Source of the DNA: a virus
DNA: 64,000 bases
IMG/VR virus record: IMGVR_UViG_3300049846_003387
Coordinates: 1 to 64,000 of that record
Strand: one strand, 5' to 3'
The notes below the pieces were generated by a model. It was not told the DNA's origin and searched no databases. It worked only from the letters and a program-made list of their open reading frames with translations. The position numbers and the translations under genes are program-made. Shown piece after piece: positions 1 to 64,000 of the stretch (within the stretch, counting starts at the first letter, position 1; every line of letters begins with the position of its first letter).

Positions 1-441
1 AATCATGATGGACTATCTAAAGGTAAACGAATCTACAGAGATCTTTTTGGAGAATTTAACTACTCTTTTATATATAAAGATATTAAATTTATTATGTGGA
101 ATAATAATTACCTTGAATGGGGTGAACCTGACTTTGATTGGCTAGAGCAAGAAGTACTCTCTCATTCAAGAGTTATCGTAATGTCACATCAACCTCCCTA
201 TTCTGATACTTTTAAGCCTCATCATGACGAAAGATGGAAAGAGATACGCAAACATTCTAGCTACATAGCCTCTTTGCATGGTCATGTTCATCACTACTCT
301 TATAAGTATGAAAAAGATACTCAAACCCATATTTTTACGGTAGATAGAGTTACAGGAACACATTATACTATCGTTACAGTTGGTGAAACTGATATAACTT
401 TACAAAACTGTACACCTCAGTGCCAGGGGAGAGATCAATGA
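1..441 (+). CDS. Calcineurin-like metallophosphoesterase, 5' end outside window
   Basis: The reading frame is open from the first base and ends at 441, so the N-terminus lies upstream. The visible part begins with NHDG, the second half of the GNHD metal-binding motif of calcineurin-like phosphoesterases. MSHQPPY follows about 60 residues later, and then LHGHVHHY, the family's GHxH metal motif. These ligands bind two metals for phosphomonoester or phosphodiester hydrolysis; the substrate cannot be told from sequence. Its stop overlaps the start of the next gene (ATGA), which suggests translational coupling. Family call is firm, function open. Confidence 0.85.
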   Translation, partial: NHDGLSKGKRIYRDLFGEFNYSFIYKDIKFIMWNNNYLEWGEPDFDWLEQEVLSHSRVIVMSHQPPYSDTFKPHHDERWKEIRKHSSYIASLHGHVHHYSYKYEKDTQTHIFTVDRVTGTHYTIVTVGETDITLQNCTPQCQGRDQ

Positions 442-953
442 AATCCTTAGTTATATTATTATACTTGGCCAGTTTTCTGGCATGTCGGTCCATGGATAGA
501 CCTATCTACCAACCAGATTCTTTGATTGTGCAATCAGGTTCGTATGCTGGTGCTATAGCTACAGGCGTTAGTTACAATATTGCTAATTATTATCGTCCTG
601 AATTCCTTATAGGATATACTCCACTTTTTATTACAAAATACGACATACTTTCTTTCACAATGAAAAATACTTTATATACATCTATTAAAGATTATACACT
701 ATATGCAGGATATCAATTTTTATATCTCCCTTTCGATTCGGATGTGTTTGTAATACAACCTTCTAGGTATCCAGATGATTATTATCCTCCTACAGCAATT
801 AGGACTGCTCCGTATCTAGGTTTGGAGTACGATAATTTTTATTTAGAATTTGCAGGTCTAGATCTCTATCTCGAAACCTACATGAGAAGTAATTTTAATA
901 TGAAGCTTCACGAGGTTGGAACCTATGGCATTGGATACAGATTCGCATACTAA
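438..953 (+). CDS. Exported, possibly outer-membrane beta-barrel protein
   Basis: A 171-residue protein with an N-terminal hydrophobic signal (MKSLVILLYLASFLAC). Cleavage could be by signal peptidase I, or by signal peptidase II at Cys16, but Phe at -3 is not a classical lipobox. The rest alternates aromatic and polar residues (GVSYNI, FLIGYTPLF, YAGYQFLYL) and ends in GIGYRFAY, like the aromatic last strand of outer-membrane barrels. I chose ATG 438 because it starts the signal peptide and overlaps the upstream stop. A cell-surface role such as superinfection exclusion is inference. The end overlaps the CCA-enzyme gene by 29 bases. Confidence 0.6.
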   Translation: MKSLVILLYLASFLACRSMDRPIYQPDSLIVQSGSYAGAIATGVSYNIANYYRPEFLIGYTPLFITKYDILSFTMKNTLYTSIKDYTLYAGYQFLYLPFDSDVFVIQPSRYPDDYYPPTAIRTAPYLGLEYDNFYLEFAGLDLYLETYMRSNFNMKLHEVGTYGIGYRFAY

Positions 954-2265
954 GTATGTAGATACTTCAAACATCGAAGAGCAATGGCGGGAAATTAGTC
1001 ATATTCTTGGATGTCTTGAGGCGTGGAATGGTTACAAGAGTCGCATTGTAGGGGGTTGTGTTAGGGATCTACACCTTGGTGTCACTCCAAAAGACATTGA
1101 TATAGCTACTGCTGCAACTCCAGATCAGGTGGCAGAGGTATTCAAGCATAATAAAATTATTCCCACAGGCTTGCAACATGGCACTATAACGTTAGTTCTG
1201 AAAAATAATCAATATGAAATCACAACACTTAGAGTTGACAAGGACTGCAACGGTCGTCATGCAACTGTAGAATATACAAATTCCTTTAAAGAAGACGCCC
1301 TTCGCCGTGATTTTACTATGAACGCTATGTCTATAGATATGAACGGTAGACTATACGATTATTTTGATGGAATAGGAGATTTAGAGAATAAAATAATCAG
1401 ATTTGTAGGTGATGCAAGACAAAGAATTCAAGAAGATTATCTGCGTATTATGCGGTTATTTCGATTTGCAAGTAATTACAATTTAAGCTATAGGCCAGAA
1501 GACTTGGAAGTTATAAAAGAACTTTGTCAGGGATTGCGAAATGTAAGTGCAGAGCGCATCACAGCAGAATTACTTAAAACACTAGGCAACCCTTGGACTT
1601 CAATTCATCACATAAGAAAAATGTATGATTTAGGAGTACTAAATATAGTCTTGCCAGAGTTTTCTTATGATTTTGCTGAAGAGCAAGTATCTAAGGTTTT
1701 TGTAGAAGGTATACCTGGATTTGCACCTCCACAATCGATAGATCCAATCATTTCGCTTGCCTTAATGCTACCAAACTCAACTTCTGCGGAAGATTTAGCA
1801 ATTCGCATGAAACTAACTAACAGGCAAAAAAAGATCCTAAGTCTAATCTTTTCACAACAAGCTGCTCCAGCTACAAGAGCAGATGGAATTGAAATAATGG
1901 AGAGATTATTTGAATTGACTAGATCAGCTGGAAATTTAAGTGATAAAGTAAATATAGGTTATTTTCTTGATGTTCGATTAAATGGGAATGGAGTCCTAAC
2001 TAAAATTGACTATCGAGGATCGTCCTACTTTGCCATCCCTTTTCAAGGCTCACACCTGCTCCAAGCTGGGATCTCTCCCGGAAAGCAAGTAGGAGAACTT
2101 TTAAAGTATTTAAAGTGGACATATCGCAACGGAATGTGGTATAATGTACCTGATATGTTGAACTGGATCAAATCTCTACAACAAGATTCCAACCTAGCAA
2201 TGGCCCTAATAGATCCAGAAGAGCATCGCAGAGAGATCGCTAGAATTATAGCAAATAATAAATAA
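925..2265 (+). CDS. cca: CCA-adding tRNA nucleotidyltransferase / poly(A) polymerase family
   Basis: A 446-residue class II polymerase-beta-type nucleotidyltransferase. The catalytic GG..RD signature (VGGCVRD, residues 42-48) is followed by KDIDIAT with the two carboxylates, then RRDFTMNAM (127-135) and the ED..RIMR..RF signature (170-181). Full length for the family. It would repair or complete tRNA 3' CCA ends; poly(A) polymerase is the main alternative. ATG 925 has GAGG nine bases upstream; an in-frame TTG at 916 is less likely. Some large phages encode this enzyme beside tRNA genes, but none is visible here, so it may maintain host tRNAs or tRNAs encoded elsewhere. Confidence 0.9.
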   Translation: MALDTDSHTKYVDTSNIEEQWREISHILGCLEAWNGYKSRIVGGCVRDLHLGVTPKDIDIATAATPDQVAEVFKHNKIIPTGLQHGTITLVLKNNQYEITTLRVDKDCNGRHATVEYTNSFKEDALRRDFTMNAMSIDMNGRLYDYFDGIGDLENKIIRFVGDARQRIQEDYLRIMRLFRFASNYNLSYRPEDLEVIKELCQGLRNVSAERITAELLKTLGNPWTSIHHIRKMYDLGVLNIVLPEFSYDFAEEQVSKVFVEGIPGFAPPQSIDPIISLALMLPNSTSAEDLAIRMKLTNRQKKILSLIFSQQAAPATRADGIEIMERLFELTRSAGNLSDKVNIGYFLDVRLNGNGVLTKIDYRGSSYFAIPFQGSHLLQAGISPGKQVGELLKYLKWTYRNGMWYNVPDMLNWIKSLQQDSNLAMALIDPEEHRREIARIIANNK

Positions 2266-2275
2266 GGAGATCCTT

Positions 2276-2545
2276 ATGTCTAATTTGGTAAGTCAGAGAA
2301 TTATTGAAAAAACAAAAAACTTTATTGTATGTCAAATGAGCGATGACTCCTATGCAGCTTTATACATTGAAGATAATAAATATTATTACAATAACAAAGA
2401 TCTAGCATTAGTACTAGGTAGAGTGCAGAAATTTGAAAAGGAACACAAGCATAAAGTCGAATTTGTTTCGCGTGGGGTTGAATCGCCAGACAACAATTGG
2501 GCAAAAGAGGCATTTCACAACATGACTGGTGGTCTCTTTAAGTGA
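2276..2545 (+). CDS. Hypothetical protein, 89 aa
   Basis: Small soluble protein that I do not recognise. It opens with a predicted helix, then a strand-rich part (FIVCQMSDDSYAALYIEDN) and a charged C-terminus. A strong ribosome site (AAGGAG) lies about nine bases before the ATG. Its stop overlaps the GTG start of the following zinc-finger gene, so the two are probably translated together. Confidence 0.7.
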   Translation: MSNLVSQRIIEKTKNFIVCQMSDDSYAALYIEDNKYYYNNKDLALVLGRVQKFEKEHKHKVEFVSRGVESPDNNWAKEAFHNMTGGLFK

Positions 2546-2937
2546 AAGTTTATAACAACTACTCAGTACAAGATGTGATCTGCAACAAATGTGCACAGTC
2601 TTTAAAGCGCACTTGGGATGGCTTGACTTCTTCGGATATACACACAGATATGTATGGTGTAAAAAGTATAGAATATACAGGTGGGTACCTATCAGGACCT
2701 CATATCCGCGATATGGATCATTTAGAATTTAGTATATGTGAAAATTGTTTAGGAGACTTTGTTCAGTCTTTCAAGTTGAGTCCACGAGATTCTCTATGGA
2801 ATAGAGATAGTCTACAAGCAATATTTCAAGCTCAAACCATCGCTGAACTCGCTGTCTATCTTACTGATGAGAACCTTCAAGTAAGGCAATATGCGACAGC
2901 TAGAATTGAGCATCTGCAAAAAGGAGAAGAAAAATGA
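2542..2937 (+). CDS. Zinc-finger plus HEAT-like small protein
   Basis: A 131-residue protein starting at GTG overlapping the previous stop. The N-terminal half carries CNKC (13-16) and later CENC, a probable zinc site. The last 40 residues (AQTIAELAVYLTDENLQVRQ) resemble one HEAT-like helical hairpin and closely match the C-terminus of the protein at 5217-5570, although the N-terminal halves of the two are unrelated. It ends with ATGA overlap to the next gene. Function unknown. Confidence 0.65.
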   Translation: MKVYNNYSVQDVICNKCAQSLKRTWDGLTSSDIHTDMYGVKSIEYTGGYLSGPHIRDMDHLEFSICENCLGDFVQSFKLSPRDSLWNRDSLQAIFQAQTIAELAVYLTDENLQVRQYATARIEHLQKGEEK

Positions 2938-3191
2938 TATTTCCTAAGGTAAATGTTCAGGAATGGAAGCGCAAGTATAATATTCAGACTTATACTGTGA
3001 AATGTAAACGATGCGCAGCTTCAAATAGCCCAATTAAACCCTTCGTAACCTCTACTTCTATTGGTCTACTTACAGAATCGTGCTACAACTGTCATGCCCC
3101 CTTACGCTTAAGTTCTTCAGTTCCACGAACAGGAGTAGCTTCCAAGGAATGGAATGACATTATGTCTGGGATTATAGATCCAAACTTGTAA
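2934..3191 (+). CDS. Small CxxC zinc-binding protein, paralogue of 9448-9669
   Basis: An 85-residue protein with two cysteine pairs, CKRC and CYNC, about 26 residues apart, forming a probable zinc ribbon. The opening pattern (MIFP, then W..KYNI, then CxxC, then KPF) recurs in the protein at 9448-9669 (MIYP, W..KYNI, CEEC, KPY), so the two are paralogues 6.5 kb apart. Starts at ATG within ATGA overlap with the gene before. No function assigned; nucleic-acid or protein binding is plausible. Confidence 0.65.
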   Translation: MIFPKVNVQEWKRKYNIQTYTVKCKRCAASNSPIKPFVTSTSIGLLTESCYNCHAPLRLSSSVPRTGVASKEWNDIMSGIIDPNL

Positions 3192-3200
3192 GGTGGTTTT

Positions 3201-3758
3201 ATGTCTAAAAAAAGAATTATTGAACAAATTCTTCACAGAAGAGCAAGAAAACTTAAGTGGTACAATAATCCAGAATACTGGACAAAGAGTTTTAAAAACT
3301 TCAAATCTTTCTTCGTAAAGGATAGGCCTTGGTACAAATCCTTGGCTGAATATATTTATTTAGAAAATAGTATCTTTAATTTTTTCCATAGATATTATAG
3401 AGCTGTATATAGGTTTTTTGAGAACATAATAAGAGTTGCCAAATGGCTTCCCATTCTTTGGAGAGATAGGGATTTTGATTATGCATTTTTCTGGCCAATT
3501 CTCAGAAAAAAAATCGAAAACATGGACAAAGTCATAACCAATGGCTCTTCTGCAACGAACCTTACTGTTAAGGCTGAGCTCATGTATGTGAGAGCTCTAT
3601 TGGAAAGAATAGAATCATTTGATTATTACAAGGAAGTTCAAAACAATACTCCTTCTAATTCTTCGTCTAATATTTTTGCAGATGAGAATCTTCGACAAGA
3701 AGACATAGAAAAGCTTTTCGCATTTATGGCAAAAAACCACACAAAATGGTGGGATTAA
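3201..3758 (+). CDS. Hypothetical basic/aromatic protein, cassette copy 1 gene A
   Basis: A 185-residue protein rich in Arg, Lys, Trp, Tyr and Phe with a conserved core (WLPILWRDRDFDYAFFWPIL, then RKKIENM). By eye about two thirds of residues match the protein at 5580-6128, including the ends (MSKK..., ...KWWD). I recall similar W.DRDFDY proteins in other phage genomes without assigned function. It heads a three-gene cassette found twice here. ATG has a weak GGTGG ribosome site. Function unknown. Confidence 0.75.
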   Translation: MSKKRIIEQILHRRARKLKWYNNPEYWTKSFKNFKSFFVKDRPWYKSLAEYIYLENSIFNFFHRYYRAVYRFFENIIRVAKWLPILWRDRDFDYAFFWPILRKKIENMDKVITNGSSATNLTVKAELMYVRALLERIESFDYYKEVQNNTPSNSSSNIFADENLRQEDIEKLFAFMAKNHTKWWD

Positions 3759-3759
3759 A

Positions 3760-4107
3760 ATGGATCAATTTGCATATGATTTTTATCAAAAAATGGGGCT
3801 CGTAGAGGTTTCCTTAGAAGAAGTGAATAATCCTGATCCATATTGGTCGGGGACGTTTTCCCACATTCCTTTTGTCTTCGCTTCATCCGAAGAAATTATT
3901 CATATAGCTAAGATCTTTGCTCTTGTCTATCTTGAAGATAGTCCGGATAATAGTAAGGACAAGTATAAGACAAAAATCAAAAATGGGATATCCTTTCTTG
4001 CTCAAAATCCTGCTGAAGCGTTGCTATCAGAGCAACCTTTAATACGAGAAATCGCTTCTTTTATTTACAATAATAAGGACAAAAAATGGTCAGATACACA
4101 ACAATAG
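3760..4107 (+). CDS. Hypothetical protein, cassette copy 1 gene B
   Basis: A 115-residue protein paralogous to that at 6131-6460 (shared MDQFA, KMGL.EVSLEEVN, EALLSEQPLIREIA). Copy 2 stops after KDKK, but here the frame reads on for six more residues (WSDTQQ) because the stop-start junction was altered, so the next gene now overlaps it by 22 bases. No known domain recognised. Confidence 0.7.
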   Translation: MDQFAYDFYQKMGLVEVSLEEVNNPDPYWSGTFSHIPFVFASSEEIIHIAKIFALVYLEDSPDNSKDKYKTKIKNGISFLAQNPAEALLSEQPLIREIASFIYNNKDKKWSDTQQ

Positions 4108-4535
4108 CATTAATCTTTTTCTCAACTGCTATAGTAGCTAAATCTACTTCCTCCAATCAACCTTCATCTGAATTTAATACTTGGTTGAATACACAGTATC
4201 AGGCTATCAATAATCCCTTGCAGTTTGTCTGCACACAGGCTTGCGCCCAGCAGCATCTAACTTGCTCCTTTAAGTTCTATCTCGATAAGCGCAATAGGTC
4301 TTCTCAAGTTTCTGATCAACAATGCTTAGCTCTGCAACAAGCATGTATTACAAAATGTATTCAAGGATTACTTCAGTCTGGAGGAGAAACTCCTACTTCA
4401 GGAGGAGGAGGTAGTAGTGGAGGGGGAGGGAGTGGAACTCCAAGTGGCGATGATGTCGTGACTCCTCCAGATCAAGATCCTACAGACGATGAAACATCCA
4501 CCCCCGGTGATCCTAATCAACCACCAGTTTTATAA
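4086..4535 (+). CDS. Exported Cys-containing protein with Gly/Ser/Pro tail, copy 1 gene C
   Basis: A 149-residue protein with a Sec signal peptide (VRYTTIALIFFSTAIVA) followed by a mature domain with six cysteines (CTQAC, TCSF, QQC, ACITKC) likely disulphide-bonded outside the cytoplasm. A low-complexity Gly/Ser stretch follows, then an acidic Pro-rich end (VVTPPDQDPTDDE). The paralogue at 6461-6922 keeps the signal, the cysteines and the tail. Export of a phage protein in two diverged copies suggests a role at the cell envelope, for example blocking adsorption or acting in lysis; this is inference. Confidence 0.7.
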   Translation: MVRYTTIALIFFSTAIVAKSTSSNQPSSEFNTWLNTQYQAINNPLQFVCTQACAQQHLTCSFKFYLDKRNRSSQVSDQQCLALQQACITKCIQGLLQSGGETPTSGGGGSSGGGGSGTPSGDDVVTPPDQDPTDDETSTPGDPNQPPVL

Positions 4536-4546
4536 AGGATGAAATT

Positions 4547-4795
4547 ATGAAATCAGGTGATTTAGTTATGCTCCAATCAGGTGGACCAACAATGACGTTA
4601 GGTAGACCTACTCTTGAATACCAAGAAGGTAGCTCCCCGAGTGTTTCTTCTGAACTATATAGATGTCATTGGTTTGAGGACAATAGGTTATTTTCAGGTG
4701 ACTTCTTCATAGAAGAATTGTCTCTTGTTAAGTTTTTTTCTCGTGGCGAAATTCAAGAAGTACTCCAGCCTCTCCTAGATAATCCCCCTTATTGA
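4547..4795 (+). CDS. DUF2158/YodC-like small protein
   Basis: An 82-residue protein that opens MKSGDLVMLQSGGPTMTL and continues to a YRCHWFEDN box. This SH3-like layout (hydrophobic strand, SGGP.MT, then CxWF) is that of the YodC/DUF2158 family, whose function is unknown. A paralogue lies at 7767-7970. It directly follows cassette copy 1, as the paralogue follows copy 2 a little further on. The C-terminus is longer than usual for the family. Confidence 0.75.
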   Translation: MKSGDLVMLQSGGPTMTLGRPTLEYQEGSSPSVSSELYRCHWFEDNRLFSGDFFIEELSLVKFFSRGEIQEVLQPLLDNPPY

Positions 4796-4807
4796 GTGAG
4801 AATAATA

Positions 4808-5209
4808 ATGAAACCCTCATTTGCTGCTGAACTTAGTACTCTTATGATCAAATATGGTTTCGATCCTCCTCAAAAGGGTGAGATCAATTGGGAGGAGCCT
4901 GTACTTAATTTTATTAAGTATCTTGATGAACATACAATGTTAGAGGCTGATATTAATGAAATCAAGGAACTAGAAAAGATTAATGATATCACCCCTACTA
5001 TCGATCTTAAGGATTGGCCAGAGTTCGTCGAACGTACTTTAGAATTGCTTTTGTTACAACGCAAGGAATTAATTTTTAAAAGAAATGTATATGTGGAAAA
5101 GCCCTTCTATCTTTATCGTTTTTGGCTACACAAACACGTACGTACAATTGATAATCTGATCGACAACGTAGATTCAGATATTAGTTATTTTAGATCTTTC
5201 TTAAAATAG
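4808..5209 (+). CDS. Hypothetical protein, 133 aa
   Basis: Mostly helical, acidic in the first half and basic in the second, with no domain I recognise. An in-frame GTG at 4796 touches the previous stop, but ATG 4808 follows a GTGAG-like ribosome site and is preferred. It lies between the two copies of the duplicated cassette and has no counterpart after the second copy. Confidence 0.6.
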   Translation: MKPSFAAELSTLMIKYGFDPPQKGEINWEEPVLNFIKYLDEHTMLEADINEIKELEKINDITPTIDLKDWPEFVERTLELLLLQRKELIFKRNVYVEKPFYLYRFWLHKHVRTIDNLIDNVDSDISYFRSFLK

Positions 5210-5216
5210 GCTTAAT

Positions 5217-5570
5217 ATGATATCAGTAGAGTCTTTATTGAAGGAATGCAGAAATTCAATTTCAATTGAAAAAGCGCATCTATTGATGAATAGTATATCG
5301 TTTGACGACAACCAAGCAGTAATTGTAGAATATCTTTTAAATGAAGAACTTACTACAACCCAAAAACTTGTATTGTTAGATGGGCTCATTGGGACAGATT
5401 TTAGTCTTCGACGTTACGGAGACGAATCAGAAGAGAAAGTGAGAGCTGTAATGCTTGCGATAAATAAAGCTCAAACTATTGAAGAATTAGCTATTCATCT
5501 CACTGATGAGTCGTCTCAAGTAAGAAGTTATGCTACTGCAAAAATAGAACAACTTCAAAAAAATCCTTGA
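5217..5570 (+). CDS. HEAT-like small protein
   Basis: A 117-residue helical protein. Its last 40 residues (AQTIEELAIHLTDESSQVRS) match the C-terminus of the zinc-finger protein at 2542-2937, but it lacks that protein's cysteine pairs. The spacing of Leu, VR and Ala is that of one HEAT-like repeat. It stands directly before cassette copy 2, in the same relative position as the 2542-3191 genes before copy 1, so the duplicated unit may once have included this module. Function unknown. Confidence 0.65.
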   Translation: MISVESLLKECRNSISIEKAHLLMNSISFDDNQAVIVEYLLNEELTTTQKLVLLDGLIGTDFSLRRYGDESEEKVRAVMLAINKAQTIEELAIHLTDESSQVRSYATAKIEQLQKNP

Positions 5571-5579
5571 AGGAATCAA

Positions 5580-6128
5580 ATGTCTAAGAAGAAAAATAAA
5601 CATTCTCTTTTCCACCGCAAAAAAAGAAAACTAAAGTGGTATTCTAGTAGAGAGTATTGGCAACAAAATTATGCAACTTTTAAATCTTTTTTTGAAGAAG
5701 ATCGTCCTTGGTATAAATCTTTAGCACAATATATTTATTTAGAAAATAGCATTTTCAATTTTTTCTATAAGCGTTACCGAATTATAGCTAACTTCTCTTA
5801 TAATGTAGGTAGGGTTTATAAGTGGCTTCCCATTCTATGGAATGATCGTGATTTTGATTATGCCTTTTTGTGGCCCATTCTTCGTAAAAAAATCGAAAAC
5901 ATGGAAAAGGTAATATCAAATGGATCTTCAGCAACAAGACTTACAGTTAAAGCTGAACTTCTTTACGTAAGATTGCTTCTTGAGAGGATAGAAGCAGGGG
6001 ATTACGATGATGAAGAAACTACAGATCAATCTTCCAATAGTATTTTTATAGAAGAACTACATCAACAAGAAGAAATAGAAAAGCTCTTTACGTTTATGGC
6101 AAAACATCACAGAAAGTGGTGGGATTAA
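5580..6128 (+). CDS. Hypothetical basic/aromatic protein, cassette copy 2 gene A
   Basis: A 182-residue paralogue of the protein at 3201-3758, with the same WLPILW.DRDFDYAF.WPIL core and KWWD end. The differences lie mainly in the N-terminal tail and in the acidic linker before the last helix. Function unknown; keeping two diverged copies argues that both are made. Confidence 0.75.
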   Translation: MSKKKNKHSLFHRKKRKLKWYSSREYWQQNYATFKSFFEEDRPWYKSLAQYIYLENSIFNFFYKRYRIIANFSYNVGRVYKWLPILWNDRDFDYAFLWPILRKKIENMEKVISNGSSATRLTVKAELLYVRLLLERIEAGDYDDEETTDQSSNSIFIEELHQQEEIEKLFTFMAKHHRKWWD

Positions 6129-6130
6129 CA

Positions 6131-6460
6131 ATGGACCAATTTGCTCATACATTTTATACAAAAATGGGGCTTATGGAGGTATCTCTTGAAGAGGTTAATA
6201 GTATTGATCCAAATTGGATAGGAAGTTTTTCTCACGTTCCTTTTCTTTATTCATCTCCAGACGAGATCCTTCACATAGCAAAAATGTTTGCTCTTGTTTA
6301 TCTTCAGGACAAACCTGATAATAGTGAAGATAAATATAAGACCAAAATAAAAGAAGGCGTAGCATTTATTAATGAGAACTACACCGAAGCTCTTTTATCA
6401 GAGCAACCTTTAATACGCGAAATCGCTGCTTACGTTTATAATCATAAGGATAAAAAATAA
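6131..6460 (+). CDS. Hypothetical protein, cassette copy 2 gene B
   Basis: A 109-residue paralogue of the protein at 3760-4107. I set the start at ATG 6131 because it aligns with the first copy (MDQFA...KMGL); an upstream in-frame ATG at 6116 lies inside the previous gene's end. The stop at 6460 is followed at once by the ATG of gene C, the presumed ancestral arrangement that is distorted in copy 1. No domain recognised. Confidence 0.7.
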   Translation: MDQFAHTFYTKMGLMEVSLEEVNSIDPNWIGSFSHVPFLYSSPDEILHIAKMFALVYLQDKPDNSEDKYKTKIKEGVAFINENYTEALLSEQPLIREIAAYVYNHKDKK

Positions 6461-6922
6461 ATGATCAAATATACATCAATTTGCCTAGTACTATGTTCGA
6501 GTGCACTCACTGCTCAATCCAAGAAATCTACATCAGACTTTGATGCTTGGTTAAGTTCTCAGTATGAAGCAATTAATGATCCTGTAGAATTTGTATGTAC
6601 TCAGGCTTGTACACTACAATATAGTTCATGCCTATCAAAATTTCATTTTAATAATAAAAAACCAAAAAAATTCGCAGAACTTCCCAATAGTCCTCAATGC
6701 ACCTCCTTATGGGAATCTTGCAATACCAAATGTGTGCAAGGCTTAGCAAACTCTACTACAAATTCAGGTGGTTCTTCTGGTGGATCTACAGATAGTGGAG
6801 GTTCAGATGGAGGTGGATCCGGCGGCTCAAATGGCGGTGATGTAGTTACACCTCCTGATACAGATCCTACTGACGACGAAACAAACAACTCAGGTGGCTC
6901 AGATCAGCCTCCTGTTCTTTAA
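6461..6922 (+). CDS. Exported Cys-containing protein with Gly/Ser tail, copy 2 gene C
   Basis: A 153-residue paralogue of the protein at 4086-4535. It has a signal peptide (YTSICLVLCSSALTAQ), a mature domain with CTQAC, a central cysteine and ESCNTKC, then a long Gly/Ser/Asp stretch and VVTPPDTDPTDDE. The last 42 bases of this gene plus four more are repeated exactly at 7247-7292, beyond the next gene. Envelope location is likely; function unknown. Confidence 0.7.
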   Translation: MIKYTSICLVLCSSALTAQSKKSTSDFDAWLSSQYEAINDPVEFVCTQACTLQYSSCLSKFHFNNKKPKKFAELPNSPQCTSLWESCNTKCVQGLANSTTNSGGSSGGSTDSGGSDGGGSGGSNGGDVVTPPDTDPTDDETNNSGGSDQPPVL

Positions 6923-6926
6923 GAAA
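6881..6926 (+). repeat. 46-base perfect direct repeat, left copy
   Basis: Begins ACAAACAACTCAGGTGGCTC and covers the last codons and stop of exported-protein copy 2. Identical to 7247-7292. Confidence 0.95.
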
Positions 6927-6952
6927 TGCAATCGTCTAAAGTAGGAGAGAAA

Positions 6953-7243
6953 ATGAAATTAGATAAGAAGGCAATTGAAAAGCTAGATAGTATCTGTAAA
7001 ATTGCAGAATCTATGCCAAAGAAGAATAGAGATTTCTTACAAAACTGCATTAATCGTATCGTAATTTCTATAAAATCTTCTAACGAAGAAGAATTAAAAA
7101 AATCTAAAGAAGAGATGGTCAAATTCTGCGAGAAGAATCCATCAAAAGAGAGTATGTCTCTTTTGATTTGTCTTCTTATGTTTTTCAATGTACCGTCTCG
7201 TAATGTACTACGAGTTGTAAATGAAGAAGATCTTAGAAATTGA
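6953..7243 (+). CDS. Hypothetical helical protein inside a repeat-flanked insertion
   Basis: A 96-residue Lys/Glu-rich helical protein (start MKLDKKAIEKLDSI). ATG 6953 follows AGGAGAG at proper spacing; an in-frame ATG at 6926 would overlap the repeat and lacks a ribosome site. The gene lies exactly between two 46-base perfect direct repeats, so it looks like a late arrival in the cluster. No family recognised. Confidence 0.65.
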   Translation: MKLDKKAIEKLDSICKIAESMPKKNRDFLQNCINRIVISIKSSNEEELKKSKEEMVKFCEKNPSKESMSLLICLLMFFNVPSRNVLRVVNEEDLRN

Positions 7244-7246
7244 TGA

Positions 7247-7292
7247 CAAACAACTCAGGTGGCTCAGATCAGCCTCCTGTTCTTTAAGAAAG
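7247..7292 (+). repeat. 46-base perfect direct repeat, right copy
   Basis: Identical to 6881-6926 but outside any gene; it is a displaced copy of the 3' end of the exported-protein gene and lies 366 bases downstream. Confidence 0.95.
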
Positions 7293-7302
7293 GCAAACTT
7301 AG

Positions 7303-7755
7303 ATGTCCAAAGTATTAAGAGAATCTCTTCTATCTCAATTTGAAGAATTCATTTCCTCTATCTTAGAGAATGACAAGCAAAGGCTTTTAAATTCTTTACC
7401 TCCTTCCTCTCAACATCTCAAGAAAAGCAAGAATAAAGAAAGAAAGAGTGAAGATATTGAGGTAAAAACTTCCAACAATCATACACATACAGGCTACCGA
7501 CGTAAAAAAGATGGTCGTTCAGTCATTTATGAACGAAGAGAAGCAGTAGAAAGACATCTAGCTCGTCGTAACTACACCATTCCTCATGAGAAATTGAAAG
7601 GAAGTAAGCCTCTAAAGTCAGATGGACACTTTACTGACCAGAAGTATGGTGAAGCTCAAAGCCAAGCTTGGAATGCTGTAGCTGACAATCTAAATGCATC
7701 CGTAAAAGAAAATCAAAAGAGAATTGACGAAATCTTTAAAGATTTTATAAAATAA
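7303..7755 (+). CDS. Hypothetical basic protein, 150 aa
   Basis: The N-terminal helix (SLLSQFEEFISSILENDKQR) leads into a Lys/Ser-rich linker, then a compact basic segment (GYRRKKDGRSVIYERREAVE), then a C-terminal helix. The charge suggests nucleic-acid binding, but no known domain is recognised. It has its own ribosome site, and the second 46-base repeat ends 11 bases before the ATG. Confidence 0.65.
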   Translation: MSKVLRESLLSQFEEFISSILENDKQRLLNSLPPSSQHLKKSKNKERKSEDIEVKTSNNHTHTGYRRKKDGRSVIYERREAVERHLARRNYTIPHEKLKGSKPLKSDGHFTDQKYGEAQSQAWNAVADNLNASVKENQKRIDEIFKDFIK

Positions 7756-7766
7756 GGAGAAAAATT

Positions 7767-7970
7767 ATGCAAGTATCTAAGCTTAAACCAGGTGACGAAG
7801 TAAGATTAAAATCCGGTGGCCCACTTATGACTTTAGGTCGTAAATCTTACGAATACGATAAGACTATTACCTCTCTAGAGCTTTTAAGATGCCACTGGTT
7901 TGATGGAGATTTTATTCAAACAGCTGACTTTTTCGAAGAAGAATTAAATAAGCTGGAAAAGCACAAATGA
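7767..7970 (+). CDS. DUF2158/YodC-like small protein
   Basis: A 67-residue protein with the full YodC/DUF2158 pattern: LKPGDEVRLKSGGPLMTLG, then LLRCHWFDGD and an acidic end. Length is typical of the family. It is a paralogue of the protein at 4547-4795 and lacks that protein's C-terminal extension. Function of the family is unknown. An AAGGAG ribosome site precedes the ATG. Confidence 0.8.
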   Translation: MQVSKLKPGDEVRLKSGGPLMTLGRKSYEYDKTITSLELLRCHWFDGDFIQTADFFEEELNKLEKHK

Positions 7971-8050
7971 ATAAGGCCTTAGAATATATTTTAGATAGAA
8001 TTGACAAGCTTCCTGATGATTGGTTTGGGAACCGAAACATCTTCTTTTGA
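7967..8050 (+). CDS. 27-residue leader peptide or frameshifted N-terminus of the 2H gene
   Basis: ATG 7967 overlaps the previous stop (ATGA) and has GGAAAAG upstream, so translation from here is likely. The peptide MNKALEYILDRIDKLPDDWF continues seven more residues and stops at TGA 8048-8050, directly after a TTT codon. A +1 slip on TTT T would re-pair perfectly and enter the frame of the phosphoesterase gene downstream. It may be a short leader, a programmed +1 site or the mark of an indel. Confidence 0.45.
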   Translation: MNKALEYILDRIDKLPDDWFGNRNIFF

Positions 8051-8075
8051 AGATCTTCCTCAGATGGGGCAAAGT

Positions 8076-8471
8076 ATGAAGAAACAATATTGTACAATGT
8101 TTGCTTTTGATGATCATCATGATGATTTGCACTGTACTCATAAATTTCTTGGTACCTTGACTCCAAATGAGGTCAAAGCTATTGAGGTAATTCTCAAACA
8201 TTATTTTACAAAGAATCCATTTAAGTCTTTTAAGGTAAAGTTTGATGAAGAAAAATTCTTCGGTGAAAACGAAGATATTAGGGTTGTTGTAACGTCAGCA
8301 TCTACAGATAAATTTCTACCAGACTTGCGAAAAACACTAGATCTTTTTAGAGATGATGATTTTAGCTACAATCCACACATCACTACAGATGAAAAGCTCA
8401 TCAACAAACCTTTCACAAGGTACCTATTTGCGTGTGGTGACGACATTATTGCAGAATATAAAAACCAATAA
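8076..8471 (+). CDS. 2H phosphoesterase (2'-5' RNA ligase / cyclic phosphodiesterase superfamily)
   Basis: A 131-residue protein with the two HxT motifs that define the 2H superfamily: HCT (19-21) in LHCTHKFLG and HIT (101-103) in YNPHITT. Family members hydrolyse 2',3'-cyclic phosphates or 2'-5' linkages in RNA and act in RNA end healing or in degrading signalling oligonucleotides; some viral members remove 2-5A. Start set at ATG 8076, which gives the normal first beta strand; ATG 8064, TTG 8001 or a frameshift from the upstream ORF are alternatives. Substrate cannot be read from sequence. Confidence 0.75.
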   Translation: MKKQYCTMFAFDDHHDDLHCTHKFLGTLTPNEVKAIEVILKHYFTKNPFKSFKVKFDEEKFFGENEDIRVVVTSASTDKFLPDLRKTLDLFRDDDFSYNPHITTDEKLINKPFTRYLFACGDDIIAEYKNQ

Positions 8472-8483
8472 GGTGATGCTTTC

Positions 8484-8714
8484 ATGAACGAAGAAGAATT
8501 CCGAAAAGATCTAGAAGAATGGTATTCTGATATAACCGATCCAATTAGAAAAGAAAAACTGATTGAAGTCCAACTTGCAGCTAGGTTTAGTAGACCGATT
8601 GCCCCTGAAACTATAGAGTACCTTCAAAGCTTCGGACCATTTGACTATAGTGATGAGGTTATCCCAGATGACGAATCTTTTATATGGCTAGGAGAAAGAG
8701 GGAAGTTTGAATGA
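8484..8714 (+). CDS. Hypothetical acidic protein, 76 aa
   Basis: Small acidic protein (MNEEEFRKDLEEWYSDITDP...) that I do not recognise. Predicted helices lie in the first half, and the C-terminus carries negative charge and Trp. Its stop overlaps the ATG of the next gene (ATGA), so translation is probably coupled. Confidence 0.65.
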   Translation: MNEEEFRKDLEEWYSDITDPIRKEKLIEVQLAARFSRPIAPETIEYLQSFGPFDYSDEVIPDDESFIWLGERGKFE

Positions 8715-8971
8715 ACACAAAAAGATTCAATATCGGCGACACAGTCATTAACACACACGACGGTCGCACAGGTACTGTGAAAGACATCTGCCTTTATTGG
8801 GACGGCGTACATGTCTTGTACGACAATGGCGAAAAGCAAGTTGTCTCCATTACGGAGCTTTATGACGCATCCTTATCTACATCTCATCTCTTTTCAAAGA
8901 AAAAAGATGTAAACAATGATATATTTGGAGTCACTATCCAAGTAGACTTTAAAGAAAAGAGGATTAAATGA
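8711..8971 (+). CDS. KOW/SH3-like small protein
   Basis: An 86-residue protein whose first 50 residues (FNIGDTVINTHDGRTGTVKD, then VHVLYDNGEKQVV) have the GDxV...GxxGxVxDI...V.Y.NGE pattern of KOW/SH3-like barrels. The C-terminal third is Ser- and Lys-rich without recognisable fold. Coupled by overlap to both neighbours. RNA, DNA or protein binding is possible; function unknown. Confidence 0.6.
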   Translation: MNTKRFNIGDTVINTHDGRTGTVKDICLYWDGVHVLYDNGEKQVVSITELYDASLSTSHLFSKKKDVNNDIFGVTIQVDFKEKRIK

Positions 8972-9435
8972 CCACCGTAGCAGAACTAATCAAGTTTCTA
9001 GAAACACTACCTCCAGATCTTTTAGTAGTAAGAGATTCTGGTGGTGATTGTGACGGCTTTATTGATATCATGTCTTCACCTGAAGAAGAAAGATCTTGGC
9101 ATAAAACTGAAGAATTGCTCTTGGCTCCTGGTATGTACCACACCTATCACGGTAAGTACGATAGCTGGGAAGAAGTAATGAAGGCCGCTCGCAATTTTAC
9201 TCCAAAGGGAGCTTCTGATCAGGAAGCTATGGCTGCATTTATTAATGAGATGGAGCAGCAACTCAAGTTTAGCGAAGATGAAGCATCAAAAGTAACAGAG
9301 GTACCTGAAGGACACGCTCGATATGGGTGGTCTCTTGACCTCTACATTAGCCAAACCTTTCACCTAGTCGAACAACGAGAGTTCATTGAATTTCTAAAGC
9401 ATAGTACTCCTATGAAAGCCATTGTTCTTAGATAG
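8968..9435 (+). CDS. Hypothetical protein, 155 aa
   Basis: The start TTVAELIKFLETLPPDLLVV is a helix-strand lead seen in many small phage proteins of unknown role. A strand-rich middle (ELLLAPGMYHTYHGKYDSW) follows, then a helical acidic part. The last 50 residues include a WSLDLYISQTFHLVEQREF segment. I do not recognise a catalytic motif. ATG lies in an ATGA overlap with the gene before. Confidence 0.6.
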   Translation: MTTVAELIKFLETLPPDLLVVRDSGGDCDGFIDIMSSPEEERSWHKTEELLLAPGMYHTYHGKYDSWEEVMKAARNFTPKGASDQEAMAAFINEMEQQLKFSEDEASKVTEVPEGHARYGWSLDLYISQTFHLVEQREFIEFLKHSTPMKAIVLR

Positions 9436-9447
9436 GGTGGAGGATAG

Positions 9448-9669
9448 ATGATATACCCAAACATATCTACAAGCAAATGGGTTAAGAAATACAACATCGA
9501 CTTTGATGAAAACTGTGAAGAATGCGGTAATCCTTTTGTCTCAACAAAACCCTACATAAAAACAGACTATGCAGGTGTAGAGTGCTTCTGTGAAAGTTGT
9601 GACGAAAAGGTATATATTTACACTCCTATTTCACAAAAGATGAAAGATTTTGTTACAAAGTATCTTTAG
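9448..9669 (+). CDS. Small CxxC zinc-binding protein, paralogue of 2934-3191
   Basis: A 73-residue protein with CEEC and CESC about 27 residues apart and the same lead pattern (MIYP...W..KYNI...KPYI) as the protein at 2934-3191. Probable zinc ribbon of unknown role. A GGAGG ribosome site precedes the ATG. Its 3' end overlaps the 3' end of the convergent resolvase-like gene by 17 bases, so the strand switch has no spare sequence. Confidence 0.65.
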   Translation: MIYPNISTSKWVKKYNIDFDENCEECGNPFVSTKPYIKTDYAGVECFCESCDEKVYIYTPISQKMKDFVTKYL

Positions 9670-10453
9670 ACTTCTTAAGATCTTTTTTGTAGATGTTCGT
9701 GTCGCAATGAGGACAAGTAACTACGTAAGCCTCTCCGTCTTTAAGCCAAAACTGCTCGTTGGCATGAGCAAGAGGATTAATCATTTCACCTGATTCGAGT
9801 TGCTCTAGTTTCGAATACAGCAAATACTTTTGTCGGTAGTTAAGATCTTGTAGATAGAGTTTTTCATATTCTTGTGCTTTTTCGTATGTACTTAGTCTTT
9901 GAATTTTTTCCTCGTGCGATAAGTCGTCTTCTAGGCTTGCTGTCTCTCTTAGGGTTACAAACTCTTCTAGTAAGAGGATTATCCAACCTTCACCCAACCA
10001 CTGCAAGTGATAGCGCTTATCGATCGATTCATCAACTAACTCTCTTTTGAATACAAACTGCTTATCGCCTGAATATGTATTAGATTTATTATAGTCAATT
10101 TCTAATCTTCGCCCAAGAATTTGGAAAAAGCGTTTGATAGGAAGAACAGCATAATGAGGAGAATTATCAGTAGCAACCACTAACAGTTCATCTTTGTCAA
10201 ATAAGATCTTATCTATCCATTCTTTTTTAATTTCAATTTGACTACGCTTCTTGACGTCAGCAACTTTGGTTCTTTTCTTAGCTTCGATAACTAAATAGAT
10301 ATCGTTTTTCCATGCATGCACATCATGCCGTCCAATATCCTCTACAGCACCCGACAAGGCAATCCTTTTCGAGTTCCAGCCTTTTTCGATGAACCAATTT
10401 CTGATTCTATACTCGTAGCTACTGCCAGCTCTCTTAGATTTTGAGCCACTCAT
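9653..10453 (-). CDS. Hjc-like Holliday junction resolvase / PD-(D/E)XK nuclease
   Basis: A 266-residue minus-strand protein. The N-terminal 60 residues hold the archaeal-type resolvase signature: E14 in YEYRIRNWF, GW..KRIALSGAVEDIGRHD with D44, and YLVIEAKKR with E57 and K59, the PD-(D/E)XK metal site. It would cut branched DNA during recombination or before packaging. The C-terminal half is a longer, charged extension with CPHC near the end, absent from minimal Hjc proteins, so another PD-(D/E)XK role is possible. It lies downstream of the HNH gene on the same strand. Confidence 0.75.
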   Translation of the reverse strand: MSGSKSKRAGSSYEYRIRNWFIEKGWNSKRIALSGAVEDIGRHDVHAWKNDIYLVIEAKKRTKVADVKKRSQIEIKKEWIDKILFDKDELLVVATDNSPHYAVLPIKRFFQILGRRLEIDYNKSNTYSGDKQFVFKRELVDESIDKRYHLQWLGEGWIILLLEEFVTLRETASLEDDLSHEEKIQRLSTYEKAQEYEKLYLQDLNYRQKYLLYSKLEQLESGEMINPLAHANEQFWLKDGEAYVVTCPHCDTNIYKKDLKKSKDTL

Positions 10454-10494
10454 TTAGTTTACTCCTCTATATAAGAGGATAGGATCAATATGCG

Positions 10495-11202
10495 CTATTC
10501 GAGATAGGGAGCAATGTCGATCACGCAAAATGGAGCTTCTTCATGCTCATAACAACTAAGAAGCCTATTAGACTTCTTGAGATTTATTGCTTTAGGCAAA
10601 TACTGTAAGTTTTCCAAAATATGAAATCCAGCAACCGTATCTCCATGGAGTGGAATTATATGATCCACTGCGTATCCTTTTGGACATCGAAGATAGAAAT
10701 CTCTTATCTCCTTGTCTTGGCTCCAAGATGGAGTGCAGTTGAGCTTACGAGCTCTTCGTTTATTGGTATCAGCTAGAGACCTGGACCTCCACTCGACAGT
10801 CCTTCGTTTCAATCGGTCAGCTTCCCTATTTGCCTCTCTTCTTTTCTTGTCCTGTAAGAGTTTTTTTGTTTTATTTTTTCTATACCAATCTTTGTCTCGT
10901 TGAACTTCGCGTTCAAGATTCTGTTTTCTATAGTTCTTAGTATAATCAGGATTTTTTTCTCTTTGTTTTTTTCTGCCTTCTATCCTTTGTGCTTTATTTT
11001 TGATAGCACTTCTTTTGCAGGTATCTCGATTCCTACAAGGGTAACATAGAGTTGTCTGTTTTTGAAAAGAGATAGTTTGAAATTTATGACCACATTCGGT
11101 ACAATTGATATTAATGTATTTACAATTATGACAGAGTCCTCGCCTATTCTTCGAAGTACAACTAAAGCTTTGTTTGCACTGAACACACTCTTTATTTATC
11201 AT
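10495..11202 (-). CDS. HNH endonuclease with N-terminal zinc fingers
   Basis: A 235-residue protein. Four to five CxxC pairs in the first 62 residues form probable zinc ribbons. A very basic helical linker (80-155) leads to the HNH module: D180-H181 in VDHIIPLHG, then LENLQYLPKAINLKKSN with the Asn residues. This is the layout of free-standing phage homing-type HNH nucleases. It is divergent from recA and is preceded by a near-consensus sigma70 promoter and a GGAGG ribosome site. Mobility is inferred from family, not from visible borders. Confidence 0.85.
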   Translation of the reverse strand: MINKECVQCKQSFSCTSKNRRGLCHNCKYININCTECGHKFQTISFQKQTTLCYPCRNRDTCKRSAIKNKAQRIEGRKKQREKNPDYTKNYRKQNLEREVQRDKDWYRKNKTKKLLQDKKRREANREADRLKRRTVEWRSRSLADTNKRRARKLNCTPSWSQDKEIRDFYLRCPKGYAVDHIIPLHGDTVAGFHILENLQYLPKAINLKKSNRLLSCYEHEEAPFCVIDIAPYLE

Positions 11203-11226
11203 GACTTCCTCCTTCGGTCATACTAT

Positions 11227-11254
11227 ATTATACCAGTGCAACCCATTCTGTCAT
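11227..11254 (-). promoter_or_regulatory. Sigma70-type promoter for the HNH/resolvase pair
   Basis: Read on the minus strand: ATGACA (plus coordinates 11249-11254), a 16-base spacer, then a perfect TATAAT (11227-11232). The start codon of the HNH gene is 25 bases beyond, with GGAGG between. This is a host-type promoter in the divergent gap shared with recA. Not tested. Confidence 0.65.
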
Positions 11255-11279
11255 CCCTCAACAAAGGACTAACAACTAC

Positions 11280-12371
11280 ATGGCAAAAGAAACTAAAGAA
11301 GCAAAAAAAATCTCTCTCGAAGCAGCTATGGGAGTTCTAAATAAGAAGTATGGAGCTTTGAGTATTTTTACTGGTAAAGAAAATATCTCTGTTCAAGTTA
11401 AGAGTTTCTCCTCAGGCTGTTTAGCATTCGATTCTGTACTAGGATCAGGAATTCCAGAAGGTCGCATCATAGAAATTATGGGAGCAGAAGGCTCTGGCAA
11501 AACAGCATACTGCCTCTCTGTAATCTCTCACTTCCAAAGCCAACATGGCAAAAAGTGTGCTTTTCTTGACGGAGAGCAGACTATGTCTCCTACATGGGCC
11601 ACTGCTCTCGGAGTTAAATGGGAAGACCTTATATACAGTGCTCCAGATAACTTAGAGCAAGTATTAGACACCATAGATCTCCTCGCCTCCACAGGCGAGG
11701 TTGGATTAATTGTGTATGATAGTATTGCAGCACTACCATCTCTTGCAGAGACAACAAAAGACGCTGGCGATGTGAATGTAGCAGCGTTATCGAAAGTATT
11801 GACAAGCGCACTTCGCAAGCTCACTCCGATTCTTGCAAAAAATAAATGCACAGTAATCTTCATCAACCAACTCCGCGAAAAAATTGGAGGCTACAACCCA
11901 ACCGGCCGAATCCAAACGACCTCGCCAGGCGGGAGAGCTTTACGCCACAGCGCCAGTTTAAGGCTAGAAATGCGCAAAATGAGTGGAACAGACATAAAGC
12001 AAGGCGATCGAGTTGTAGGACATAAGGTAAAAATTAAATGTAAGAAAAACAAGCTTTCCTCTGCTCAGGGAGCGGAGGCAGAATTTACTTTATACTATTC
12101 TTCGGGCATCGATAAAATTGAAGACGCTATAGTGACTGCTGGGAACATTGGAGTTATAGAAAGACCAAACAGTAGTACTTACATTTACAAAGACCTTAAA
12201 GTAAGAGGTTACGAAAATTTTGTAAGCGCTCTTAAAGAAGATAAGAATTTGCTTAGTGATTTAATTAAAACAACTCAAGATAAAATGACAAGTGGAGTTA
12301 CCTTTGTAGAGGAATCCGATCTTCCTGACTCCGAAGACGAAGACTTAGATGATGAAGGTACAGAAGAATAA
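11280..12371 (+). CDS. recA: RecA-family recombinase
   Basis: A 363-residue strand-exchange ATPase. Walker A is GAEGSGKT (68-75), Walker B is LIVYDS (143-148). The ordered loop and C-terminal core follow (INQLREKIGGYNPTGR), and the last 20 residues are strongly acidic, as in bacterial RecA. It would drive recombination-dependent replication and repair on phage DNA. It is a RecA type rather than the more diverged T4 UvsX type. The start MAKETKEAKK follows AAAGGA at somewhat long spacing. It is the first gene of the + strand run after the divergent gap. Confidence 0.95.
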   Translation: MAKETKEAKKISLEAAMGVLNKKYGALSIFTGKENISVQVKSFSSGCLAFDSVLGSGIPEGRIIEIMGAEGSGKTAYCLSVISHFQSQHGKKCAFLDGEQTMSPTWATALGVKWEDLIYSAPDNLEQVLDTIDLLASTGEVGLIVYDSIAALPSLAETTKDAGDVNVAALSKVLTSALRKLTPILAKNKCTVIFINQLREKIGGYNPTGRIQTTSPGGRALRHSASLRLEMRKMSGTDIKQGDRVVGHKVKIKCKKNKLSSAQGAEAEFTLYYSSGIDKIEDAIVTAGNIGVIERPNSSTYIYKDLKVRGYENFVSALKEDKNLLSDLIKTTQDKMTSGVTFVEESDLPDSEDEDLDDEGTEE

Positions 12372-12389
12372 AAGTATTAAAGGAAAGCC

Positions 12390-12533
12390 ATGAGAGTGAT
12401 TAAAAAGTTTACATGTAAAGTATGTGGACCGCAAAAGTTGATAGGCGATTTTGGCAGTAAAACACATGTTTTGTGTCTAAGCTGCGGAGAAGAAATATCT
12501 CTCAAAGAGCTTGGTCCCATTGAAGAGGAATAG
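12390..12533 (+). CDS. 47-residue zinc ribbon protein
   Basis: A short frame (MRVIKKFTCKVCGPQKLIGD...) with CKVC and, 17 residues later, CLSC, followed by an acidic end. The two CxxC knuckles at this spacing make a minimal zinc ribbon. AAGGAAAG lies just before the ATG. It sits between recA and a terminator, so it is probably the last cistron of the recA transcript. Function unknown. Confidence 0.65.
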   Translation: MRVIKKFTCKVCGPQKLIGDFGSKTHVLCLSCGEEISLKELGPIEEE

Positions 12534-12569
12534 AATGCCAAACTATCTTGTAGTTTAGTACTCTCGCTT

Positions 12570-12593
12570 AAGCTCCCTACGGGAGCTTTTTTT
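12570..12593 (+). terminator. Rho-independent terminator after recA operon
   Basis: Stem AGCTCCC (12571-12577) / GGGAGCT (12581-12587), extended by one outer A-T pair, with loop TAC and a run of six T. It is one of the clearest terminators in the window. A smaller inverted repeat, AAACTA/TAGTTT, lies at 12540-12556. Confidence 0.85.
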
Positions 12594-12651
12594 GTTGAAA
12601 TTAAGGAAGGTAAATGGGAAGCTATTGAAATTAATCTTCTCAAAGGCAAAT

Positions 12652-13692
12652 ATGAAAAACTTAAAACAAATTTTTGAGTTATGCGAACTTAAGCCAGTAG
12701 CTTTTTGTATTAAGGGATCCCCTGATCCAGATTCTATTGCTTCGAGCTTTGCTCTGCTTAGTTACTATAGATCGTTAGGTGGTGATGGTAAGATTTATCA
12801 TGAAGATTATGTCTCGCATTCAGCAAACAAAGCAATGGTAAATATACTAGACATCCAACTAACCGAGAAAGCTCAACCTATTCAAGAAGAATACTACGTT
12901 GTATGCGATCACGCAGATCCAGTAGTAGAAGCTAACTGCAAAGCTAAATGTCTTCTCCATATAGATCATCATAAGAGTGATTCTGTTGCTGCAGATCCTC
13001 CTATTGCTCAATTTGTGGAGTACGATGCTGGAGCCTGTAGTTCAATTATCACTAGACTCTTACAAGAGGTAAACTTCTTTGCATCTGGAGATGGTAATCT
13101 TTCACCTATTGCTACAGCTCTATGTTACGGAATCAAAACAGATACCGACAATTTTGATGGCGCGAGAGAAAAGGATTGGGAGGCTATGTCAGTACTCTCT
13201 CAATTTAAAAATAAAGACTCTCTTCAGAAAATGACAAAGTCGCGCATTAGTGCTCAAACCTCAGATGTTCTTAAAACAGCTCTAAGTCACGAGAAGACCG
13301 AACAAAATTGGCTCTATGCAGGAGTAGGATTCCTTCAAGAAACCTACAGAGATAGTATAGCACTTGTAGCTGATGAAATGTTACGTAGGCAAGGCATAGA
13401 TAATGTATTAGTTTATGGTATTATAGAGCGAGAAAGTGGTTCTACAGTAGAAGGATCTGTAAGATCTATAGATGCAGGATTTGAGATAGATGGTTTTGTA
13501 AGACAATTCTCTGACAATGCAGGTGGTAGGAAATATAAAGGAGGATTCCAGATTCCTCTAGGCTTTTGGGCTTCTTGTAAGAATCGGGATCTACTAGAAG
13601 ATATGGTAGCAACTTGCATAGAAGATAAGCTAAAACTAATTCTAGGAACAGCAATCACTTCTTCTAAGAAGAAGCAACATAAAGGCGAATAA
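12652..13692 (+). CDS. DHH-family phosphoesterase (NrnA/RecJ-like)
   Basis: A 346-residue protein with DHH-superfamily metal motifs: GSPDPDSIAS (motif I, D25 and D27), VCDHADP (motif II, D86) and HIDHH (motif III, DHH 105-107). A C-terminal substrate domain carries GGRKYKGGFQIPLG in place of the usual GGGH motif of DHHA1. Relatives degrade short oligonucleotides or cyclic dinucleotides, or act as RecJ exonuclease. The length fits the nanoRNase group better than RecJ. ATG 12652 follows AAAGGC; an in-frame TTG at 12592 lies in the terminator and is rejected. The altered GGGH region leaves substrate uncertain. Confidence 0.8.
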   Translation: MKNLKQIFELCELKPVAFCIKGSPDPDSIASSFALLSYYRSLGGDGKIYHEDYVSHSANKAMVNILDIQLTEKAQPIQEEYYVVCDHADPVVEANCKAKCLLHIDHHKSDSVAADPPIAQFVEYDAGACSSIITRLLQEVNFFASGDGNLSPIATALCYGIKTDTDNFDGAREKDWEAMSVLSQFKNKDSLQKMTKSRISAQTSDVLKTALSHEKTEQNWLYAGVGFLQETYRDSIALVADEMLRRQGIDNVLVYGIIERESGSTVEGSVRSIDAGFEIDGFVRQFSDNAGGRKYKGGFQIPLGFWASCKNRDLLEDMVATCIEDKLKLILGTAITSSKKKQHKGE

Positions 13693-14046
13693 ATGTTTTT
13701 CCATTGCACGGCTTGTAAAAAAGATGTAGAACCAGGAGTTCTAAGAGATACATTACAAAATAAGCAAGTTGTAGCAACAACTCAAGCTGTATGTCCAGAA
13801 TGTCGTTTAGTTCTACCTATAAATAGCTTTATGTTGAAAACTTTAGTTTCGCTTAAGCGTTTCTACGATGCTCCTAAAGTACAGTCAGCTTTTACTTTTG
13901 TATGTAAGAAGTGCAGTAAGGTAGGTAAACCTTCGTTGCAAAAAAACCAAGCTCTATGCTCATTCTGTGGAGAAGATCTTCAACTATCACCTTTTACTAT
14001 TAAGGCTATGTCACTAACTAAAGCTGGTAGTATCGATCCTGCGTAG
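13693..14046 (+). CDS. Double zinc-ribbon protein
   Basis: A 117-residue protein with two cysteine-pair sets: CTAC with CPEC in the first half and CKKC with CSFC in the second. Each is followed by a similar tail (LPINSFMLKTLVSL, LQLSPFTIKAMSLT), so the protein is an internal duplication of a ribbon-plus-helix unit. It starts immediately after the DHH gene stop and precedes the primase. It could supply the zinc module missing from that primase, but the pattern is not the usual CHC2 finger. Confidence 0.7.
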   Translation: MFFHCTACKKDVEPGVLRDTLQNKQVVATTQAVCPECRLVLPINSFMLKTLVSLKRFYDAPKVQSAFTFVCKKCSKVGKPSLQKNQALCSFCGEDLQLSPFTIKAMSLTKAGSIDPA

Positions 14047-14054
14047 GAGAAGTT

Positions 14055-14819
14055 TTGATTCCAGATCAGCAAATGATGCAGAGTGTACTTAAGTATTCGC
14101 GGAAGTCTTTGTCTTCTGCAGCAATATCTTATCTTAAGTCGCGTGGTATAACTAAGCAAGTTGCATTAGATTGGGAAATAGGATTTATTCCTTCGAATGA
14201 ATTCTTTGATAATTTGCAAGGAGACAGGGAAGCTCTTTATCATACAGGTCTTTTAATACGTAAGATGAACCTTTCCCCCCTCAAAGGATACATAACCTTT
14301 CCTTTATACAATCAGTACGATCAACTAATTGGATTCTCTGGTCGACCACCAATTTCAAATGAACAAGTAAAGCTTCAGAACATGAAGAAGTACTGGCATA
14401 CTATAATCGACAAAAGAAACTTTCTATTTGGCTTCAATAAAGCAAAAGTACCAGCCCTAGAGCAGGGTTATATTATTATTGCAGAAGGTCAATTTGATAC
14501 TATCACAGCTCATCAATTTGGTATTCAGAATATAGTATCAACTTGCGGAACCGCCCTAACAGAAAATCAAATAATTCTTATTTCGCGCTATACTGATAAG
14601 GCATATGTTGTTTTTGATAATGATGAGGCAGGTCGAAGAGCATTCTCACAACTTCAAAAACATAATATAGAAGGAATAAAGTTGATTCCTGTAATTTTAC
14701 CTGACTCTTCCGATGGAGCTAAGGAAGATCCTGATTCTTTCATTAGAAAGTACGGTAAAGATAAATTTCTTGAATGTCTTTTGGGAGGAGACTCAAATGG
14801 AGCGCAAGATAATCTTTAA
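14055..14819 (+). CDS. DnaG-type primase catalytic core (TOPRIM), without zinc domain
   Basis: A 254-residue protein with the DnaG fold order: helical N-terminal subdomain (ISYLKSRGITKQVALDWEIG), FPLYNQYDQLIGFSGR, then TOPRIM motifs IIAEGQFD (E144), VVFDNDEAG (187-193) and DPDSFI. It would synthesise RNA primers. The CHC2 zinc finger and the helicase-binding C-terminus are absent, so the length is about half that of bacterial DnaG. TTG 14055 is chosen because GGAGA lies five bases upstream and residues from there match the family. The next gene overlaps its end by 23 bases. Confidence 0.85.
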   Translation: MIPDQQMMQSVLKYSRKSLSSAAISYLKSRGITKQVALDWEIGFIPSNEFFDNLQGDREALYHTGLLIRKMNLSPLKGYITFPLYNQYDQLIGFSGRPPISNEQVKLQNMKKYWHTIIDKRNFLFGFNKAKVPALEQGYIIIAEGQFDTITAHQFGIQNIVSTCGTALTENQIILISRYTDKAYVVFDNDEAGRRAFSQLQKHNIEGIKLIPVILPDSSDGAKEDPDSFIRKYGKDKFLECLLGGDSNGAQDNL

Positions 14820-15777
14820 GTGTCAAGTAGGATCTCATTTATATGGAACTTCTCGTCCTGAAAGTGATCTTGATTTCCAAGGAGTATTTTTACCATCTCT
14901 CCAAGATCTACTATCTTTAGATAATTGCCCAAGCGAGTGGACAGAGAATATAAAATTATCTTCTGGTCCTCGCAATACTGCAGGAGATGTAGATTGTAAA
15001 TACTTTTCGCTCCAAAAGTTCCTACGCCTGGCTGCTCAAGGTCAGCCAGGTCAATTAGAAATGCTTTTTGCTCCTTCCTCGGTAACACTTGTAGCTACTG
15101 AGGAATGGCAGATTATACAAGACAATAAAGACATTCTCCTCTCTTCTAAGGGCATAGCGCCTTTTATAGGCTTTGCAATAGCTCAAATGCACAAAGCCTC
15201 ATGTAAAGGTGAAAACTTGAACCAGATCAACCATCTAATAGAGTGGGGATCTACACTGACCTCTCAAAATTTGAATGGTCGACTTTCTGAGTTGCTTAGG
15301 CATGAGGGTGAGATAACGGTACTTGGAGATGTAGAAGTTAAGTATTATATGAATGATTTTGGGGCCTATCAAGTTGATATTGCTGGAAGAAATTTCGACA
15401 TAGGTATTCGTACTAAAAATTTTATAGATAGTTTAAAGAAATTAGAATCAAGATATGGCTCAAGATCTCGTGCTGCTGCTATACAAGCTTACGATTACAA
15501 ATCGTTAGGACATGCAATTCGCCTTCTAGGAGAAGCAGAAGAATTTCTGCAATATGGTAAAATTACACTCCCAAGACCAGATGCTGAATATTTAAAAACC
15601 GTCTTACGAGGAACAATCGAAAAAGACATAGATTGGAGTAGTTATCTTGAATCTAAGATAGATTATTTAAGACAGGTTATAGAACCTAGATGTACTTTAC
15701 CATCTATTCCAAATTGGTCAAAGATCAACGATCTTTGCATTCAATTACTTAGTAAACATATAGGACGACTTCCTTGA
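14797..15777 (+). CDS. RlaP-like nucleotidyltransferase (PF10127 family)
   Basis: A 326-residue protein. GSHLYGTSRPESDLDFQGVF (12-31) is the polymerase-beta nucleotidyltransferase signature: GS, then D24xD26. It has the extra YGT and F.GVFLP features of the RlaP/COG3541 group, which is proposed from genome context to act in RNA repair. The rest is a helical C-terminal domain. ATG 14797 follows GGGAGGAG and lies inside the primase end; an earlier in-frame start at 14713 has no support. Substrate unproven. Confidence 0.8.
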   Translation: MERKIIFKCQVGSHLYGTSRPESDLDFQGVFLPSLQDLLSLDNCPSEWTENIKLSSGPRNTAGDVDCKYFSLQKFLRLAAQGQPGQLEMLFAPSSVTLVATEEWQIIQDNKDILLSSKGIAPFIGFAIAQMHKASCKGENLNQINHLIEWGSTLTSQNLNGRLSELLRHEGEITVLGDVEVKYYMNDFGAYQVDIAGRNFDIGIRTKNFIDSLKKLESRYGSRSRAAAIQAYDYKSLGHAIRLLGEAEEFLQYGKITLPRPDAEYLKTVLRGTIEKDIDWSSYLESKIDYLRQVIEPRCTLPSIPNWSKINDLCIQLLSKHIGRLP

Positions 15778-16097
15778 ATAATCAGAACGACGAAGCAAAT
15801 TACCTTGTTTGGAGAGAAGGGGAATGGTCTCTTCATACTTCATTAACTAGAATGCACTTTCACTATGCAGAAATTATTATTAGATTCCCTATAGCGAGTA
15901 ACTTATTTAAAATAATTAAATCGAGATATCATTCTCTTAAGGATTCTTCTTGTGAGCCATTAGAACAAGATTTGAAGTATTGTTTTGAGCAAGAAGAATT
16001 TAGTTTATTAATGACGCATCCTGATTATTATTTTCGCGAACTAGGATTTTTTTTACAACAAAATGTTGCCAATATAAAAACACACCTTATTGTATAA
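15774..16097 (+). CDS. Hypothetical protein, 107 aa
   Basis: It starts at TTG overlapping the TGA of the previous gene, with no better start nearby. The sequence is helical with many aromatic residues (YLVWREGEWSLHTSLTRMHF). No domain recognised. Translation is probably coupled to the RlaP-like gene. Confidence 0.55.
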   Translation: MNNQNDEANYLVWREGEWSLHTSLTRMHFHYAEIIIRFPIASNLFKIIKSRYHSLKDSSCEPLEQDLKYCFEQEEFSLLMTHPDYYFRELGFFLQQNVANIKTHLIV

Positions 16098-16137
16098 GTA
16101 GAAAGAAACTTACACATCTAATTAAGGAGGTTTGATT

Positions 16138-16455
16138 ATGTTAGCATTCCCTAGAAATGATTTTCTTTTCGGTCGAGATTTCCACGAAGGATATGTTTCT
16201 TCAAATGACAAAGAGTATACTTTAGTGCTCGAGGTACCTGGAATGTCGAAAGAAGATATTAAAATTGAAGTAGAAAATAATTATCTTTCGATTTCTGGTG
16301 AAATTAAGATTTTAGATACCACAAAAACTCTCAGGCGTAAATTTTTGGTACCAAAAGATGTAGATTCAATTGAAGCTACTACTGCAAATGGACTATTAAC
16401 TATTACTTTGGCCAAGACTCCGCAATCACAAAAACGACTAATTCAGATTAAATAA
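16138..16455 (+). CDS. Hsp20 / alpha-crystallin small heat-shock protein
   Basis: A 105-residue protein with the alpha-crystallin domain: YTLVLEVPGMSKEDIKIEVE, then LSISGE, RRKFLVP, and A..NGLLTITLAK near the end. There is almost no N-terminal arm and the C-terminal IxI is only hinted at (LIQIK). It would hold unfolding proteins during infection; Hsp20 genes are known in several large phages. ATG 16138 follows a near-perfect AAGGAGG seven bases upstream; TTG 16132 is too close to that site. Confidence 0.9.
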   Translation: MLAFPRNDFLFGRDFHEGYVSSNDKEYTLVLEVPGMSKEDIKIEVENNYLSISGEIKILDTTKTLRRKFLVPKDVDSIEATTANGLLTITLAKTPQSQKRLIQIK

Positions 16456-16463
16456 GAGTGACT

Positions 16464-16509
16464 TAAGGCTTTCTAAGGCTATATTCTCTCTAAATAGAGG
16501 AAAGCCTTA
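16464..16509 (+). promoter_or_regulatory. Hairpin leader covering the ribosome site of the HTH gene
   Basis: A perfect 10-base stem, TAAGGCTTTC (16464-16473) with GAAAGCCTTA (16500-16509), encloses a small inner stem CTCT/AGAG (16486-16489, 16496-16499). The likely ribosome site AGAGGAAAG lies wholly in the paired 3' strand, a few bases before ATG 16513. There is no T-run after it, so it is more a translational switch or processing site than a terminator. Confidence 0.5.
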
Positions 16510-16512
16510 GAA

Positions 16513-17046
16513 ATGCCCAAGAAAAAGAAACCCAAGTCAACCGAAAACGATGCTAATTTAGAACAACATCTTTGGAAAGAGGTTATTCTTCAACCAGAGT
16601 TGTTTGCATCTGTTGTTGATATTCCAGATGCTTCTGATGAAGAGATAGCAGTTATAAAAGATGCTAAGTTACTGATTAGTGAACTACTCTTTGATCGAGT
16701 TGTAGAGTTAGCAACTCATCATTTTACCAAGCACCAAAATATAGTATTAGCCCTAATTCAGGCACCAGACAGAACATATAACGAAATAGCTGAGATCATT
16801 GGGATAAATTATACAGGTGTTTCTCACGCTATTAAAGGGATAAAATCCCCTAAACACAGTAAATTTCATGGTGGCTATGAAAAAAAGCTTCGTAAGATTT
16901 GTCAAAAAGACAAAGAATGTACGGAATACATAGCCTGTATTCGTGAGCTTCGCAATAATGATCCTGAGTATGCTATCCAAGTACTCATCCAGTATGACGA
17001 CAATCCCGAGTTTTGGCAAAACTATCGAATAGATCAATTGTATTGA
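16513..17046 (+). CDS. Helix-turn-helix protein, possible transcription regulator
   Basis: A 177-residue protein with a Lys-rich start. The segment ALIQAPDRTYNEIAEIIGIN, then YTGVSHAIKGI (about residues 79-110), resembles the region-4-type helix-turn-helix of sigma factors or small terminases. The flanks are helical and acidic, then basic. It stands at the boundary between the metabolism genes and the block whose gaps carry TATTGAT, so a late-gene activator or specificity factor is an attractive guess. Small terminase is the alternative. Its ribosome site is in a hairpin. Confidence 0.6.
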   Translation: MPKKKKPKSTENDANLEQHLWKEVILQPELFASVVDIPDASDEEIAVIKDAKLLISELLFDRVVELATHHFTKHQNIVLALIQAPDRTYNEIAEIIGINYTGVSHAIKGIKSPKHSKFHGGYEKKLRKICQKDKECTEYIACIRELRNNDPEYAIQVLIQYDDNPEFWQNYRIDQLY

Positions 17047-17047
17047 T
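17041..17047 (+). promoter_or_regulatory. TATTGAT element A (putative phage promoter)
   Basis: TATTGATTTTTTGTAT, overlapping the stop of the HTH gene and 99 bases before the next start codon. It is the first in a series found in gaps through the structural half. The 93-base gap also holds TAAGAT and TATAAA further on, so a sigma70-like reading is possible at this site. Confidence 0.5.
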
Positions 17048-17139
17048 TTTTTGTATATCTTTGATAAGATTATAAAATCTTTTACATGTAAGACTAATTT
17101 TATTATATTTTGCTCTGAAATACCAAGGAGTTATATCTC

Positions 17140-17637
17140 ATGCCTAGATTATCAAATCCAGATCTCGATCTTCAAAGTCTTTATGATCTTGCAGTGGACC
17201 AACCAAGCCTAGTAAAAACAGCTTCCTCAGGTCGATTAAAATTTGCAGAACATGCCCAAAGATTTTCTCGAATTGGCTTTGATCTCTTTAGGGACACTCA
17301 ATCCGAATTTATTTGGAAGCTTGAAAAAGATTCAGAGACAGGTGAGGAGTTCATAATTAGAACTGCAAACCTAGATCCAATGAAAAAATCTTCAGCATGG
17401 CAAGCTCTTACTGACTCTGGTAAAACCTCGATCGTACTTACCTATAAAGGACATCCAGTCAAGGCTTTTAAAAAAGCTGAGCTTCAATTTGATGAATCTA
17501 ATATAGATGAATGGCGACAATATTTAGTAGATAAAATTACTACTGACCCTACTTTTCTTAATAAAGTACTAGTTCAGGCAGGTGAGTCTCGTAAGCGACA
17601 AGTTTTAGGAAAGTTTCCTGAATTACTTCAAAAATAA
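17140..17637 (+). CDS. Hypothetical, probably virion-associated protein, 165 aa
   Basis: Not recognised. It has mixed helix and strand, with a central segment (SEFIWKLEKDSETGEEFIIR) of beta character and a helical, basic C-terminus. It is the first gene of the long block of late-looking genes, has an AAGGAG ribosome site, and follows TATTGAT element A. A structural role is inferred from position only. Confidence 0.6.
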   Translation: MPRLSNPDLDLQSLYDLAVDQPSLVKTASSGRLKFAEHAQRFSRIGFDLFRDTQSEFIWKLEKDSETGEEFIIRTANLDPMKKSSAWQALTDSGKTSIVLTYKGHPVKAFKKAELQFDESNIDEWRQYLVDKITTDPTFLNKVLVQAGESRKRQVLGKFPELLQK

Positions 17638-17660
17638 AAGCATTTTAATCCAAGGTCTTC

Positions 17661-19259
17661 ATGTCAAAACGAGACAAAATTAATAATACAATTGAGTCTT
17701 TTGAGCAACTTGGATTGAAAAAATTTGCTCAATCTCTTCGTAATATCCAAAAAATTCAACCTACTTTCTCCTTTAAAAAAGAACAAGAGGTTTTTGAAAA
17801 GTTATTGCAAATAGTAAATTATCTATCTAAAGTAGATAATTACGCTATATTGAATGAGAATTATCATCTTCCTGCCTACTCCACTACCTCCAATCGAAAA
17901 CATGTATATTTTTCTCAATTTCCCTTGCAAGGCTATACGAAACAGCAGATTATGGGAACTGGTCTTCCAGACTATCTAAAAAATTTTGTTACATATTATA
18001 TGAGTGCACGTAGCAAAGAACTTTACGGGCCTATCCGTAAAGAATATATGAATATAGCCAATCAATTGAGTGAAATTGCCACAGCAACAACAAAAATTTA
18101 TAAAAGAGTTTACAAACCTTTTACAGCTACGGTAGAGGATGGTGAGTCTTTCGTTTCTCCTAAAAAACAAAGATCGCCTTCTCAAGAATCTATAAGAACT
18201 GAAGCTAAAAATCTCAACTCCTACTTGAGACTAATGCAAAAATTCATTCTTAAAGTACAATCTGAATATATTCCTCTATATGAGGCTACTCTCCAAGAGA
18301 TTAAATCTAGGAAAGATAAAGATTCTATCAAAGAACTCCGTCAGATATGGAACGATCCTGATGAAGAAGAATCTTCTGTTTCACAGAGTGATGAGGTGCA
18401 AGACGATAAATTTCCTAAGCAAGAAACATCTAAAGTTATAAAAAGATCACCCTTTCAAAAAACTAAGAAACTTAAAGATAAGGATAAGGATAAGAGTGAA
18501 CCTGATCTTGAAGATGATTTGAGTATTTTCGAATCTTCTCCAAAAGAAGAGTCAACTGAGCCTTCTGCCTCGACCCTATCTCCAAGTAAAATTCAAGACA
18601 TTTTAAAGCGAGTACATAAAAAAGCTAATATCAATAAATCAGAGATTATATCTCAATTAGAAAATTTAACTATAGATTTTGCAAGAGTAAGAGATCAAGT
18701 TGAATCTAAAATAGCTGATCAATTAAAAATAACCCTTCCCGAATTCCGCTCTCGTTTCCAAATCGAAAACTACATCAAATCCTTCTTAGAAATAGATCCT
18801 ACGATGACGAAAATAGCTGATATTTTTAATCAAATTAGCAAGCAGGATGCTAGTAAAGAGGAAGAGGATACTGGCCTTTTAGTTCCTTCGGTTTCAAAGC
18901 GATACGAATCTAAAGCTGTAGAAAAACACGACTTTGTCAACCAAACTATTCGAGATGTAGTTGGTGGACGTTTTAGTTTTCAGCCTTATAGATCAACCTC
19001 TCTTCATCTCTATTCTCATAGAGATATACTAAATGCATGGGATTACATGCATCGACAACTCGCTTCACATTACAATACATTCTTAAGCACAGTAATTAGA
19101 ATGAATGAGCGTCAATCACTTCTGCAAACAGACGACAACATTTCTTCTCTTCAAACAGATCTTGAAACTTCTTCAAAGAATATGAAAAGTCTAGTCTTAA
19201 TAGAACAAGAACTACAACATCGCCTAGTTAAGGCCATTGGAGCTTTGAATAATGTCTAA
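17661..19259 (+). CDS. Large helical protein with charged linker, 532 aa
   Basis: The N- and C-terminal thirds are predicted helical (for example FEQLGLKKFAQSLRNIQKIQ), separated by a low-complexity Lys/Glu/Asp/Ser linker around residues 235-310. The C-terminus has coiled-coil character. No enzyme motif is seen. It overlaps the next gene by 8 bases. Probably a virion or assembly protein by context. Confidence 0.6.
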   Translation: MSKRDKINNTIESFEQLGLKKFAQSLRNIQKIQPTFSFKKEQEVFEKLLQIVNYLSKVDNYAILNENYHLPAYSTTSNRKHVYFSQFPLQGYTKQQIMGTGLPDYLKNFVTYYMSARSKELYGPIRKEYMNIANQLSEIATATTKIYKRVYKPFTATVEDGESFVSPKKQRSPSQESIRTEAKNLNSYLRLMQKFILKVQSEYIPLYEATLQEIKSRKDKDSIKELRQIWNDPDEEESSVSQSDEVQDDKFPKQETSKVIKRSPFQKTKKLKDKDKDKSEPDLEDDLSIFESSPKEESTEPSASTLSPSKIQDILKRVHKKANINKSEIISQLENLTIDFARVRDQVESKIADQLKITLPEFRSRFQIENYIKSFLEIDPTMTKIADIFNQISKQDASKEEEDTGLLVPSVSKRYESKAVEKHDFVNQTIRDVVGGRFSFQPYRSTSLHLYSHRDILNAWDYMHRQLASHYNTFLSTVIRMNERQSLLQTDDNISSLQTDLETSSKNMKSLVLIEQELQHRLVKAIGALNNV

Positions 19260-20265
19260 CTTAACTCCATCCTCAATACATAATAAATTAAGAAAATTAA
19301 CTTCTCACCTTGATAAGCGCTTAATTAAATTAGAAAAATCTCTCTTTACAATACAAAAACAAGTTTTGCGGTTTAAGAAAGACTTCCCACCAGCAGTACC
19401 ACAAGTAAATATGCTCTCTCGAATAGAGAAGTTGCGCTCTTTAATATCAACAGAACGTCGATCGCTTCAAGTTTTGAAGCGATCTAAACCAGGGTTTTTA
19501 GCTGCGATCGTAGACTTTGTTTACAATTGGACCATAAGTTCGAGATCTCCTTCTCAAAAAGAAAAATATTTGCAAAATCTCAAGCAACTGAATGAACTTC
19601 AGGAGACAGAATCGTTAGGATCTCAAATGGGAGCTGACCCCATCAGCGAAGTGATCAAGCTATTTTACAATAAATATAAACCGGACAACAAAATAGACAC
19701 AAATTCCTTCAGAAGGATACTAGGATCATTGATGTCTTCAGAAAGAGCAATACAAGATTTAGTAAATCTTGTCTCAGGTAGCTTTGAGAATAAAAACAAT
19801 GCTAAGCAAGCAATTCACGATATTGTTGTAAGTTTGGAAAGACATCTCACTACTCTTCATCCTGAAAATCAGGTAGCAATAACAAGTAAATTTGATCGAA
19901 TTCGTCAATATTTAGGTAATGTTAAAACAGCAGGTGCTGAGGATTTTGAGCAATTTATTCAAAAGACACAAGCACACTTAGAAGGCTATATTATAGAGAA
20001 TAACAACTTCAAAAATCGCCTTGAAGAAATCACAAACAACATTGGAAAGCTACCAACACTTTTAATGAGCAGGGACGACTTAGCTTTGATTCAAAAATAC
20101 CAAAGTTATATTTCAGAACTACTTAGTAGTGATGGAAATGGAATTCAAGCTAAACTTCTTCAATTAAGACAGGAATTTGATAGACTACAAGTTGAGTGTG
20201 AAAAAATGAAAGCGAGTGAGCAAGTTACTCAAAATCCAATCAAATCTACTCCGGAAGTAGAATGA
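19252..20265 (+). CDS. Coiled-coil protein, 337 aa
   Basis: Long heptad-like helices at the start (LRKLTSHLDKRLIKLEKSLF) and end (IQAKLLQLRQEFDRLQVECE) with a helical middle. No catalytic motif seen. The start overlaps the previous gene; the stop is followed by a 66-base gap with TATTGAT element B. Structural or scaffolding role possible, not shown. Confidence 0.6.
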   Translation: MSNLTPSSIHNKLRKLTSHLDKRLIKLEKSLFTIQKQVLRFKKDFPPAVPQVNMLSRIEKLRSLISTERRSLQVLKRSKPGFLAAIVDFVYNWTISSRSPSQKEKYLQNLKQLNELQETESLGSQMGADPISEVIKLFYNKYKPDNKIDTNSFRRILGSLMSSERAIQDLVNLVSGSFENKNNAKQAIHDIVVSLERHLTTLHPENQVAITSKFDRIRQYLGNVKTAGAEDFEQFIQKTQAHLEGYIIENNNFKNRLEEITNNIGKLPTLLMSRDDLALIQKYQSYISELLSSDGNGIQAKLLQLRQEFDRLQVECEKMKASEQVTQNPIKSTPEVE

Positions 20266-20274
20266 TTTTGAATG

Positions 20275-20281
20275 TATTGAT
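20275..20281 (+). promoter_or_regulatory. TATTGAT element B (putative phage promoter)
   Basis: TATTGATCATATAAG in the 66-base gap, 57 bases before the next ATG. TATAAATT lies 23 bases further on. Confidence 0.5.
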
Positions 20282-20331
20282 CATATAAGTAGTATTAGGA
20301 AATCTATAAATTAGTTCATAGGAGGATATAA

Positions 20332-21924
20332 ATGTCTGACTCTAATAATGTCTTGGAGCGTATTGAGCAATTAGCTCAGGAGCTTTTTTTACAAGAGCGT
20401 AAAATATATACAGCTGGACTCTTAGTTCCTCGCTTCAAGGAAGCTGCTGCTCGAAATCGACACGATATTACAATTAATCAAGCAGCTTTTGTGTTAGATC
20501 AAGTAGCATCAAAGAATCCTTCTAGAGAGATTTCTGCTAGTGATCTTAAAGAGTTAGCTAGTACTTTTTACTCTCCTTCTACTAATTTTCATCACGAATT
20601 TGCTGATCTTCTTGAAGATGAGCAAGCATCAATATCACAAAAACAAGCTTCGCGATTAGATTTTCATGGACATGCTAGAGACATAACTCTCAATGAAACA
20701 TACAAGAAGGCAGAAGTTATTGTAGATGATTCTCTTCTTCTTACTCCAAGTGAAGAAGGTTTAGCTTCTCAAGCAGTTCAACTCATTAACGATGAATTAG
20801 CTCAAACTGGTCTTGTTGTGCAAGCTTCAAGTGTTTTGAAATTTAAAGATAATTCAAAATTGGTCTTTCAAACCAAGCTAAAAACTGCTTCAAATGAAAT
20901 CGAAGTTGTTGTTCCAGTAGAAGTAGTCGATGAAGTTCCACTTTTTCCTCAAGTTCTTGCCACAACAGAAAAAGTCTATACTTTAGATAATCAAGGATTG
21001 AGTGATCTCATTGCTGATACCGAAGCATCTACCTTACGTAAACGCGCAGAACATATAAGTTCTTTGCGTACTGCAGAAGATTATGATATGGCTCTTCGAA
21101 GCGATACAAGAGGTCAATATGCAGAAGAAGTGGATGAATTTGAGGTTGAAGCACCTAAAGTAGTGTCTCTTGGACATACAGAAATAGAACAAGTTTTAAG
21201 AGATGCGGTTTTAGCAAAAGATTCTAAATATACTGAGCAGACTCGATATGCTGGTCGTGAATTAGTAGAGTCAGAGTTAAATCAAATGGGTTTCTTTAAT
21301 TCTCAAGTCAAATTTGATGGTGATTATGAACATGGCTTAACTTACAAAGCTAGTTTAAATACTGGTGTAGGCAGATTAGACGTGGTAATGCCTGTTGAAA
21401 TCCATCCTTCTCAAAAAATTATGCTTCCTCCTTCGCAATTTAAGGCAGCCAATCAAGAAGAGATTCACACTCTCACAAAAGAAGCAGTACTACAAGTAGC
21501 TAGAGTTACTAAAACAGCTTCAGCAGAGGTGTCCCCTCTACTGTTTGCCATGAGTTATCCTGACTTGCGTAAGCAACTCAAAATTGCAGCTCAAAATCGT
21601 AAACATAAAACTGCACAGCAAATCATCAATATTGTTGATGAAAAGTTTGGTGATTATTATCGAAATGCTGCTACAGATGATTACCAAACTTGGCTTGAAG
21701 AGTCTTCAGCTAATTACGAATCTCGATGTGGTGGTTGTGATCACTATGCTCCTAAGACTGCTCAAGTTCATAATGATTACTGCAACTTACTCAAAACAGC
21801 TTCTAAGAATGTCCAACAAGATCAACAAACTGATATTTGTGTGCGCTCAACTTTCGCCAACCTAGAAGAGGCGCAAACCTTTCTCGACAATGGAGAAAAT
21901 ATTAAGATCAATTGGGAAGATTAA
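20332..21924 (+). CDS. Virion-type protein with internal duplication and Cys cluster, 530 aa
   Basis: Residues about 145-215 and 285-365 are two copies of one unit: helix ending in LINDELAQTG or LVESELNQMG, then hydrophobic strands ending VVVPVEV or VVMPVEI. Near the C-terminus CGGCDHYAP, HNDYC and DICV make a probable metal site. It has a perfect AGGAGG ribosome site, so is likely made in quantity. No family recognised. Confidence 0.6.
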   Translation: MSDSNNVLERIEQLAQELFLQERKIYTAGLLVPRFKEAAARNRHDITINQAAFVLDQVASKNPSREISASDLKELASTFYSPSTNFHHEFADLLEDEQASISQKQASRLDFHGHARDITLNETYKKAEVIVDDSLLLTPSEEGLASQAVQLINDELAQTGLVVQASSVLKFKDNSKLVFQTKLKTASNEIEVVVPVEVVDEVPLFPQVLATTEKVYTLDNQGLSDLIADTEASTLRKRAEHISSLRTAEDYDMALRSDTRGQYAEEVDEFEVEAPKVVSLGHTEIEQVLRDAVLAKDSKYTEQTRYAGRELVESELNQMGFFNSQVKFDGDYEHGLTYKASLNTGVGRLDVVMPVEIHPSQKIMLPPSQFKAANQEEIHTLTKEAVLQVARVTKTASAEVSPLLFAMSYPDLRKQLKIAAQNRKHKTAQQIINIVDEKFGDYYRNAATDDYQTWLEESSANYESRCGGCDHYAPKTAQVHNDYCNLLKTASKNVQQDQQTDICVRSTFANLEEAQTFLDNGENIKINWED

Positions 21925-21939
21925 GAGAAAGAGGATTTT

Positions 21940-23427
21940 ATGACTACACTTCAAGAAAGATCACAAAAGCGAGAACAACTTGTTAAGATAGCCAAGAGTG
22001 GTTTTGTTGATAAGGCTGCTAAATTATATATAAGTTTGTTTCGTAGCGATCTTGAGCACTTAGATACAGGAGATCAAGTTCCAGCAACAGTTCCTGTAGG
22101 TAAAGATAAGTTTGTAGAATGGACCAAGGAAATAGTCGAACGTTTTTTCCCCAAACTTTCAGGTATTCTTGAAAATGACGAACTTTTAAAGGGGTTTGCA
22201 ATTCAAGTAGCTGATGCAATAGGCAAAAGCAGTACTCCCATTTTAAATCCAATGAGAGACTATGAAAAAAGTCAAGATCCTATCTTCATTAGAGCACAAA
22301 AAAAGAAATTAGCGCAGAATTATACACCCGCTAAACCAGATAATGAAAACCTATACACTACTCCAATAGAACATAGTAGATATTGTCCCGAACATCCTGG
22401 TGCCATGATGCGTAGAGTTAGTGATAACGTCTATCAATGCCCAATTTCAGGTAATCTCAATACTGTCGAACCTTGGAAAGAAAAGTTCGACTATCGTGGT
22501 GGTCACGAAGTAAGGTTTGAAACAGGAGTTCACAATCAAACTTCCGAAGGATGGAATCACCAACATCCCATTGCACCATTTCTAAGTCCAGAGGTTGATA
22601 GAGATAATATTCTTAAGCCAAAAGGTAAGCCTTACGATTACTCAAAGCTATATGGTGTTAAAACTCCCGATCTTCCAAAAAAGAAAGAAGCAAATATTTT
22701 ATCTACCTTAATTAAGGTAGCCGAAGAAGCAAGAATGTCGAAGAGTTATATTAAGAATATTCAGGAGTTAGCTACTAATATTGATCAGATGATTTCTCCA
22801 GAACAAGATCTTGATGATTGGGTTGATGCTAAGATTGTTAAAGCTAATGAAGCTTTAAGTGATGTACATAATTTTTTAAAGAATTATCCTCAAGAAGAAA
22901 ATTCTTTAGAACAAATGAATTTAGTAGCCTCTACGAAAACTGCACAGCAACTTTTTGCTCCTACTACTATGATGACACGTCAATGCCCTGATCATCCAGG
23001 TCAGCAATTAATAAGAATTGCTGATAATCTTAGACAATGCCCTTTAGATAGTAAAGTCTACGATTTTGTTAGAGGCTTTACGACCGAAGACGGAGTCAAG
23101 CACAATGGCGGATCCGTCAATAATCAGCAAGCTATTCCTCCAGGCTCTATAATCATTAAAAAAGAGGCGGAATTAATCAAGGAAGCTGAAGCTGGAGTAC
23201 ATGCCTTTTTGTACAATCATGTATTGCCACACTTACCTTCTCAAGCTGAGTATGCAAGACGTGTATTGAACTATAAATTCTCGCAACCTGCCATGACTTT
23301 AGAGCAGGCAATAAAAGACATTCAAAAAGCAGATCAACTCGTTGCTATTCAAAAACAGGAAGAGCAAAAGAAGGCAGTAGCATCATCATTGAAGCTTCTC
23401 TTTAAGAAAGAAGGTGAAAATCTATGA
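21940..23427 (+). CDS. Virion-type protein with two CPxHPG zinc-like repeats, 495 aa
   Basis: Two matching motifs, CPEHPGAMMRRVSDNVYQCP from Cys149 and CPDHPGQQLIRIADNLRQCP from Cys349, lie exactly 200 residues apart. Each is followed by a related tail with HN and a proline. The Cys-x2-His...Cys layout suggests bound zinc. The N-terminal 90 residues are helical. It ends in an ATGA-type overlap with the next gene. Family not recognised. Confidence 0.6.
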   Translation: MTTLQERSQKREQLVKIAKSGFVDKAAKLYISLFRSDLEHLDTGDQVPATVPVGKDKFVEWTKEIVERFFPKLSGILENDELLKGFAIQVADAIGKSSTPILNPMRDYEKSQDPIFIRAQKKKLAQNYTPAKPDNENLYTTPIEHSRYCPEHPGAMMRRVSDNVYQCPISGNLNTVEPWKEKFDYRGGHEVRFETGVHNQTSEGWNHQHPIAPFLSPEVDRDNILKPKGKPYDYSKLYGVKTPDLPKKKEANILSTLIKVAEEARMSKSYIKNIQELATNIDQMISPEQDLDDWVDAKIVKANEALSDVHNFLKNYPQEENSLEQMNLVASTKTAQQLFAPTTMMTRQCPDHPGQQLIRIADNLRQCPLDSKVYDFVRGFTTEDGVKHNGGSVNNQQAIPPGSIIIKKEAELIKEAEAGVHAFLYNHVLPHLPSQAEYARRVLNYKFSQPAMTLEQAIKDIQKADQLVAIQKQEEQKKAVASSLKLLFKKEGENL

Positions 23428-23771
23428 AAAAAATAGCTCAACAGCAAGAATGGAAAGACGCTCTAAAAGCTATTTTGAGAGAAGACCTCGAGGCAATCAA
23501 AGAGGTAGACGGAACCTATGAAGAATGGGCAGACGAAATCTTCAGTGGCAACATGCCAGATGCAGCTTATGATCTCCTCGAACGAGGAGATCAAGAGTTT
23601 GGAGTTGAAGAAGCTTCTCAAATGTTTAAAGATGTCTGTGATAGCTTAAATCTAAAGCATGTTGCAGGAGGCTTGAAGCCTCTTAAAGAGAGAACACTTC
23701 GCAAGCTAGAATCCTTTCTACAGGTTGCAAAAAAAAAAGTAAAAAAAAATCAAGCAAACCCAAAAAAGTGA
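23424..23771 (+). CDS. Small acidic protein ending in A-tracts (possible frameshift donor)
   Basis: A 115-residue acidic helical protein (WKDALKAILREDLEAIKEVD...). The last 20 codons run through an A10 tract (23729-23738) and an A9 tract (23741-23749). In the zero frame it ends KKKVKKNQANPKK. A -1 slip in either tract would continue through a Lys/Ser linker into the 55-residue frame that follows, without meeting a stop. Function unknown. Confidence 0.6.
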   Translation: MKKIAQQQEWKDALKAILREDLEAIKEVDGTYEEWADEIFSGNMPDAAYDLLERGDQEFGVEEASQMFKDVCDSLNLKHVAGGLKPLKERTLRKLESFLQVAKKKVKKNQANPKK

Positions 23772-23935
23772 CCGAAATTGCTGATGCAATTCAACGTGAC
23801 CATTCTGACATCGATGAAGTAGCTGCATACAAAATGGCCTGGGAAAGCTACTGTTCTTATGTCAATCCATCGTATGATGGATGTACTGCTAAGGGCAAAT
23901 CTAAGCGCAAGAGTCCTAAGTCTGCACGCAACTAA
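23768..23935 (+). CDS. 55-residue frame, separate gene or -1 frameshift extension
   Basis: From GTG 23768 (overlapping the upstream TGA) it reads MTEIADAIQRDHSDIDEVAA and ends in a basic KSKRKSPKSARN tail. The same frame is open upstream back through both A-tracts, giving KKKSKKKSSKPKKVTEIADA, which looks like real protein. So it may be the C-terminus of the preceding protein joined by -1 slippage, or a coupled small gene started at GTG. No good ribosome site for GTG is seen. Confidence 0.5.
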   Translation: MTEIADAIQRDHSDIDEVAAYKMAWESYCSYVNPSYDGCTAKGKSKRKSPKSARN

Positions 23936-23944
23936 GAGGTAATT

Positions 23945-24625
23945 ATGACGAAAGTTATAGGCTTTGATAAAATACAACATCACCCTGACAAAGATGAAAT
24001 AATAACAAAACTTATTAGTGGTGAACCCACACGTGTCATAGAGGCTTGGCTAAAAGCAAAGTATCCCAATAATCGCCACAATCAGGTATCTTATCTATCC
24101 CTTCAAAGTTTCCGTAAATCTCATTTGAAGATCGATCAAGCTATTTTAAAAGATCTTCAAAAGGAACGAAAACAGCAGTTGATCCAGCGTAAGTACGAGC
24201 AACAACAAGAAATGGTACAAAATACCAGAGCCTACCAAGCAGGTCTTGCTAATTATGTACAAGATAGTTTAATAGACTACAATGCCGAAATTCTTCAAAT
24301 GATGGATCACATACGCGAAGGAATAGACAATCTTCGTGCTCTCAATAGTTCAAAAAGCTCACATCTCAATCATCAGGCAATATCTGCTTATCTTGAAAAA
24401 TATAAAAGTGTTATCGAAATGCATCATAAGATGATTGAAAAACAAAAGAAAAGTGAAGGTGACAGACTAGAAGAGAATTATGAAGTTCTAACAAAAAAGA
24501 TGAATATTCTCATAGAAGCTGTAAAAGAAACCTTTAATGAAACTAATCCAGAGGGATTATTTGTTTTTATTAGTAAGATTAAAGATAAAATGAACGAGGC
24601 TGGGATTCATAATGACGCAATATAA
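23945..24625 (+). CDS. Helix-turn-helix protein, candidate small terminase subunit
   Basis: A 226-residue protein. The first 60 residues (DEIITKLISGEPTRVIEAWL, then VSYLSLQSFRKSHL) have the weak HTH layout seen in small terminase-like phage proteins, where such a domain recognises packaging sites. The rest is a long charged helix bundle. The large terminase is 19 kb away, so adjacency does not help. A generic DNA-binding protein is the alternative. AGAGG precedes the ATG. Confidence 0.45.
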   Translation: MTKVIGFDKIQHHPDKDEIITKLISGEPTRVIEAWLKAKYPNNRHNQVSYLSLQSFRKSHLKIDQAILKDLQKERKQQLIQRKYEQQQEMVQNTRAYQAGLANYVQDSLIDYNAEILQMMDHIREGIDNLRALNSSKSSHLNHQAISAYLEKYKSVIEMHHKMIEKQKKSEGDRLEENYEVLTKKMNILIEAVKETFNETNPEGLFVFISKIKDKMNEAGIHNDAI

Positions 24626-26159
24626 GCAAGCTCAACAAACTCAACAAACAAAGATAGTTAAAGTAGAAGAGCCAAAAGAGGATCCCCGCAAACAACAGAT
24701 TGATCGCCTGATCGAACAAATCAAGAGCAACCGCGCGAATAATATCACACTAACTAAGCAAATTATATCCAACATTAGTCTTCTCATGAATGATGAAAAT
24801 TATGGTAAGGATAATTTTGCTTCTCTAAGTCAAGTTAAAATGCGTTACCAAAAGCTTCTAGAATCTTTAGAAAATAGTACGCCTAAAATAGCTCATAAAA
24901 CTGCACAATTTGTTGAAATGCCAGAAACTCCTTCTCCAGATAATCAAAACGCAACTACCCTCTATAAGCAACTTGAATCTCAAATACAAAGATTGGAGAG
25001 TCAATTGAAATTGATGGCTCGCGCAATGAATGAAGGTGTAGATCTTGTAACGCAAGCACTAAATGCAAACCAAGACTGGGCAAAGCAATATCAACCTTTG
25101 GCAGCAAATTGGAGTAATGTCCAAAAACTTGGCTGGGAATTAGATCTTCTCGAAAAGAAAGCTTATCCAGCTATGGAGTTCTATAAAGGGAAAGTTAAAA
25201 AAAATGACCTAGACAAATGGAAGACAACAGCAATAAAGATTGATTCTTTTAGAAGAGTATATGGGAAGAATTATACATTTCCACAAATCCTCTTTCACTT
25301 CACTAAACAATGGGATATGTTTGAGAGATTTAGTTTCAAGAAGTGGTATAAATGGAATTATAAACAAGCGAGTGTAAAGATGAGAAAAATCGCAGATTTC
25401 GTTCAACAAGATAGGTTGCAGCAATTTACACAAAAAAGAAAGAAACTTCTTCAAAGAGTGAATCTCGTTCGCAAAGCTCTCCACGATTTCTTGAATAGTG
25501 GGTTGATCTCCCAACAAGATTCTAATGCTATCTATAAGATTATTGCAATGTTAGAGTTCGAGGCTATGAAGCTTCAAGCTCCTAAAGTAACGACTGCTCG
25601 TGTCAATAGAGCAGCTAAGCTCTTAGCTAAACATGGTTTTCAAGAAGGTAGTGATATTTTAAAACAAGCTTCTCAAGAATTCGTTTCTACAGAAACTCTT
25701 AAGACTGTTAAGGTAGCGAATGCAGACTCTCATAAAGCGGTAGATCTATTGAAGAAAATTAAAAAAGAGATGGATTCGCTTAGTTATTCCAAGCATCTAG
25801 ATGCACTTTATGATATCAAAAAAGGTTTAGAGGTAATCGGTCGAGCCGGTGACGCTGAAGCAATTGAGAAGGTTATACGCGATGAATTAGGTTCACTTGA
25901 GAAATTTAACAAAAAGCTCATTGAAGTTTATACTAATTTAAGTCGTGTTCCTTTGGAATTATCAGAACAGGAAGATCCAACTAAGCCTTCGCAACAATCT
26001 ATGGATGTGCCTTTAGAAGTCTCTGAAGAAGAGGCTACTCCTCCTGTATCTAAGCCATTAAAGCAACCTATAAAGCCTTTGATCCAAACAAAACCTCAGG
26101 TAGTTAAGCCTGCTCCTTTACCTGCTCCTGCTATTCAAGAAAGGATTCCTAATGTCTAA
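24612..26159 (+). CDS. Large helical protein with Pro-rich tail, 515 aa
   Basis: Coiled-coil N-terminus (YKQLESQIQRLESQLKLMAR), aromatic central region, and a helical segment AAKLLAKHGFQEGSDILKQA of the A..L...G...ADIL type that recurs in several proteins here. The C-terminus is a Pro/Val/Lys-rich low-complexity tail. Overlaps both neighbours by a few bases. Structural role inferred from context; family unknown. Confidence 0.6.
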   Translation: MTQYKQAQQTQQTKIVKVEEPKEDPRKQQIDRLIEQIKSNRANNITLTKQIISNISLLMNDENYGKDNFASLSQVKMRYQKLLESLENSTPKIAHKTAQFVEMPETPSPDNQNATTLYKQLESQIQRLESQLKLMARAMNEGVDLVTQALNANQDWAKQYQPLAANWSNVQKLGWELDLLEKKAYPAMEFYKGKVKKNDLDKWKTTAIKIDSFRRVYGKNYTFPQILFHFTKQWDMFERFSFKKWYKWNYKQASVKMRKIADFVQQDRLQQFTQKRKKLLQRVNLVRKALHDFLNSGLISQQDSNAIYKIIAMLEFEAMKLQAPKVTTARVNRAAKLLAKHGFQEGSDILKQASQEFVSTETLKTVKVANADSHKAVDLLKKIKKEMDSLSYSKHLDALYDIKKGLEVIGRAGDAEAIEKVIRDELGSLEKFNKKLIEVYTNLSRVPLELSEQEDPTKPSQQSMDVPLEVSEEEATPPVSKPLKQPIKPLIQTKPQVVKPAPLPAPAIQERIPNV

Positions 26160-27999
26160 TGATCTAAAGTACTATAATAAATTAATCAAAGAATTAGAAT
26201 ATGCTCAAACTAACACTAGAGCGGTACCTATAATGAGAAGTGCGACGATAGCTAATGATATTACGAAAGATTTAGATCAAAGATTTAAAAAAATTCTCCA
26301 ACATACAGGAAACAACACCGATCAGGCTATGGAGCTTATAGTCGAAGAGATTAAAGATGTTTATCCCGATAATGATGTGGCAGAAAAATGGCTAAATAAT
26401 CAGAAATCAAAAACCCCTGTTCTTGATAAAGATAGTACAGAGAAATCGTGGTATAAAACTAAAGAAATCGAACTTTTTCGGATTCTGATGAGAGATCCTA
26501 TTGATCCACAAGATTATGTAAGCTGGATGCACAACTACATTGTGAAGACAAACTCAACCGCCATTAGAAGACTTAAGGAGGCTCAAGCTAATCCTTCTTT
26601 TGAAAATACAATACTTTTTTTTAATGATATTGAAACAATAGCTAAAAATCTTCTTGATCAAAAAGAAGAAGCCTTTGGTAAGAGTCTCCTCCATACACCT
26701 GGAGCTATAACAACGTCAATTACAAATCCATGGGGATCAACTTCTCCTTATGTGGTAAAAAATTACTGGCTCAAACATAGGTTCACTCTCAGAGCAGCTC
26801 TCGCAGCAGCTTACAAGTTACCATTGCCTAAACAACAGTCTCCTCAATCTAAGACTAAGCAATCAAAAAATGTACAGCCTTCAGAAGAGAATCTAAAGTC
26901 TGCTAACTTAACGATGCAGCAGCTAATGAATGAGGCTAAAAAAGCTGGTATCGTAGATCCAACAGAAGTAAGAGATTTTGTTCTCAAAAGGCTTTCAGTA
27001 CCAGAAAAGAAATCTTCAATAAGATCTTTTGTGCGATATGCAAATAATCAAAGCGATTTAGTAAAAAAGATGATTCAAGATCCTAAGGAATTTGCTGAGG
27101 CCTATTATAAGATTTTTAACAAAAGTTATACTCCTAAACAAATTCAAAAGCACTGGCAATCCTCTTCTACCAAGAAAGAGGTAGGTCCTCCTTCTTCACA
27201 AAAGCAAACACTTAAAGTCTATAAAGTCCAAGAAGGTGATACCCTCAGCTCTATAGCTCAAAAATTAAAAATACCTGGCCTAACCTGGGAGCATCTTGTA
27301 GCTTTGAATGGGATCAAAGATCCAGATGTAATATCAATAGGCAAAGAGCTAAAGTATCCTTCTAGAGTTGATACAAATACTCCAAAATCTTCTGGACAGT
27401 CTAAAGCTAAGACTAAGCAACAAGATCCAACTAAGGATGAGTATGGCTTTCCCAAAAAGGCTCCTACTCAACAAACCAAACCTCAACAACAAACTAAACC
27501 TCAACAAGCTAAAGTAAAGCCCTTATCCAATCTTAAGCAAGAAATGTCTCGCGCACTAAGCGAAGGTGTTGGTCCTGCACAAGAACAAGACAAACAAAAG
27601 ATATCTGGAATAGCTAGGGAGTATGCTTCTCATTTAGAATCTGCTGCTAAAACAGGAGATCCTGCAGCTTATTATAGAACGCTTTACGAAATCGCTGATC
27701 CTCGCAATGCAGCATCTCCCTATGAAATATTAAAAGCCATAAGAGAGTATTTTTCCGTTGGAATTAGAACTCTAACTAGATCTTATCAAGGAATGAAAAG
27801 GACTTTTGAGCAACTAGAACAAGATGAAAAATGGCTTGAACATGCTGAAAGCATATTTGCTCAGGCTGGACTTGCGAATGAACAAAAGGTAGTGCGCTTT
27901 TTAAGGGCATATGTTAGAGATCAGATGACTGCTGAATCTCAAGGTTGGGATCGTTTTCAAGCTCACAAAGTCTTTTTGAGCAGACATAGGACACAATAA
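26152..27999 (+). CDS. LysM-domain virion protein, 615 aa
   Basis: Residues about 350-400 (VYKVQEGDTLSSIAQKL, then W..LVALNGIKDPDVISIGKE) form a LysM module, which binds peptidoglycan or chitin-like glycan. The N-terminal 340 residues and the C-terminal 150 are helical, and Gln/Lys/Pro-rich linkers surround the LysM. In phages LysM occurs in tail, baseplate or lysis proteins that meet the cell wall. No hydrolase motif seen. Overlaps the gene before by 8 bases. Confidence 0.75.
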   Translation: MSNDLKYYNKLIKELEYAQTNTRAVPIMRSATIANDITKDLDQRFKKILQHTGNNTDQAMELIVEEIKDVYPDNDVAEKWLNNQKSKTPVLDKDSTEKSWYKTKEIELFRILMRDPIDPQDYVSWMHNYIVKTNSTAIRRLKEAQANPSFENTILFFNDIETIAKNLLDQKEEAFGKSLLHTPGAITTSITNPWGSTSPYVVKNYWLKHRFTLRAALAAAYKLPLPKQQSPQSKTKQSKNVQPSEENLKSANLTMQQLMNEAKKAGIVDPTEVRDFVLKRLSVPEKKSSIRSFVRYANNQSDLVKKMIQDPKEFAEAYYKIFNKSYTPKQIQKHWQSSSTKKEVGPPSSQKQTLKVYKVQEGDTLSSIAQKLKIPGLTWEHLVALNGIKDPDVISIGKELKYPSRVDTNTPKSSGQSKAKTKQQDPTKDEYGFPKKAPTQQTKPQQQTKPQQAKVKPLSNLKQEMSRALSEGVGPAQEQDKQKISGIAREYASHLESAAKTGDPAAYYRTLYEIADPRNAASPYEILKAIREYFSVGIRTLTRSYQGMKRTFEQLEQDEKWLEHAESIFAQAGLANEQKVVRFLRAYVRDQMTAESQGWDRFQAHKVFLSRHRTQ

Positions 28000-28001
28000 A
28001 T

Positions 28002-28775
28002 ATGCATACGCTTGAGCACATCATCAAATTAGCAACTGCTGTACAACAATCTGGCGATTACGACACTGCAGATTTATTGAGAAAAGTAGCTTTAGATGTT
28101 GGTTTGGTGGAGACAAATAGATATTTTATTAAGCAATTCAAAACAGCTCAAAAGCAAATTAAAGAAATGCAAGAACAACTAGTTGAGTCTTGTCTTTACA
28201 GAAGTGCCGAAGATCTCGACGTGATTGCTCGAGATCTCCAAGAACAAATTATTGCTTTTCAGGCTTCTGATCCCTTAGAGGCTGTACTTGATAGTTATAA
28301 ATTACTTCATAAGATTGCAAAAGTGGATAGTTCCCCTACCTTAATGCAAGAGATAGCTTCTTTAGTAGACGATGAATCTCTATCTGATCAAGAAATTCTT
28401 AAGCAAATTCAAGCACTTACGATGGGCCTTCCTCTTCATGACAAACAGAATATAGCCTATATTCTTGAAAAAGATTATAATTTTTCTTTACCTTTTGAGA
28501 AAATCGCTAAGCTAGAAGAGCAAAAAGAAGAAACCGAGAAAGAAAAAGAACAAAATCGCAAGAAGATCAAGGAGCTACTTGAGGAATATCATTCTTTACC
28601 TGAAGAAGAGAGAGTTAACTTTAAAATACCCGCATCCTTTCCTTCTCAACCTCATATGTGGGGAGGGTTTGCCTATCAAACCACAATCCCCTACAATCAA
28701 AACAGTATTCTTAATTTCTGGTCACTAGCTTCTTCTAAAGAAGCAGATATTCTCAAAAAGATAGCGAAATATTAA
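28002..28775 (+). CDS. Helical virion-type protein, 257 aa
   Basis: It opens with LEHIIKLATAVQQSGDYDTA-DLLRKVA, one of the recurring short helical hairpins of this genome. The rest is helical with a Glu/Lys-rich stretch (residues 170-195). The C-terminus is aromatic. No known family. It starts two bases after the LysM gene and ends before TATTGAT element C. Confidence 0.6.
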   Translation: MHTLEHIIKLATAVQQSGDYDTADLLRKVALDVGLVETNRYFIKQFKTAQKQIKEMQEQLVESCLYRSAEDLDVIARDLQEQIIAFQASDPLEAVLDSYKLLHKIAKVDSSPTLMQEIASLVDDESLSDQEILKQIQALTMGLPLHDKQNIAYILEKDYNFSLPFEKIAKLEEQKEETEKEKEQNRKKIKELLEEYHSLPEEERVNFKIPASFPSQPHMWGGFAYQTTIPYNQNSILNFWSLASSKEADILKKIAKY

Positions 28776-28783
28776 AGTACATA

Positions 28784-28790
28784 TATTGAT
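28784..28790 (+). promoter_or_regulatory. TATTGAT element C (putative phage promoter)
   Basis: TATTGATTTTTTAGTAA in a 46-base gap, 38 bases before the next ATG. The ribosome site GAGGAG starts about 18 bases after the element, which leaves no room for a -10 box downstream. If this is a promoter, the element itself must be the core. Confidence 0.55.
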
Positions 28791-28821
28791 TTTTTAGTAA
28801 TGCTAAAAGAGGAGTAACTAC

Positions 28822-29517
28822 ATGAATCTTGAAGAATTTGATATTGAAATTTCGGAGCCAAATGAGGAAGATTCGGTTGAAGTCGAAATTGCTGAAGTTC
28901 CTTCAGGGGAACCTCTTGTTATTATTGCTGAAGATGATATGGAAGTTACAACTGCCGATGTTGAAGAAAGCAATAAATCTGTAGAATATGCTGAATGGTC
29001 TTCTCCTGAAGAGTTTCAAGATTACATTCTTACAGCTGCTAGAAAAGTTCCAGAGATCTTTGAGAATTCGCCTAATTCTCTAAAGCGAGCTTTTGCTTAT
29101 CTTGAAAATCTTTCACAAGAATTAACTCAAGGGGTCGAGCAAGATGCTAGTTATGCTGACCTCTCTGAAGAGCAGCTTCGAACTTTAGATACTTTAGAGC
29201 AGGGAATAGAGTTAGCTCTCAAAGATCTCTCTGCCTCCTTCAATGGCACTCAAAGAATTAAAAAGATTGCAAGCAAATCCGCGGTATTCCATACTTATAT
29301 TAATCCTTTTATTTATGGATTAGCTAGAACTCTCATTAATGCTAAAGTATCTCAAGGTAAAAACATAGAGCAAATTTTTGCTGCCTTAGATAAGAAATTT
29401 AAATTAGATGATAGAGAAAAGCTTCAGCTACTCTATGCCCTAAATGACTTAGGACATCCTATTCGCTCTAGCTTTTTAGATGACGCTATAGATATGATGG
29501 ATCAATATCAAGCATAA
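28822..29517 (+). CDS. Protein with acidic N-terminal tail, 231 aa
   Basis: The first 65 residues are highly acidic and probably disordered; the rest is helical (AFAYLENLSQELTQGVEQDA...). The design recalls scaffold or tail-assembly proteins, but nothing specific is recognised. GAGGAG ribosome site; first gene after TATTGAT element C. Confidence 0.6.
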   Translation: MNLEEFDIEISEPNEEDSVEVEIAEVPSGEPLVIIAEDDMEVTTADVEESNKSVEYAEWSSPEEFQDYILTAARKVPEIFENSPNSLKRAFAYLENLSQELTQGVEQDASYADLSEEQLRTLDTLEQGIELALKDLSASFNGTQRIKKIASKSAVFHTYINPFIYGLARTLINAKVSQGKNIEQIFAALDKKFKLDDREKLQLLYALNDLGHPIRSSFLDDAIDMMDQYQA

Positions 29518-29526
29518 GGAAGAGAA

Positions 29527-29994
29527 ATGACTGCTCTTAGTAATAATTACGAGAATATTTCTACTATCTTGTCTCTGAGATCTTCTGATCAAGGAATCAA
29601 TCTCCTCTATATTGTTGAAATAGATGACAATGGAATTGTGCATCACTGCTTCGAAAGCGAAAACTACTTCCAAGCTTTAGCTGTAGCAGCTAAAGTCTTT
29701 AGTAAACTAAAGACTAAACAAAACGTCATAGGATCTTTCGGAGTATCTATCGAGGCTTCTCAAGGTAGAGGAATTTCGTACGATGTAAATACATTTACAT
29801 TTGATGCTTTTTTTGAAAACTCGGATGAGTTTTATCAAGAATTAATTAATGAATTCGAATACGAAAAATTATATCGTAAAAGTAACAATGTTATTTTTAG
29901 AAAGATAGTTAACAAGCATAAATTGAACGAGTATCAGGAGCATCGCTTTCTTCAACGTCTTAAGGATTTTTTAAATGAAAAAGCAAGCTCTTAA
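29527..29994 (+). CDS. Hypothetical protein, 155 aa
   Basis: Alpha/beta composition with strands in the first half (LLYIVEIDDNGIVHHCFESE) and a basic helical end. It overlaps the next gene by 20 bases. No domain recognised. AAGGAAGAG precedes the ATG. Confidence 0.6.
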   Translation: MTALSNNYENISTILSLRSSDQGINLLYIVEIDDNGIVHHCFESENYFQALAVAAKVFSKLKTKQNVIGSFGVSIEASQGRGISYDVNTFTFDAFFENSDEFYQELINEFEYEKLYRKSNNVIFRKIVNKHKLNEYQEHRFLQRLKDFLNEKASS

Positions 29995-30511
29995 TAACAT
30001 CAAACAAAAAGGCTTTGACTCCAAAGCCCAAATGCGATATTTACTTTTTTTGGCTCGTAAATATCCCGACAAGTATAAATTCGTATTTGATGTATTGAGA
30101 GAACATGGTGTTCCTTCAAAGGAAAAAGAAGAAAATGCATACTGGGAAGCTCCCTATAAGGTAAGTCCAGATACACCATCGTACAGATATAAAGGTAAGA
30201 GAAAGAGCGCTATGAGTATAGAGCAAAAATTAATGAAAATTGCTGACTTTTTCGACGAATCTGATTCTTCTTCAGCATCAAAAATTAATAAAATTCTACA
30301 TCGTAGAACTACTATAGATTATGATTTGGCACGTACTGTAGCTAATGCGTTTTGGGCAATGTATAAAAACGAGATTAGTAAAGATCCAGAGCAGATGTAT
30401 CGTTGGTTTTTAAAGCTTCATGCTTTTGAGACCTTCAAGCAATTGAACTCTGAAACAAAACAAGAAACTGAAAGAATGTTGAGCGATCGACTCATGGGTA
30501 GGCAACTATGA
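29975..30511 (+). CDS. Hypothetical protein, 178 aa
   Basis: Basic N-terminus (ALNNIKQKGFDSKAQMRYLL), a Pro/Tyr-rich linker and a helical C-terminal half. The start lies inside the previous gene; its stop overlaps the ATG of the next (ATGA). No family recognised; position suggests a virion protein. Confidence 0.6.
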   Translation: MKKQALNNIKQKGFDSKAQMRYLLFLARKYPDKYKFVFDVLREHGVPSKEKEENAYWEAPYKVSPDTPSYRYKGKRKSAMSIEQKLMKIADFFDESDSSSASKINKILHRRTTIDYDLARTVANAFWAMYKNEISKDPEQMYRWFLKLHAFETFKQLNSETKQETERMLSDRLMGRQL

Positions 30512-32568
30512 ATAAGACGTGGTTAGATAAATTTATCAATGATAAGGCAGAGCCTATTGCTAGAACTATTTATGCAAGCTACGTTGAGCATGTAGCTAGG
30601 CTTATGGAAGGAAAATCTAATAAGTTCTCTTCAATAGACGAAGCATTAACAGACTTTGCTACCAGACTTGGCCTCTCTAGTGTTGAGATGGAAATATTGA
30701 AAAAGCAAGCAATGACTAAAAACGCCCAAATGAATTTGGAGAATTTAGAAGCCGAAGGAATAACCGATCCTAAGGCAATTGAGTTCATGAGCAAATCAAA
30801 AGGTAAACATACAAAAGACACATTGTCGCCATTTGTATTAAATGAAGGTGATAATGATCATTTACAAAAACTCCTTACAGAAAAAAAACAAAAACTAAAA
30901 CCCTCTTCAAACATTTCTGAAGACCAAGATAATGAACTTTCTACTGCTTTAAATTCCACAGGAAGTTTAGCCATATTGGTTAAATATTCTCAAGATTTAG
31001 GAAAAATATTGCCTTTTTCTGGTCCTCCTTCGAAGGAAAACCTTGACACGCTTCGTAAAGAACTTGGAGTAGCTGGATTTGAAGAAGGGGCAGATGAATC
31101 TGGCTTCGATATCGATACTCCTTTTAAAATAGCTCGTTTTGCTTACAAGTTTACAGATATGAATGGTAAGTTTCCTCAGCCAGGTGCTCCGATCAAAGTG
31201 ACGGTTTTTGAATTTGGCTTATTTAAAGATAAGTTGATTCAACTATTAAATGTAGAGTTGCGTAAAAAATTAGCTCAAGAGCTTCCATTTGATGAATGGA
31301 TTGCTTTTGTTACCAATTTAGTTAAAAGTGAAGAGATGGGATCAGCTTTAGGATGGGGAATTATACAAAAATTAACTTCTATGAAGCGCCAGCTCTTTGG
31401 AGATAAGGATTCCCCTCCCTTTTCTATGGAAGAAGGTGAAAAAAGAGTATCTCGTTCAATCAAAGAGTTGATTGGATATTTTCCAATCTCGTATCGTAAA
31501 GTGATTCTAGAGCTAATGACCAAAGGCGAATATCGTCATCTCTTAGCAAGAGCAAGTGAATCAAGACATGAGAAGATCTTTTCCTCTGGTTATCGCAAGG
31601 CAAGTTTTGTCTTGATGCAATCCTTTGCTCCTTTTAAAACTTTATCTTTTTCTGACTCCAAAGAGCAGAGAATTGAGCTACTAAAAGCTATTATTGAAAG
31701 AGCTAAAGCTACTGGTGGTAGTACAAAATATTCCTTTGAGGAGTTTAAAACGCTTTTGAGTAGTTTGGGAATTTCTTTTAAAGAGATTCCATCTAAAGAT
31801 GAGGTACAGAATATCAAAGTTCATAGTAAAATTCCATCTTTACAAATTGAAAATATTAAGAATGATGATTATAAGCCTGCTACTTACGAAGGTAATCTCA
31901 AATCTCCCGAAGAACAAGAAAAACTACTTACTTCATTGCATAATAACCTCACACAAGCAACTCAAAGTCAACTCCCCTTAGCATATGTACCTAAGGATGA
32001 TGGTAGTGTTGAGCCTGTTTTTCTAGAAGATATGATTAAGGGATACAATAAGGTAGATTTGACTACTCCTCAACTTGAGGGCAAGGATAAAACTCTTAAT
32101 AATCCTAAAACAGGATTACATCCTTCTTTCGAGGGAGTTGTAGAACACACTAGACCATCGAAGCCAAGTTCTGATTTTAAATCTACTCCAAAACCCGATT
32201 TAGAAAGTCCAATACAGGCTCTTATTGATAAGATGAAAAAGAAGAAAAGCCAAGCGAGTTACAAATTTGCTAGTAATGAATTGTGGATGGATAGTGCAGG
32301 AACAAGCTATTCTTCAGAGCAAGAGGTAATCAAAGCATTTCAACAAGATGTGCTTAAGGCTCTAGACGAAAAAGAACTTGTAGATCAAGTTGTTAAGGCC
32401 CTACTAGGAGATATTTCTAATACGATACTCCCTGTAAAACAAATAGAGCCATCTTCAAAAGAAAAACTTCCCTTGGCTGCGCACTCACTAGTGCGCCTGA
32501 AAAAAGTAGCAGCTCTAATAAAAGATAAAAAACTCAAGATCAAATTAAGTAATCTAATTAGAAGGTAA
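30508..32568 (+). CDS. Large virion-type protein ending in a PLAAHSL motif, 686 aa
   Basis: Mostly helical, with a disordered stretch at about residues 100-155 and another around 540-575. The last 40 residues begin EKLPLAAHSLVRLKKVAALI and end in basic residues; the same ending occurs in the protein at 34357-35586. Before it stands ELWMDSAGTSYSSEQEV, also echoed in that protein. Family unknown. Confidence 0.6.
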   Translation: MNKTWLDKFINDKAEPIARTIYASYVEHVARLMEGKSNKFSSIDEALTDFATRLGLSSVEMEILKKQAMTKNAQMNLENLEAEGITDPKAIEFMSKSKGKHTKDTLSPFVLNEGDNDHLQKLLTEKKQKLKPSSNISEDQDNELSTALNSTGSLAILVKYSQDLGKILPFSGPPSKENLDTLRKELGVAGFEEGADESGFDIDTPFKIARFAYKFTDMNGKFPQPGAPIKVTVFEFGLFKDKLIQLLNVELRKKLAQELPFDEWIAFVTNLVKSEEMGSALGWGIIQKLTSMKRQLFGDKDSPPFSMEEGEKRVSRSIKELIGYFPISYRKVILELMTKGEYRHLLARASESRHEKIFSSGYRKASFVLMQSFAPFKTLSFSDSKEQRIELLKAIIERAKATGGSTKYSFEEFKTLLSSLGISFKEIPSKDEVQNIKVHSKIPSLQIENIKNDDYKPATYEGNLKSPEEQEKLLTSLHNNLTQATQSQLPLAYVPKDDGSVEPVFLEDMIKGYNKVDLTTPQLEGKDKTLNNPKTGLHPSFEGVVEHTRPSKPSSDFKSTPKPDLESPIQALIDKMKKKKSQASYKFASNELWMDSAGTSYSSEQEVIKAFQQDVLKALDEKELVDQVVKALLGDISNTILPVKQIEPSSKEKLPLAAHSLVRLKKVAALIKDKKLKIKLSNLIRR

Positions 32569-32569
32569 G

Positions 32570-34357
32570 ATGAAGCTAAAACGATTCATTATAAAAAATG
32601 CCTCTCGCGCTGAACTTTTAACTTCTCAAGTTCCTTCTGAAGTTATTCAAACTATTAAGCAACTTGACGATAAAGACGTAAGACGTCTTTTAAAAGATTT
32701 TGTACCTTTGGACTTCGTTGCATTGATCCAACACCATAATCCAACTGCCTTTCAAAGAGCAATTGTAAGTATGTTAGGTGCGATTCTTTCATCTAACCAA
32801 TACAAAACTTGGATAGATACTATGGGCATTGATAAATTGGACGCTATACAGCAAGCCTATGCTTTAATGCTCAATAAAGATCCTCGCAAAAGAGGAATAC
32901 TCACTCAGATAGCCTTAGATGGTTCGTCTAGTCCATCTTTTCAGTATGTACCTAAAGATCAGCCACAAACTAGGCTAGACCTCAAGTCCAGTGTAGCCCC
33001 AATTGGCAATGCGAATGCCATTCAGGTTCCTCACTGCCCTGTCGATCAAAAGATTGGCATAAAACATCCACTTTGGTCATTATCTATTGAGGAGGGAGAA
33101 GTGGAGATCGAAGAGGGAGTTGATAAAAATGGAAGATGTACGCAAGCTGAATCCATTGGTGAAATGTCAGAGGAGGATTTTATTATTCTTGAGCAAAATC
33201 AAGACGCTCTTACTAGAGCTCAAGAGCAACAAATAAAGTCAGGCCAACGTGAGTTGGTATATGTCGAGGGAGAAGCCTTTCTACGATGCACTTTTCACGC
33301 TAAATTAAATAGGTTTCAATCCTTCCTTCACTCAAGAGCACTTGCTACAGTAAGTAGTCTAATAGATGCCTACCGCAAAGAAAGAGGAATTACCATCACC
33401 TCTAAGCAGTTTCAGGAACTTAATGCTTTACAACAAAAAGAAAGAGATGGGACTTTAAATGAAGAAGAAGCTTTGCGATTGAAAAATCTAAAAGATTTGA
33501 TTAGCAAAAAATCTTCAGAATCATTTAAATCTACTAGTCTTGATCAATTCAAGGGGGATGATGACGAGACTAGTTTGCACGAAACTGTAGGAGAAAATAT
33601 AGATGTAGACGATCAATCTGCAAGAGAAGCCTTGTTTGAGTTAGAGAGAGCTCTTCCTCAATCTCAATTTGAGACTCTTTTAGAGGTTGTTCATAAAGTA
33701 CCTTTGAGTGGGGTTCTGATGCTTCTCCAGCGTGCTCATCAGCTTCCTAATAAGGATCCCAAAAGAGCAGAATTACTAAGCCAAGTCCCCAACGAAACAC
33801 AGAAAGTAGCTCAAGCATATTTTAACTCTTCTAGTAGTAAGAGAGTAGTTTCTGAATGTAAAACTTGTCTATCTTCGGTAGAGAGTAGTGAGAGTTGTCC
33901 ATTTGCTCGCGAAATGAGATTAAATATATATGCTACTTATGATACTGTAAATAGCTTAGGTCAATTTTCAAGCAAACTAAAATTATCAGACAAAGCTCAG
34001 AAGCATTATGAGCAATCCAATCTCGAACCGATCCTAAATCGAGCCTATGCTGGTCTTGAAGTTGAGGAGCCTGACTTAGACATTGATTTTTCCATCTTCA
34101 AGGGAGAAGTCGAAGTCGTTCATTCTAAACTTACCTCAGAAGAACTAAAGAAACAAATCAATCTTGAATTATCCGGAACTCAAAAGAAAGCCTTCGAGGG
34201 AACTGATTTAATTCAACAAGAAGAAGAAGTGAATGAAGAAGAGATAGAGAAAATAGATAAGCTATCCAATTTTCTTCAGAAAATACTACATGAGATCTTC
34301 ACTCAAGAGTTAGATAAAGAATTAGGAACTTACTTAATTCATGCAGGAGCGCAATAG
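32570..34357 (+). CDS. Large protein with cysteine clusters, 595 aa
   Basis: Helical at both ends. Cysteines occur as HCPVDQ and RCTQ (about residues 150-185), RCTFH near 240, and SECKTCLSSV with SCPFAR near 425-445, so one or two metal sites are likely. No known family. The next gene's GTG start overlaps its stop. Confidence 0.6.
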   Translation: MKLKRFIIKNASRAELLTSQVPSEVIQTIKQLDDKDVRRLLKDFVPLDFVALIQHHNPTAFQRAIVSMLGAILSSNQYKTWIDTMGIDKLDAIQQAYALMLNKDPRKRGILTQIALDGSSSPSFQYVPKDQPQTRLDLKSSVAPIGNANAIQVPHCPVDQKIGIKHPLWSLSIEEGEVEIEEGVDKNGRCTQAESIGEMSEEDFIILEQNQDALTRAQEQQIKSGQRELVYVEGEAFLRCTFHAKLNRFQSFLHSRALATVSSLIDAYRKERGITITSKQFQELNALQQKERDGTLNEEEALRLKNLKDLISKKSSESFKSTSLDQFKGDDDETSLHETVGENIDVDDQSAREALFELERALPQSQFETLLEVVHKVPLSGVLMLLQRAHQLPNKDPKRAELLSQVPNETQKVAQAYFNSSSSKRVVSECKTCLSSVESSESCPFAREMRLNIYATYDTVNSLGQFSSKLKLSDKAQKHYEQSNLEPILNRAYAGLEVEEPDLDIDFSIFKGEVEVVHSKLTSEELKKQINLELSGTQKKAFEGTDLIQQEEEVNEEEIEKIDKLSNFLQKILHEIFTQELDKELGTYLIHAGAQ

Positions 34358-35586
34358 TGACTAAATTTTCCCGAATGTATGCTAATGTATATATAGATCC
34401 CAAGTCTCATAAGCTTGGAATAGCGGTATATGCTTATGGAAAAATTCCTGGATTTTCGCGAATGGTTAGATCTCCAGAAGAGCAAGAGGCGATAAGGTTT
34501 GCTCTTGAGGAAACTTTCGGAGCAAAAGACGTAGATACTTCAAAGGCTTTTAATATTTTTCACAACCTAGCACTTGATGATAGCGATAAACCCATGAAGG
34601 GAGTTGAGCTTCAGCGTGGTAATATATTTAGCTATGAAAAATTTAAGGATAGATTAGATATTTTAGGTGGATTCGGCGAATACTTTCAAAATAAAGTAAG
34701 TATTTTTGCTGATTTAGATGATCCAATGATGTGGTTTGGTCTTGAATTAGCCAATACTTCTTCCCGAAGCGAAGCAGCGATTCTCGAAGAGCTTCCACAG
34801 CAAGAAAAAATTGCAAGAGGTGAAAAAATTCGTCAACAACATTTGAAATCTTTAGTGCATTCTGATAATACTACTCAATTTGAAGAAGCTTTAAGGCGCT
34901 TATATATCCTTATTTCGCGATCTAGACATTTTGGAGTAGGTCCAAAAGACTACTCCACCTCTAATCCTGCTCATTCACCTCCTTCTCCTCCTACATTCTT
35001 AATAAGTAAGGAAATGGATTTTGTTTTTTATCCTGGCTTTAGGGGAGGAATTTCCATGACTCGTCTTCCTACAGATAAGAAGATGATCTTTCCCATATCT
35101 AAACCAGGTGTCGATCCCACAACTGAAAAAAAGTGGGCTAGTATACTAGTTCCCGACATAAGGGCTTACTTGCAAGACATCTCCCTAGAGAAGCCAAGTA
35201 GTAGCCTAATTATGGAATTAGATTACGTTACTGAGGCAACTGCTCAAACATTCTACAATAGCATCACTGTACCAGAGCCAAGTTATGCGGCTTTTGAGAA
35301 AGCTTTAATTCCTACGAGAGCTAAGGCAGTTGCCCTACTAGAAAGACTAGAAAAAGTTCTTTCAACCCATAGGAAGATAGCATCATCAGGAATGATAGAA
35401 ACTTGGATAGACTTATCCACAGGACAAATATTTAAATCTGAAGAGCAACTTTTAGCTTCCATGCGTTCGAGCTCACAAGAACAACAAGAAAAGCTACCTC
35501 TTGCGGCTCATTCTTTGCGTCGTATTGCAAATATTTTAATTCGTCACAAACGATTGAGATCTATTTTTAATCTCATGAAGGAGTAA
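34357..35586 (+). CDS. Virion-type protein ending in a PLAAHSL motif, 409 aa
   Basis: Starts at GTG overlapping the previous stop, with AGGAG seven bases upstream. The first 280 residues are mixed alpha/beta. The end (TWIDLSTGQIFKSEEQLL, then EKLPLAAHSLRRIANILIRH) parallels the C-terminus of the protein at 30508-32568, so both carry the same terminal module. Directly precedes the tail-fibre genes. Family unknown. Confidence 0.6.
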   Translation: MTKFSRMYANVYIDPKSHKLGIAVYAYGKIPGFSRMVRSPEEQEAIRFALEETFGAKDVDTSKAFNIFHNLALDDSDKPMKGVELQRGNIFSYEKFKDRLDILGGFGEYFQNKVSIFADLDDPMMWFGLELANTSSRSEAAILEELPQQEKIARGEKIRQQHLKSLVHSDNTTQFEEALRRLYILISRSRHFGVGPKDYSTSNPAHSPPSPPTFLISKEMDFVFYPGFRGGISMTRLPTDKKMIFPISKPGVDPTTEKKWASILVPDIRAYLQDISLEKPSSSLIMELDYVTEATAQTFYNSITVPEPSYAAFEKALIPTRAKAVALLERLEKVLSTHRKIASSGMIETWIDLSTGQIFKSEEQLLASMRSSSQEQQEKLPLAAHSLRRIANILIRHKRLRSIFNLMKE

Positions 35587-35587
35587 A

Positions 35588-37546
35588 ATGACTATTTTTA
35601 ATTTTCCATATGGTGTTGATAGTTTTACTCCAAATTTACTCAATGATATTACAGTAGTTAATGCAAATCATGTTCTTGATCTTCGAACTAGCATTCTTCT
35701 TGTAGAAAATGCAATTATAGGAAGTACTCCGTTTAATTATGATAATGTTAGCTTGATTCAAGACGGATACAACTTAAAAACAGCCCTCGAAATCTTAGAT
35801 CAAAATATCGCTGCTCTTCAAGTAGCTTTAGGATTTACGCTTCTTGACGGATATGCTAGTAGAATTGATGCTTTAGAATTTGGACTTAATTCACATAGAA
35901 TTGAAAATAGCTGGATAGATTCAGATGGCTATAGTGTTCATGGTTTAGTAACTGGCAGCAACGTTGTAGGAACATTAGATGCACAATCTCTACAAAATAA
36001 GAGAATAGATTCAGGTCTAGATCCTCTTAGCTTTGGTCCTAAATTCGTAGCAAGAGCGATTCCAGCTGATATTGGATTCCAACAAGACATGATCCAGGTT
36101 CTCGGAGTAGATGGCTATACTCCAGTAGCTACTATTAACTATAGAGGTGACGCCTACTTTGCTGGAGATGTGATTGTTGAAGGTTACCAAATATTTAAAG
36201 GTCAAGATATCATACAAAATAGCCTTACGGTTGACGGAAGCACTACTCTTGGTAACAACAGTGCTCTAGATTCAACAACAATCAATGGAAATACTTCGAT
36301 CGATGGGACTTTATCCATTACAGGTAATTTAACACAAACTGGATCTAATGTATCGCTAGGCAATAATACCGGATCATTGAATTTAGATTTTAACCTCACT
36401 ACAGTTTCACAAGATCTTTATGTTCAAGATGATTTTTCCGTAGATGGTGGAGCTACACTTGGAGCACCTGCAGGATTGGTTCCACACTTGATCAGAGGAT
36501 CGGTATATCATTCAGCAGGCGTATTTCATAGTACAGGAGAATTTAGAGCTTTAGGTACAAAGTTCAGAGTAGAAGGCAATAATACATATATTGAAACTAA
36601 CGACGTCTTTTCTACTGCTGATATTCACGTGGGTGGCTTAACTCATCTTTTTACTTCTGGTAGTATTACATCAGATGGCATATTTTATCAATTTGGAGAT
36701 GCTGGTTCGTCAAGTACAAATACTTTCCTCATTAATGCTCAAACTTCCATTGCTGAAAATTTACAACTTACCGGCAATTTACTCATGCCTTCTAGTACTG
36801 CAATAATTAATCAAGTTACTACTTCAAGTTTAAGTGTTGTAGGACCTCTACAAATTCAAGATGGATCACAAGGAATAATAGGACACGTTTGGACATCTAC
36901 TGATACTTTAGGAAATGGTTCGTGGCAACCTCCAAGTACATTCTGGAAGACGGTTATAGTTGATGGATACAATGTACAAGATCTTTCTGGAACAACTCCT
37001 CTTACACCAATAGGAGCATTCAACGCTCTTTCGGACCAAGAACTATTTATTCGAACAGATGCTTACGGTAGCTTCACCATCAATCTACCTTCCAATCCTA
37101 TCCTTGGTCAAAGAGTTAGATTCATAGACTTTAACGGCTCCTGGTCTCCAACAAGTAGGGTTTTTGTTTTTCCATCTCATCCTGGCGTTATCAAGACTTT
37201 CATCGATGCAGATGTCAATATAGGTACTAATGAAATTACAATACCTAATCATGGATTGGTAATTGGGCAACGTGGATTGTTATCGTCGACAGGAACCCTA
37301 CCTACTCCTTTAAATTTAAGTTCTTATGTTTATGTTATAGTTATAAACATAAATACAATACAACTTGCAAGTTCATTAGATGATGCTTTGAGTAATATCC
37401 CTATAGATATTACATCAGCGATAGGTGGAGGTACTCACACCTTCACATCAGGAACTATTATGGGAGGTGGCTTTTTAGAACTTGATGTTCCAGATGCCTG
37501 GGTCGAACTAGTATTCAATGGAACAAGTTGGAGGATAATAGCATGA
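35588..37546 (+). CDS. Tail fibre-like protein 1, 652 aa
   Basis: The N-terminus (FNFPYGVDSFTPNLLNDITV, then NANHVLDLRTSI) has the FP..iDSF...i...ho layout also seen in the protein at 38854-41001. Residues about 210-280 are short beta repeats (LTVDGSTTLGN, TTINGNTSIDGTLSITGN), as in trimeric fibre shafts. GHVWTSTDTLGNGSWQ leads into a C-terminal beta-rich domain of receptor-binding type. Probably adsorption. Confidence 0.8.
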   Translation: MTIFNFPYGVDSFTPNLLNDITVVNANHVLDLRTSILLVENAIIGSTPFNYDNVSLIQDGYNLKTALEILDQNIAALQVALGFTLLDGYASRIDALEFGLNSHRIENSWIDSDGYSVHGLVTGSNVVGTLDAQSLQNKRIDSGLDPLSFGPKFVARAIPADIGFQQDMIQVLGVDGYTPVATINYRGDAYFAGDVIVEGYQIFKGQDIIQNSLTVDGSTTLGNNSALDSTTINGNTSIDGTLSITGNLTQTGSNVSLGNNTGSLNLDFNLTTVSQDLYVQDDFSVDGGATLGAPAGLVPHLIRGSVYHSAGVFHSTGEFRALGTKFRVEGNNTYIETNDVFSTADIHVGGLTHLFTSGSITSDGIFYQFGDAGSSSTNTFLINAQTSIAENLQLTGNLLMPSSTAIINQVTTSSLSVVGPLQIQDGSQGIIGHVWTSTDTLGNGSWQPPSTFWKTVIVDGYNVQDLSGTTPLTPIGAFNALSDQELFIRTDAYGSFTINLPSNPILGQRVRFIDFNGSWSPTSRVFVFPSHPGVIKTFIDADVNIGTNEITIPNHGLVIGQRGLLSSTGTLPTPLNLSSYVYVIVININTIQLASSLDDALSNIPIDITSAIGGGTHTFTSGTIMGGGFLELDVPDAWVELVFNGTSWRIIA

Positions 37547-38808
37547 TTAAGTTAAGTAATTTTATTCTTAGCTCCTTTAATCTTCAAACTGCCTATGAAC
37601 AGAATAATACTATTGTTACTAATCCTTCTGAAGGAAATATAAACATTTCTGGAACAGAAAAAGTAGTTGTAGATACTGATTTGCAAATTACTTCTGGATC
37701 TCCTATAGATGGCTATATTCTTACTACAGATGCTCTTGGAAATACTTCTTGGCAACCTGGAGGAGTAGGTAGCGTACAAGGTCCTCTTGTTTCAACAAAC
37801 AACGCTCTAGTTAGATTTGATGGAACTACAGGGGAACTCTTGAAAGACAGTTCTTTAGTTTTGAGTGACGCAGGAATCCTCTCAGGTTCAGGAACACTCC
37901 AACTAAGCAATGGAAGTGTCTTCCAACCAACTTACGCTTTTTCTGCTGCTCCAGCTACAGGGATGTACTTATCTAGTGCCAATCGCCTAATTATTACAGT
38001 TAATACACAAAATCGCTTTAACTTCACTCTTAATGCTCTTGAACTTGTTAATAACGACAGTACTCCAACTGAACTTAGACTCTATGAACCTGTAAGTGGT
38101 GGGTTTCACTATACTGGATTTAAAGCTCCTCTCTTAGATTCAAATGCAATATACACTTTGCCATCCTCTGATGGAGGAGACGGATATCTACTTCAAACCA
38201 ATGGATTAGGTCAGTTAAGTTGGTCAAACACTTGGCAAGATAGTTATCAAGCTCTTCTGATAGAGATTGATCTCACTCAAGGTAGTTTAGGTTCTGCTGT
38301 AGCATCAGATGGAGCTTGGTTGGGATTTGTCGCTCCTAATGTAGAATTACTAGATACTGCTTTAACTTTTACAGATGCATTAGAGCTTCTCGATGATGGT
38401 TATCTATCTTTGAAGCAAGAATTTGCAAACTATCCTGAAGCTAATTTATCTTCTATTTCGTGGAGTGGAACACCTCCCTCCAGTCTCACCAATGCGGTTT
38501 ACAGAGCAATCAAGGTCAACAACCAAGTAACAGTATGGTTTCGAGCTAGATATTCAGTAGCAGGAACTACTAATACAGCAATTAGTTTTCCACTTCCTCT
38601 TAGTCTTCCAACACCCAATTTGTGGAGCTCTCACGTTACGGGAGATTCTATAACCACTGGTACAGGATGTGTATATCCCAATACTTTTCCTGGATTCAAC
38701 AATATAGCAGTCATTCTTTCTGATCCAGGAGGAGAATTCGTACTTGATATTCGAACTGATTCGGTAAATGCAACAGGTTTTGATGTTTGCATAACATACT
38801 TCGTCTAA
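37543..38808 (+). CDS. Tail fibre-like protein 2, 422 aa
   Basis: ATG 37543 overlaps the previous stop (ATGA). Beta repeats near the N-terminus (NISGTEKVVVDTDLQITSG) are followed by GYILTTDALGNTSWQPGG, then DGYLLQTNGLGQLSWS, the linker type also present in fibre 1. The C-terminal 140 residues are a beta-rich globular domain with two cysteines. It could be the distal part of a fibre built with the protein before it. Confidence 0.75.
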   Translation: MIKLSNFILSSFNLQTAYEQNNTIVTNPSEGNINISGTEKVVVDTDLQITSGSPIDGYILTTDALGNTSWQPGGVGSVQGPLVSTNNALVRFDGTTGELLKDSSLVLSDAGILSGSGTLQLSNGSVFQPTYAFSAAPATGMYLSSANRLIITVNTQNRFNFTLNALELVNNDSTPTELRLYEPVSGGFHYTGFKAPLLDSNAIYTLPSSDGGDGYLLQTNGLGQLSWSNTWQDSYQALLIEIDLTQGSLGSAVASDGAWLGFVAPNVELLDTALTFTDALELLDDGYLSLKQEFANYPEANLSSISWSGTPPSSLTNAVYRAIKVNNQVTVWFRARYSVAGTTNTAISFPLPLSLPTPNLWSSHVTGDSITTGTGCVYPNTFPGFNNIAVILSDPGGEFVLDIRTDSVNATGFDVCITYFV

Positions 38809-38811
38809 AAA

Positions 38812-38818
38812 TATTGAT
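38812..38818 (+). promoter_or_regulatory. TATTGAT element D (putative phage promoter)
   Basis: TATTGATTATTTAAGA in a 45-base gap, 42 bases before the GTG start of the third fibre gene. Confidence 0.5.
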
Positions 38819-38853
38819 TATTTAAGATAGAGTAAATATGAGAGGATTTTGCG

Positions 38854-41001
38854 GTGACTACCAACTTTCCAACACAAATTGATTCATTCTCTATCAAGCA
38901 ACCTCAACAAATCATTGAAAGCGCACACATCAATGATATTACTGAAGCTATGGTTGCAGTTCAAGTCTTTGCAAAATCTTTAGAAGAGTCCTTGAACAAC
39001 CATCTTTTACAAGTATCTGCAACCCATTCAGCTACTTCGATTTCTCTTGACAATATCATAGGTGTTGATTCTACTAATGTTCAAACTGCTTTACAAGATC
39101 TAAAAATACAGTTGGATGACGCAATTGCTTTGATTTTGTCATCTACTTCAGCAAACCTCACTGCCCATATTTCCGATGACATAGCAACTGCCCACCCAAA
39201 TGGATTATTCCCTATTTCTAGATTAGATACTGTTGTAGCAACACAAGCTGCATTGCTAGCTCATACGAGTTTAGATACACTTGCTGCTCACGGCATTATA
39301 GATTATTCTATTTTAGGTTCTAAAATTACACTTGGAACAATTACACAAGCACATCTAAGCTTTGATTTGGCTACTCAAGTTGAATTAGATACTCATGTCG
39401 CAACAAACATAGCAACTGCTCATCCAAACGGTAACCTACCTGGAACAAGAATCGATGACGCATCGATTCCACTAAATAAGCTCGTAGTTGATATAGCTAC
39501 TCAAGCTGAATTAGATGCACATGCTAGTACAAGTACTAACGTACATGGTGTAGGATTAAGTAGTCAAGTAGTTGGTACGAAGACCACCCAAACCTTAGAG
39601 GGCAAGACAATTTTGTCGGATTTCCAAGGATCTAAAATCATCCTTTGGACTCAACAAGTTACCGACGAAGAAAAGCAATACTTTCAGACCACCTCGCCCT
39701 CCGCTGATCAATTTGAAATAAGACAAAGAGCAATAGAAATAGAGAGTGCTAGTTCTGATCTTGGACTTCAAATTGAAGGGTACTATGCCCATACCGTCAC
39801 TGTAGCTGATACGTCCACATTCTCCAACATAGTAGGTGATGCATATCAACTTTCCCTATATGATACAGTAGGACTAACTTCCTACACAGCTACAGTTGGA
39901 CACATTCCTTCATCCACTACTCTCAATATATGGTCTTTAGTTGATCTAAGCATAGTATTTGCTGGAACATCTAATTTACTAGTAATCAATGAGAAGAATG
40001 CTGTTCCGTTATTCTCGATTAGTCCAACTGGCTCAGTTTCCACCAAAGAACTACACGTATTAGACAGTGCATTTAACGATATCGAATTTGATGACGACGT
40101 TACCATTCAAGGTAATCTCACAGTTACAGACGAAACATATCTTCAAGACAATACTTTCATAACAGGAAGTCTATCAGTTAGTGGTCTAATTTCAACTACT
40201 TCTCCAATTTCAACTTCTAGTTCGGTCACAGCCTCCTCTCTATCAATAGGAGGTCCTTCAAACATAACTGGAAGCGTATCAATTGGTAATTCACTTACAG
40301 TAACTCAAGATTTGACCTTAGGTGATACTTTAGATGTTGCAGGAAATTTCTTGCTAGATGGTTATGCAAACATAGGCCAAGATCTTGGTATATCTGGAGG
40401 GATAAGCGTTGCAAATTTCGCATCTTTCGGCAATAGCATGTCGATTGGTGGAGAACTAGATGTCGCTCAAGATGTGGTCCTACTACAAGATCTTGTTGTT
40501 GTTGGAGATATCACCAATCAAGGAAGTCTTACAGTAGATGGATATACCACAATTAATGATAATATGCTACTAAATGGTGTACTAACTACCACTAGCGATG
40601 CATACCTCAATCAAGATGTATACATTAGCGGTGATCTGTTTGTTACAGGTAGTGTAGATCTTGCTCCAGGAACTGCCACAATTAACAATAACCAGGTAGC
40701 TCCAGCGAACGTATCTGGACTTTCCTTTGATCCAAGCACTACAAGAGGAGTAGTTATAGATTATTCTATTTATAGATATCATACTTCGCCTACTACAGAG
40801 GTAGCTTCTACAGGAACCATAAGATTGATTTACAAGGATGTAGCTGCAACTTGGGCAATAGATGAGACCTACGTAGGAGATATAGTAGGTGTAACTTTTA
40901 CAATCACACCAGCTGGGCAAATACAATATACTTCTACCAATCTTGGTGGAACCTTAAATACGTCTATAATGAAATATAGATATAGTAGACTGACAAAATG
41001 A
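38854..41001 (+). CDS. Tail fibre-like protein 3, 715 aa
   Basis: Starts at GTG with GAGAGGA upstream. N-terminus TTNFPTQIDSFSIKQPQQII then INDITEAMVAVQ, akin to fibre 1. Residues about 105-235 repeat a helical/strand unit with ATAHPNG twice. Residues about 415-610 hold many beta repeats (SLSIGG, SLTVTQDLTLGDTLDVAGN, SLTVDGYTTI). A compact C-terminal domain closes it. Likely a long tail fibre or part of a fibre complex for host recognition. Confidence 0.8.
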   Translation: MTTNFPTQIDSFSIKQPQQIIESAHINDITEAMVAVQVFAKSLEESLNNHLLQVSATHSATSISLDNIIGVDSTNVQTALQDLKIQLDDAIALILSSTSANLTAHISDDIATAHPNGLFPISRLDTVVATQAALLAHTSLDTLAAHGIIDYSILGSKITLGTITQAHLSFDLATQVELDTHVATNIATAHPNGNLPGTRIDDASIPLNKLVVDIATQAELDAHASTSTNVHGVGLSSQVVGTKTTQTLEGKTILSDFQGSKIILWTQQVTDEEKQYFQTTSPSADQFEIRQRAIEIESASSDLGLQIEGYYAHTVTVADTSTFSNIVGDAYQLSLYDTVGLTSYTATVGHIPSSTTLNIWSLVDLSIVFAGTSNLLVINEKNAVPLFSISPTGSVSTKELHVLDSAFNDIEFDDDVTIQGNLTVTDETYLQDNTFITGSLSVSGLISTTSPISTSSSVTASSLSIGGPSNITGSVSIGNSLTVTQDLTLGDTLDVAGNFLLDGYANIGQDLGISGGISVANFASFGNSMSIGGELDVAQDVVLLQDLVVVGDITNQGSLTVDGYTTINDNMLLNGVLTTTSDAYLNQDVYISGDLFVTGSVDLAPGTATINNNQVAPANVSGLSFDPSTTRGVVIDYSIYRYHTSPTTEVASTGTIRLIYKDVAATWAIDETYVGDIVGVTFTITPAGQIQYTSTNLGGTLNTSIMKYRYSRLTK

Positions 41002-41014
41002 TAATAATCATGTA

Positions 41015-41021
41015 TATTGAC
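41015..41021 (+). promoter_or_regulatory. TATTGAC variant element E
   Basis: TATTGAC at this gap. Here TTGACA (41017-41022), a 16-base spacer and TATAAA (41039-41044) also make a sigma70-like promoter. Transcription from it would begin near ATG 41051, so the mRNA might have almost no leader. Confidence 0.45.
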
Positions 41022-41050
41022 AATTGAAATTAACTTTATATAAATTTTTT

Positions 41051-41275
41051 ATGCTCAAAATATATACCAATCATACAATTTTGCAATACTTTCCACACGG
41101 AATGATTTGCGATCAGTATGGAAGACTGTGGTATACTGACAGCGCTTTGGAAGAGGATGCTTCCGAGATCGACGATCAGCTTGAAGCAATTAAAGTCCCT
41201 CTAAACGATCACCTTGCTTGGAAGCAAGAGCAAGCTACAGCTCTTAATTTACTAAAAAAGAAAATAGGCATTTAA
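41051..41275 (+). CDS. Hypothetical small protein, 74 aa
   Basis: MLKIYTNHTILQYFPHGMIC and on to an acidic helix and a Lys-rich end (ALNLLKKKIGI). No Shine-Dalgarno site precedes ATG 41051. TTG 41024 is in frame but lies in the promoter-like sequence. No domain recognised. Short tail-fibre-associated proteins of this size exist, but nothing specific supports that here. Confidence 0.55.
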   Translation: MLKIYTNHTILQYFPHGMICDQYGRLWYTDSALEEDASEIDDQLEAIKVPLNDHLAWKQEQATALNLLKKKIGI

Positions 41276-41279
41276 AAAG

Positions 41280-41286
41280 TATTGAT
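41280..41286 (+). promoter_or_regulatory. TATTGAT element F (putative phage promoter)
   Basis: TATTGATATTTGACAT in a 67-base gap, 63 bases before the ATG of the acidic protein. TTGACA lies within the same stretch. Confidence 0.5.
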
Positions 41287-41342
41287 ATTTGACATAAAAG
41301 TGTAGTTATATATTTCTGAATAACTTAAAAGGAGTTGTCAAC

Positions 41343-42212
41343 ATGAGTAACAATGGTTCAGTTTGGACGGATTTCATGTCGTCTGAATATGCTCAAAACG
41401 AGCTTAAGAAAATCGAAAAGAAAGCCCAACAATGGAGTGTTAATATGGATCGCGGCCCACTCTATGATAAGGCTAATCCAGGAAACGACACTACTCTTTC
41501 ACAATCTGTGACCACACAAGGAGTCTCAGGTGGTGGTGGAAGTATGGTTGGAAACGAAGATCGCAAACCTTTATATACAACAAAATCTGCACCAGTTCCT
41601 GGTGGAGAAGAAACCTACGCTGATGCAACCGTAGAAGGTCTCGAAGATATTCATTCAGCTATGCTCGAAGTAGCTCACAAAGCTCCAACAGGTAAACCAC
41701 TTGGAACACAAGATAATAAGCCTGAAAAATGGGACGGAATTCAAGCTGCAGGTAGCAAAAAAGTAAAACAATTGCTCAAAAAAGCTCAAGATATGTTTGA
41801 TGGTGACGGTGAACTTCCTCCTGAAGCAGAAGATCTTGAAAGCGTTGAAGACATGATTGGTACAGAAGATCATGATGATGAAGACAAAGTTGATATTTCT
41901 GAAGTTTCAGGTCTTTTTGATTCGTATGACGAAGAAGAAGAAGATGAAGATGAATCGCTAGAATCTATTCTCGAAGAACTCGAAAGTGAAGATTCTCATG
42001 GTGGAATGCCTATGATGGATAAAATGGGTGATGAACATATGGCAACTGCCTCTACAACTCGCAAAACTGTTGCTATTCTTCAAGAGCTTGTAAAAATTGC
42101 TAACGATCTCGATGCTAATAAGCAACATGCTGATGCATCAGAAATTGATGCTGTTCTCAAGGAAGAAGTTCAAACTCTTTTAGCTTCAGCAAAAAAAAAG
42201 TCACAAAAGTAG
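41343..42212 (+). CDS. Acidic protein, possible head/scaffold component, with slippery 3' end
   Basis: A 289-residue protein. Gly-rich linker (GVSGGGGSMVG) near residue 60, a strongly acidic middle (EEEEDEDESLESILEELESE), and a helix ILQELVKIANDLDANKQHAD of the recurrent type near the C-terminus. The zero frame ends SAKKKSQK after an A9G tract. The tract is a dnaX-type A AAA AAG heptamer in the right phase, and a -1 shift leads into a zinc ribbon. AAGGAG ribosome site is strong. Scaffold-like by composition only. Confidence 0.65.
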   Translation: MSNNGSVWTDFMSSEYAQNELKKIEKKAQQWSVNMDRGPLYDKANPGNDTTLSQSVTTQGVSGGGGSMVGNEDRKPLYTTKSAPVPGGEETYADATVEGLEDIHSAMLEVAHKAPTGKPLGTQDNKPEKWDGIQAAGSKKVKQLLKKAQDMFDGDGELPPEAEDLESVEDMIGTEDHDDEDKVDISEVSGLFDSYDEEEEDEDESLESILEELESEDSHGGMPMMDKMGDEHMATASTTRKTVAILQELVKIANDLDANKQHADASEIDAVLKEEVQTLLASAKKKSQK

Positions 42213-42328
42213 CAAGATCGCAATTTGTTTGCCCCAACTGCAAATCTGAAACTACAGCTGGCTCTTGGGGTGAAGCTCCAAATTGTTCTACTTGTTCTCC
42301 ACAAGTGAAGATGCAAATTAAGAAATAA
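42191..42328 (+). other. -1 frameshift extension encoding a zinc ribbon
   Basis: In the -1 frame from the A-tract the sequence reads KKKVTKVARSQFVCPNC, then CSTC 15 residues later, ending VKMQIKK at stop 42326-42328. There is no ATG, GTG or TTG between the A-tract and the cysteines to start it independently; the only ATG is six codons before the end. So it is either made by -1 frameshifting or slippage from the acidic protein, or the A-tract is miscounted and this is the true C-terminus. Either way the CPNC/CSTC ribbon looks real. Confidence 0.6.
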
Positions 42329-42356
42329 TTTAAGAAACTTACTTAATTACAACTCC

Positions 42357-42396
42357 ATACCCTAAAGAGCTTAGGTTCTTTAGGGTATATTTTATT
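42357..42396. terminator. Bidirectional terminator between convergent genes
   Basis: A 12-base perfect stem, ATACCCTAAAGA (42357-42368) with TCTTTAGGGTAT (42377-42388) and an 8-base loop, followed by ATTTTATT. The minus strand sees a weaker T-run. It lies in the 117-base convergent gap, the only long gap after 17 kb without a TATTGAT element. Confidence 0.8.
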
Positions 42397-42445
42397 CTAA
42401 TCTCGCAGCGGAATTACTTTCACTTCCCTACTATATTTCTCACTC

Positions 42446-43141
42446 TTAAATGACTCCTTGGGGACTTCTTTGCAAAGGAATATTGTTGATATCTACAATT
42501 CCTTCAAGAGCCCAACATACATCATCCTCATCGAACTTAATATATCCCTTAATTATAAACGAGAAATTGCTACAAGTTGTTCCTATAAACTCAGATTGTG
42601 TGGTAAATAACTCTAAATCTATACGCTTCAATTCCTGTTCTTGAATCAACTCTACGAGATCTGGGTATATATTCGACTGGAACTCGTCGAGGTATTCTCT
42701 TATGTCTCGATCTAAACCGAACACCTCAAATCTCTCAATGTCATAATATGGTTGAATTACTGTAAACATAAACATAGAAGTACTTGGTTTATCACACTCA
42801 AGACGACAAAGGTAGTCCTGAATATCACCTACATCCAGGATAGATTCCCCCTTACTATTCAGTAAAATTAAGGACTCATCGGCATAAATCACATTATAAA
42901 TATCTGAATAATATTCTTGTAGTTTCAAGTGTTTTTCTTCACTGGTCATTAAGAATTCTTCAGCCTTCTTTCGCCATTTAGGATCCTCATCGGTCAGTAA
43001 TAAGGCAGCATATTTTTGATAGAATTCTCGCTCGTCTCTATAATAAGGATCAAAAGTAGAGTATTGTAACGTAGGAGGTTGAACCACCTCTCCCACCTGA
43101 TGATATGTACCTACAACTTGAAGCAGGAAATTATATCTCAT
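42446..43141 (-). CDS. Lone minus-strand protein, 231 aa, unknown
   Basis: Mixed alpha/beta, acidic, with many Tyr (LQYSTFDPYYRDEREFYQKY). It does not resemble any family I know. It is the only minus-strand gene in the late half, with its own sigma70 promoter, an AAGGAAAAG ribosome site and a terminator. That arrangement is typical of an independently expressed accessory gene (moron) such as a host-takeover or exclusion function, but there is no direct evidence for a role. Confidence 0.7.
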   Translation of the reverse strand: MRYNFLLQVVGTYHQVGEVVQPPTLQYSTFDPYYRDEREFYQKYAALLLTDEDPKWRKKAEEFLMTSEEKHLKLQEYYSDIYNVIYADESLILLNSKGESILDVGDIQDYLCRLECDKPSTSMFMFTVIQPYYDIERFEVFGLDRDIREYLDEFQSNIYPDLVELIQEQELKRIDLELFTTQSEFIGTTCSNFSFIIKGYIKFDEDDVCWALEGIVDINNIPLQRSPQGVI

Positions 43142-43160
43142 AAATTCTTTTCCTTAATAA

Positions 43161-43167
43161 TATTGAT
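43161..43167 (+). promoter_or_regulatory. TATTGAT element L (putative phage promoter)
   Basis: First of two elements in the 122-base divergent gap before the terminase gene: TATTGATCTTAAATTATAG, 103 bases from ATG 43264. It overlaps the start region of the opposing sigma70 promoter. Confidence 0.4.
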
Positions 43168-43172
43168 CTTAA

Positions 43173-43201
43173 ATTATAGCACATCTCCTCATACTGAGCA
43201 A
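43173..43201 (-). promoter_or_regulatory. Sigma70 promoter with extended -10 for the lone minus-strand gene
   Basis: On the minus strand: TTGCTC (plus coordinates 43196-43201), 17-base spacer, TGCTATAAT with perfect -10 hexamer (43173-43178) and extended TG. It lies 32 bases before the gene's ATG and abuts TATTGAT element G of the opposite strand. Confidence 0.7.
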
Positions 43202-43202
43202 C

Positions 43203-43209
43203 TATTGAT
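43203..43209 (+). promoter_or_regulatory. TATTGAT element G (putative phage promoter)
   Basis: TATTGATTTTCAATTC, 61 bases before ATG 43264 of the terminase gene; second of two in this gap and closer to consensus. Confidence 0.5.
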
Positions 43210-43263
43210 TTTCAATTCAATTATGTAGTTTCTACATCCAAAAACCATCACTGATTGGATCCA

Positions 43264-45108
43264 ATGGCTGATTTCTTCTCTCAATTTTTAAATAACTTAG
43301 ATATCGTAGAGTTTGTGGAGAATAGCCTCATCCTCGAAGGATCGCCATTCCTATACTCTAACAACGGTCGAGACTTTGCTAAGCAGATTATGCGCTATGG
43401 AGCGCACATAATGCCGTATAATAAGAGCTCTAAGCCTATGATTGTAGTTAAGGGAAGGCAGGTCGGACTTTCAACGCTATCAGCCGCTATGAGCCTATAT
43501 TTCATGCATGCTGAATCGCACAAGTCGTTTTTACATTGTTTTCCAGAAATTGGTCAGGCTAGACGTTTTAGTACTAAAAGATTGATAGAACTCATTGAGG
43601 ATTCACAAAAACATGGCAAGCTACCAAGCAATTTCTTAAATACTTCATCTACTGCAACTCAAAGTCAAGTACAAAAGGATTTTCACAAGAATAATACTCT
43701 TTACGTCGAAGGTACTTCCCTTGACGGTCGTCGTCTAAGAGGTGTTTCCATCTCTGGACTATGTATGATGGATGAGTTTGCCTCATTAACTGAAGCTGCC
43801 TACAGAAACGTCTTAGAATGTTCCGCTAACTCGCACTTTGGCTACATAAATAAAGGGAAGCAACTTCCTCATCTAGTCTTCGGAACACCTGAGGCCGAAG
43901 GAACCCTATTTGAAAACCTATGGAAAAAATCTAATCAACAAGAGTTCTTTTTCAAGTGTCCTCACTGTGGTCATGAAGTCAATCTTTTCTATGATGTTCG
44001 CAATCGCGACTCCGTTGATACAAATCTTTTTGAAGGTACTTTAGTAACTTGTCGAACAAAAGATAATAAGGGTTGTGGTAAGCCTTTTGATAAAATTAAG
44101 GAAATGTCCAAAGGTTCTTGGAAGGCTACAATTTATACTGATTGTGAATATGTAGGTTTTTATGTCCCTCAGTTTTTAAACGGATCAATTACTAAAGAAT
44201 CGATCGATCAAAAGTTTAAAGAATATCACACCAAGCAGTTCTATAACGAGGTGCTTGGAAAATTCTATTCATTTGAAGATGAAGTTCTAACTAAGAATGA
44301 GATTATTAGGCTCACTACAACCAATCCCAAAACTACTGACTGGGATTTTCCTCCTCATATTATTGATAAGCAAACCTTTATGGGAATTGACTGGGGAGCT
44401 CGAGTTTCGGGTGTTGAAGATACAGGATCAGGTTCCTATACAGTTGTTACTGTTATGAGTGTTCTTCCTACAGGACATTTAAAACTCGAGCACTGTAGTA
44501 GGTTATCTACTAACGATACAGATGAAAAAGTTAAGCAAGTTACTGCTTTGATGAAAAAATTTAATGTTTTGAAATGTGTTGCAGACAAAGGCTTTGGTTA
44601 CGATATAGGTCAACGTCTTCAGAAGTTAGTAGGACCAGATAGATTCTCAATGTGCGAATGGGGTGGACATACCAAAAAGGCGGTTTCTTATGATAAGGAA
44701 ATTAATACTATAAGAGCCGATAAACATGTAGCTCATGAATTATTTTTTGACAATTTGAAACAAGGTAAATTTTGTTTTCCTTATTCATTAAGAGCTGAGC
44801 AGGAAATAGAGTGGCTGTTAGATCATATGACCAACATAGAAGTAATTAATGTAGAGAAAAATGGAATGATCAAAAAAGAGTTCCGAAAAAAAATGGGAAA
44901 AGAAACTGACGGGCTAGCTAGTTTAATATATACTTACACGGCATTTCAATTTTTTAAAACAAGTGGATTTGCATCAGATATAGTTACAAAAGGAATGGGC
45001 GGAAATCGAACAGGACTACAACCTTACTTAGTTAGGCCAAGTAGTAGTCGAATCGGAAGCCACAATGTAACTAAAAATTATTCAAGACACGACAGGAGAC
45101 GTAGATGA
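43264..45108 (+). CDS. terL: Terminase large subunit
   Basis: A 614-residue DNA-packaging motor. ATPase: Walker A-like KGRQVGLST (63-71), Walker B LCMMDEF (166-172). A zinc-finger insert follows, CPHCGHEVN and CRTKDNKGCGKPF (232-275), of the type found in GpA-like terminases. Nuclease domain (RNase H fold): MGIDWGA (373-379) and CVADKGFG. It cuts and pumps phage DNA into proheads. ATG 43264 is preferred; TTG 43255 is also in frame and neither has a strong ribosome site. The portal gene is 4.4 kb downstream. Confidence 0.92.
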   Translation: MADFFSQFLNNLDIVEFVENSLILEGSPFLYSNNGRDFAKQIMRYGAHIMPYNKSSKPMIVVKGRQVGLSTLSAAMSLYFMHAESHKSFLHCFPEIGQARRFSTKRLIELIEDSQKHGKLPSNFLNTSSTATQSQVQKDFHKNNTLYVEGTSLDGRRLRGVSISGLCMMDEFASLTEAAYRNVLECSANSHFGYINKGKQLPHLVFGTPEAEGTLFENLWKKSNQQEFFFKCPHCGHEVNLFYDVRNRDSVDTNLFEGTLVTCRTKDNKGCGKPFDKIKEMSKGSWKATIYTDCEYVGFYVPQFLNGSITKESIDQKFKEYHTKQFYNEVLGKFYSFEDEVLTKNEIIRLTTTNPKTTDWDFPPHIIDKQTFMGIDWGARVSGVEDTGSGSYTVVTVMSVLPTGHLKLEHCSRLSTNDTDEKVKQVTALMKKFNVLKCVADKGFGYDIGQRLQKLVGPDRFSMCEWGGHTKKAVSYDKEINTIRADKHVAHELFFDNLKQGKFCFPYSLRAEQEIEWLLDHMTNIEVINVEKNGMIKKEFRKKMGKETDGLASLIYTYTAFQFFKTSGFASDIVTKGMGGNRTGLQPYLVRPSSSRIGSHNVTKNYSRHDRRRR

Positions 45109-45695
45109 AGATTGTTGTAAAGTTCATAGAACTATCTGGAAGACATTTCTATTTAGAAATATCTTCTTCAAAGCTAGAAGCCTTTAATCAAATTCGCAAT
45201 AAGAATAAATTTCTTAAAATAGGAGAAGATAGATATTCTTATGTAGGTCTTGAAAATGATAAAATTCCTACTTTTAGACAAGTAGATCTCTTCGATTTAA
45301 AGATAGCCCAATTTGGATTTAAGGTACTTAAAGCTGATTTCAAGTTAGGACAGGCACTTTTACACAGTGCTCCAAATGTAGATATTGATAAGATTATTAA
45401 GTTTATTGATATTTCAAGAGATCCTCGCATTAATCAAATACGAGAACTTGCGAAGTTGGGTGAGCGACAAAAAGCATATGCAAGAGTATTATTCTGGTCA
45501 GCAAAACGAGACATTTTTAGAGAAGAAATGGAGAAGGCAAGTGTATTAAAAACCTCTCCAGAGCTAGGAGAACATCAATCGCTTACTTCGCAGGTTCTTG
45601 AAGAATTACGAAAACGAATTAATGAGGCTACGAAGGCTTATAAAGATTTTCCTGAAACTAAAGAAGAAGAATTTGAAAGAAAACGCAAATATTAA
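45105..45695 (+). CDS. Hypothetical protein, 196 aa
   Basis: Starts in an ATGA overlap with the terminase stop. The first 70 residues are strand-rich (KIVVKFIELSGRHFYLEISS), the rest helical and basic. Not recognised. Its position next to terminase suggests a packaging or head role, unproven. Its stop overlaps the ATG of the next gene. Confidence 0.6.
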   Translation: MKIVVKFIELSGRHFYLEISSSKLEAFNQIRNKNKFLKIGEDRYSYVGLENDKIPTFRQVDLFDLKIAQFGFKVLKADFKLGQALLHSAPNVDIDKIIKFIDISRDPRINQIRELAKLGERQKAYARVLFWSAKRDIFREEMEKASVLKTSPELGEHQSLTSQVLEELRKRINEATKAYKDFPETKEEEFERKRKY

Positions 45696-48388
45696 TGCTA
45701 TACCCCTTTATAAAAATTGCATATCGCCGCTGGACACAAGAGGAAGTAGATCTTCTTAAGGAAGAAATTCTACAAGGAAGATCTCTTGGCGAGAGTTTTA
45801 AGGACATTTATCAAACAGTTGCTCGTAAATTAAAGCGTTCACCAACAGAAGTTGAGCGTAAATTAATCAGGCTATATCGTACTGATGAGCAACTTAGAGC
45901 TTTGAAACAAGAAGACTGGTCTAGAGCTAAGATTCTTGATCAAATAAAAGGATTATATCTCAACAATCAACCAATTAATAAAAATCACCTTCCTGATAAG
46001 TTAAAGTATATTTTGCTTAAGGTTGTCCCTCCTGCTGCTCCTCAACATAGAAGTTGGTTTGAGAGTGTTGATCATGCTTTAGCAGAAGCTGTTTTTTCAT
46101 GCAAGTATCCTCGTTTAGAGGATGGTAGTTTAGATCGTGAAAGTCCGTTGAATTCTTTAGAAGAAGCTCTAAAATACATTCGTCTAGGACACAAGAAGAG
46201 ACACACTTGGTCTTTAGAGGAGATCAAACAAATCTTAACAGAACTAAATGATGCAGACTATCCAATCACTTTACCATTTTTAGCCAATCATTACAATCTT
46301 TACAAAGATCTAATTAATATTAATCGCAAACTGGAGAGTTTAAGAGATGTTATCAAGAAGTTTATTGATGATGGTCAAATTCAATCTTATGCCGATTTGG
46401 TTTGTGGAATCGCTCCTGATTATGTTGATTATTACTCTCCAGATCGTTCTAGATTAAGACTTTCTACAGAAGAAATAAGAGTTAAAAAGTTTTTAGATAG
46501 ATTTCAAATTCCTTATGTTATTCCGCGTCTTTCTGATAAAATACAAACAGGACTTCCTAATTTTAATAATTTCGTTCCAGACTTTATACTTATAGATGAT
46601 AAAGGGGTTCCTTTAGCTATTGTTGAGGTCTTTGGGAGTATAGGTGATAGAGAGAATGCTGGAGTTAATGATATTTACAATAATAAAACCAAAGCAAAAG
46701 TTGAATTCTATAATAATATTCCAAATTTAAAATTTATAGAAATCTACAACAATAGTAATAAATGTGACCTTGACGACGGTAGTCTCTTTGATCGATTTGG
46801 ATCATATATTAAAATGCAAAAACAAGCAAAAATATTATTACCTTTCACTAAAAAAGCTCAAGAAAAAGAACAACCTTTTGTTACCATCTACACTAAAGAA
46901 CATGGTAGACAAGAGCTTACTGGTGAGGAGTGGGATAAGTTTGAGCTATCTTCCATAACTTTTCATAGAGAAGACGGACCTGCTGTAGAGCTGCCTGATG
47001 GAACCAAATATTGGTATATAAATGGTAAGCTTCATAGTATAGAATATGCTGATGGAGAAAAACAATGGTTCAAAAATGGTAAACGTCATAGAGAAGATGG
47101 GCCTGCTATAGAGTATAATGATGGAACTAAAGAATGGTATATGAATGGTGAACTTCATAGAGAAGATGGATATGCTGTAGAGGATGCTAATGGAACCAAA
47201 TATTGGTATATAAATGGTAAACAGCATAGAGAAGATGGAGCTGCTGTAGAGCATACTAATGGAACTAAACATTGGTATCTAAATGGTCAACGTCATAGAA
47301 TAGATGGACCTGCTGTAGATCGTGTTGATGGAACTAAAGAATGGTTTGTAAATGGTAAACGTCATAGAATAGATGGACCTGCTGTAGAGCTGCCTGATGG
47401 AACTAAGGAATGGTGGATGAATGGTATGCTCCTCCAGGATCCTGAAAAATCAGGTAAGCCTCTATTAGAACAGTTTTCAGAACAGTATTCAAAAAAACAG
47501 ACATATAATTCTCTCGTTGGTTCGCAAGATATCTCTCCTTTCAAATATACTGGCCCAGCCAAACTGTGGCTACAAATGGCAGAAAATGCACCTACCTTAG
47601 AAGACCAAAATATAAATGGTGAAGTATGTGTTACACCCTTCGGTACAGGTCAAAAAGTCTTTAGAGAATCTGACGGTCATTTAGGCTACATTTGGAAGGG
47701 TAAGCCTTCATATTATTTTCCTTTTGATGTATATAGTGTTGTAAATAAAAATGGCAAAAGATCGATAGATTTTGACGATATACAATTTAACACTAATCAA
47801 GAAGAAGCTTGGTTAACTCCTGCTAAATCGCAATTGGTAGGATTATTATATGTAACCAATCAACCCAACTTAAAAAGCTTTGTAGAAAAAGATAAAGAAG
47901 GAGTAGAATTTCTACTTTCTCAACCTAGTAAAAAAAGCTATCTTCGATTTCCTTCTGGTAAGGTACAAGAAGTTACAGGTAAGGATCTTCAATCACAAGA
48001 AGATGTAGAGCATGAACACTTAGAAAATAAAGTAGCTTCTCTAGAAGATTTAGTCACAACCTCCTTCTTTGCATCTCAATCCAATCTTCAGAAATATGGA
48101 TGTTCTATTTTATATAATACAAATGCATCCAGCAAGCCCTATAGCTTTTTAGTTCTTGGAGAACAAGATCTTAGATTCGACTCTCTCTTAGAATTACCTA
48201 AGTTAACTCCAAAAAATAAAGCAATGAAGTCCATAATAGATAGAATCATGGAAAAGCAAAAATATCGCTTCACTTCTCCTCTCAATTCTGTAGAACAACA
48301 AAAAGACTATCAGCCTCGAAATGAGCCAATCGATAACGAATCTGAACGAGGTCTTCCTATTTCATACCAAGAACCTCGCTTTCGATAG
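45695..48388 (+). CDS. Myb/SANT-like + PD-(D/E)XK nuclease-like + 23-residue repeat protein, 897 aa
   Basis: In order: a Myb/SANT-like helical domain (RRWTQEEVDLLKEEI, then VARKLKRSPTEVERKL, 10-70), a second weaker one (HTWSLEEIKQILTEL, near 170), and a nuclease-like segment with VPDFILID (about 293) and IVEVFG (about 309) followed by Lys residues, a PD-(D/E)XK pattern. Then come seven repeats of HREDGPAVE.PDGTK.WY.NGK (423-580) and a 320-residue C-terminal part of unknown fold. The first part resembles phage-encoded endonucleases; the repeats resemble MORN-like beta hairpins. It lies between the terminase and portal genes. Confidence 0.65.
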   Translation: MLYPFIKIAYRRWTQEEVDLLKEEILQGRSLGESFKDIYQTVARKLKRSPTEVERKLIRLYRTDEQLRALKQEDWSRAKILDQIKGLYLNNQPINKNHLPDKLKYILLKVVPPAAPQHRSWFESVDHALAEAVFSCKYPRLEDGSLDRESPLNSLEEALKYIRLGHKKRHTWSLEEIKQILTELNDADYPITLPFLANHYNLYKDLININRKLESLRDVIKKFIDDGQIQSYADLVCGIAPDYVDYYSPDRSRLRLSTEEIRVKKFLDRFQIPYVIPRLSDKIQTGLPNFNNFVPDFILIDDKGVPLAIVEVFGSIGDRENAGVNDIYNNKTKAKVEFYNNIPNLKFIEIYNNSNKCDLDDGSLFDRFGSYIKMQKQAKILLPFTKKAQEKEQPFVTIYTKEHGRQELTGEEWDKFELSSITFHREDGPAVELPDGTKYWYINGKLHSIEYADGEKQWFKNGKRHREDGPAIEYNDGTKEWYMNGELHREDGYAVEDANGTKYWYINGKQHREDGAAVEHTNGTKHWYLNGQRHRIDGPAVDRVDGTKEWFVNGKRHRIDGPAVELPDGTKEWWMNGMLLQDPEKSGKPLLEQFSEQYSKKQTYNSLVGSQDISPFKYTGPAKLWLQMAENAPTLEDQNINGEVCVTPFGTGQKVFRESDGHLGYIWKGKPSYYFPFDVYSVVNKNGKRSIDFDDIQFNTNQEEAWLTPAKSQLVGLLYVTNQPNLKSFVEKDKEGVEFLLSQPSKKSYLRFPSGKVQEVTGKDLQSQEDVEHEHLENKVASLEDLVTTSFFASQSNLQKYGCSILYNTNASSKPYSFLVLGEQDLRFDSLLELPKLTPKNKAMKSIIDRIMEKQKYRFTSPLNSVEQQKDYQPRNEPIDNESERGLPISYQEPRFR
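46961..47431 (+). repeat. Seven tandem in-frame 69-base repeats
   Basis: Repeat starts, marked by the His codon of HREDG, fall at 46964, 47033, 47087, 47156, 47225, 47294 and 47363. The period is 69 bases (23 codons) except for unit 2, which is 54 bases and has lost EDGPA. Units 6 and 7 are most alike. Conserved residues are H, DG, A.E, DGTK.W and NG. Confidence 0.9.
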
Positions 48389-48402
48389 CAATCTTCCGTA
48401 TC

Positions 48403-48409
48403 TATTGAT
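48403..48409 (+). promoter_or_regulatory. TATTGAT element H (putative phage promoter)
   Basis: TATTGAT followed immediately by the hairpin at 48410-48450 in the 81-base gap, 67 bases before the ATG of the holin-like gene. The hairpin makes this copy less convincing, or makes it an attenuated promoter. Confidence 0.35.
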
Positions 48410-48450
48410 AAAATACCTTCTAGCAAGGGTTGAAAGTTGTGGTATTTTTT
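48410..48450 (+). terminator. Hairpin with T-run, possible terminator or attenuator
   Basis: AAAATACC (48410-48417) pairs with GGTATTTT (48441-48448), followed by two more T. The loop is 23 bases, long for a terminator. It would end transcripts of the 897-residue protein gene, or attenuate those starting at element H. Confidence 0.5.
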
Positions 48451-48469
48451 GAGGGGGGCGAGGTGTAAG

Positions 48470-48844
48470 ATGAATAACACAGAAATGCTCGAATTCATTA
48501 AGCAAATTTTAGAGAAAACTGAAGAGACAAGAGAATGTGTACAGCAATTGGACAAAAAGGTTGATTTGCATATTCAAAAAACTGAACTTGAGTTAGCTCA
48601 AATTGCTAAATTAGATCTACAACAAAATGCACTTTTAGATGATCATGCAAAGCGTAGTGACAGGCTCGAAAGAGATAATCAACTGAGAGAGGCAACTCTA
48701 CGAAAAGAGTTCAACACTCGATTTGAAGCCATTGAAAAACCTCGCGAATGGTTAAAAACAACAAGCAAGGTTTTCTTTTGGATAGGCTCAGCAGCAGGAG
48801 CTCTTTATGGTGCTTACGAATTTATAAAAGCTTTTTTCTTATAG
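48470..48844 (+). CDS. Coiled-coil protein with C-terminal membrane segment, holin-like (XhlA-type layout)
   Basis: A 124-residue protein: long N-terminal coiled coil (ETRECVQQLDKKVDLHIQKT...), basic/acidic linker with EKPREWLK, then one hydrophobic segment (VFFWIGSAAGALYGAYEFI) at the very end. This is the layout of XhlA-type lysis proteins, where the membrane helix is preceded by a coiled coil. I start at ATG 48470, after GAGGTG; a longer frame from 48437 runs through the G-run. A tail or membrane anchor is possible instead. No endolysin is adjacent. Confidence 0.5.
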   Translation: MNNTEMLEFIKQILEKTEETRECVQQLDKKVDLHIQKTELELAQIAKLDLQQNALLDDHAKRSDRLERDNQLREATLRKEFNTRFEAIEKPREWLKTTSKVFFWIGSAAGALYGAYEFIKAFFL

Positions 48845-48851
48845 GAAGATT

Positions 48852-49502
48852 ATGACAGAATATTTCGAAGATGCTTGGTTAGCCCTCGAGACCCAACTAT
48901 CCGAATTTGATAGTTTTTTGTCAGGTCCTAAGAATGAATTCTCTTCATCCCCGCTCTCCAATAGTTCCAATAACGACACCACTAATCCTGCAAATAGTAC
49001 TCAATTGCAACCATCCACCTATGAGAGACTTCTAGAAATAGAAAACATGCCTCCTCCATCAGATGATAGGCTTCATTCTTCAGATCGCAAAGAGCGCATA
49101 CAAGCAGTACGAGAACTATACAACAAAACTACTACCATTATAAATAGCCACTCTATATCACCTCTTAGAATACGCAAAGTAGCGTTTCAACTTAAGCTAC
49201 TAGGCTTAGATGACGAAGCTATTCAATTGCAAAAGATAGCTAAAGCTCAAAATCTAAAACTCATAGCTCGCAGGCTAGCTCATAAAGGCTTAGTAAAGCA
49301 AGCTAATAGTCTTGAAGAAGTTGTAAATAAACACTTCTCTTATAGTCATGAAACTGATGATATCTATAAGACATTAACTTTTGATCAACAAAACGATGAT
49401 AAAGAGTTTAAGGTCAACCTTGTTGACAAAAATACAAATGACTCTATAGCAGAAGAGTTCGATTCTTTAGAAGATGCTATTGAATTTTTTAAGAGTAAGT
49501 AG
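48852..49502 (+). CDS. Helical protein with recurrent hairpin motifs, 216 aa
   Basis: The first 95 residues are acidic and Ser/Asn-rich. Then comes VAFQLKLLGLDDEAIQLQKI, followed by LKLIARRLAHKGLVKQANSL, two back-to-back copies of the short helical hairpin found in several virion-type proteins here. An acidic C-terminus ends the protein. It sits just before the portal gene; possible head-neck or assembly protein, unproven. Confidence 0.6.
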   Translation: MTEYFEDAWLALETQLSEFDSFLSGPKNEFSSSPLSNSSNNDTTNPANSTQLQPSTYERLLEIENMPPPSDDRLHSSDRKERIQAVRELYNKTTTIINSHSISPLRIRKVAFQLKLLGLDDEAIQLQKIAKAQNLKLIARRLAHKGLVKQANSLEEVVNKHFSYSHETDDIYKTLTFDQQNDDKEFKVNLVDKNTNDSIAEEFDSLEDAIEFFKSK

Positions 49503-49516
49503 TGTGATGAGTAAAT

Positions 49517-51283
49517 ATGACTGATAATAAGCAAAAACCGTCTCGTAGACGTACAGCTCGAAATTCATCTAATCCAGATGCAACTATGATCAAAACAAAT
49601 CAGGCTGCTCCAGTTGGCTTGAGTCCTAGGTTAGGAGCTGCTTCTGCTTCTGTCATTAGAACTCAACCTAAAGTATATTCTCCAATATATAATGATTCTA
49701 ACCTAAATTTACCTCGTGATATACGTACCCAAAATGCGTGGAATCGCAATTACTTCGCCACTAATCCTCTTTGTAGATCTGCAATTACTCTTCACGCTTC
49801 CTATACTACAAGCAAATTTAAATTAATATGTAAAGATAGAAAAATTAAGCAATTTTTTGAAGATATGCTTGATAAAATGAATTTTTCCAATACTCTTTTA
49901 GAGATGGGAATAGAGTTTTGGAAATTAGGAGAGGTTTTTCCTTATGCTGAACTAGACGAAGATCATGGCACTTGGCAGTATGTTGTTGTTCATAATCCTG
50001 ATTTTATTCATGTTCCACCTCCTAATCCCCTACAGAAAGATCCTATCATAACTTTAGTTCCTGATGAAGCCCTGAAAAGACTAGTTACTTCTACTAATCC
50101 TTTGGATGTCATGTTACGCGAACATATTCCACCAGAGGTTCTCCTTCATATTCAAAAAGGAGAGCCTATTCCACTTGATAATTTTAATGTTTCTCACTTA
50201 AAGATGCTCTCGTCTCCATATGATACTCGTGGAACGTCAATCATAACTTCGTGCTACCGCGATCTAATGCTGTATGACAAGATTAGAGAAGCTAAGATTG
50301 TTCAAGCAGATAATTTCATCAATCCAATTACACTAGTTAAAGTTGGTAATGAAAATTACAAACCTACTGATGACGACATAAGACAGTGGCAAGAACAAGT
50401 AGTCGACTCAATGGGAGATCAAGCTTATACAATTGTTACACATGGCCTAGTTGAAATATCAAAGATCACTAACTCAGGTCAAACTCTTGATATGAATACT
50501 GACCTCGAAGAGGCCAAGAAGAACATAATGATTGGACTTATGGTCCCTTCAGCACTCTTCGATCAAGACTACGGATCGTTCTCCAACGGCTCCATAGGAT
50601 TACAAGTTCTCAAAGATAGATATAAAAACTTCCAACTCCAACTCAAAAAATGGATCGAAAGAAAAATCTTAGAACCTATTGCTAAAATACAGGATTTTTA
50701 TGTTGTAGAAGGTGGAGAGAGAAAACTACTGGTTCCTACAGTTGAGTTTGAACGAATTTCTCTCAAAGAAGCAGATAACTACATCAACAATTTAGCTAAC
50801 CATATTGGAGATCCGTCTTCTCCCGGTTCAGGTAAGGTATCATTACAAACATTCTTAGAATTATTAGATACAGATTATGAAACTGAAAAAGCTCGCCTAA
50901 GAATGGAGGCTCGTGATCAAATCGTTCTTCAAAAAGAAATCAAGGCAATGCAGAAGATGGATATTGAAGCACTCAAAACTCTTGCTGAAAATTCCCCAAT
51001 TCAGGATCCAGGTGAAATTGATTCTTTAGAAAAATCTCTAGATATAGAATCCGAAGCAGATGAAATGGATGACAGTGGTGGTGCTGGCGGAGGAGATTTA
51101 AGTGGAGGTCTTGATTTGGGTGGTAGTGCAGGTGGAGGTGGTGGAGGAGACTTCGATTTAAGTGGTGGAGATTTAGGTGGAGAAGCTGATTTGGGTGGTG
51201 GACCTTCTCCAGAAGGTGGAGCACCTGAAGGTGAAGTTGGTGGCGGTGAACCTACTCCAACAGCCGAGCCACCTCCTACATAA
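49517..51283 (+). CDS. Portal protein
   Basis: A 588-residue portal-type protein. Recognisable features: AWNRNYFATNPLCRSAITLH near the start, LLEMGIEFWKLGEVFPYAEL, HLKMLSSPYDTRGTS, and the helical stem LMVPSALFDQDYGSFSNGSI with LKDRYKNFQLQL. The portal forms the dodecameric DNA gate at one vertex and docks the terminase. The last 75 residues are an unusual Gly/Asp/Pro-rich tail (GGAGGGDLSGGLDLGGSAGG), probably disordered. Followed closely by the prohead protease region, the usual order. Confidence 0.88.
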   Translation: MTDNKQKPSRRRTARNSSNPDATMIKTNQAAPVGLSPRLGAASASVIRTQPKVYSPIYNDSNLNLPRDIRTQNAWNRNYFATNPLCRSAITLHASYTTSKFKLICKDRKIKQFFEDMLDKMNFSNTLLEMGIEFWKLGEVFPYAELDEDHGTWQYVVVHNPDFIHVPPPNPLQKDPIITLVPDEALKRLVTSTNPLDVMLREHIPPEVLLHIQKGEPIPLDNFNVSHLKMLSSPYDTRGTSIITSCYRDLMLYDKIREAKIVQADNFINPITLVKVGNENYKPTDDDIRQWQEQVVDSMGDQAYTIVTHGLVEISKITNSGQTLDMNTDLEEAKKNIMIGLMVPSALFDQDYGSFSNGSIGLQVLKDRYKNFQLQLKKWIERKILEPIAKIQDFYVVEGGERKLLVPTVEFERISLKEADNYINNLANHIGDPSSPGSGKVSLQTFLELLDTDYETEKARLRMEARDQIVLQKEIKAMQKMDIEALKTLAENSPIQDPGEIDSLEKSLDIESEADEMDDSGGAGGGDLSGGLDLGGSAGGGGGGDFDLSGGDLGGEADLGGGPSPEGGAPEGEVGGGEPTPTAEPPPT

Positions 51284-51285
51284 GG

Positions 51286-51292
51286 TATTGAT
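51286..51292 (+). promoter_or_regulatory. TATTGAT copy I in a 12-base gap
   Basis: TATTGATAATTTGAC lies directly after the portal stop and only ten bases before the TTG start. It may be chance; as a promoter it would give a nearly leaderless message. Confidence 0.25.
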
Positions 51293-51295
51293 AAT

Positions 51296-51952
51296 TTGAC
51301 TCATTATATGAATTACATTGATCGAATTAAACATCTTGCTGATCTTTTAGATAGAAATGGCTTTATCAAGCAAGCTGATCTTTTAGATCGTAAATTGCAA
51401 GTAATAGCGCAGGCTGCACAATCTGATATGACGCCAAATCCTTTGGCTTCAGAAGCACCTCTCTCATTACCTTCAAATAACGAAGATTTAGAAGTTCTAT
51501 CAAGAACAACATTTCTAATGCTTGAAGAATTGCGTGATTTTTTTGCACATAACTTATCGAAGTTTAAGTATTTTGGTGAAAATAACATCAAGATATTACA
51601 ATCTGCCTTTGATCAATTAACTACGATGTACAAAACTTTACTACGAAATGTAAGTCAAGAATATGATAAGCAGCAATTGGCCTCATACGAGCAACATTTG
51701 CGCAAGCTTCAAAAAGAAGTTGATAGATCGATTACTATGAAACTTACTCCTATAAAGGTTAAGGTAGATAAATTTTTACTTTATAATGAATATGAGCATC
51801 TTCTCAAAAAAATAGAAAGACATTACGATGCAGGACTTCGTGAGCTTCAACCCGTATTAAAAAAAGCACGCTCAGTACGTGAGGCTTTTGCTAACATCAT
51901 TCAACAAACTTCCGAAGAAATAGCGCACGCTGATCTAATAGAAAATACATAA
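51296..51952 (+). CDS. Helical protein with recurrent hairpin motif, 218 aa
   Basis: It begins with RIKHLADLLDRNGFIKQADL-LDRKLQVIA, the clearest example of the recurrent helical hairpin. The rest is coiled-coil-like (LRKLQKEVDRSITMKLTPIK...). TTG 51296 is chosen because AAGG lies ten bases upstream; ATG 51308 would leave it 22 bases away. Possibly a head-assembly protein next to portal; family unknown. Confidence 0.6.
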   Translation: MTHYMNYIDRIKHLADLLDRNGFIKQADLLDRKLQVIAQAAQSDMTPNPLASEAPLSLPSNNEDLEVLSRTTFLMLEELRDFFAHNLSKFKYFGENNIKILQSAFDQLTTMYKTLLRNVSQEYDKQQLASYEQHLRKLQKEVDRSITMKLTPIKVKVDKFLLYNEYEHLLKKIERHYDAGLRELQPVLKKARSVREAFANIIQQTSEEIAHADLIENT

Positions 51953-51961
51953 GGATTTTAC

Positions 51962-52114
51962 ATGCTTAAGAAAACTATTATCGCTGAACTTCAGATAGAA
52001 GCTATCTCAGATAAAACTACACTAACCATCGCTGCTATTGATGAAAATACAGACAAGGATAAGAAGAAAAAATCAAAGGACCCATCAGATGACAAAAAAA
52101 AATTCACGAAGTAG
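51962..52114 (+). CDS. Small Lys/Asp-rich protein, 50 aa
   Basis: MLKKTIIAELQIEAISDKTT, then a hydrophobic patch and a Lys/Asp tail ending KKKFTK. AAGGA precedes the ATG at good spacing. It overlaps the start of the following gene in another frame by 26 bases. No function apparent. Confidence 0.55.
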   Translation: MLKKTIIAELQIEAISDKTTLTIAAIDENTDKDKKKKSKDPSDDKKKFTK

Positions 52115-54200
52115 AAGTCTACTTCGCTTAACACGGGTGGCTAATCAGTTCAAAGCATCAGGACGTATAGGCAAAAAAGCTGCCATCCATTCATGCATTA
52201 AATGTGGATATGGTTTTGCAGGTCGTAAGCCAGATGGATTCGGATCAATGATTGACCTAACTTCTTCAGATCCAGATTATATTCCAACAAAACCTTGTCC
52301 AAGTTGTAAATTTGTTCTAAATCCTTCTTCAAGTCAAGAAGAAGAAGTAAATAAAGTAAAAGCTAAAGAAGGCTTTGGTGAAAAGTATTATGTGATATAT
52401 CAACCAATGGATGGTGACGTAGAAACTATAGGAGGTCCCATTTATGGTAAATCTGAAGCTGAAGATCATAGAGAGTTATTGATAAATAAAATCAAAAATT
52501 CTATCTATTTCAAAGATGTTGACCTGGGAGAATTAGGAAAATTGCCAGAAGTCTTGGACGAAGAAGAAGTAGTGGTAGTATCTGAATCCAGTGATTCACA
52601 ACTTGCAAAAGAGATCGAGGACGGTCTTTTTGATGGACTTGTAATGAGACCATCACAACAAATTAAAAAAGTAGAAGAATGGGATAAATCTTGGAGAGCT
52701 GTAAAACTAAGAGAGCTTAAAGAACGACCACCAACTAAAGATGAGAACGTAGCAAAATCTTTAAAGAAAATTAAGTTCGCTCAATTTTCAAGTAATGCAA
52801 AATTAGCAGAATATTGTTCAGATTTATTCTTTATTCTTTACGGAAAATATACAGATGAAGGATATACTCATACAGATGCTGTAGATAAGGCAACAGCTGA
52901 AGTAGATGAATATTATTCCCAACATTGTAATAAAGAACCTAAAGACTTTAATATTGCAAGTCGTAATTATAGTACTATAAGGAGATTTTCGATGAGAGAG
53001 AAGTTACTAGTTAAAAAAGCTCAGAGTGTTTTGGGAAGCTCTGATGTTCAGATGTGGTTAGATAATCTTAAAGAACTCTTAGTTCAAACAGGGACGGCTA
53101 CTAGACGTCCAGGTCTAGGCTATAGAGAAAGATACAGTGGTGGAAAAGATATAGAACTTTCAAGTCCAAGCTATCGAGTAATTCCTGTATATGATTACGA
53201 TCCCAGCAGATTAAAAGATCCAAAGTATAAGGCTGAAGTTGATGAAGCTTGGGAAGTTGCTAAAGAAGAAGTGATAAAAGCTCTTCAAAATTCTAAGGAT
53301 GCTCCTAAGAATTGGAGGCGTTATTATAATGATATGGATGCTCCTAATCCTGGAGAATGGCTCTATAATGTAGATAGTTTCATAGAAAGTAGTTATGAAA
53401 AAACCTCAGAAGGACAATCTTATGCTAGACTTCAAGATGCACGCGCTAGAGCACGAATCTGGATAATTCAAAAAGGAATTAGAAACAACGAACATCGCGA
53501 AGCCATGCTCGCATTAGTTAATCAATTACAAACAGATGGCTTAAAGACGTGGCTAAAATATTGCAGAAGCTATAAAACAAATGCAAGCGGAACAAAAGTA
53601 AGCCGTGACATCAAAGACTTAATAGATTATGGTAATCAGCTGCTTCAGCAGCAAAGAACAGTAGCTGCACAAGCTAAAGATTTTAGAAAAATAGCAAAAA
53701 CTTTGGTAGCAACAGCTAATAAATTTGATGTAACTAATCCTTCTTTAGCTAAAGAAGCAGATAAACTTCTTGCTGATCTATATAAATTAGCACAAAATCT
53801 TGATCCTAATGCTACAAAAAATTTTATGAAGGGATATGGCGGAATCAAAATGATGGGTTGCTCCGACAAGTGTTCGGGTAGTTATCATGATCATCCTACC
53901 GATTCTGATGTAATGTATGTAGATGATTTAGATATGCATAACGACCATGATCCAGAAATTGTCGAAATTGAAGAACCAACTCCTGAATACGACCTTATAG
54001 GATTAGACGATGTTAAATCTGAACTTGAAAACATGAAGTGGCGAATTGCAGATAAAAAACGTCGAGAAGCTCTCGAAACTGCAATTGAGCATATCGAAAA
54101 AGCTCAACAATATCATGATGCATGCAAGTCTCGTAAAGATAAAGTTCACAGTATCTTCGACAATGCTGGCTTAGCTTTGCGCTTAAAGGACTTTACCTAA
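52089..54200 (+). CDS. Large zinc-finger virion-type protein, 703 aa
   Basis: ATG 52089 follows AAAGGA at ten bases; an in-frame ATG at 52038 lies inside the previous gene. Near the N-terminus CIKCGYGF and CPSCKF form a zinc ribbon. A charged alpha/beta middle follows, then YDYDPSRLKDPKYKAEVDEA. The recurrent hairpin ATANKFDVTNPSLAKEADKL lies near residues 550-570, then a Cys/His cluster (GCSDKCSGSYHDHP) and a helical end. No family recognised; it is directly upstream of the prohead protease gene. Confidence 0.6.
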   Translation: MTKKNSRSRSLLRLTRVANQFKASGRIGKKAAIHSCIKCGYGFAGRKPDGFGSMIDLTSSDPDYIPTKPCPSCKFVLNPSSSQEEEVNKVKAKEGFGEKYYVIYQPMDGDVETIGGPIYGKSEAEDHRELLINKIKNSIYFKDVDLGELGKLPEVLDEEEVVVVSESSDSQLAKEIEDGLFDGLVMRPSQQIKKVEEWDKSWRAVKLRELKERPPTKDENVAKSLKKIKFAQFSSNAKLAEYCSDLFFILYGKYTDEGYTHTDAVDKATAEVDEYYSQHCNKEPKDFNIASRNYSTIRRFSMREKLLVKKAQSVLGSSDVQMWLDNLKELLVQTGTATRRPGLGYRERYSGGKDIELSSPSYRVIPVYDYDPSRLKDPKYKAEVDEAWEVAKEEVIKALQNSKDAPKNWRRYYNDMDAPNPGEWLYNVDSFIESSYEKTSEGQSYARLQDARARARIWIIQKGIRNNEHREAMLALVNQLQTDGLKTWLKYCRSYKTNASGTKVSRDIKDLIDYGNQLLQQQRTVAAQAKDFRKIAKTLVATANKFDVTNPSLAKEADKLLADLYKLAQNLDPNATKNFMKGYGGIKMMGCSDKCSGSYHDHPTDSDVMYVDDLDMHNDHDPEIVEIEEPTPEYDLIGLDDVKSELENMKWRIADKKRREALETAIEHIEKAQQYHDACKSRKDKVHSIFDNAGLALRLKDFT

Positions 54201-54211
54201 AAGGAAAATTT

Positions 54212-57200
54212 ATGCTTATTAAGATTGCAAATTCAGAGTTTATACTAGATGCTTCACATCAACTTTCTGCTGAGAAAGCTTTAGCGTCTCCAGAAATTAC
54301 AGGTCGTTTTAAGAAATTAGCATCCGAAATAAAGAAAGTGGCTCCTCGTTCTGGAGATTTTCTCTACTTCATTGCGCGTGGTATCCATGCGATGGAGCAT
54401 GCAGCGATAGATCCTGTAACTCGTCAATACAACGCGAAACTTGGTCATATAGCTTACAATGATGGCAAAGGTAGTTGTAAAGCTTGTGGAACTCATCTTT
54501 TAAAGACAAGTTCTGGCGATCCTATTGAAGGTTTGTGGTGCTCGGCCTCTCAAGTTGAGCCTTGGATAAATCAAAATGGTGATGCTTTTCCTGAAGACGA
54601 GCTTTTAGCAGAAGTTCCTGATCCCCAAGATTCTACTCGCAAAATTAGAGCTTACCAAACCTTTATAGGTAAAGGTCTCTTCACAGATCACAAAAGTTCC
54701 GAAGTTGAAAACATCAGAGGAATTATTCTTGATGCTGCATACGACAGCTCAACAAAAGGAGTTGATCTTCTAATAGCTCTAGATAAAGTAAACTATCCTG
54801 AATTAGCACGCCAAGTTTCTGCTGGATATTCAGCACAGGTTAGTATGGGATGCCAAGTTAATCTAAGTCACTGCAGCATCTGTGGAAATAAAGCTGTTAC
54901 AGAGCATGATTATTGTAATCATGTGAAACAAGGAAAGGCAATTGCTAGGGCAGGTCAACCTCGTTGTTATGAAATTAACAAAGGCTTGAATTTCATCGAG
55001 CTTTCTGTTGTAGGTACTGCAGCTGATCCAAGAGCTAGAATTAGAACTATCGTCGCTCACGCTCAAAATATTAGAAAAAATTTAGAGGCAAATCTTCAAA
55101 CAACTGATGCTCAGAACGAAAATCAATTGATTTTAGAATCTCTTAATAGACTAGAACAACAAATCGGAGATATTCAATCTCAAGTTGATTCGTCAACATC
55201 AGAACAATCACCGATTATAGCTTCTTCAGCGCAAGAAATAATTAACAAAATTGCTAATTTAGAACAGCAAATCAAAGACATTGGAGGCAGATTCATGGCT
55301 CAGAAAACTCAGAACAAAAAAGCGTACATGCAGGGTACGGTTGAACCAGAAGTTGGTAAGACTTTTGACATGTCTGACAAAGATTACCATCAGTACTGGG
55401 AAGGTGATAAACATCTTCATGGTCAAGGGATGGACGAAGGTCCAGAAGGCCTCCACTCTGGATATGGTATGGGATCAGATGAAGAAGTCAAAAAGACTTA
55501 TCTTCGTGCTTCTATGCAAGAACGTAAAAAGGCTCGTAAGGCGCTTCTCGAAAAAGCTGCTTATATGCAAGGAACTACAGAACCAGAAGTTGGTAAAACT
55601 TTTGATATGTCTGATAAAGATTATCATCAATACTGGGAAGAAGATAAGCATCTTCACGGCCAAGGCATGGAATCTGGTAGCGATGGATTACATCCAGGCT
55701 ATGGATTGGGTTCCGATGAAAATGTTAAAAAAGAATTACTTAGAGCAAAGCTTCGCGCTAAATTGCAAAAATTTGCCAAGTCATCTAAAAATACCTGGAC
55801 AGTCTTTGCTGGTGAACAACCAGTATTGAGCCTTTCAGCTGAACAAGCTTATGGTTCTGCTTTAACTTCTCCTGCAGAAGAAGTTGATAGTGGTCTAACT
55901 AATCAACAATGGTTCGACTCTAAAGACTATGGTATCAATTTAGTTAGAGCTGTCAAGCAACTTGGAATTGAAAAAGTTGCTTCTGAAATTGCTTCTGCTA
56001 AACGAGTAAATGCACAGGCAGCTCCAGCAGCTCCTGCACCTGCTGCTCCTGCTATGGATGCTTCTGCTCCTGCTCCTGCTGCTCCAGAAATGCCTGCAGC
56101 CGAAGGACAACCTGAAATGTCAGCCGCTGAAGGTATCAAAGCCGCTGCTGAACGTATCGAATCTGCAAAAGATGAGATTTTATCGCTTGTTGATACATTA
56201 GATGGAGCTCCTGCCGCTGAAGGCGAGGCTCTTGCTGGTGATCTCGGTGCTGCTAGTGAAGAACTTGGAGATCTAGGTACAGAAATGGATGCAGCTTCTC
56301 AACTTCCTCCTGCTGCTGCAAGTGCATTCAAGAAACTTACACGTCAAGCTTTGAATCACGCAAGTTTACTTCTTAAAAAAGCTGAAGCTTTCGCAATTAA
56401 AATTGCTAAAGAAGATGAAGAAGATGAGAAAGACGATGACAAGGAAGATAAAGAAGAAGACACAGTTGAAATTGAAGTAAAAGATGCTGATAAGGAAGAT
56501 GTTAAAGTAAAAGAAGCAAAACTCTCTACTCGTGAATTACAAGCACGTAAAACTGCTCGCATGAAACTTGCTCAGCAAATTTATAACCTCACTGAAGGCG
56601 ATATGACTGCTGAAGCACATCCTGACGGTGGTAATGAAACTACATTTCCTAACCAACCAAAAGGCAAAATCGAAACTGGTACAGAAGCTCAAAAAGCTGA
56701 CATTGAAGTAGCTAATTCAATTCCACGTGGAGAACTTGTTGCTCGTAAGAATCGCAGAAATCAACTTCTCAAGGCTGCTAATCTAGTTCTTGCTGCTGAA
56801 ACTACTCAACAAGCGATGCAAGTTGATCAAGCCAAAGCTAAAGCCGATGAGATGGCAGAACAATTAGCAAACAATTTAAAAAATCAAAGTGGTAATAAGA
56901 TGATGGGGAAAAAAGAGAAAAAAGCAGCTGTTGATAATGAAACCAAGCAATACTACAAAGAAGAGGCTTCTCAATCTGCAACTGGTCAAAAACCAGATCC
57001 AGAAGTTGGTAAATTTTACAGCGAACTCACCCAAGACTTTACCAACAAGAAGGCAACTGTAGCTGTTCATGATTACGGTCTCAAAATGAAGAGAGCCTTC
57101 CAAGTTGCTCTACGAAGAGCAAATCTCGGTCAAATCGAAAGCTCACACGAAGCAGTTGAAGCAGATGTTGATCGCTTAATGAAATTGGACGACGAGAGTT

Positions 57201-57361
57201 TCCAAGCTTTCTCACAACTGGTGGAGAATACCAAAAAAGCTGCTGTATCAACTAAACCTGCTGCAAAGCAAGTTCGCACTGCTGGAGCTCTTAACGTTGG
57301 CGTTGATCCTAAGCCCGAATCTATGGTAGATATTCTTAGTAAGCTTCCTTGGAAATCCTAA
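54212..57361 (+). CDS. Prohead protease fused to long repeat-containing extension, 1049 aa
   Basis: Residues 50-240 match phage prohead proteases: NQNGDAFPEDELL, YQTFIGKGLFTDHKS with candidate catalytic His160, IRGIILDAAY, and ELARQVSAGYSAQVSMGC with candidate Ser211, then a CSICGN...YCNH finger. The protease matures head proteins. Beyond lie a coiled coil (290-360), two copies of a 58-residue unit, an Ala/Pro linker (600-640), an Ala-rich part, an acidic Glu/Asp/Lys stretch (about 735-765) and more helices. The extension is several times the protease's size and may be a built-in scaffold or core protein. Confidence 0.8.
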   Translation: MLIKIANSEFILDASHQLSAEKALASPEITGRFKKLASEIKKVAPRSGDFLYFIARGIHAMEHAAIDPVTRQYNAKLGHIAYNDGKGSCKACGTHLLKTSSGDPIEGLWCSASQVEPWINQNGDAFPEDELLAEVPDPQDSTRKIRAYQTFIGKGLFTDHKSSEVENIRGIILDAAYDSSTKGVDLLIALDKVNYPELARQVSAGYSAQVSMGCQVNLSHCSICGNKAVTEHDYCNHVKQGKAIARAGQPRCYEINKGLNFIELSVVGTAADPRARIRTIVAHAQNIRKNLEANLQTTDAQNENQLILESLNRLEQQIGDIQSQVDSSTSEQSPIIASSAQEIINKIANLEQQIKDIGGRFMAQKTQNKKAYMQGTVEPEVGKTFDMSDKDYHQYWEGDKHLHGQGMDEGPEGLHSGYGMGSDEEVKKTYLRASMQERKKARKALLEKAAYMQGTTEPEVGKTFDMSDKDYHQYWEEDKHLHGQGMESGSDGLHPGYGLGSDENVKKELLRAKLRAKLQKFAKSSKNTWTVFAGEQPVLSLSAEQAYGSALTSPAEEVDSGLTNQQWFDSKDYGINLVRAVKQLGIEKVASEIASAKRVNAQAAPAAPAPAAPAMDASAPAPAAPEMPAAEGQPEMSAAEGIKAAAERIESAKDEILSLVDTLDGAPAAEGEALAGDLGAASEELGDLGTEMDAASQLPPAAASAFKKLTRQALNHASLLLKKAEAFAIKIAKEDEEDEKDDDKEDKEEDTVEIEVKDADKEDVKVKEAKLSTRELQARKTARMKLAQQIYNLTEGDMTAEAHPDGGNETTFPNQPKGKIETGTEAQKADIEVANSIPRGELVARKNRRNQLLKAANLVLAAETTQQAMQVDQAKAKADEMAEQLANNLKNQSGNKMMGKKEKKAAVDNETKQYYKEEASQSATGQKPDPEVGKFYSELTQDFTNKKATVAVHDYGLKMKRAFQVALRRANLGQIESSHEAVEADVDRLMKLDDESFQAFSQLVENTKKAAVSTKPAAKQVRTAGALNVGVDPKPESMVDILSKLPWKS
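55322..55495 (+). repeat. 58-codon duplicated unit, copy 1
   Basis: Encodes AYMQGTVEPEVGKTFDMSDK and the 38 residues after it (rich in His, Asp, Gly). It matches copy 2 at 49 of 58 residues counted by eye. Spacing between copies is 237 bases. Confidence 0.9.
55559..55732 (+). repeat. 58-codon duplicated unit, copy 2
   Basis: Encodes AYMQGTTEPEVGKTFDMSDK and following residues including HLHGQGM and GLHPGYGLGSDE. A faint third echo (DPEVGKFYSELTQDF) lies near the C-terminus of the same protein. Confidence 0.9.
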
Positions 57362-57382
57362 TAGGTAGACATGAAATTACTG

Positions 57383-57425
57383 CCCCCAGGACTCGCCCCT
57401 TAAAAGGCCCCTGGGGGTTACTTTT
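57383..57425 (+). terminator. GC-rich terminator after the prohead protease gene
   Basis: CCCCCAGG (57383-57390) pairs with CCTGGGGG (57410-57417), with an inner CCTTAAAAGG hairpin and TTACTTTTATT after it. It is the most GC-rich short stretch in this AT-rich window. Confidence 0.8.
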
Positions 57426-57460
57426 ATTAGCGACAAAATTCTGTTTTTTAGAATAATTAC

Positions 57461-57467
57461 TATTGAT
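57461..57467 (+). promoter_or_regulatory. TATTGAT element J (putative phage promoter)
   Basis: TATTGATTTTTTACTATT, 39 bases before ATG 57500 and directly after a terminator, just where a new transcript must start. Same extended form as elements A and C. Confidence 0.6.
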
Positions 57468-57499
57468 TTTTTACTATTCCAAGCAACAACTGGAGAAAA

Positions 57500-57994
57500 A
57501 TGATGAGCAATAATAAAATCTTAAAAGCCCAGCAATCTTTACGATTTGCTCAATCTCTTCTTGGTGAAATTACTCGAACTCCAGAAGCTGTTAAGCTTCT
57601 TCAAGAAGCATTAAAGGCTGAATTCCAACAATGGGATCTTTATTATGCATATAAAGATCAATTGAGGGGCCTGTCTAGAGAACCTATTGCTGAGCATTTT
57701 CAAGAACATGCTCAAGATGAAGCTGATCACATTGAAATTCTTCAAAGATATCTAGTTAGTATGGGTGAGCATCCAACAAAACAACGTGAACCTATTCCTG
57801 AAGTTGCTGCCGACATTATGAAAATTATAGCTTTGCAATATAAGTTTGAAATCAAAGCTGTTAAAACTTATCAAAGTCTATTAATTCAATTAGAAGATAA
57901 TGATCCTCTGAGAATAGAAATAGAGAATATTCTTGCTAAAGAAATGGAACATGCTCAAGATTTAGAATTGCTTTTCAAACAAACTAGAAAGTAA
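57500..57994 (+). CDS. Ferritin-like diiron protein (bacterioferritin/Dps-type)
   Basis: A 164-residue four-helix protein with all six ligands expected at a bacterioferritin ferroxidase centre: E41, E74 and H77 (DEADH), E117, E148 and H151 (KEMEH). Gaps of 33 and 43 residues equal those in bacterioferritin; the last gap is 31 instead of 33. QLRGLSREPIAEHFQEHAQD is typical of the fold. It could store or oxidise iron, or protect DNA as Dps does. It heads a transcript with strong TGGAG ribosome site after element J. No haem-binding Met could be assigned. Confidence 0.8.
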   Translation: MMSNNKILKAQQSLRFAQSLLGEITRTPEAVKLLQEALKAEFQQWDLYYAYKDQLRGLSREPIAEHFQEHAQDEADHIEILQRYLVSMGEHPTKQREPIPEVAADIMKIIALQYKFEIKAVKTYQSLLIQLEDNDPLRIEIENILAKEMEHAQDLELLFKQTRK

Positions 57995-57997
57995 GAG

Positions 57998-59452
57998 ATG
58001 GATTCTCCAGATAAAAAAGATAAGTCAACAAGTAGTATTCCAAATGAGGCTCATAGTAAGGCAACTAAATGGGTTGAAGAAGCCATAAACGACTCTTCTG
58101 TTCTTAATGTTATTGAAGATAAATTACAACCTCTAGTAGTTAGTGCTACCGATGAATTCTTAGAAGAAAACAAAGAAAAGGCTGCTATCTACGCTTCCAA
58201 TCCTGAAGTTCTCATCAAAGATCTCAAGGAATTTTATGGTTTTAAGAACTACTTCAAATACGTCGAATACGCAATAGATGCAGCTCTAGCAGTATCTGGA
58301 ATACTATCAATAATTTCTGTATTTTTCACTGCTGGTGCAGCTGCTCCAGCTGCTGCAGTTGGCCTAGCAAGTCGCAAGGCAATATCATATGCTACTAAGA
58401 AGTTTATGAAAAAACAAGGATTAAATCTTCTTGCGAGAGTTTCGAGCAAAATCGTTCTGAAGAAAATTACTAAAGAAGGTCTAAAGCAGGTAGGTGTAAA
58501 TCTAAGTAAATATTTTTTACGATCAGCTATGTATAACGTACTCTACATAGTGAGCATCAATGCCATATTCAAAACAATAGAGGATGTTGGCATAGAAGCA
58601 ACCAAAAATATCCTGCGAGATAAGGGAAATCAATTAGGGATCCCACAATCTCTAATAACCCAATTGTTACATGCAGAAAATGATAATGCTTTTAGAAGAA
58701 TTTTAAAAAATGTTCATGCCGGAATTTCCAAAGACTTGCAAGAGCTTTTTACAACTGAAGCCGGATTCCGCAAATTAGCTTTAGGTGCTGCTTTTAGTAA
58801 ATTATGGAAGACAAAAGAGATTGCTCAAGCTATAGAGCGAGGCGATCTAGAAAATAAGCTTAAGCAATTAAGCAAAGATCCAAAGTATAGAAAGCCTTTT
58901 GATCCAAACTCTCCTTCTTCGGCATCACAACAAGCAGTCAAGCAACAATTAGAGCGATCAATCAAGAAATCTAAAATTCCTGTTCGTTTGCAACCTGTCT
59001 ATCAGGAACACCTTAGTAAACTAACTACTCAAATACCACCACAAAGAGTTGGAGAAGTAATTGAGCCTAAGATTGAGCTGGCTAATTTAACTACTGATCA
59101 AGTTGTAGACGAGCTTTATGAGGTTGCAACTCTTGAATTTATTCAAAAGAATAGAAGTAGATTGGCTCTTCAACAAGTTACTAAACTTCTTGGTGAAGCT
59201 CTAGATACTAGAAACATTTCATTAGAATCTTTAAAAAGATCTACAAAACAGAACGACTTAATTGATATAGTCAATACCCTCTTAATATATAAGACAATTT
59301 ATATTAAACAACTATTAAAGAAGTTGTCGCTTGGAGGTCAAGATAGTAAGATGCTCGAAGCCCTTAAAAATGATATGATGAAGCATGCTGGTACTGATAC
59401 ATATAAGGCAAATTTATCTAAGCAATATTTTGGAGTAGGTCGTGGCATATAA
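57998..59452 (+). CDS. Membrane-associated or hydrophobic helical protein, 484 aa
   Basis: The hydrophobic segment AALAVSGILSIISVFFTAGA with AAAPAAAVGLA (about 95-125) and a second one, MYNVLYIVSINAIF (about 180), sit in an otherwise charged helical protein. The second half is hydrophilic. It could be an ejected internal or tape-measure-like protein that enters the membrane, but is short for a tape measure. Family unknown. It ends overlapping the next start. Confidence 0.55.
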   Translation: MDSPDKKDKSTSSIPNEAHSKATKWVEEAINDSSVLNVIEDKLQPLVVSATDEFLEENKEKAAIYASNPEVLIKDLKEFYGFKNYFKYVEYAIDAALAVSGILSIISVFFTAGAAAPAAAVGLASRKAISYATKKFMKKQGLNLLARVSSKIVLKKITKEGLKQVGVNLSKYFLRSAMYNVLYIVSINAIFKTIEDVGIEATKNILRDKGNQLGIPQSLITQLLHAENDNAFRRILKNVHAGISKDLQELFTTEAGFRKLALGAAFSKLWKTKEIAQAIERGDLENKLKQLSKDPKYRKPFDPNSPSSASQQAVKQQLERSIKKSKIPVRLQPVYQEHLSKLTTQIPPQRVGEVIEPKIELANLTTDQVVDELYEVATLEFIQKNRSRLALQQVTKLLGEALDTRNISLESLKRSTKQNDLIDIVNTLLIYKTIYIKQLLKKLSLGGQDSKMLEALKNDMMKHAGTDTYKANLSKQYFGVGRGI

Positions 59453-59651
59453 TAAGCCTCTCAAATCAAAAAAGAAAAATGACACTGAAAAGTATCATAA
59501 AGCAGCAAAAGATATTATAGAGCCATTAACAAGAAATATACGACAAAAAAGAAAAGACCAAACTAACGAAGAAATTAAATCCTTTCAAGATGCTTTGGAT
59601 AAAGATCCAACACTCCTAACTAGAGCAAAAGCAGCGGTACAAAAATGGTAA
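59442..59651 (+). CDS. Small basic protein, 69 aa
   Basis: Lys/Arg-rich helical protein (AYNKPLKSKKKNDTEKYHKA...). GGAGTAGG upstream serves as ribosome site inside the previous gene. Overlaps both neighbours. No function known. Confidence 0.6.
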   Translation: MAYNKPLKSKKKNDTEKYHKAAKDIIEPLTRNIRQKRKDQTNEEIKSFQDALDKDPTLLTRAKAAVQKW

Positions 59652-60046
59652 ACATTAAGCAGCTTCAACAAAAAATAGCATTAGCTCAACAATTTATTGC
59701 CGTAGCACAACAAACAAGGATTAAACTTTTTCTTGATGATGATACTGAAGCACCAGTAAGACAAGAATTATTCAAAGGTTACGATGTTTGGGTTACAACC
59801 CCTGAAGAAGCTATTGAATATTTAAGTAGAGGTAATGTTAGTCACGTTAGTTTAGATCACGATCTTGGACTTGAACCTGAGAGCCGCAATGGCTATATGG
59901 TTGCAAAATGGATCGAAGAAGCAGCATACAATAGTGAAATTCCTCCTCTAAAGTGGAGAGTTCATAGTTTTAATCCTAAAGGAAAAAGCAATATGATTAC
60001 TGCCTTACAGAATGCAGATAAATTTTGGAGCAGAGGTGAAGAATGA
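59645..60046 (+). CDS. Cyclic-phosphate processing receiver-domain protein (cPRD-like)
   Basis: A 133-residue protein: short helical lead, then RIKLFLDDDTEAP (acidic pocket, 26-37), YDVWVTTPEEAIEYL, HVSLDHDLG (67-75) and VHSFNPKGKSNM (106-117). LDDD, SLDHDLG and HS.NP.G together match the receiver-like family that Aravind and colleagues proposed to process 2',3'-cyclic phosphates in RNA repair. A related degenerate receiver domain is the alternative. It lies among structural genes, overlapping genes on both sides, so is expressed late. Confidence 0.75.
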   Translation: MVNIKQLQQKIALAQQFIAVAQQTRIKLFLDDDTEAPVRQELFKGYDVWVTTPEEAIEYLSRGNVSHVSLDHDLGLEPESRNGYMVAKWIEEAAYNSEIPPLKWRVHSFNPKGKSNMITALQNADKFWSRGEE

Positions 60047-60273
60047 CAAATACCTATAAAAATATTCAACAACTTAATCAAATAGCAAGCTATCTTCAGC
60101 AAATTGCTGATCCTTATCATCAATCAGAAACTTGGATAGATGATAAGTTGGTAGATATGGTCAATGCATTAAGAGATATTAGATCTTTTCTCGAATACGA
60201 AACAACTCGCGGCAATTATAATAATCCTACTATAGATATTACTAATACTACAAGGAGTGCTAATAATGAATAA
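60043..60273 (+). CDS. Hypothetical protein, 76 aa
   Basis: Helical (NIQQLNQIASYLQQIADPYH), with an Asn/Thr-rich tail. ATGA overlap with the receiver-domain gene suggests coupled translation. Not recognised. Confidence 0.6.
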   Translation: MTNTYKNIQQLNQIASYLQQIADPYHQSETWIDDKLVDMVNALRDIRSFLEYETTRGNYNNPTIDITNTTRSANNE

Positions 60274-61606
60274 ATTTATTTTTGCAGACTTTAAAGATTT
60301 TCAAAATAATCTTAAAAAATATCTTGAAAAGGCTAAAGAAGAACAAGCTAAACCTAAACAGTCTAGTGAACCTAAAGAGAAAAAGAAATACACTCCCACC
60401 CCCAAAGATTCAAGAAACTATAAGCGAGTTGAGGATCCCAACTCTCCTCGCGGATATCGTTTCGAATTGAAAACGAAAGATGATTACATAGAAGATAAAC
60501 CTACTAGGAGAATTACTAGAGAAGATAAAAAAGGTGACGAATATACTGTCCTTATTCCTGGCAAAACTAAGGAAGAACAAATTAAGGAACGTAATGCAAA
60601 ACAAAAGAAAAGAGAGAGTTTTGAAGTAGCTAAAGCAGGTAAAAAAGTTCTTATAGAAGGTAGAGATGACGATGAGATAGCTACTATTAGAGAAATGCTG
60701 CTCGCTATAGCCAATCAACCTAACGAGAAGAAAAGTCCCCATATACAACGTGAAATCAATTTCGCCAAGAGCGTCTTAGGCGAAGATGAGTCGGGAACCT
60801 ACTGGCTAGATAAAGAATCTAGTATTTTAAGAAATATTGTTAAATTTGCATCAAGTGATCAAATGAAGTATGACATTATATTGAAGGCCCTTGCTGATAT
60901 GGAAGAAAAGGGACTACAAGATACTCCTAAATACGAACAGGCAAAAAAAGCTTTAGAAAAATTAGAAAAAAGAATTGATGAACTTGCAACCTTAGAAACT
61001 GAAGAGGCCAAGCAAAAGTCTGAATCGACTCTTATAGAAGATCCTAAAATCTTTTCAATGAAGCCTAAAAAAGAAGTAGATTTATCTAAAGCTCCTAGAA
61101 TGGTAAGAACTAAAGATCAACTTTCTCCAGAAGAGTTGGCACAAATCGAAATGAGAGAAAATCGTCTTACTGAAGAAGGTGAGCAACTACCTGATGATGA
61201 ATTCAAACCAGTTACCTCCTATCTAGGTTGGAAACAAAAAACTATAGACGATCAAGTAGTATATGTGATTTCTACCAAGCAACTTGCAGCTATTTCACAT
61301 CTCTATGAAAACGCTCAAATGAGAGCGCAAGGCTTAGATCCTCAAAAGGTGCGTTCTAAAGAGAATAAGCCATTGCCTTATGTTGATGACGAAACTCCTA
61401 AGAAAAAAGAAAAATCTCGTCTTGAGCAACAACTAGAGAAATTGAAAAATAAAAAGAAGGAAGAAGAAGGTCCCTTACTATCTCCTGAAGAAGAGGAATT
61501 CCTCAATTTAGATACAAGTATTTTTGATACTAAAAAAACTAGCAAGATCAAGTCCCTACTAACCCTTATTAAGCAAGCACAAAACTCTCTTAAAAATGTT
61601 AGATAA
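60266..61606 (+). CDS. Charged helical protein, 446 aa
   Basis: Extremely Lys/Glu-rich with several disordered stretches (EEQAKPKQSSEPKEKKKYTP) and coiled-coil segments. The end KIKSLLTLIKQAQNSLKNVR is amphipathic. ATG 60266 follows AAGGAG at nine bases. Composition suggests scaffold or internal head protein; no family recognised. Confidence 0.6.
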   Translation: MNKFIFADFKDFQNNLKKYLEKAKEEQAKPKQSSEPKEKKKYTPTPKDSRNYKRVEDPNSPRGYRFELKTKDDYIEDKPTRRITREDKKGDEYTVLIPGKTKEEQIKERNAKQKKRESFEVAKAGKKVLIEGRDDDEIATIREMLLAIANQPNEKKSPHIQREINFAKSVLGEDESGTYWLDKESSILRNIVKFASSDQMKYDIILKALADMEEKGLQDTPKYEQAKKALEKLEKRIDELATLETEEAKQKSESTLIEDPKIFSMKPKKEVDLSKAPRMVRTKDQLSPEELAQIEMRENRLTEEGEQLPDDEFKPVTSYLGWKQKTIDDQVVYVISTKQLAAISHLYENAQMRAQGLDPQKVRSKENKPLPYVDDETPKKKEKSRLEQQLEKLKNKKKEEEGPLLSPEEEEFLNLDTSIFDTKKTSKIKSLLTLIKQAQNSLKNVR

Positions 61607-61778
61607 GTACAATAAACATCCTTTATTTCAACAATATCTTGAGGCCTATGATAGATATATCGAGGCTTCTAAGGAGATGTATGAAATTAGAGATGAGATT
61701 CTTCAAGATCAAACAAGAGAAGCAGCGCTTTTAAAGATTAGACAAGCACAGTCTGAAGTACTACGTTGTCTAGAGTAA
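61596..61778 (+). CDS. Small helical protein, 60 aa
   Basis: LDKYNKHPLFQQYLEAYDRY and onward forms one or two helices. The ATG lies inside the previous gene's last codons. No function apparent. Confidence 0.6.
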   Translation: MLDKYNKHPLFQQYLEAYDRYIEASKEMYEIRDEILQDQTREAALLKIRQAQSEVLRCLE

Positions 61779-61780
61779 AT

Positions 61781-62566
61781 ATGAATCAGATTAGAAAAGG
61801 AATGAAAACTTACAACCTCTCCATTGGAGGTTTTTATGGTTTCTGGCAAGTTCTCCAGAAAAATGGCAAAGTTCTATATGTGAATATAGATGGCTTAAGA
61901 TATCATAACGATTTGGTTAGAGATCATGTTTATCATTATGATCTTGCAAAAGCCTTTAGAGATAATCAAGTACGTCTAATGCAATTTAGGGAGGATGAGT
62001 TATATCAAAAGGCTCATATTGTCAAATCCATGATATTAAATTATTTCGGTGACTGTGCTAGAGTTTCAGCTCGCTCTTGTTCTATCAAGTCAATTTCTAG
62101 TGATCAGAGCAAGGTATTTTTTCAGGAAAATCATCTAATGAATAATAGGTATGGGAAAAGTTATGGTCTTTTTTTAGGTGATAGCCTTCTTTGTGCTTTA
62201 TCTATAATAAAGAAAGGGGATGGATTTGAGATTGCTCGGTTTGCTACTAAGGTTGGTTATCAAGTACAAGGTGCATTTTCTAAGCTATTAAAACACGTAG
62301 AGGAAACTCACCAACCCACCTTCATCGAGAGCTATTGTGACTTACGGTACTCAAGTGGTATAAGTTATGAAAAATGTGGATTTAGATTACAGCATATTAC
62401 CTCTCCTGGCTTTGTATGGACTGATTTTAAGGCTACCTATCATAGATTAAAATGTAGGGCTAATATGGATGAAAGAAAACTAACTCAATCAGAGTATGCT
62501 GAAGAGCTCAAATGGCATAAAATCTTTGATGCAGGACAAGCCAAATATAGAAAGGATCTCCAATGA
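61781..62566 (+). CDS. Homing-endonuclease-associated (GNAT-like) protein, 261 aa
   Basis: RLMQFREDELYQKAHIVKSM then ILNYFG...VSARSC matches the segment that follows the nuclease in many phage endonuclease-like proteins. YGLFLGDSLLCALSI, EIARFATKVGYQVQGAFSKL and ESYCDLRYSSGISYEKCGF match the GNAT-like domain of the same proteins. The usual nuclease or HNH part seems missing. ATG 61781 is preferred over TTG 61766. A selfish element remnant or DNA-modifying accessory is possible; activity unknown. Confidence 0.65.
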   Translation: MNQIRKGMKTYNLSIGGFYGFWQVLQKNGKVLYVNIDGLRYHNDLVRDHVYHYDLAKAFRDNQVRLMQFREDELYQKAHIVKSMILNYFGDCARVSARSCSIKSISSDQSKVFFQENHLMNNRYGKSYGLFLGDSLLCALSIIKKGDGFEIARFATKVGYQVQGAFSKLLKHVEETHQPTFIESYCDLRYSSGISYEKCGFRLQHITSPGFVWTDFKATYHRLKCRANMDERKLTQSEYAEELKWHKIFDAGQAKYRKDLQ

Positions 62567-63240
62567 TATTACGACCTTACCTAGCAGATAGTAATGTTTG
62601 GTCTGCCCCCGCTGATCCCTCCTCAACATTCCAAGCTGGAAACATAGCTGGTCTTATTGAAATAAACGGTGAACTGTTTGTCACAGTATCTGATGGTGAC
62701 ACGATCCCGCCCATAGGTGTTATTGACGACAACAGAACCACCTCCTTTACAGGCACTGTAGTTGATGAAGTTATCATTGTACCAGCAGCTTCACAAGTAG
62801 TAAATAATGTTCTTGTAAGTACAGTAGATGTCATGGGCCCTTTACAAGAAACCAATATTATTGAATCCTCTTTCTCCTCTACTTTTGATCTTATCTTGAA
62901 TCCAAAAAAGGGAACCGTCGTTATTCCAGCTGGAACACCTTTGAACTACGATGATGGTAACGTGATGGGATTTGAAGTAGTAGTTTCGTATAGATACCAG
63001 ATTGTAGATTATCCTGGAGACGACTCTACAAGTGGCTCAGGAAAGATTAGCATTCATTTCAACAGAGGCATCTTCGTGACTGACGTATTCGACGTACTCT
63101 CTACCTATACACCTGGCTGCGCACTTTATGTAAATAGTGAAGGAATGCTTACCTCACAAGAAACAAAGAGCCCAGTTGTAGCAATTGCTCTTCAACCAGC
63201 CAGTGCTCTTAATAATGAACTTATGTTCATGTGGTTATAG
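62563..63240 (+). CDS. Head decoration-like structural protein, 225 aa
   Basis: Almost entirely beta-rich and low in Lys. SSTFQAGNIAGLIEINGELF, VTVSDGDTIPPIGVIDDN and the long central strands resemble phage head-decoration or fibre-base proteins with the AG..AGLI...SDG..PIGVI.DN pattern. ATGA overlap with the gene before. Major capsid protein is not otherwise visible in this window, so a coat role cannot be excluded. Confidence 0.6.
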   Translation: MILRPYLADSNVWSAPADPSSTFQAGNIAGLIEINGELFVTVSDGDTIPPIGVIDDNRTTSFTGTVVDEVIIVPAASQVVNNVLVSTVDVMGPLQETNIIESSFSSTFDLILNPKKGTVVIPAGTPLNYDDGNVMGFEVVVSYRYQIVDYPGDDSTSGSGKISIHFNRGIFVTDVFDVLSTYTPGCALYVNSEGMLTSQETKSPVVAIALQPASALNNELMFMWL

Positions 63241-63654
63241 ATGAGCAAACAATCTAAGAAGAGTCAAATCAAGATAGGTGATATTTTTAGTGCTATCACT
63301 ATTGTAGAAGTAAAAACTTCAGAGTTTAGAAAAGTCTTAGGTAAGTGCTCTTGTGGAACTACTAGATTCTTCGATTACGTGTCGCTCCTCAACGGAAGGA
63401 TTAAGTCTTGTGGTTGCAAGAAGGCTGAATTTGCTGCTTCAACAAATATGACTAAATATGGAACTACGAACTTTAATCAATCTACTCAAGGTAGAGAAGG
63501 CATCAAAGCTTTTTGGAATACCTATAAAGATACTGAAGCCTACAAGTTGAGAGAGCAAAAAAGAGAGAAAACTTTAAAAGAGAAATACGGCGACATTCGA
63601 TCAACCTCCCAACTACCCGAAGTAAGACAAAAACAACTAGAAGTTTATTTCTAA
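63241..63654 (+). CDS. Zinc-finger DNA-binding protein of endonuclease type, 137 aa
   Basis: KIGDIFSAITIVE, then GKCSCGTTRFFDYVSLLNGR-IKSCGC (33-59), matches the zinc-binding lead domain of many phage HNH/AP2 endonucleases. NMTKYGTTNFNQS then resembles a NUMOD-like DNA-recognition motif. No catalytic domain follows, so it is either a truncated homing endonuclease or a stand-alone DNA-binding factor. Starts immediately after the preceding stop. Confidence 0.65.
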   Translation: MSKQSKKSQIKIGDIFSAITIVEVKTSEFRKVLGKCSCGTTRFFDYVSLLNGRIKSCGCKKAEFAASTNMTKYGTTNFNQSTQGREGIKAFWNTYKDTEAYKLREQKREKTLKEKYGDIRSTSQLPEVRQKQLEVYF

Positions 63655-63655
63655 C

Positions 63656-63662
63656 TATTGAT
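63656..63662 (+). promoter_or_regulatory. TATTGAT element K (putative phage promoter)
   Basis: TATTGATTTATAGATC in a 58-base gap, 57 bases before ATG 63713. Confidence 0.5.
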
Positions 63663-63712
63663 TTATAGATCTTTTAGGTAAGTCGCTTTGAAATTGTTGA
63701 AAAGGAGTTTGT

Positions 63713-64000
63713 ATGCCAATTAGTTATTTTGGACCAGTTGTTCTAGAAGATTCTACAGGAGCTTTAGGCGGAAGACTTAAAGAATCTCCTATTATTGTAA
63801 AGTTGGAGTTATCAACTCCAAATCCTATTTATATCGACAATTCTGGGGCTGAACCTATTGATCCCAATCTTCTTCCTTTATATATGCAGATTTCAAACGG
63901 CTCAATAATGTTTTCTTCCTACGAAGGTAATGGTATCTACCTTCTCGATGTTGTGGGGATGACCGACTATCTAACGCAGATCGATTTCCAACCAAACAGC
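63713..64000 (+). CDS. Beta-rich structural protein, 3' end outside window
   Basis: ATG 63713 follows AAAGGAG at optimal spacing, and the frame is open for all 96 visible codons. It reads MPISYFGPVVLEDSTGALGG with hydrophobic strands and NPIYIDNSGAEPI. Composition suggests a virion protein. The product runs off the window, so no family is assigned. Confidence 0.7.
   Translation, partial: MPISYFGPVVLEDSTGALGGRLKESPIIVKLELSTPNPIYIDNSGAEPIDPNLLPLYMQISNGSIMFSSYEGNGIYLLDVVGMTDYLTQIDFQPNS

Follow-up and report, generated by a model that had tools for sequence, protein, structure and literature searches.

The window, that is the whole stretch of DNA that was analysed (64,000 nucleotides), corresponds to positions 1-64000 of a 65,931-base IMG/VR virus record, a contig that is a fragment and holds an incomplete genome. 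Its non-structural part encodes a protein with a head domain of the poly(A) polymerase/CCA-adding type (916-2265) and an RlaP-type nucleotidyltransferase (14713-15777), and genes for RecA, primase and Hsp20 lie near these nucleotidyltransferase-type genes. A three-gene cassette is present as two diverged tandem copies (3201-4535 and 5580-6922), the products of which measure 185/182, 115/114 and 149/153 aa. The structural genes include those of the terminase large subunit and the portal protein, and a ferritin/rubrerythrin-like gene is found among them (57500-57994), with a counterpart 63% identical in the relative G001 described below. The 7-mer TATTGAT recurs in the gaps between genes; a gap that does not carry it contains a terminator-like hairpin with a T-run (12571-12591), located 3' of a small zinc-ribbon-like open frame. 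The sites and the features discussed with them are as follows.

9653..10453, - strand: Hjc-like Holliday-junction resolvase gene, an apparent regulon member on the opposite strand
10484..10490, - strand: TATTGAT ahead of the Hjc/PDDEXK resolvase-like gene; from its first base, 24 nt to the Shine-Dalgarno and 37 nt to the ATG
16513..17046, + strand: gene of a 177 aa HTH protein, sigma-70 region-4-like family; candidate transcription factor for TATTGAT
17041..17047, + strand: TATTGAT, with the HTH gene's stop codon inside it; precedes gene 17140-17637
20275..20281, + strand: TATTGAT before gene 20332
28784..28790, + strand: TATTGAT; Shine-Dalgarno at 26 nt and ATG at 38 nt from its first base
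38812..38818, + strand: TATTGAT before gene 38854
41015..41021, + strand: TATTGAC, a one-base variant, before gene 41024
41280..41286, + strand: TATTGAT before gene 41343; kept at the orthologous junction in G001
43161..43167, + strand: TATTGAT, first of two copies in the divergent gap upstream of the terminase gene
43203..43209, + strand: TATTGAT, second copy in the divergent gap, ahead of the gene for the terminase large subunit; kept in G001
43255..45108, + strand: terminase large subunit gene, 3' of the TATTGAT pair in the divergent gap
48403..48409, + strand: TATTGAT before gene 48437; kept in G001
49517..51283, + strand: portal protein gene, product 63% identical in the relative G001
51286..51292, + strand: TATTGAT after the portal gene; kept in G001
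57382..57418, + strand: terminator-like hairpin, GC-rich and with a T-rich tail, preceding the TATTGAT at 57461
57461..57467, + strand: TATTGAT, 3' of the terminator-like hairpin; before the ferritin-like gene 57500
63656..63662, + strand: TATTGAT before gene 63713

Intergenic enrichment of TATTGAT

With a hand-made gene list, 12 copies of TATTGAT were counted in 11 ORF gaps (1,793 gap positions), as compared to 12 copies per 63,387 sense positions in coding DNA, which corresponds to a 35-fold higher density in the gaps (Fisher p 4e-13). Dinucleotide-shuffled gaps contained TATTGAT in a mean of 0.49 gaps and a maximum of 3, against the 11 observed, and the best of all 7-mers reached at most 7 gaps over 1000 gap shuffles. 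A mechanical ORF caller again returned TATTGAT as the top gap 7-mer, with 11 gaps, and the other copies of the motif, located within genes on both strands, occur at about the chance rate. An earlier, sequence-only reading of this DNA had put the chance expectation well below one copy and had called for the gaps to be compared with shuffled sequence and with coding DNA; in both comparisons TATTGAT is enriched on this contig, and it is the leading 7-mer of the gaps. For most copies, the stop codon of the preceding gene is at most 15 nt away. Neither TACTAAT nor TATTAAT occurs in the gaps of the window.

The eleven positions reported in the sequence-only reading were all correct, as were the TATTGAC spelling at 41015 and the extension of three copies (17041, 28784, and 57461) to TATTGATTTTTT, and one further copy, at 51286 in a gap of 12 bases, had been missed. 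The claim that no gap before 17 kb contains the element fails once, at the minus-strand copy at 10490-10484, which occupies the only gap between two minus-strand genes in the window and is oriented towards the downstream resolvase gene. This exception favours the promoter hypothesis. Beyond the end of the window, the first gap also contains a copy, at 65398, an out-of-sample success. Two apparent gaps, 23772-23944 and 51953-52037, carry no TATTGAT; they are not real exceptions because both are filled by short open frames.

Conservation in relatives and the sister motif TACTAAT

A search with the portal protein retrieved a relative of 33.8 kb, G001, whose portal and terminase are 63% and 55% identical, respectively, to those of the window. 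When the terminase alone or the HTH protein alone served as query, no close relatives were found, and the portal profile had no match in genome_contigs, so that no host is named. G001 has 12 coding-strand copies of TATTGAT and a single one on the opposite strand, and among its gap words, too, TATTGAT ranks first. At four junctions that are orthologous between the window and G001 (before the 41343 gene, before the terminase gene, after the 45695 gene, and after the portal gene), the box is identical at 7 of 7 positions, while the flanks match at 25-45%, which is near background. The conservation in relatives that the sequence-only reading had suggested looking for is found at these junctions, and the wider clade carries a sister motif. 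TATTGAT is not enriched in G002, G003, and G004, which are distant records.

The major capsid protein of G001 matches 334 IMG/VR stretches, on contigs of up to 340 kb; the 80 matches kept are 62-69% identical (G001 itself apart). About 330 more relatives, all phage-G-like jumbo phages, came to light in this way. The closest cultured phage is Bacillus phage G, whose major capsid protein is 53% identical to that of G001. In 50 non-redundant loci of these relatives, CTACTAA, TACTAAT, and ACTAATA lead among the gap words that are not ribosomal. TACTAAT occurs in 48 of 358 gaps, as compared to 8.4 expected, with 50 sense copies against 4 antisense and a 15-fold excess over coding DNA. It is the top or a near-top gap 7-mer in G013, G014, G015, and G019, each taken singly, and TATTAAT is prominent in G008. 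TATTGAT itself has no strand preference in the wider-clade relatives (19 vs 17). The TATTGAT of the window thus appears to be a lineage variant of a clade-wide TAYTRAT element, the two spellings being read as homologous because they share a place behind the HTH gene and the same ribosome-site geometry. In a literature search, neither TATTGAT nor TACTAAT was found described as a phage promoter.

Candidate reader proteins

Homologs of the HTH protein encoded at 16513-17046 are present in 13 of 22 relatives. Matches to Sigma70_r4_2 and to LuxR-type HTH models were obtained in 11 of the 12 aligned members of the family; for the Sigma70_r4 model, the protein of the window scores below the curated cut-off and several homologs score above the Pfam cut-off. 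The alignment shows the window member to be divergent, its recognition helix included, and comparison of its fold model gave no significant match. In 9 of 13 homologous loci, the HTH stop codon has TACTAAT or TATTAAT no more than about 20 nt away, a count that includes two near-identical pairs (L111/L112 and L115/L116) and therefore represents about seven independent loci. The activator role that the sequence-only reading had proposed for this protein remains plausible, in that the family is conserved and sigma-region-4-like and its gene directly precedes the element in the relatives too. It is weakened by G008, G013, and G018, which carry the element family and in which the HTH gene was not found, and the protein is best regarded as a candidate.

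The other protein family of interest comprises proteins of 256-280 aa, some with a cysteine-rich insert, whose sigma-70 region 2 scores above the curated cut-off; the family occurs in 11 of 25 records. Their genes are located at G015:C1:116457-117251, G014:C1:159963-160787, G019:C1:74705-75499, and G023:C1:105313-106131, and in seven more records. All 11 records also carry the HTH gene (Fisher p 1.5e-4, kinship uncorrected), and two of four members of this sigma family (A6-type) match region 4 as well. On the 66 kb contig of the window, which is a fragment, no region-2 sigma gene was detected, and neither the HTH gene nor an A6-type sigma gene was detected in G013 and G018, both of which have the element; G018 encodes a different sigma, of 217 aa. 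A search of 14 relative contigs, among them those of 340, 316, 222, 211, and 206 kb, revealed neither a T7-type nor a multisubunit RNA polymerase. PF00562 had no match in these contigs, whereas a promoter of the phiKZ/AR9 type would require phage-encoded beta/beta' subunits. Given this negative result in the relatives, host RNA polymerase is probably used at the element.

Geometry of the element and alternative readings

When the sites of the window and G001 are aligned, a single conserved block is followed by T-rich sequence, and the window's sites contain no second conserved block at -35/-10 spacing. Measured from the first base of the box, the Shine-Dalgarno sequence of the relatives starts at 20-26 nt in 15 sites and at 31 nt or beyond in the others, never closer than about 20 nt. 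A spacing of 20-26 nt excludes a -35 role at the sites that show it, including 28784 and 10490(-), in line with the earlier statement that the element is not simply a -35 box. A host sigma-70 promoter with the box at -35 would call for a -10 hexamer 16-18 nt downstream and a start about 35 nt after the box, which fits neither the alignment nor the ribosome-site distances. Of 43 terminators located in same-direction gaps, 14 have the box downstream, as compared to 3.9 expected, and 2 have it in antisense orientation.

Several finer features were also considered. A start site 12 nt after the box was not adopted, since the purine preference seen there in the window and G001 (15/19) fails to recur in the relatives (30/60). 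A start at 21/22 (T, then purine) fits the alignment columns but is hard to reconcile with ribosome sites starting as early as 20-26. When TACTAAT sites were scanned for a repeat of the box 18 nt further on, of the kind involved in sigma-dependent pausing, the score rose only weakly, at offsets 15 and 18.

In an alternative that we consider unlikely, the promoter would be bipartite: region 4 of a phage sigma would recognize the box as the upstream (-35) half, and a TGA about 21 nt later would form the downstream half. Phage 7-11 has such an architecture, GTAAtg-16-aCTA (PMC8948821), and the region 4 matches of two of the four A6 sigma members are in keeping with it. Of 60 TACTAAT sites, 18 have a TGA whose distance from the first base of the box is exactly 21 nt, as compared to 1.3 expected per position. 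The signal is real, but the count is inflated by orthologous sites among the relatives concerned (G013, G014, G015, G018, G019, G023, and G025). The 60 sites have a T at 21 in 44/60 and a purine at 22 in 43/60. However, TGA is found at 21 nt in only 3 of about 20 sites of the window and G001, and at the sites where the ribosome site lies at 20-26 nt (the 15 relative sites, 28784, and 10490(-)) that ribosome site would precede any start that such a -10 could give. That the box, like the MotA box of T4, is instead bound by an activator, the HTH protein, beside a weak sigma-70 promoter of the host seems quite unlikely, even though the HTH gene adjoins the first copy in the window and in the relatives, and the window differs from the relatives in the recognition helix as it does in the box. 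The box has no conserved -10 at constant spacing, the terminase region is not richer in sigma-70-like pairs than shuffles are, and the element family is present without the HTH gene in G008, G013, and G018.

The proximity of most copies to the upstream stop codon would suit an RNA-level signal for processing or translation control in intercistronic leaders. This is very improbable, however, given the copies in the divergent gap before the terminase and those after terminators, where little upstream transcript is expected. As for a chance or compositional artefact of AT-rich gaps, to which a short 7-mer in A+T-rich DNA might owe its recurrence, its probability is close to nil: it is already refuted by the gap shuffles, none of which came near the observed count, by the conserved orthologous junctions in G001, and by the emergence of the same top gap word in two contigs independently.

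A probable late promoter with proposed phage sigma-type readers

As far as sequence evidence goes, the reading of the element as a phage-specific promoter, which was the main claim of the sequence-only reading, is well supported by strand specificity, intergenic place, conservation against diverged flanks, terminators upstream, the copies in the divergent gap, and the sister motif. We think it likely that TATTGAT is the core of a phage late promoter, acting as a -10-type box for host RNA polymerase together with phage sigma-type proteins; promoter activity, start position, reader protein, and late timing are all inferred here from these patterns. Across the clade, TA[C/T]T[A/G]AT followed by an A/T-rich stretch would constitute the late-promoter core of phage-G-like uncultured jumbo phages, with the box serving as a -10-type element and transcription starting roughly 6-15 nt downstream. 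Phage-encoded sigma-type proteins would direct host RNA polymerase to the box, the candidates in the relatives being the 256-280 aa sigma-70 region-2 protein and the small region-4-like HTH protein. In the window, the HTH candidate would be the product of 16513-17046, encoded directly before the first putative late promoter. A pure -10 box leaves one feature unexplained, the TGA that 18 of the 60 relative sites have at a constant 21 nt, and this counts against it.

More tentatively, and with a probability that we place clearly below even, the phage-G-like clade may drive its late genes through a two-protein sigma system, in which a region-2 protein acts with a distinct region-4-like protein to redirect host RNA polymerase to TAYTRAT, and the lineage of the window may have switched from TACTAAT to TATTGAT with a changed recognition helix. 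A survey reported that group 3 jumbo phages, to which this clade is related, lack RNA polymerases and sigma factors (PMC7824862), and against this statement the candidate sigma pair is the point of greatest interest in the analysis. The analysis gives this large clade a strand-specific, promoter-like word with a lineage-specific spelling, as well as candidate sigma-type proteins. Together they offer a concrete promoter/protein pair to test, and the word would mark late operons in many uncultured jumbo-phage genomes.

Comparison with known systems

Bacillus phage G shares related capsid and head proteins with these phages, and one of its genes is annotated as a sigma factor (gp69), but its first 100 kb show no enrichment of TATTGAT or TACTAAT. 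The late promoters of phage 7-11 combine GTAAtg-16-aCTA with the sigma gp47 (PMC8948821). They would resemble the present case in the use of a phage sigma with region 4, and the relatives show a second fixed-distance element, the TGA at 21 nt; by contrast, the ribosome-site distances at many sites here exclude a -35 role for the box. The middle/late promoters of phiEco32 carry the box tAATGTAtA, recognized by the sigma gp36, and use host RNA polymerase with starts 6-8 bp downstream (PMC8948821), whereas polymerase, sigma, and starts are inferred in our case. In both, a conserved box stands upstream of structural genes; here it is the one conserved block at the window's sites and is joined by the TGA at part of the relatives' sites. 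The box sequences differ and the phage groups are unrelated.

T4 late promoters consist of TATAAATA and are read by the sigma gp55 with gp33. Here again, one box, probably of the -10 type, would serve late genes, and a pair of phage proteins, one region-2-like and the other region-4-like, may be involved. The box is a different one, and the likeness drawn here is one of architecture. By analogy, the TATTGAT element would work like the late promoters of phiEco32 or T4.
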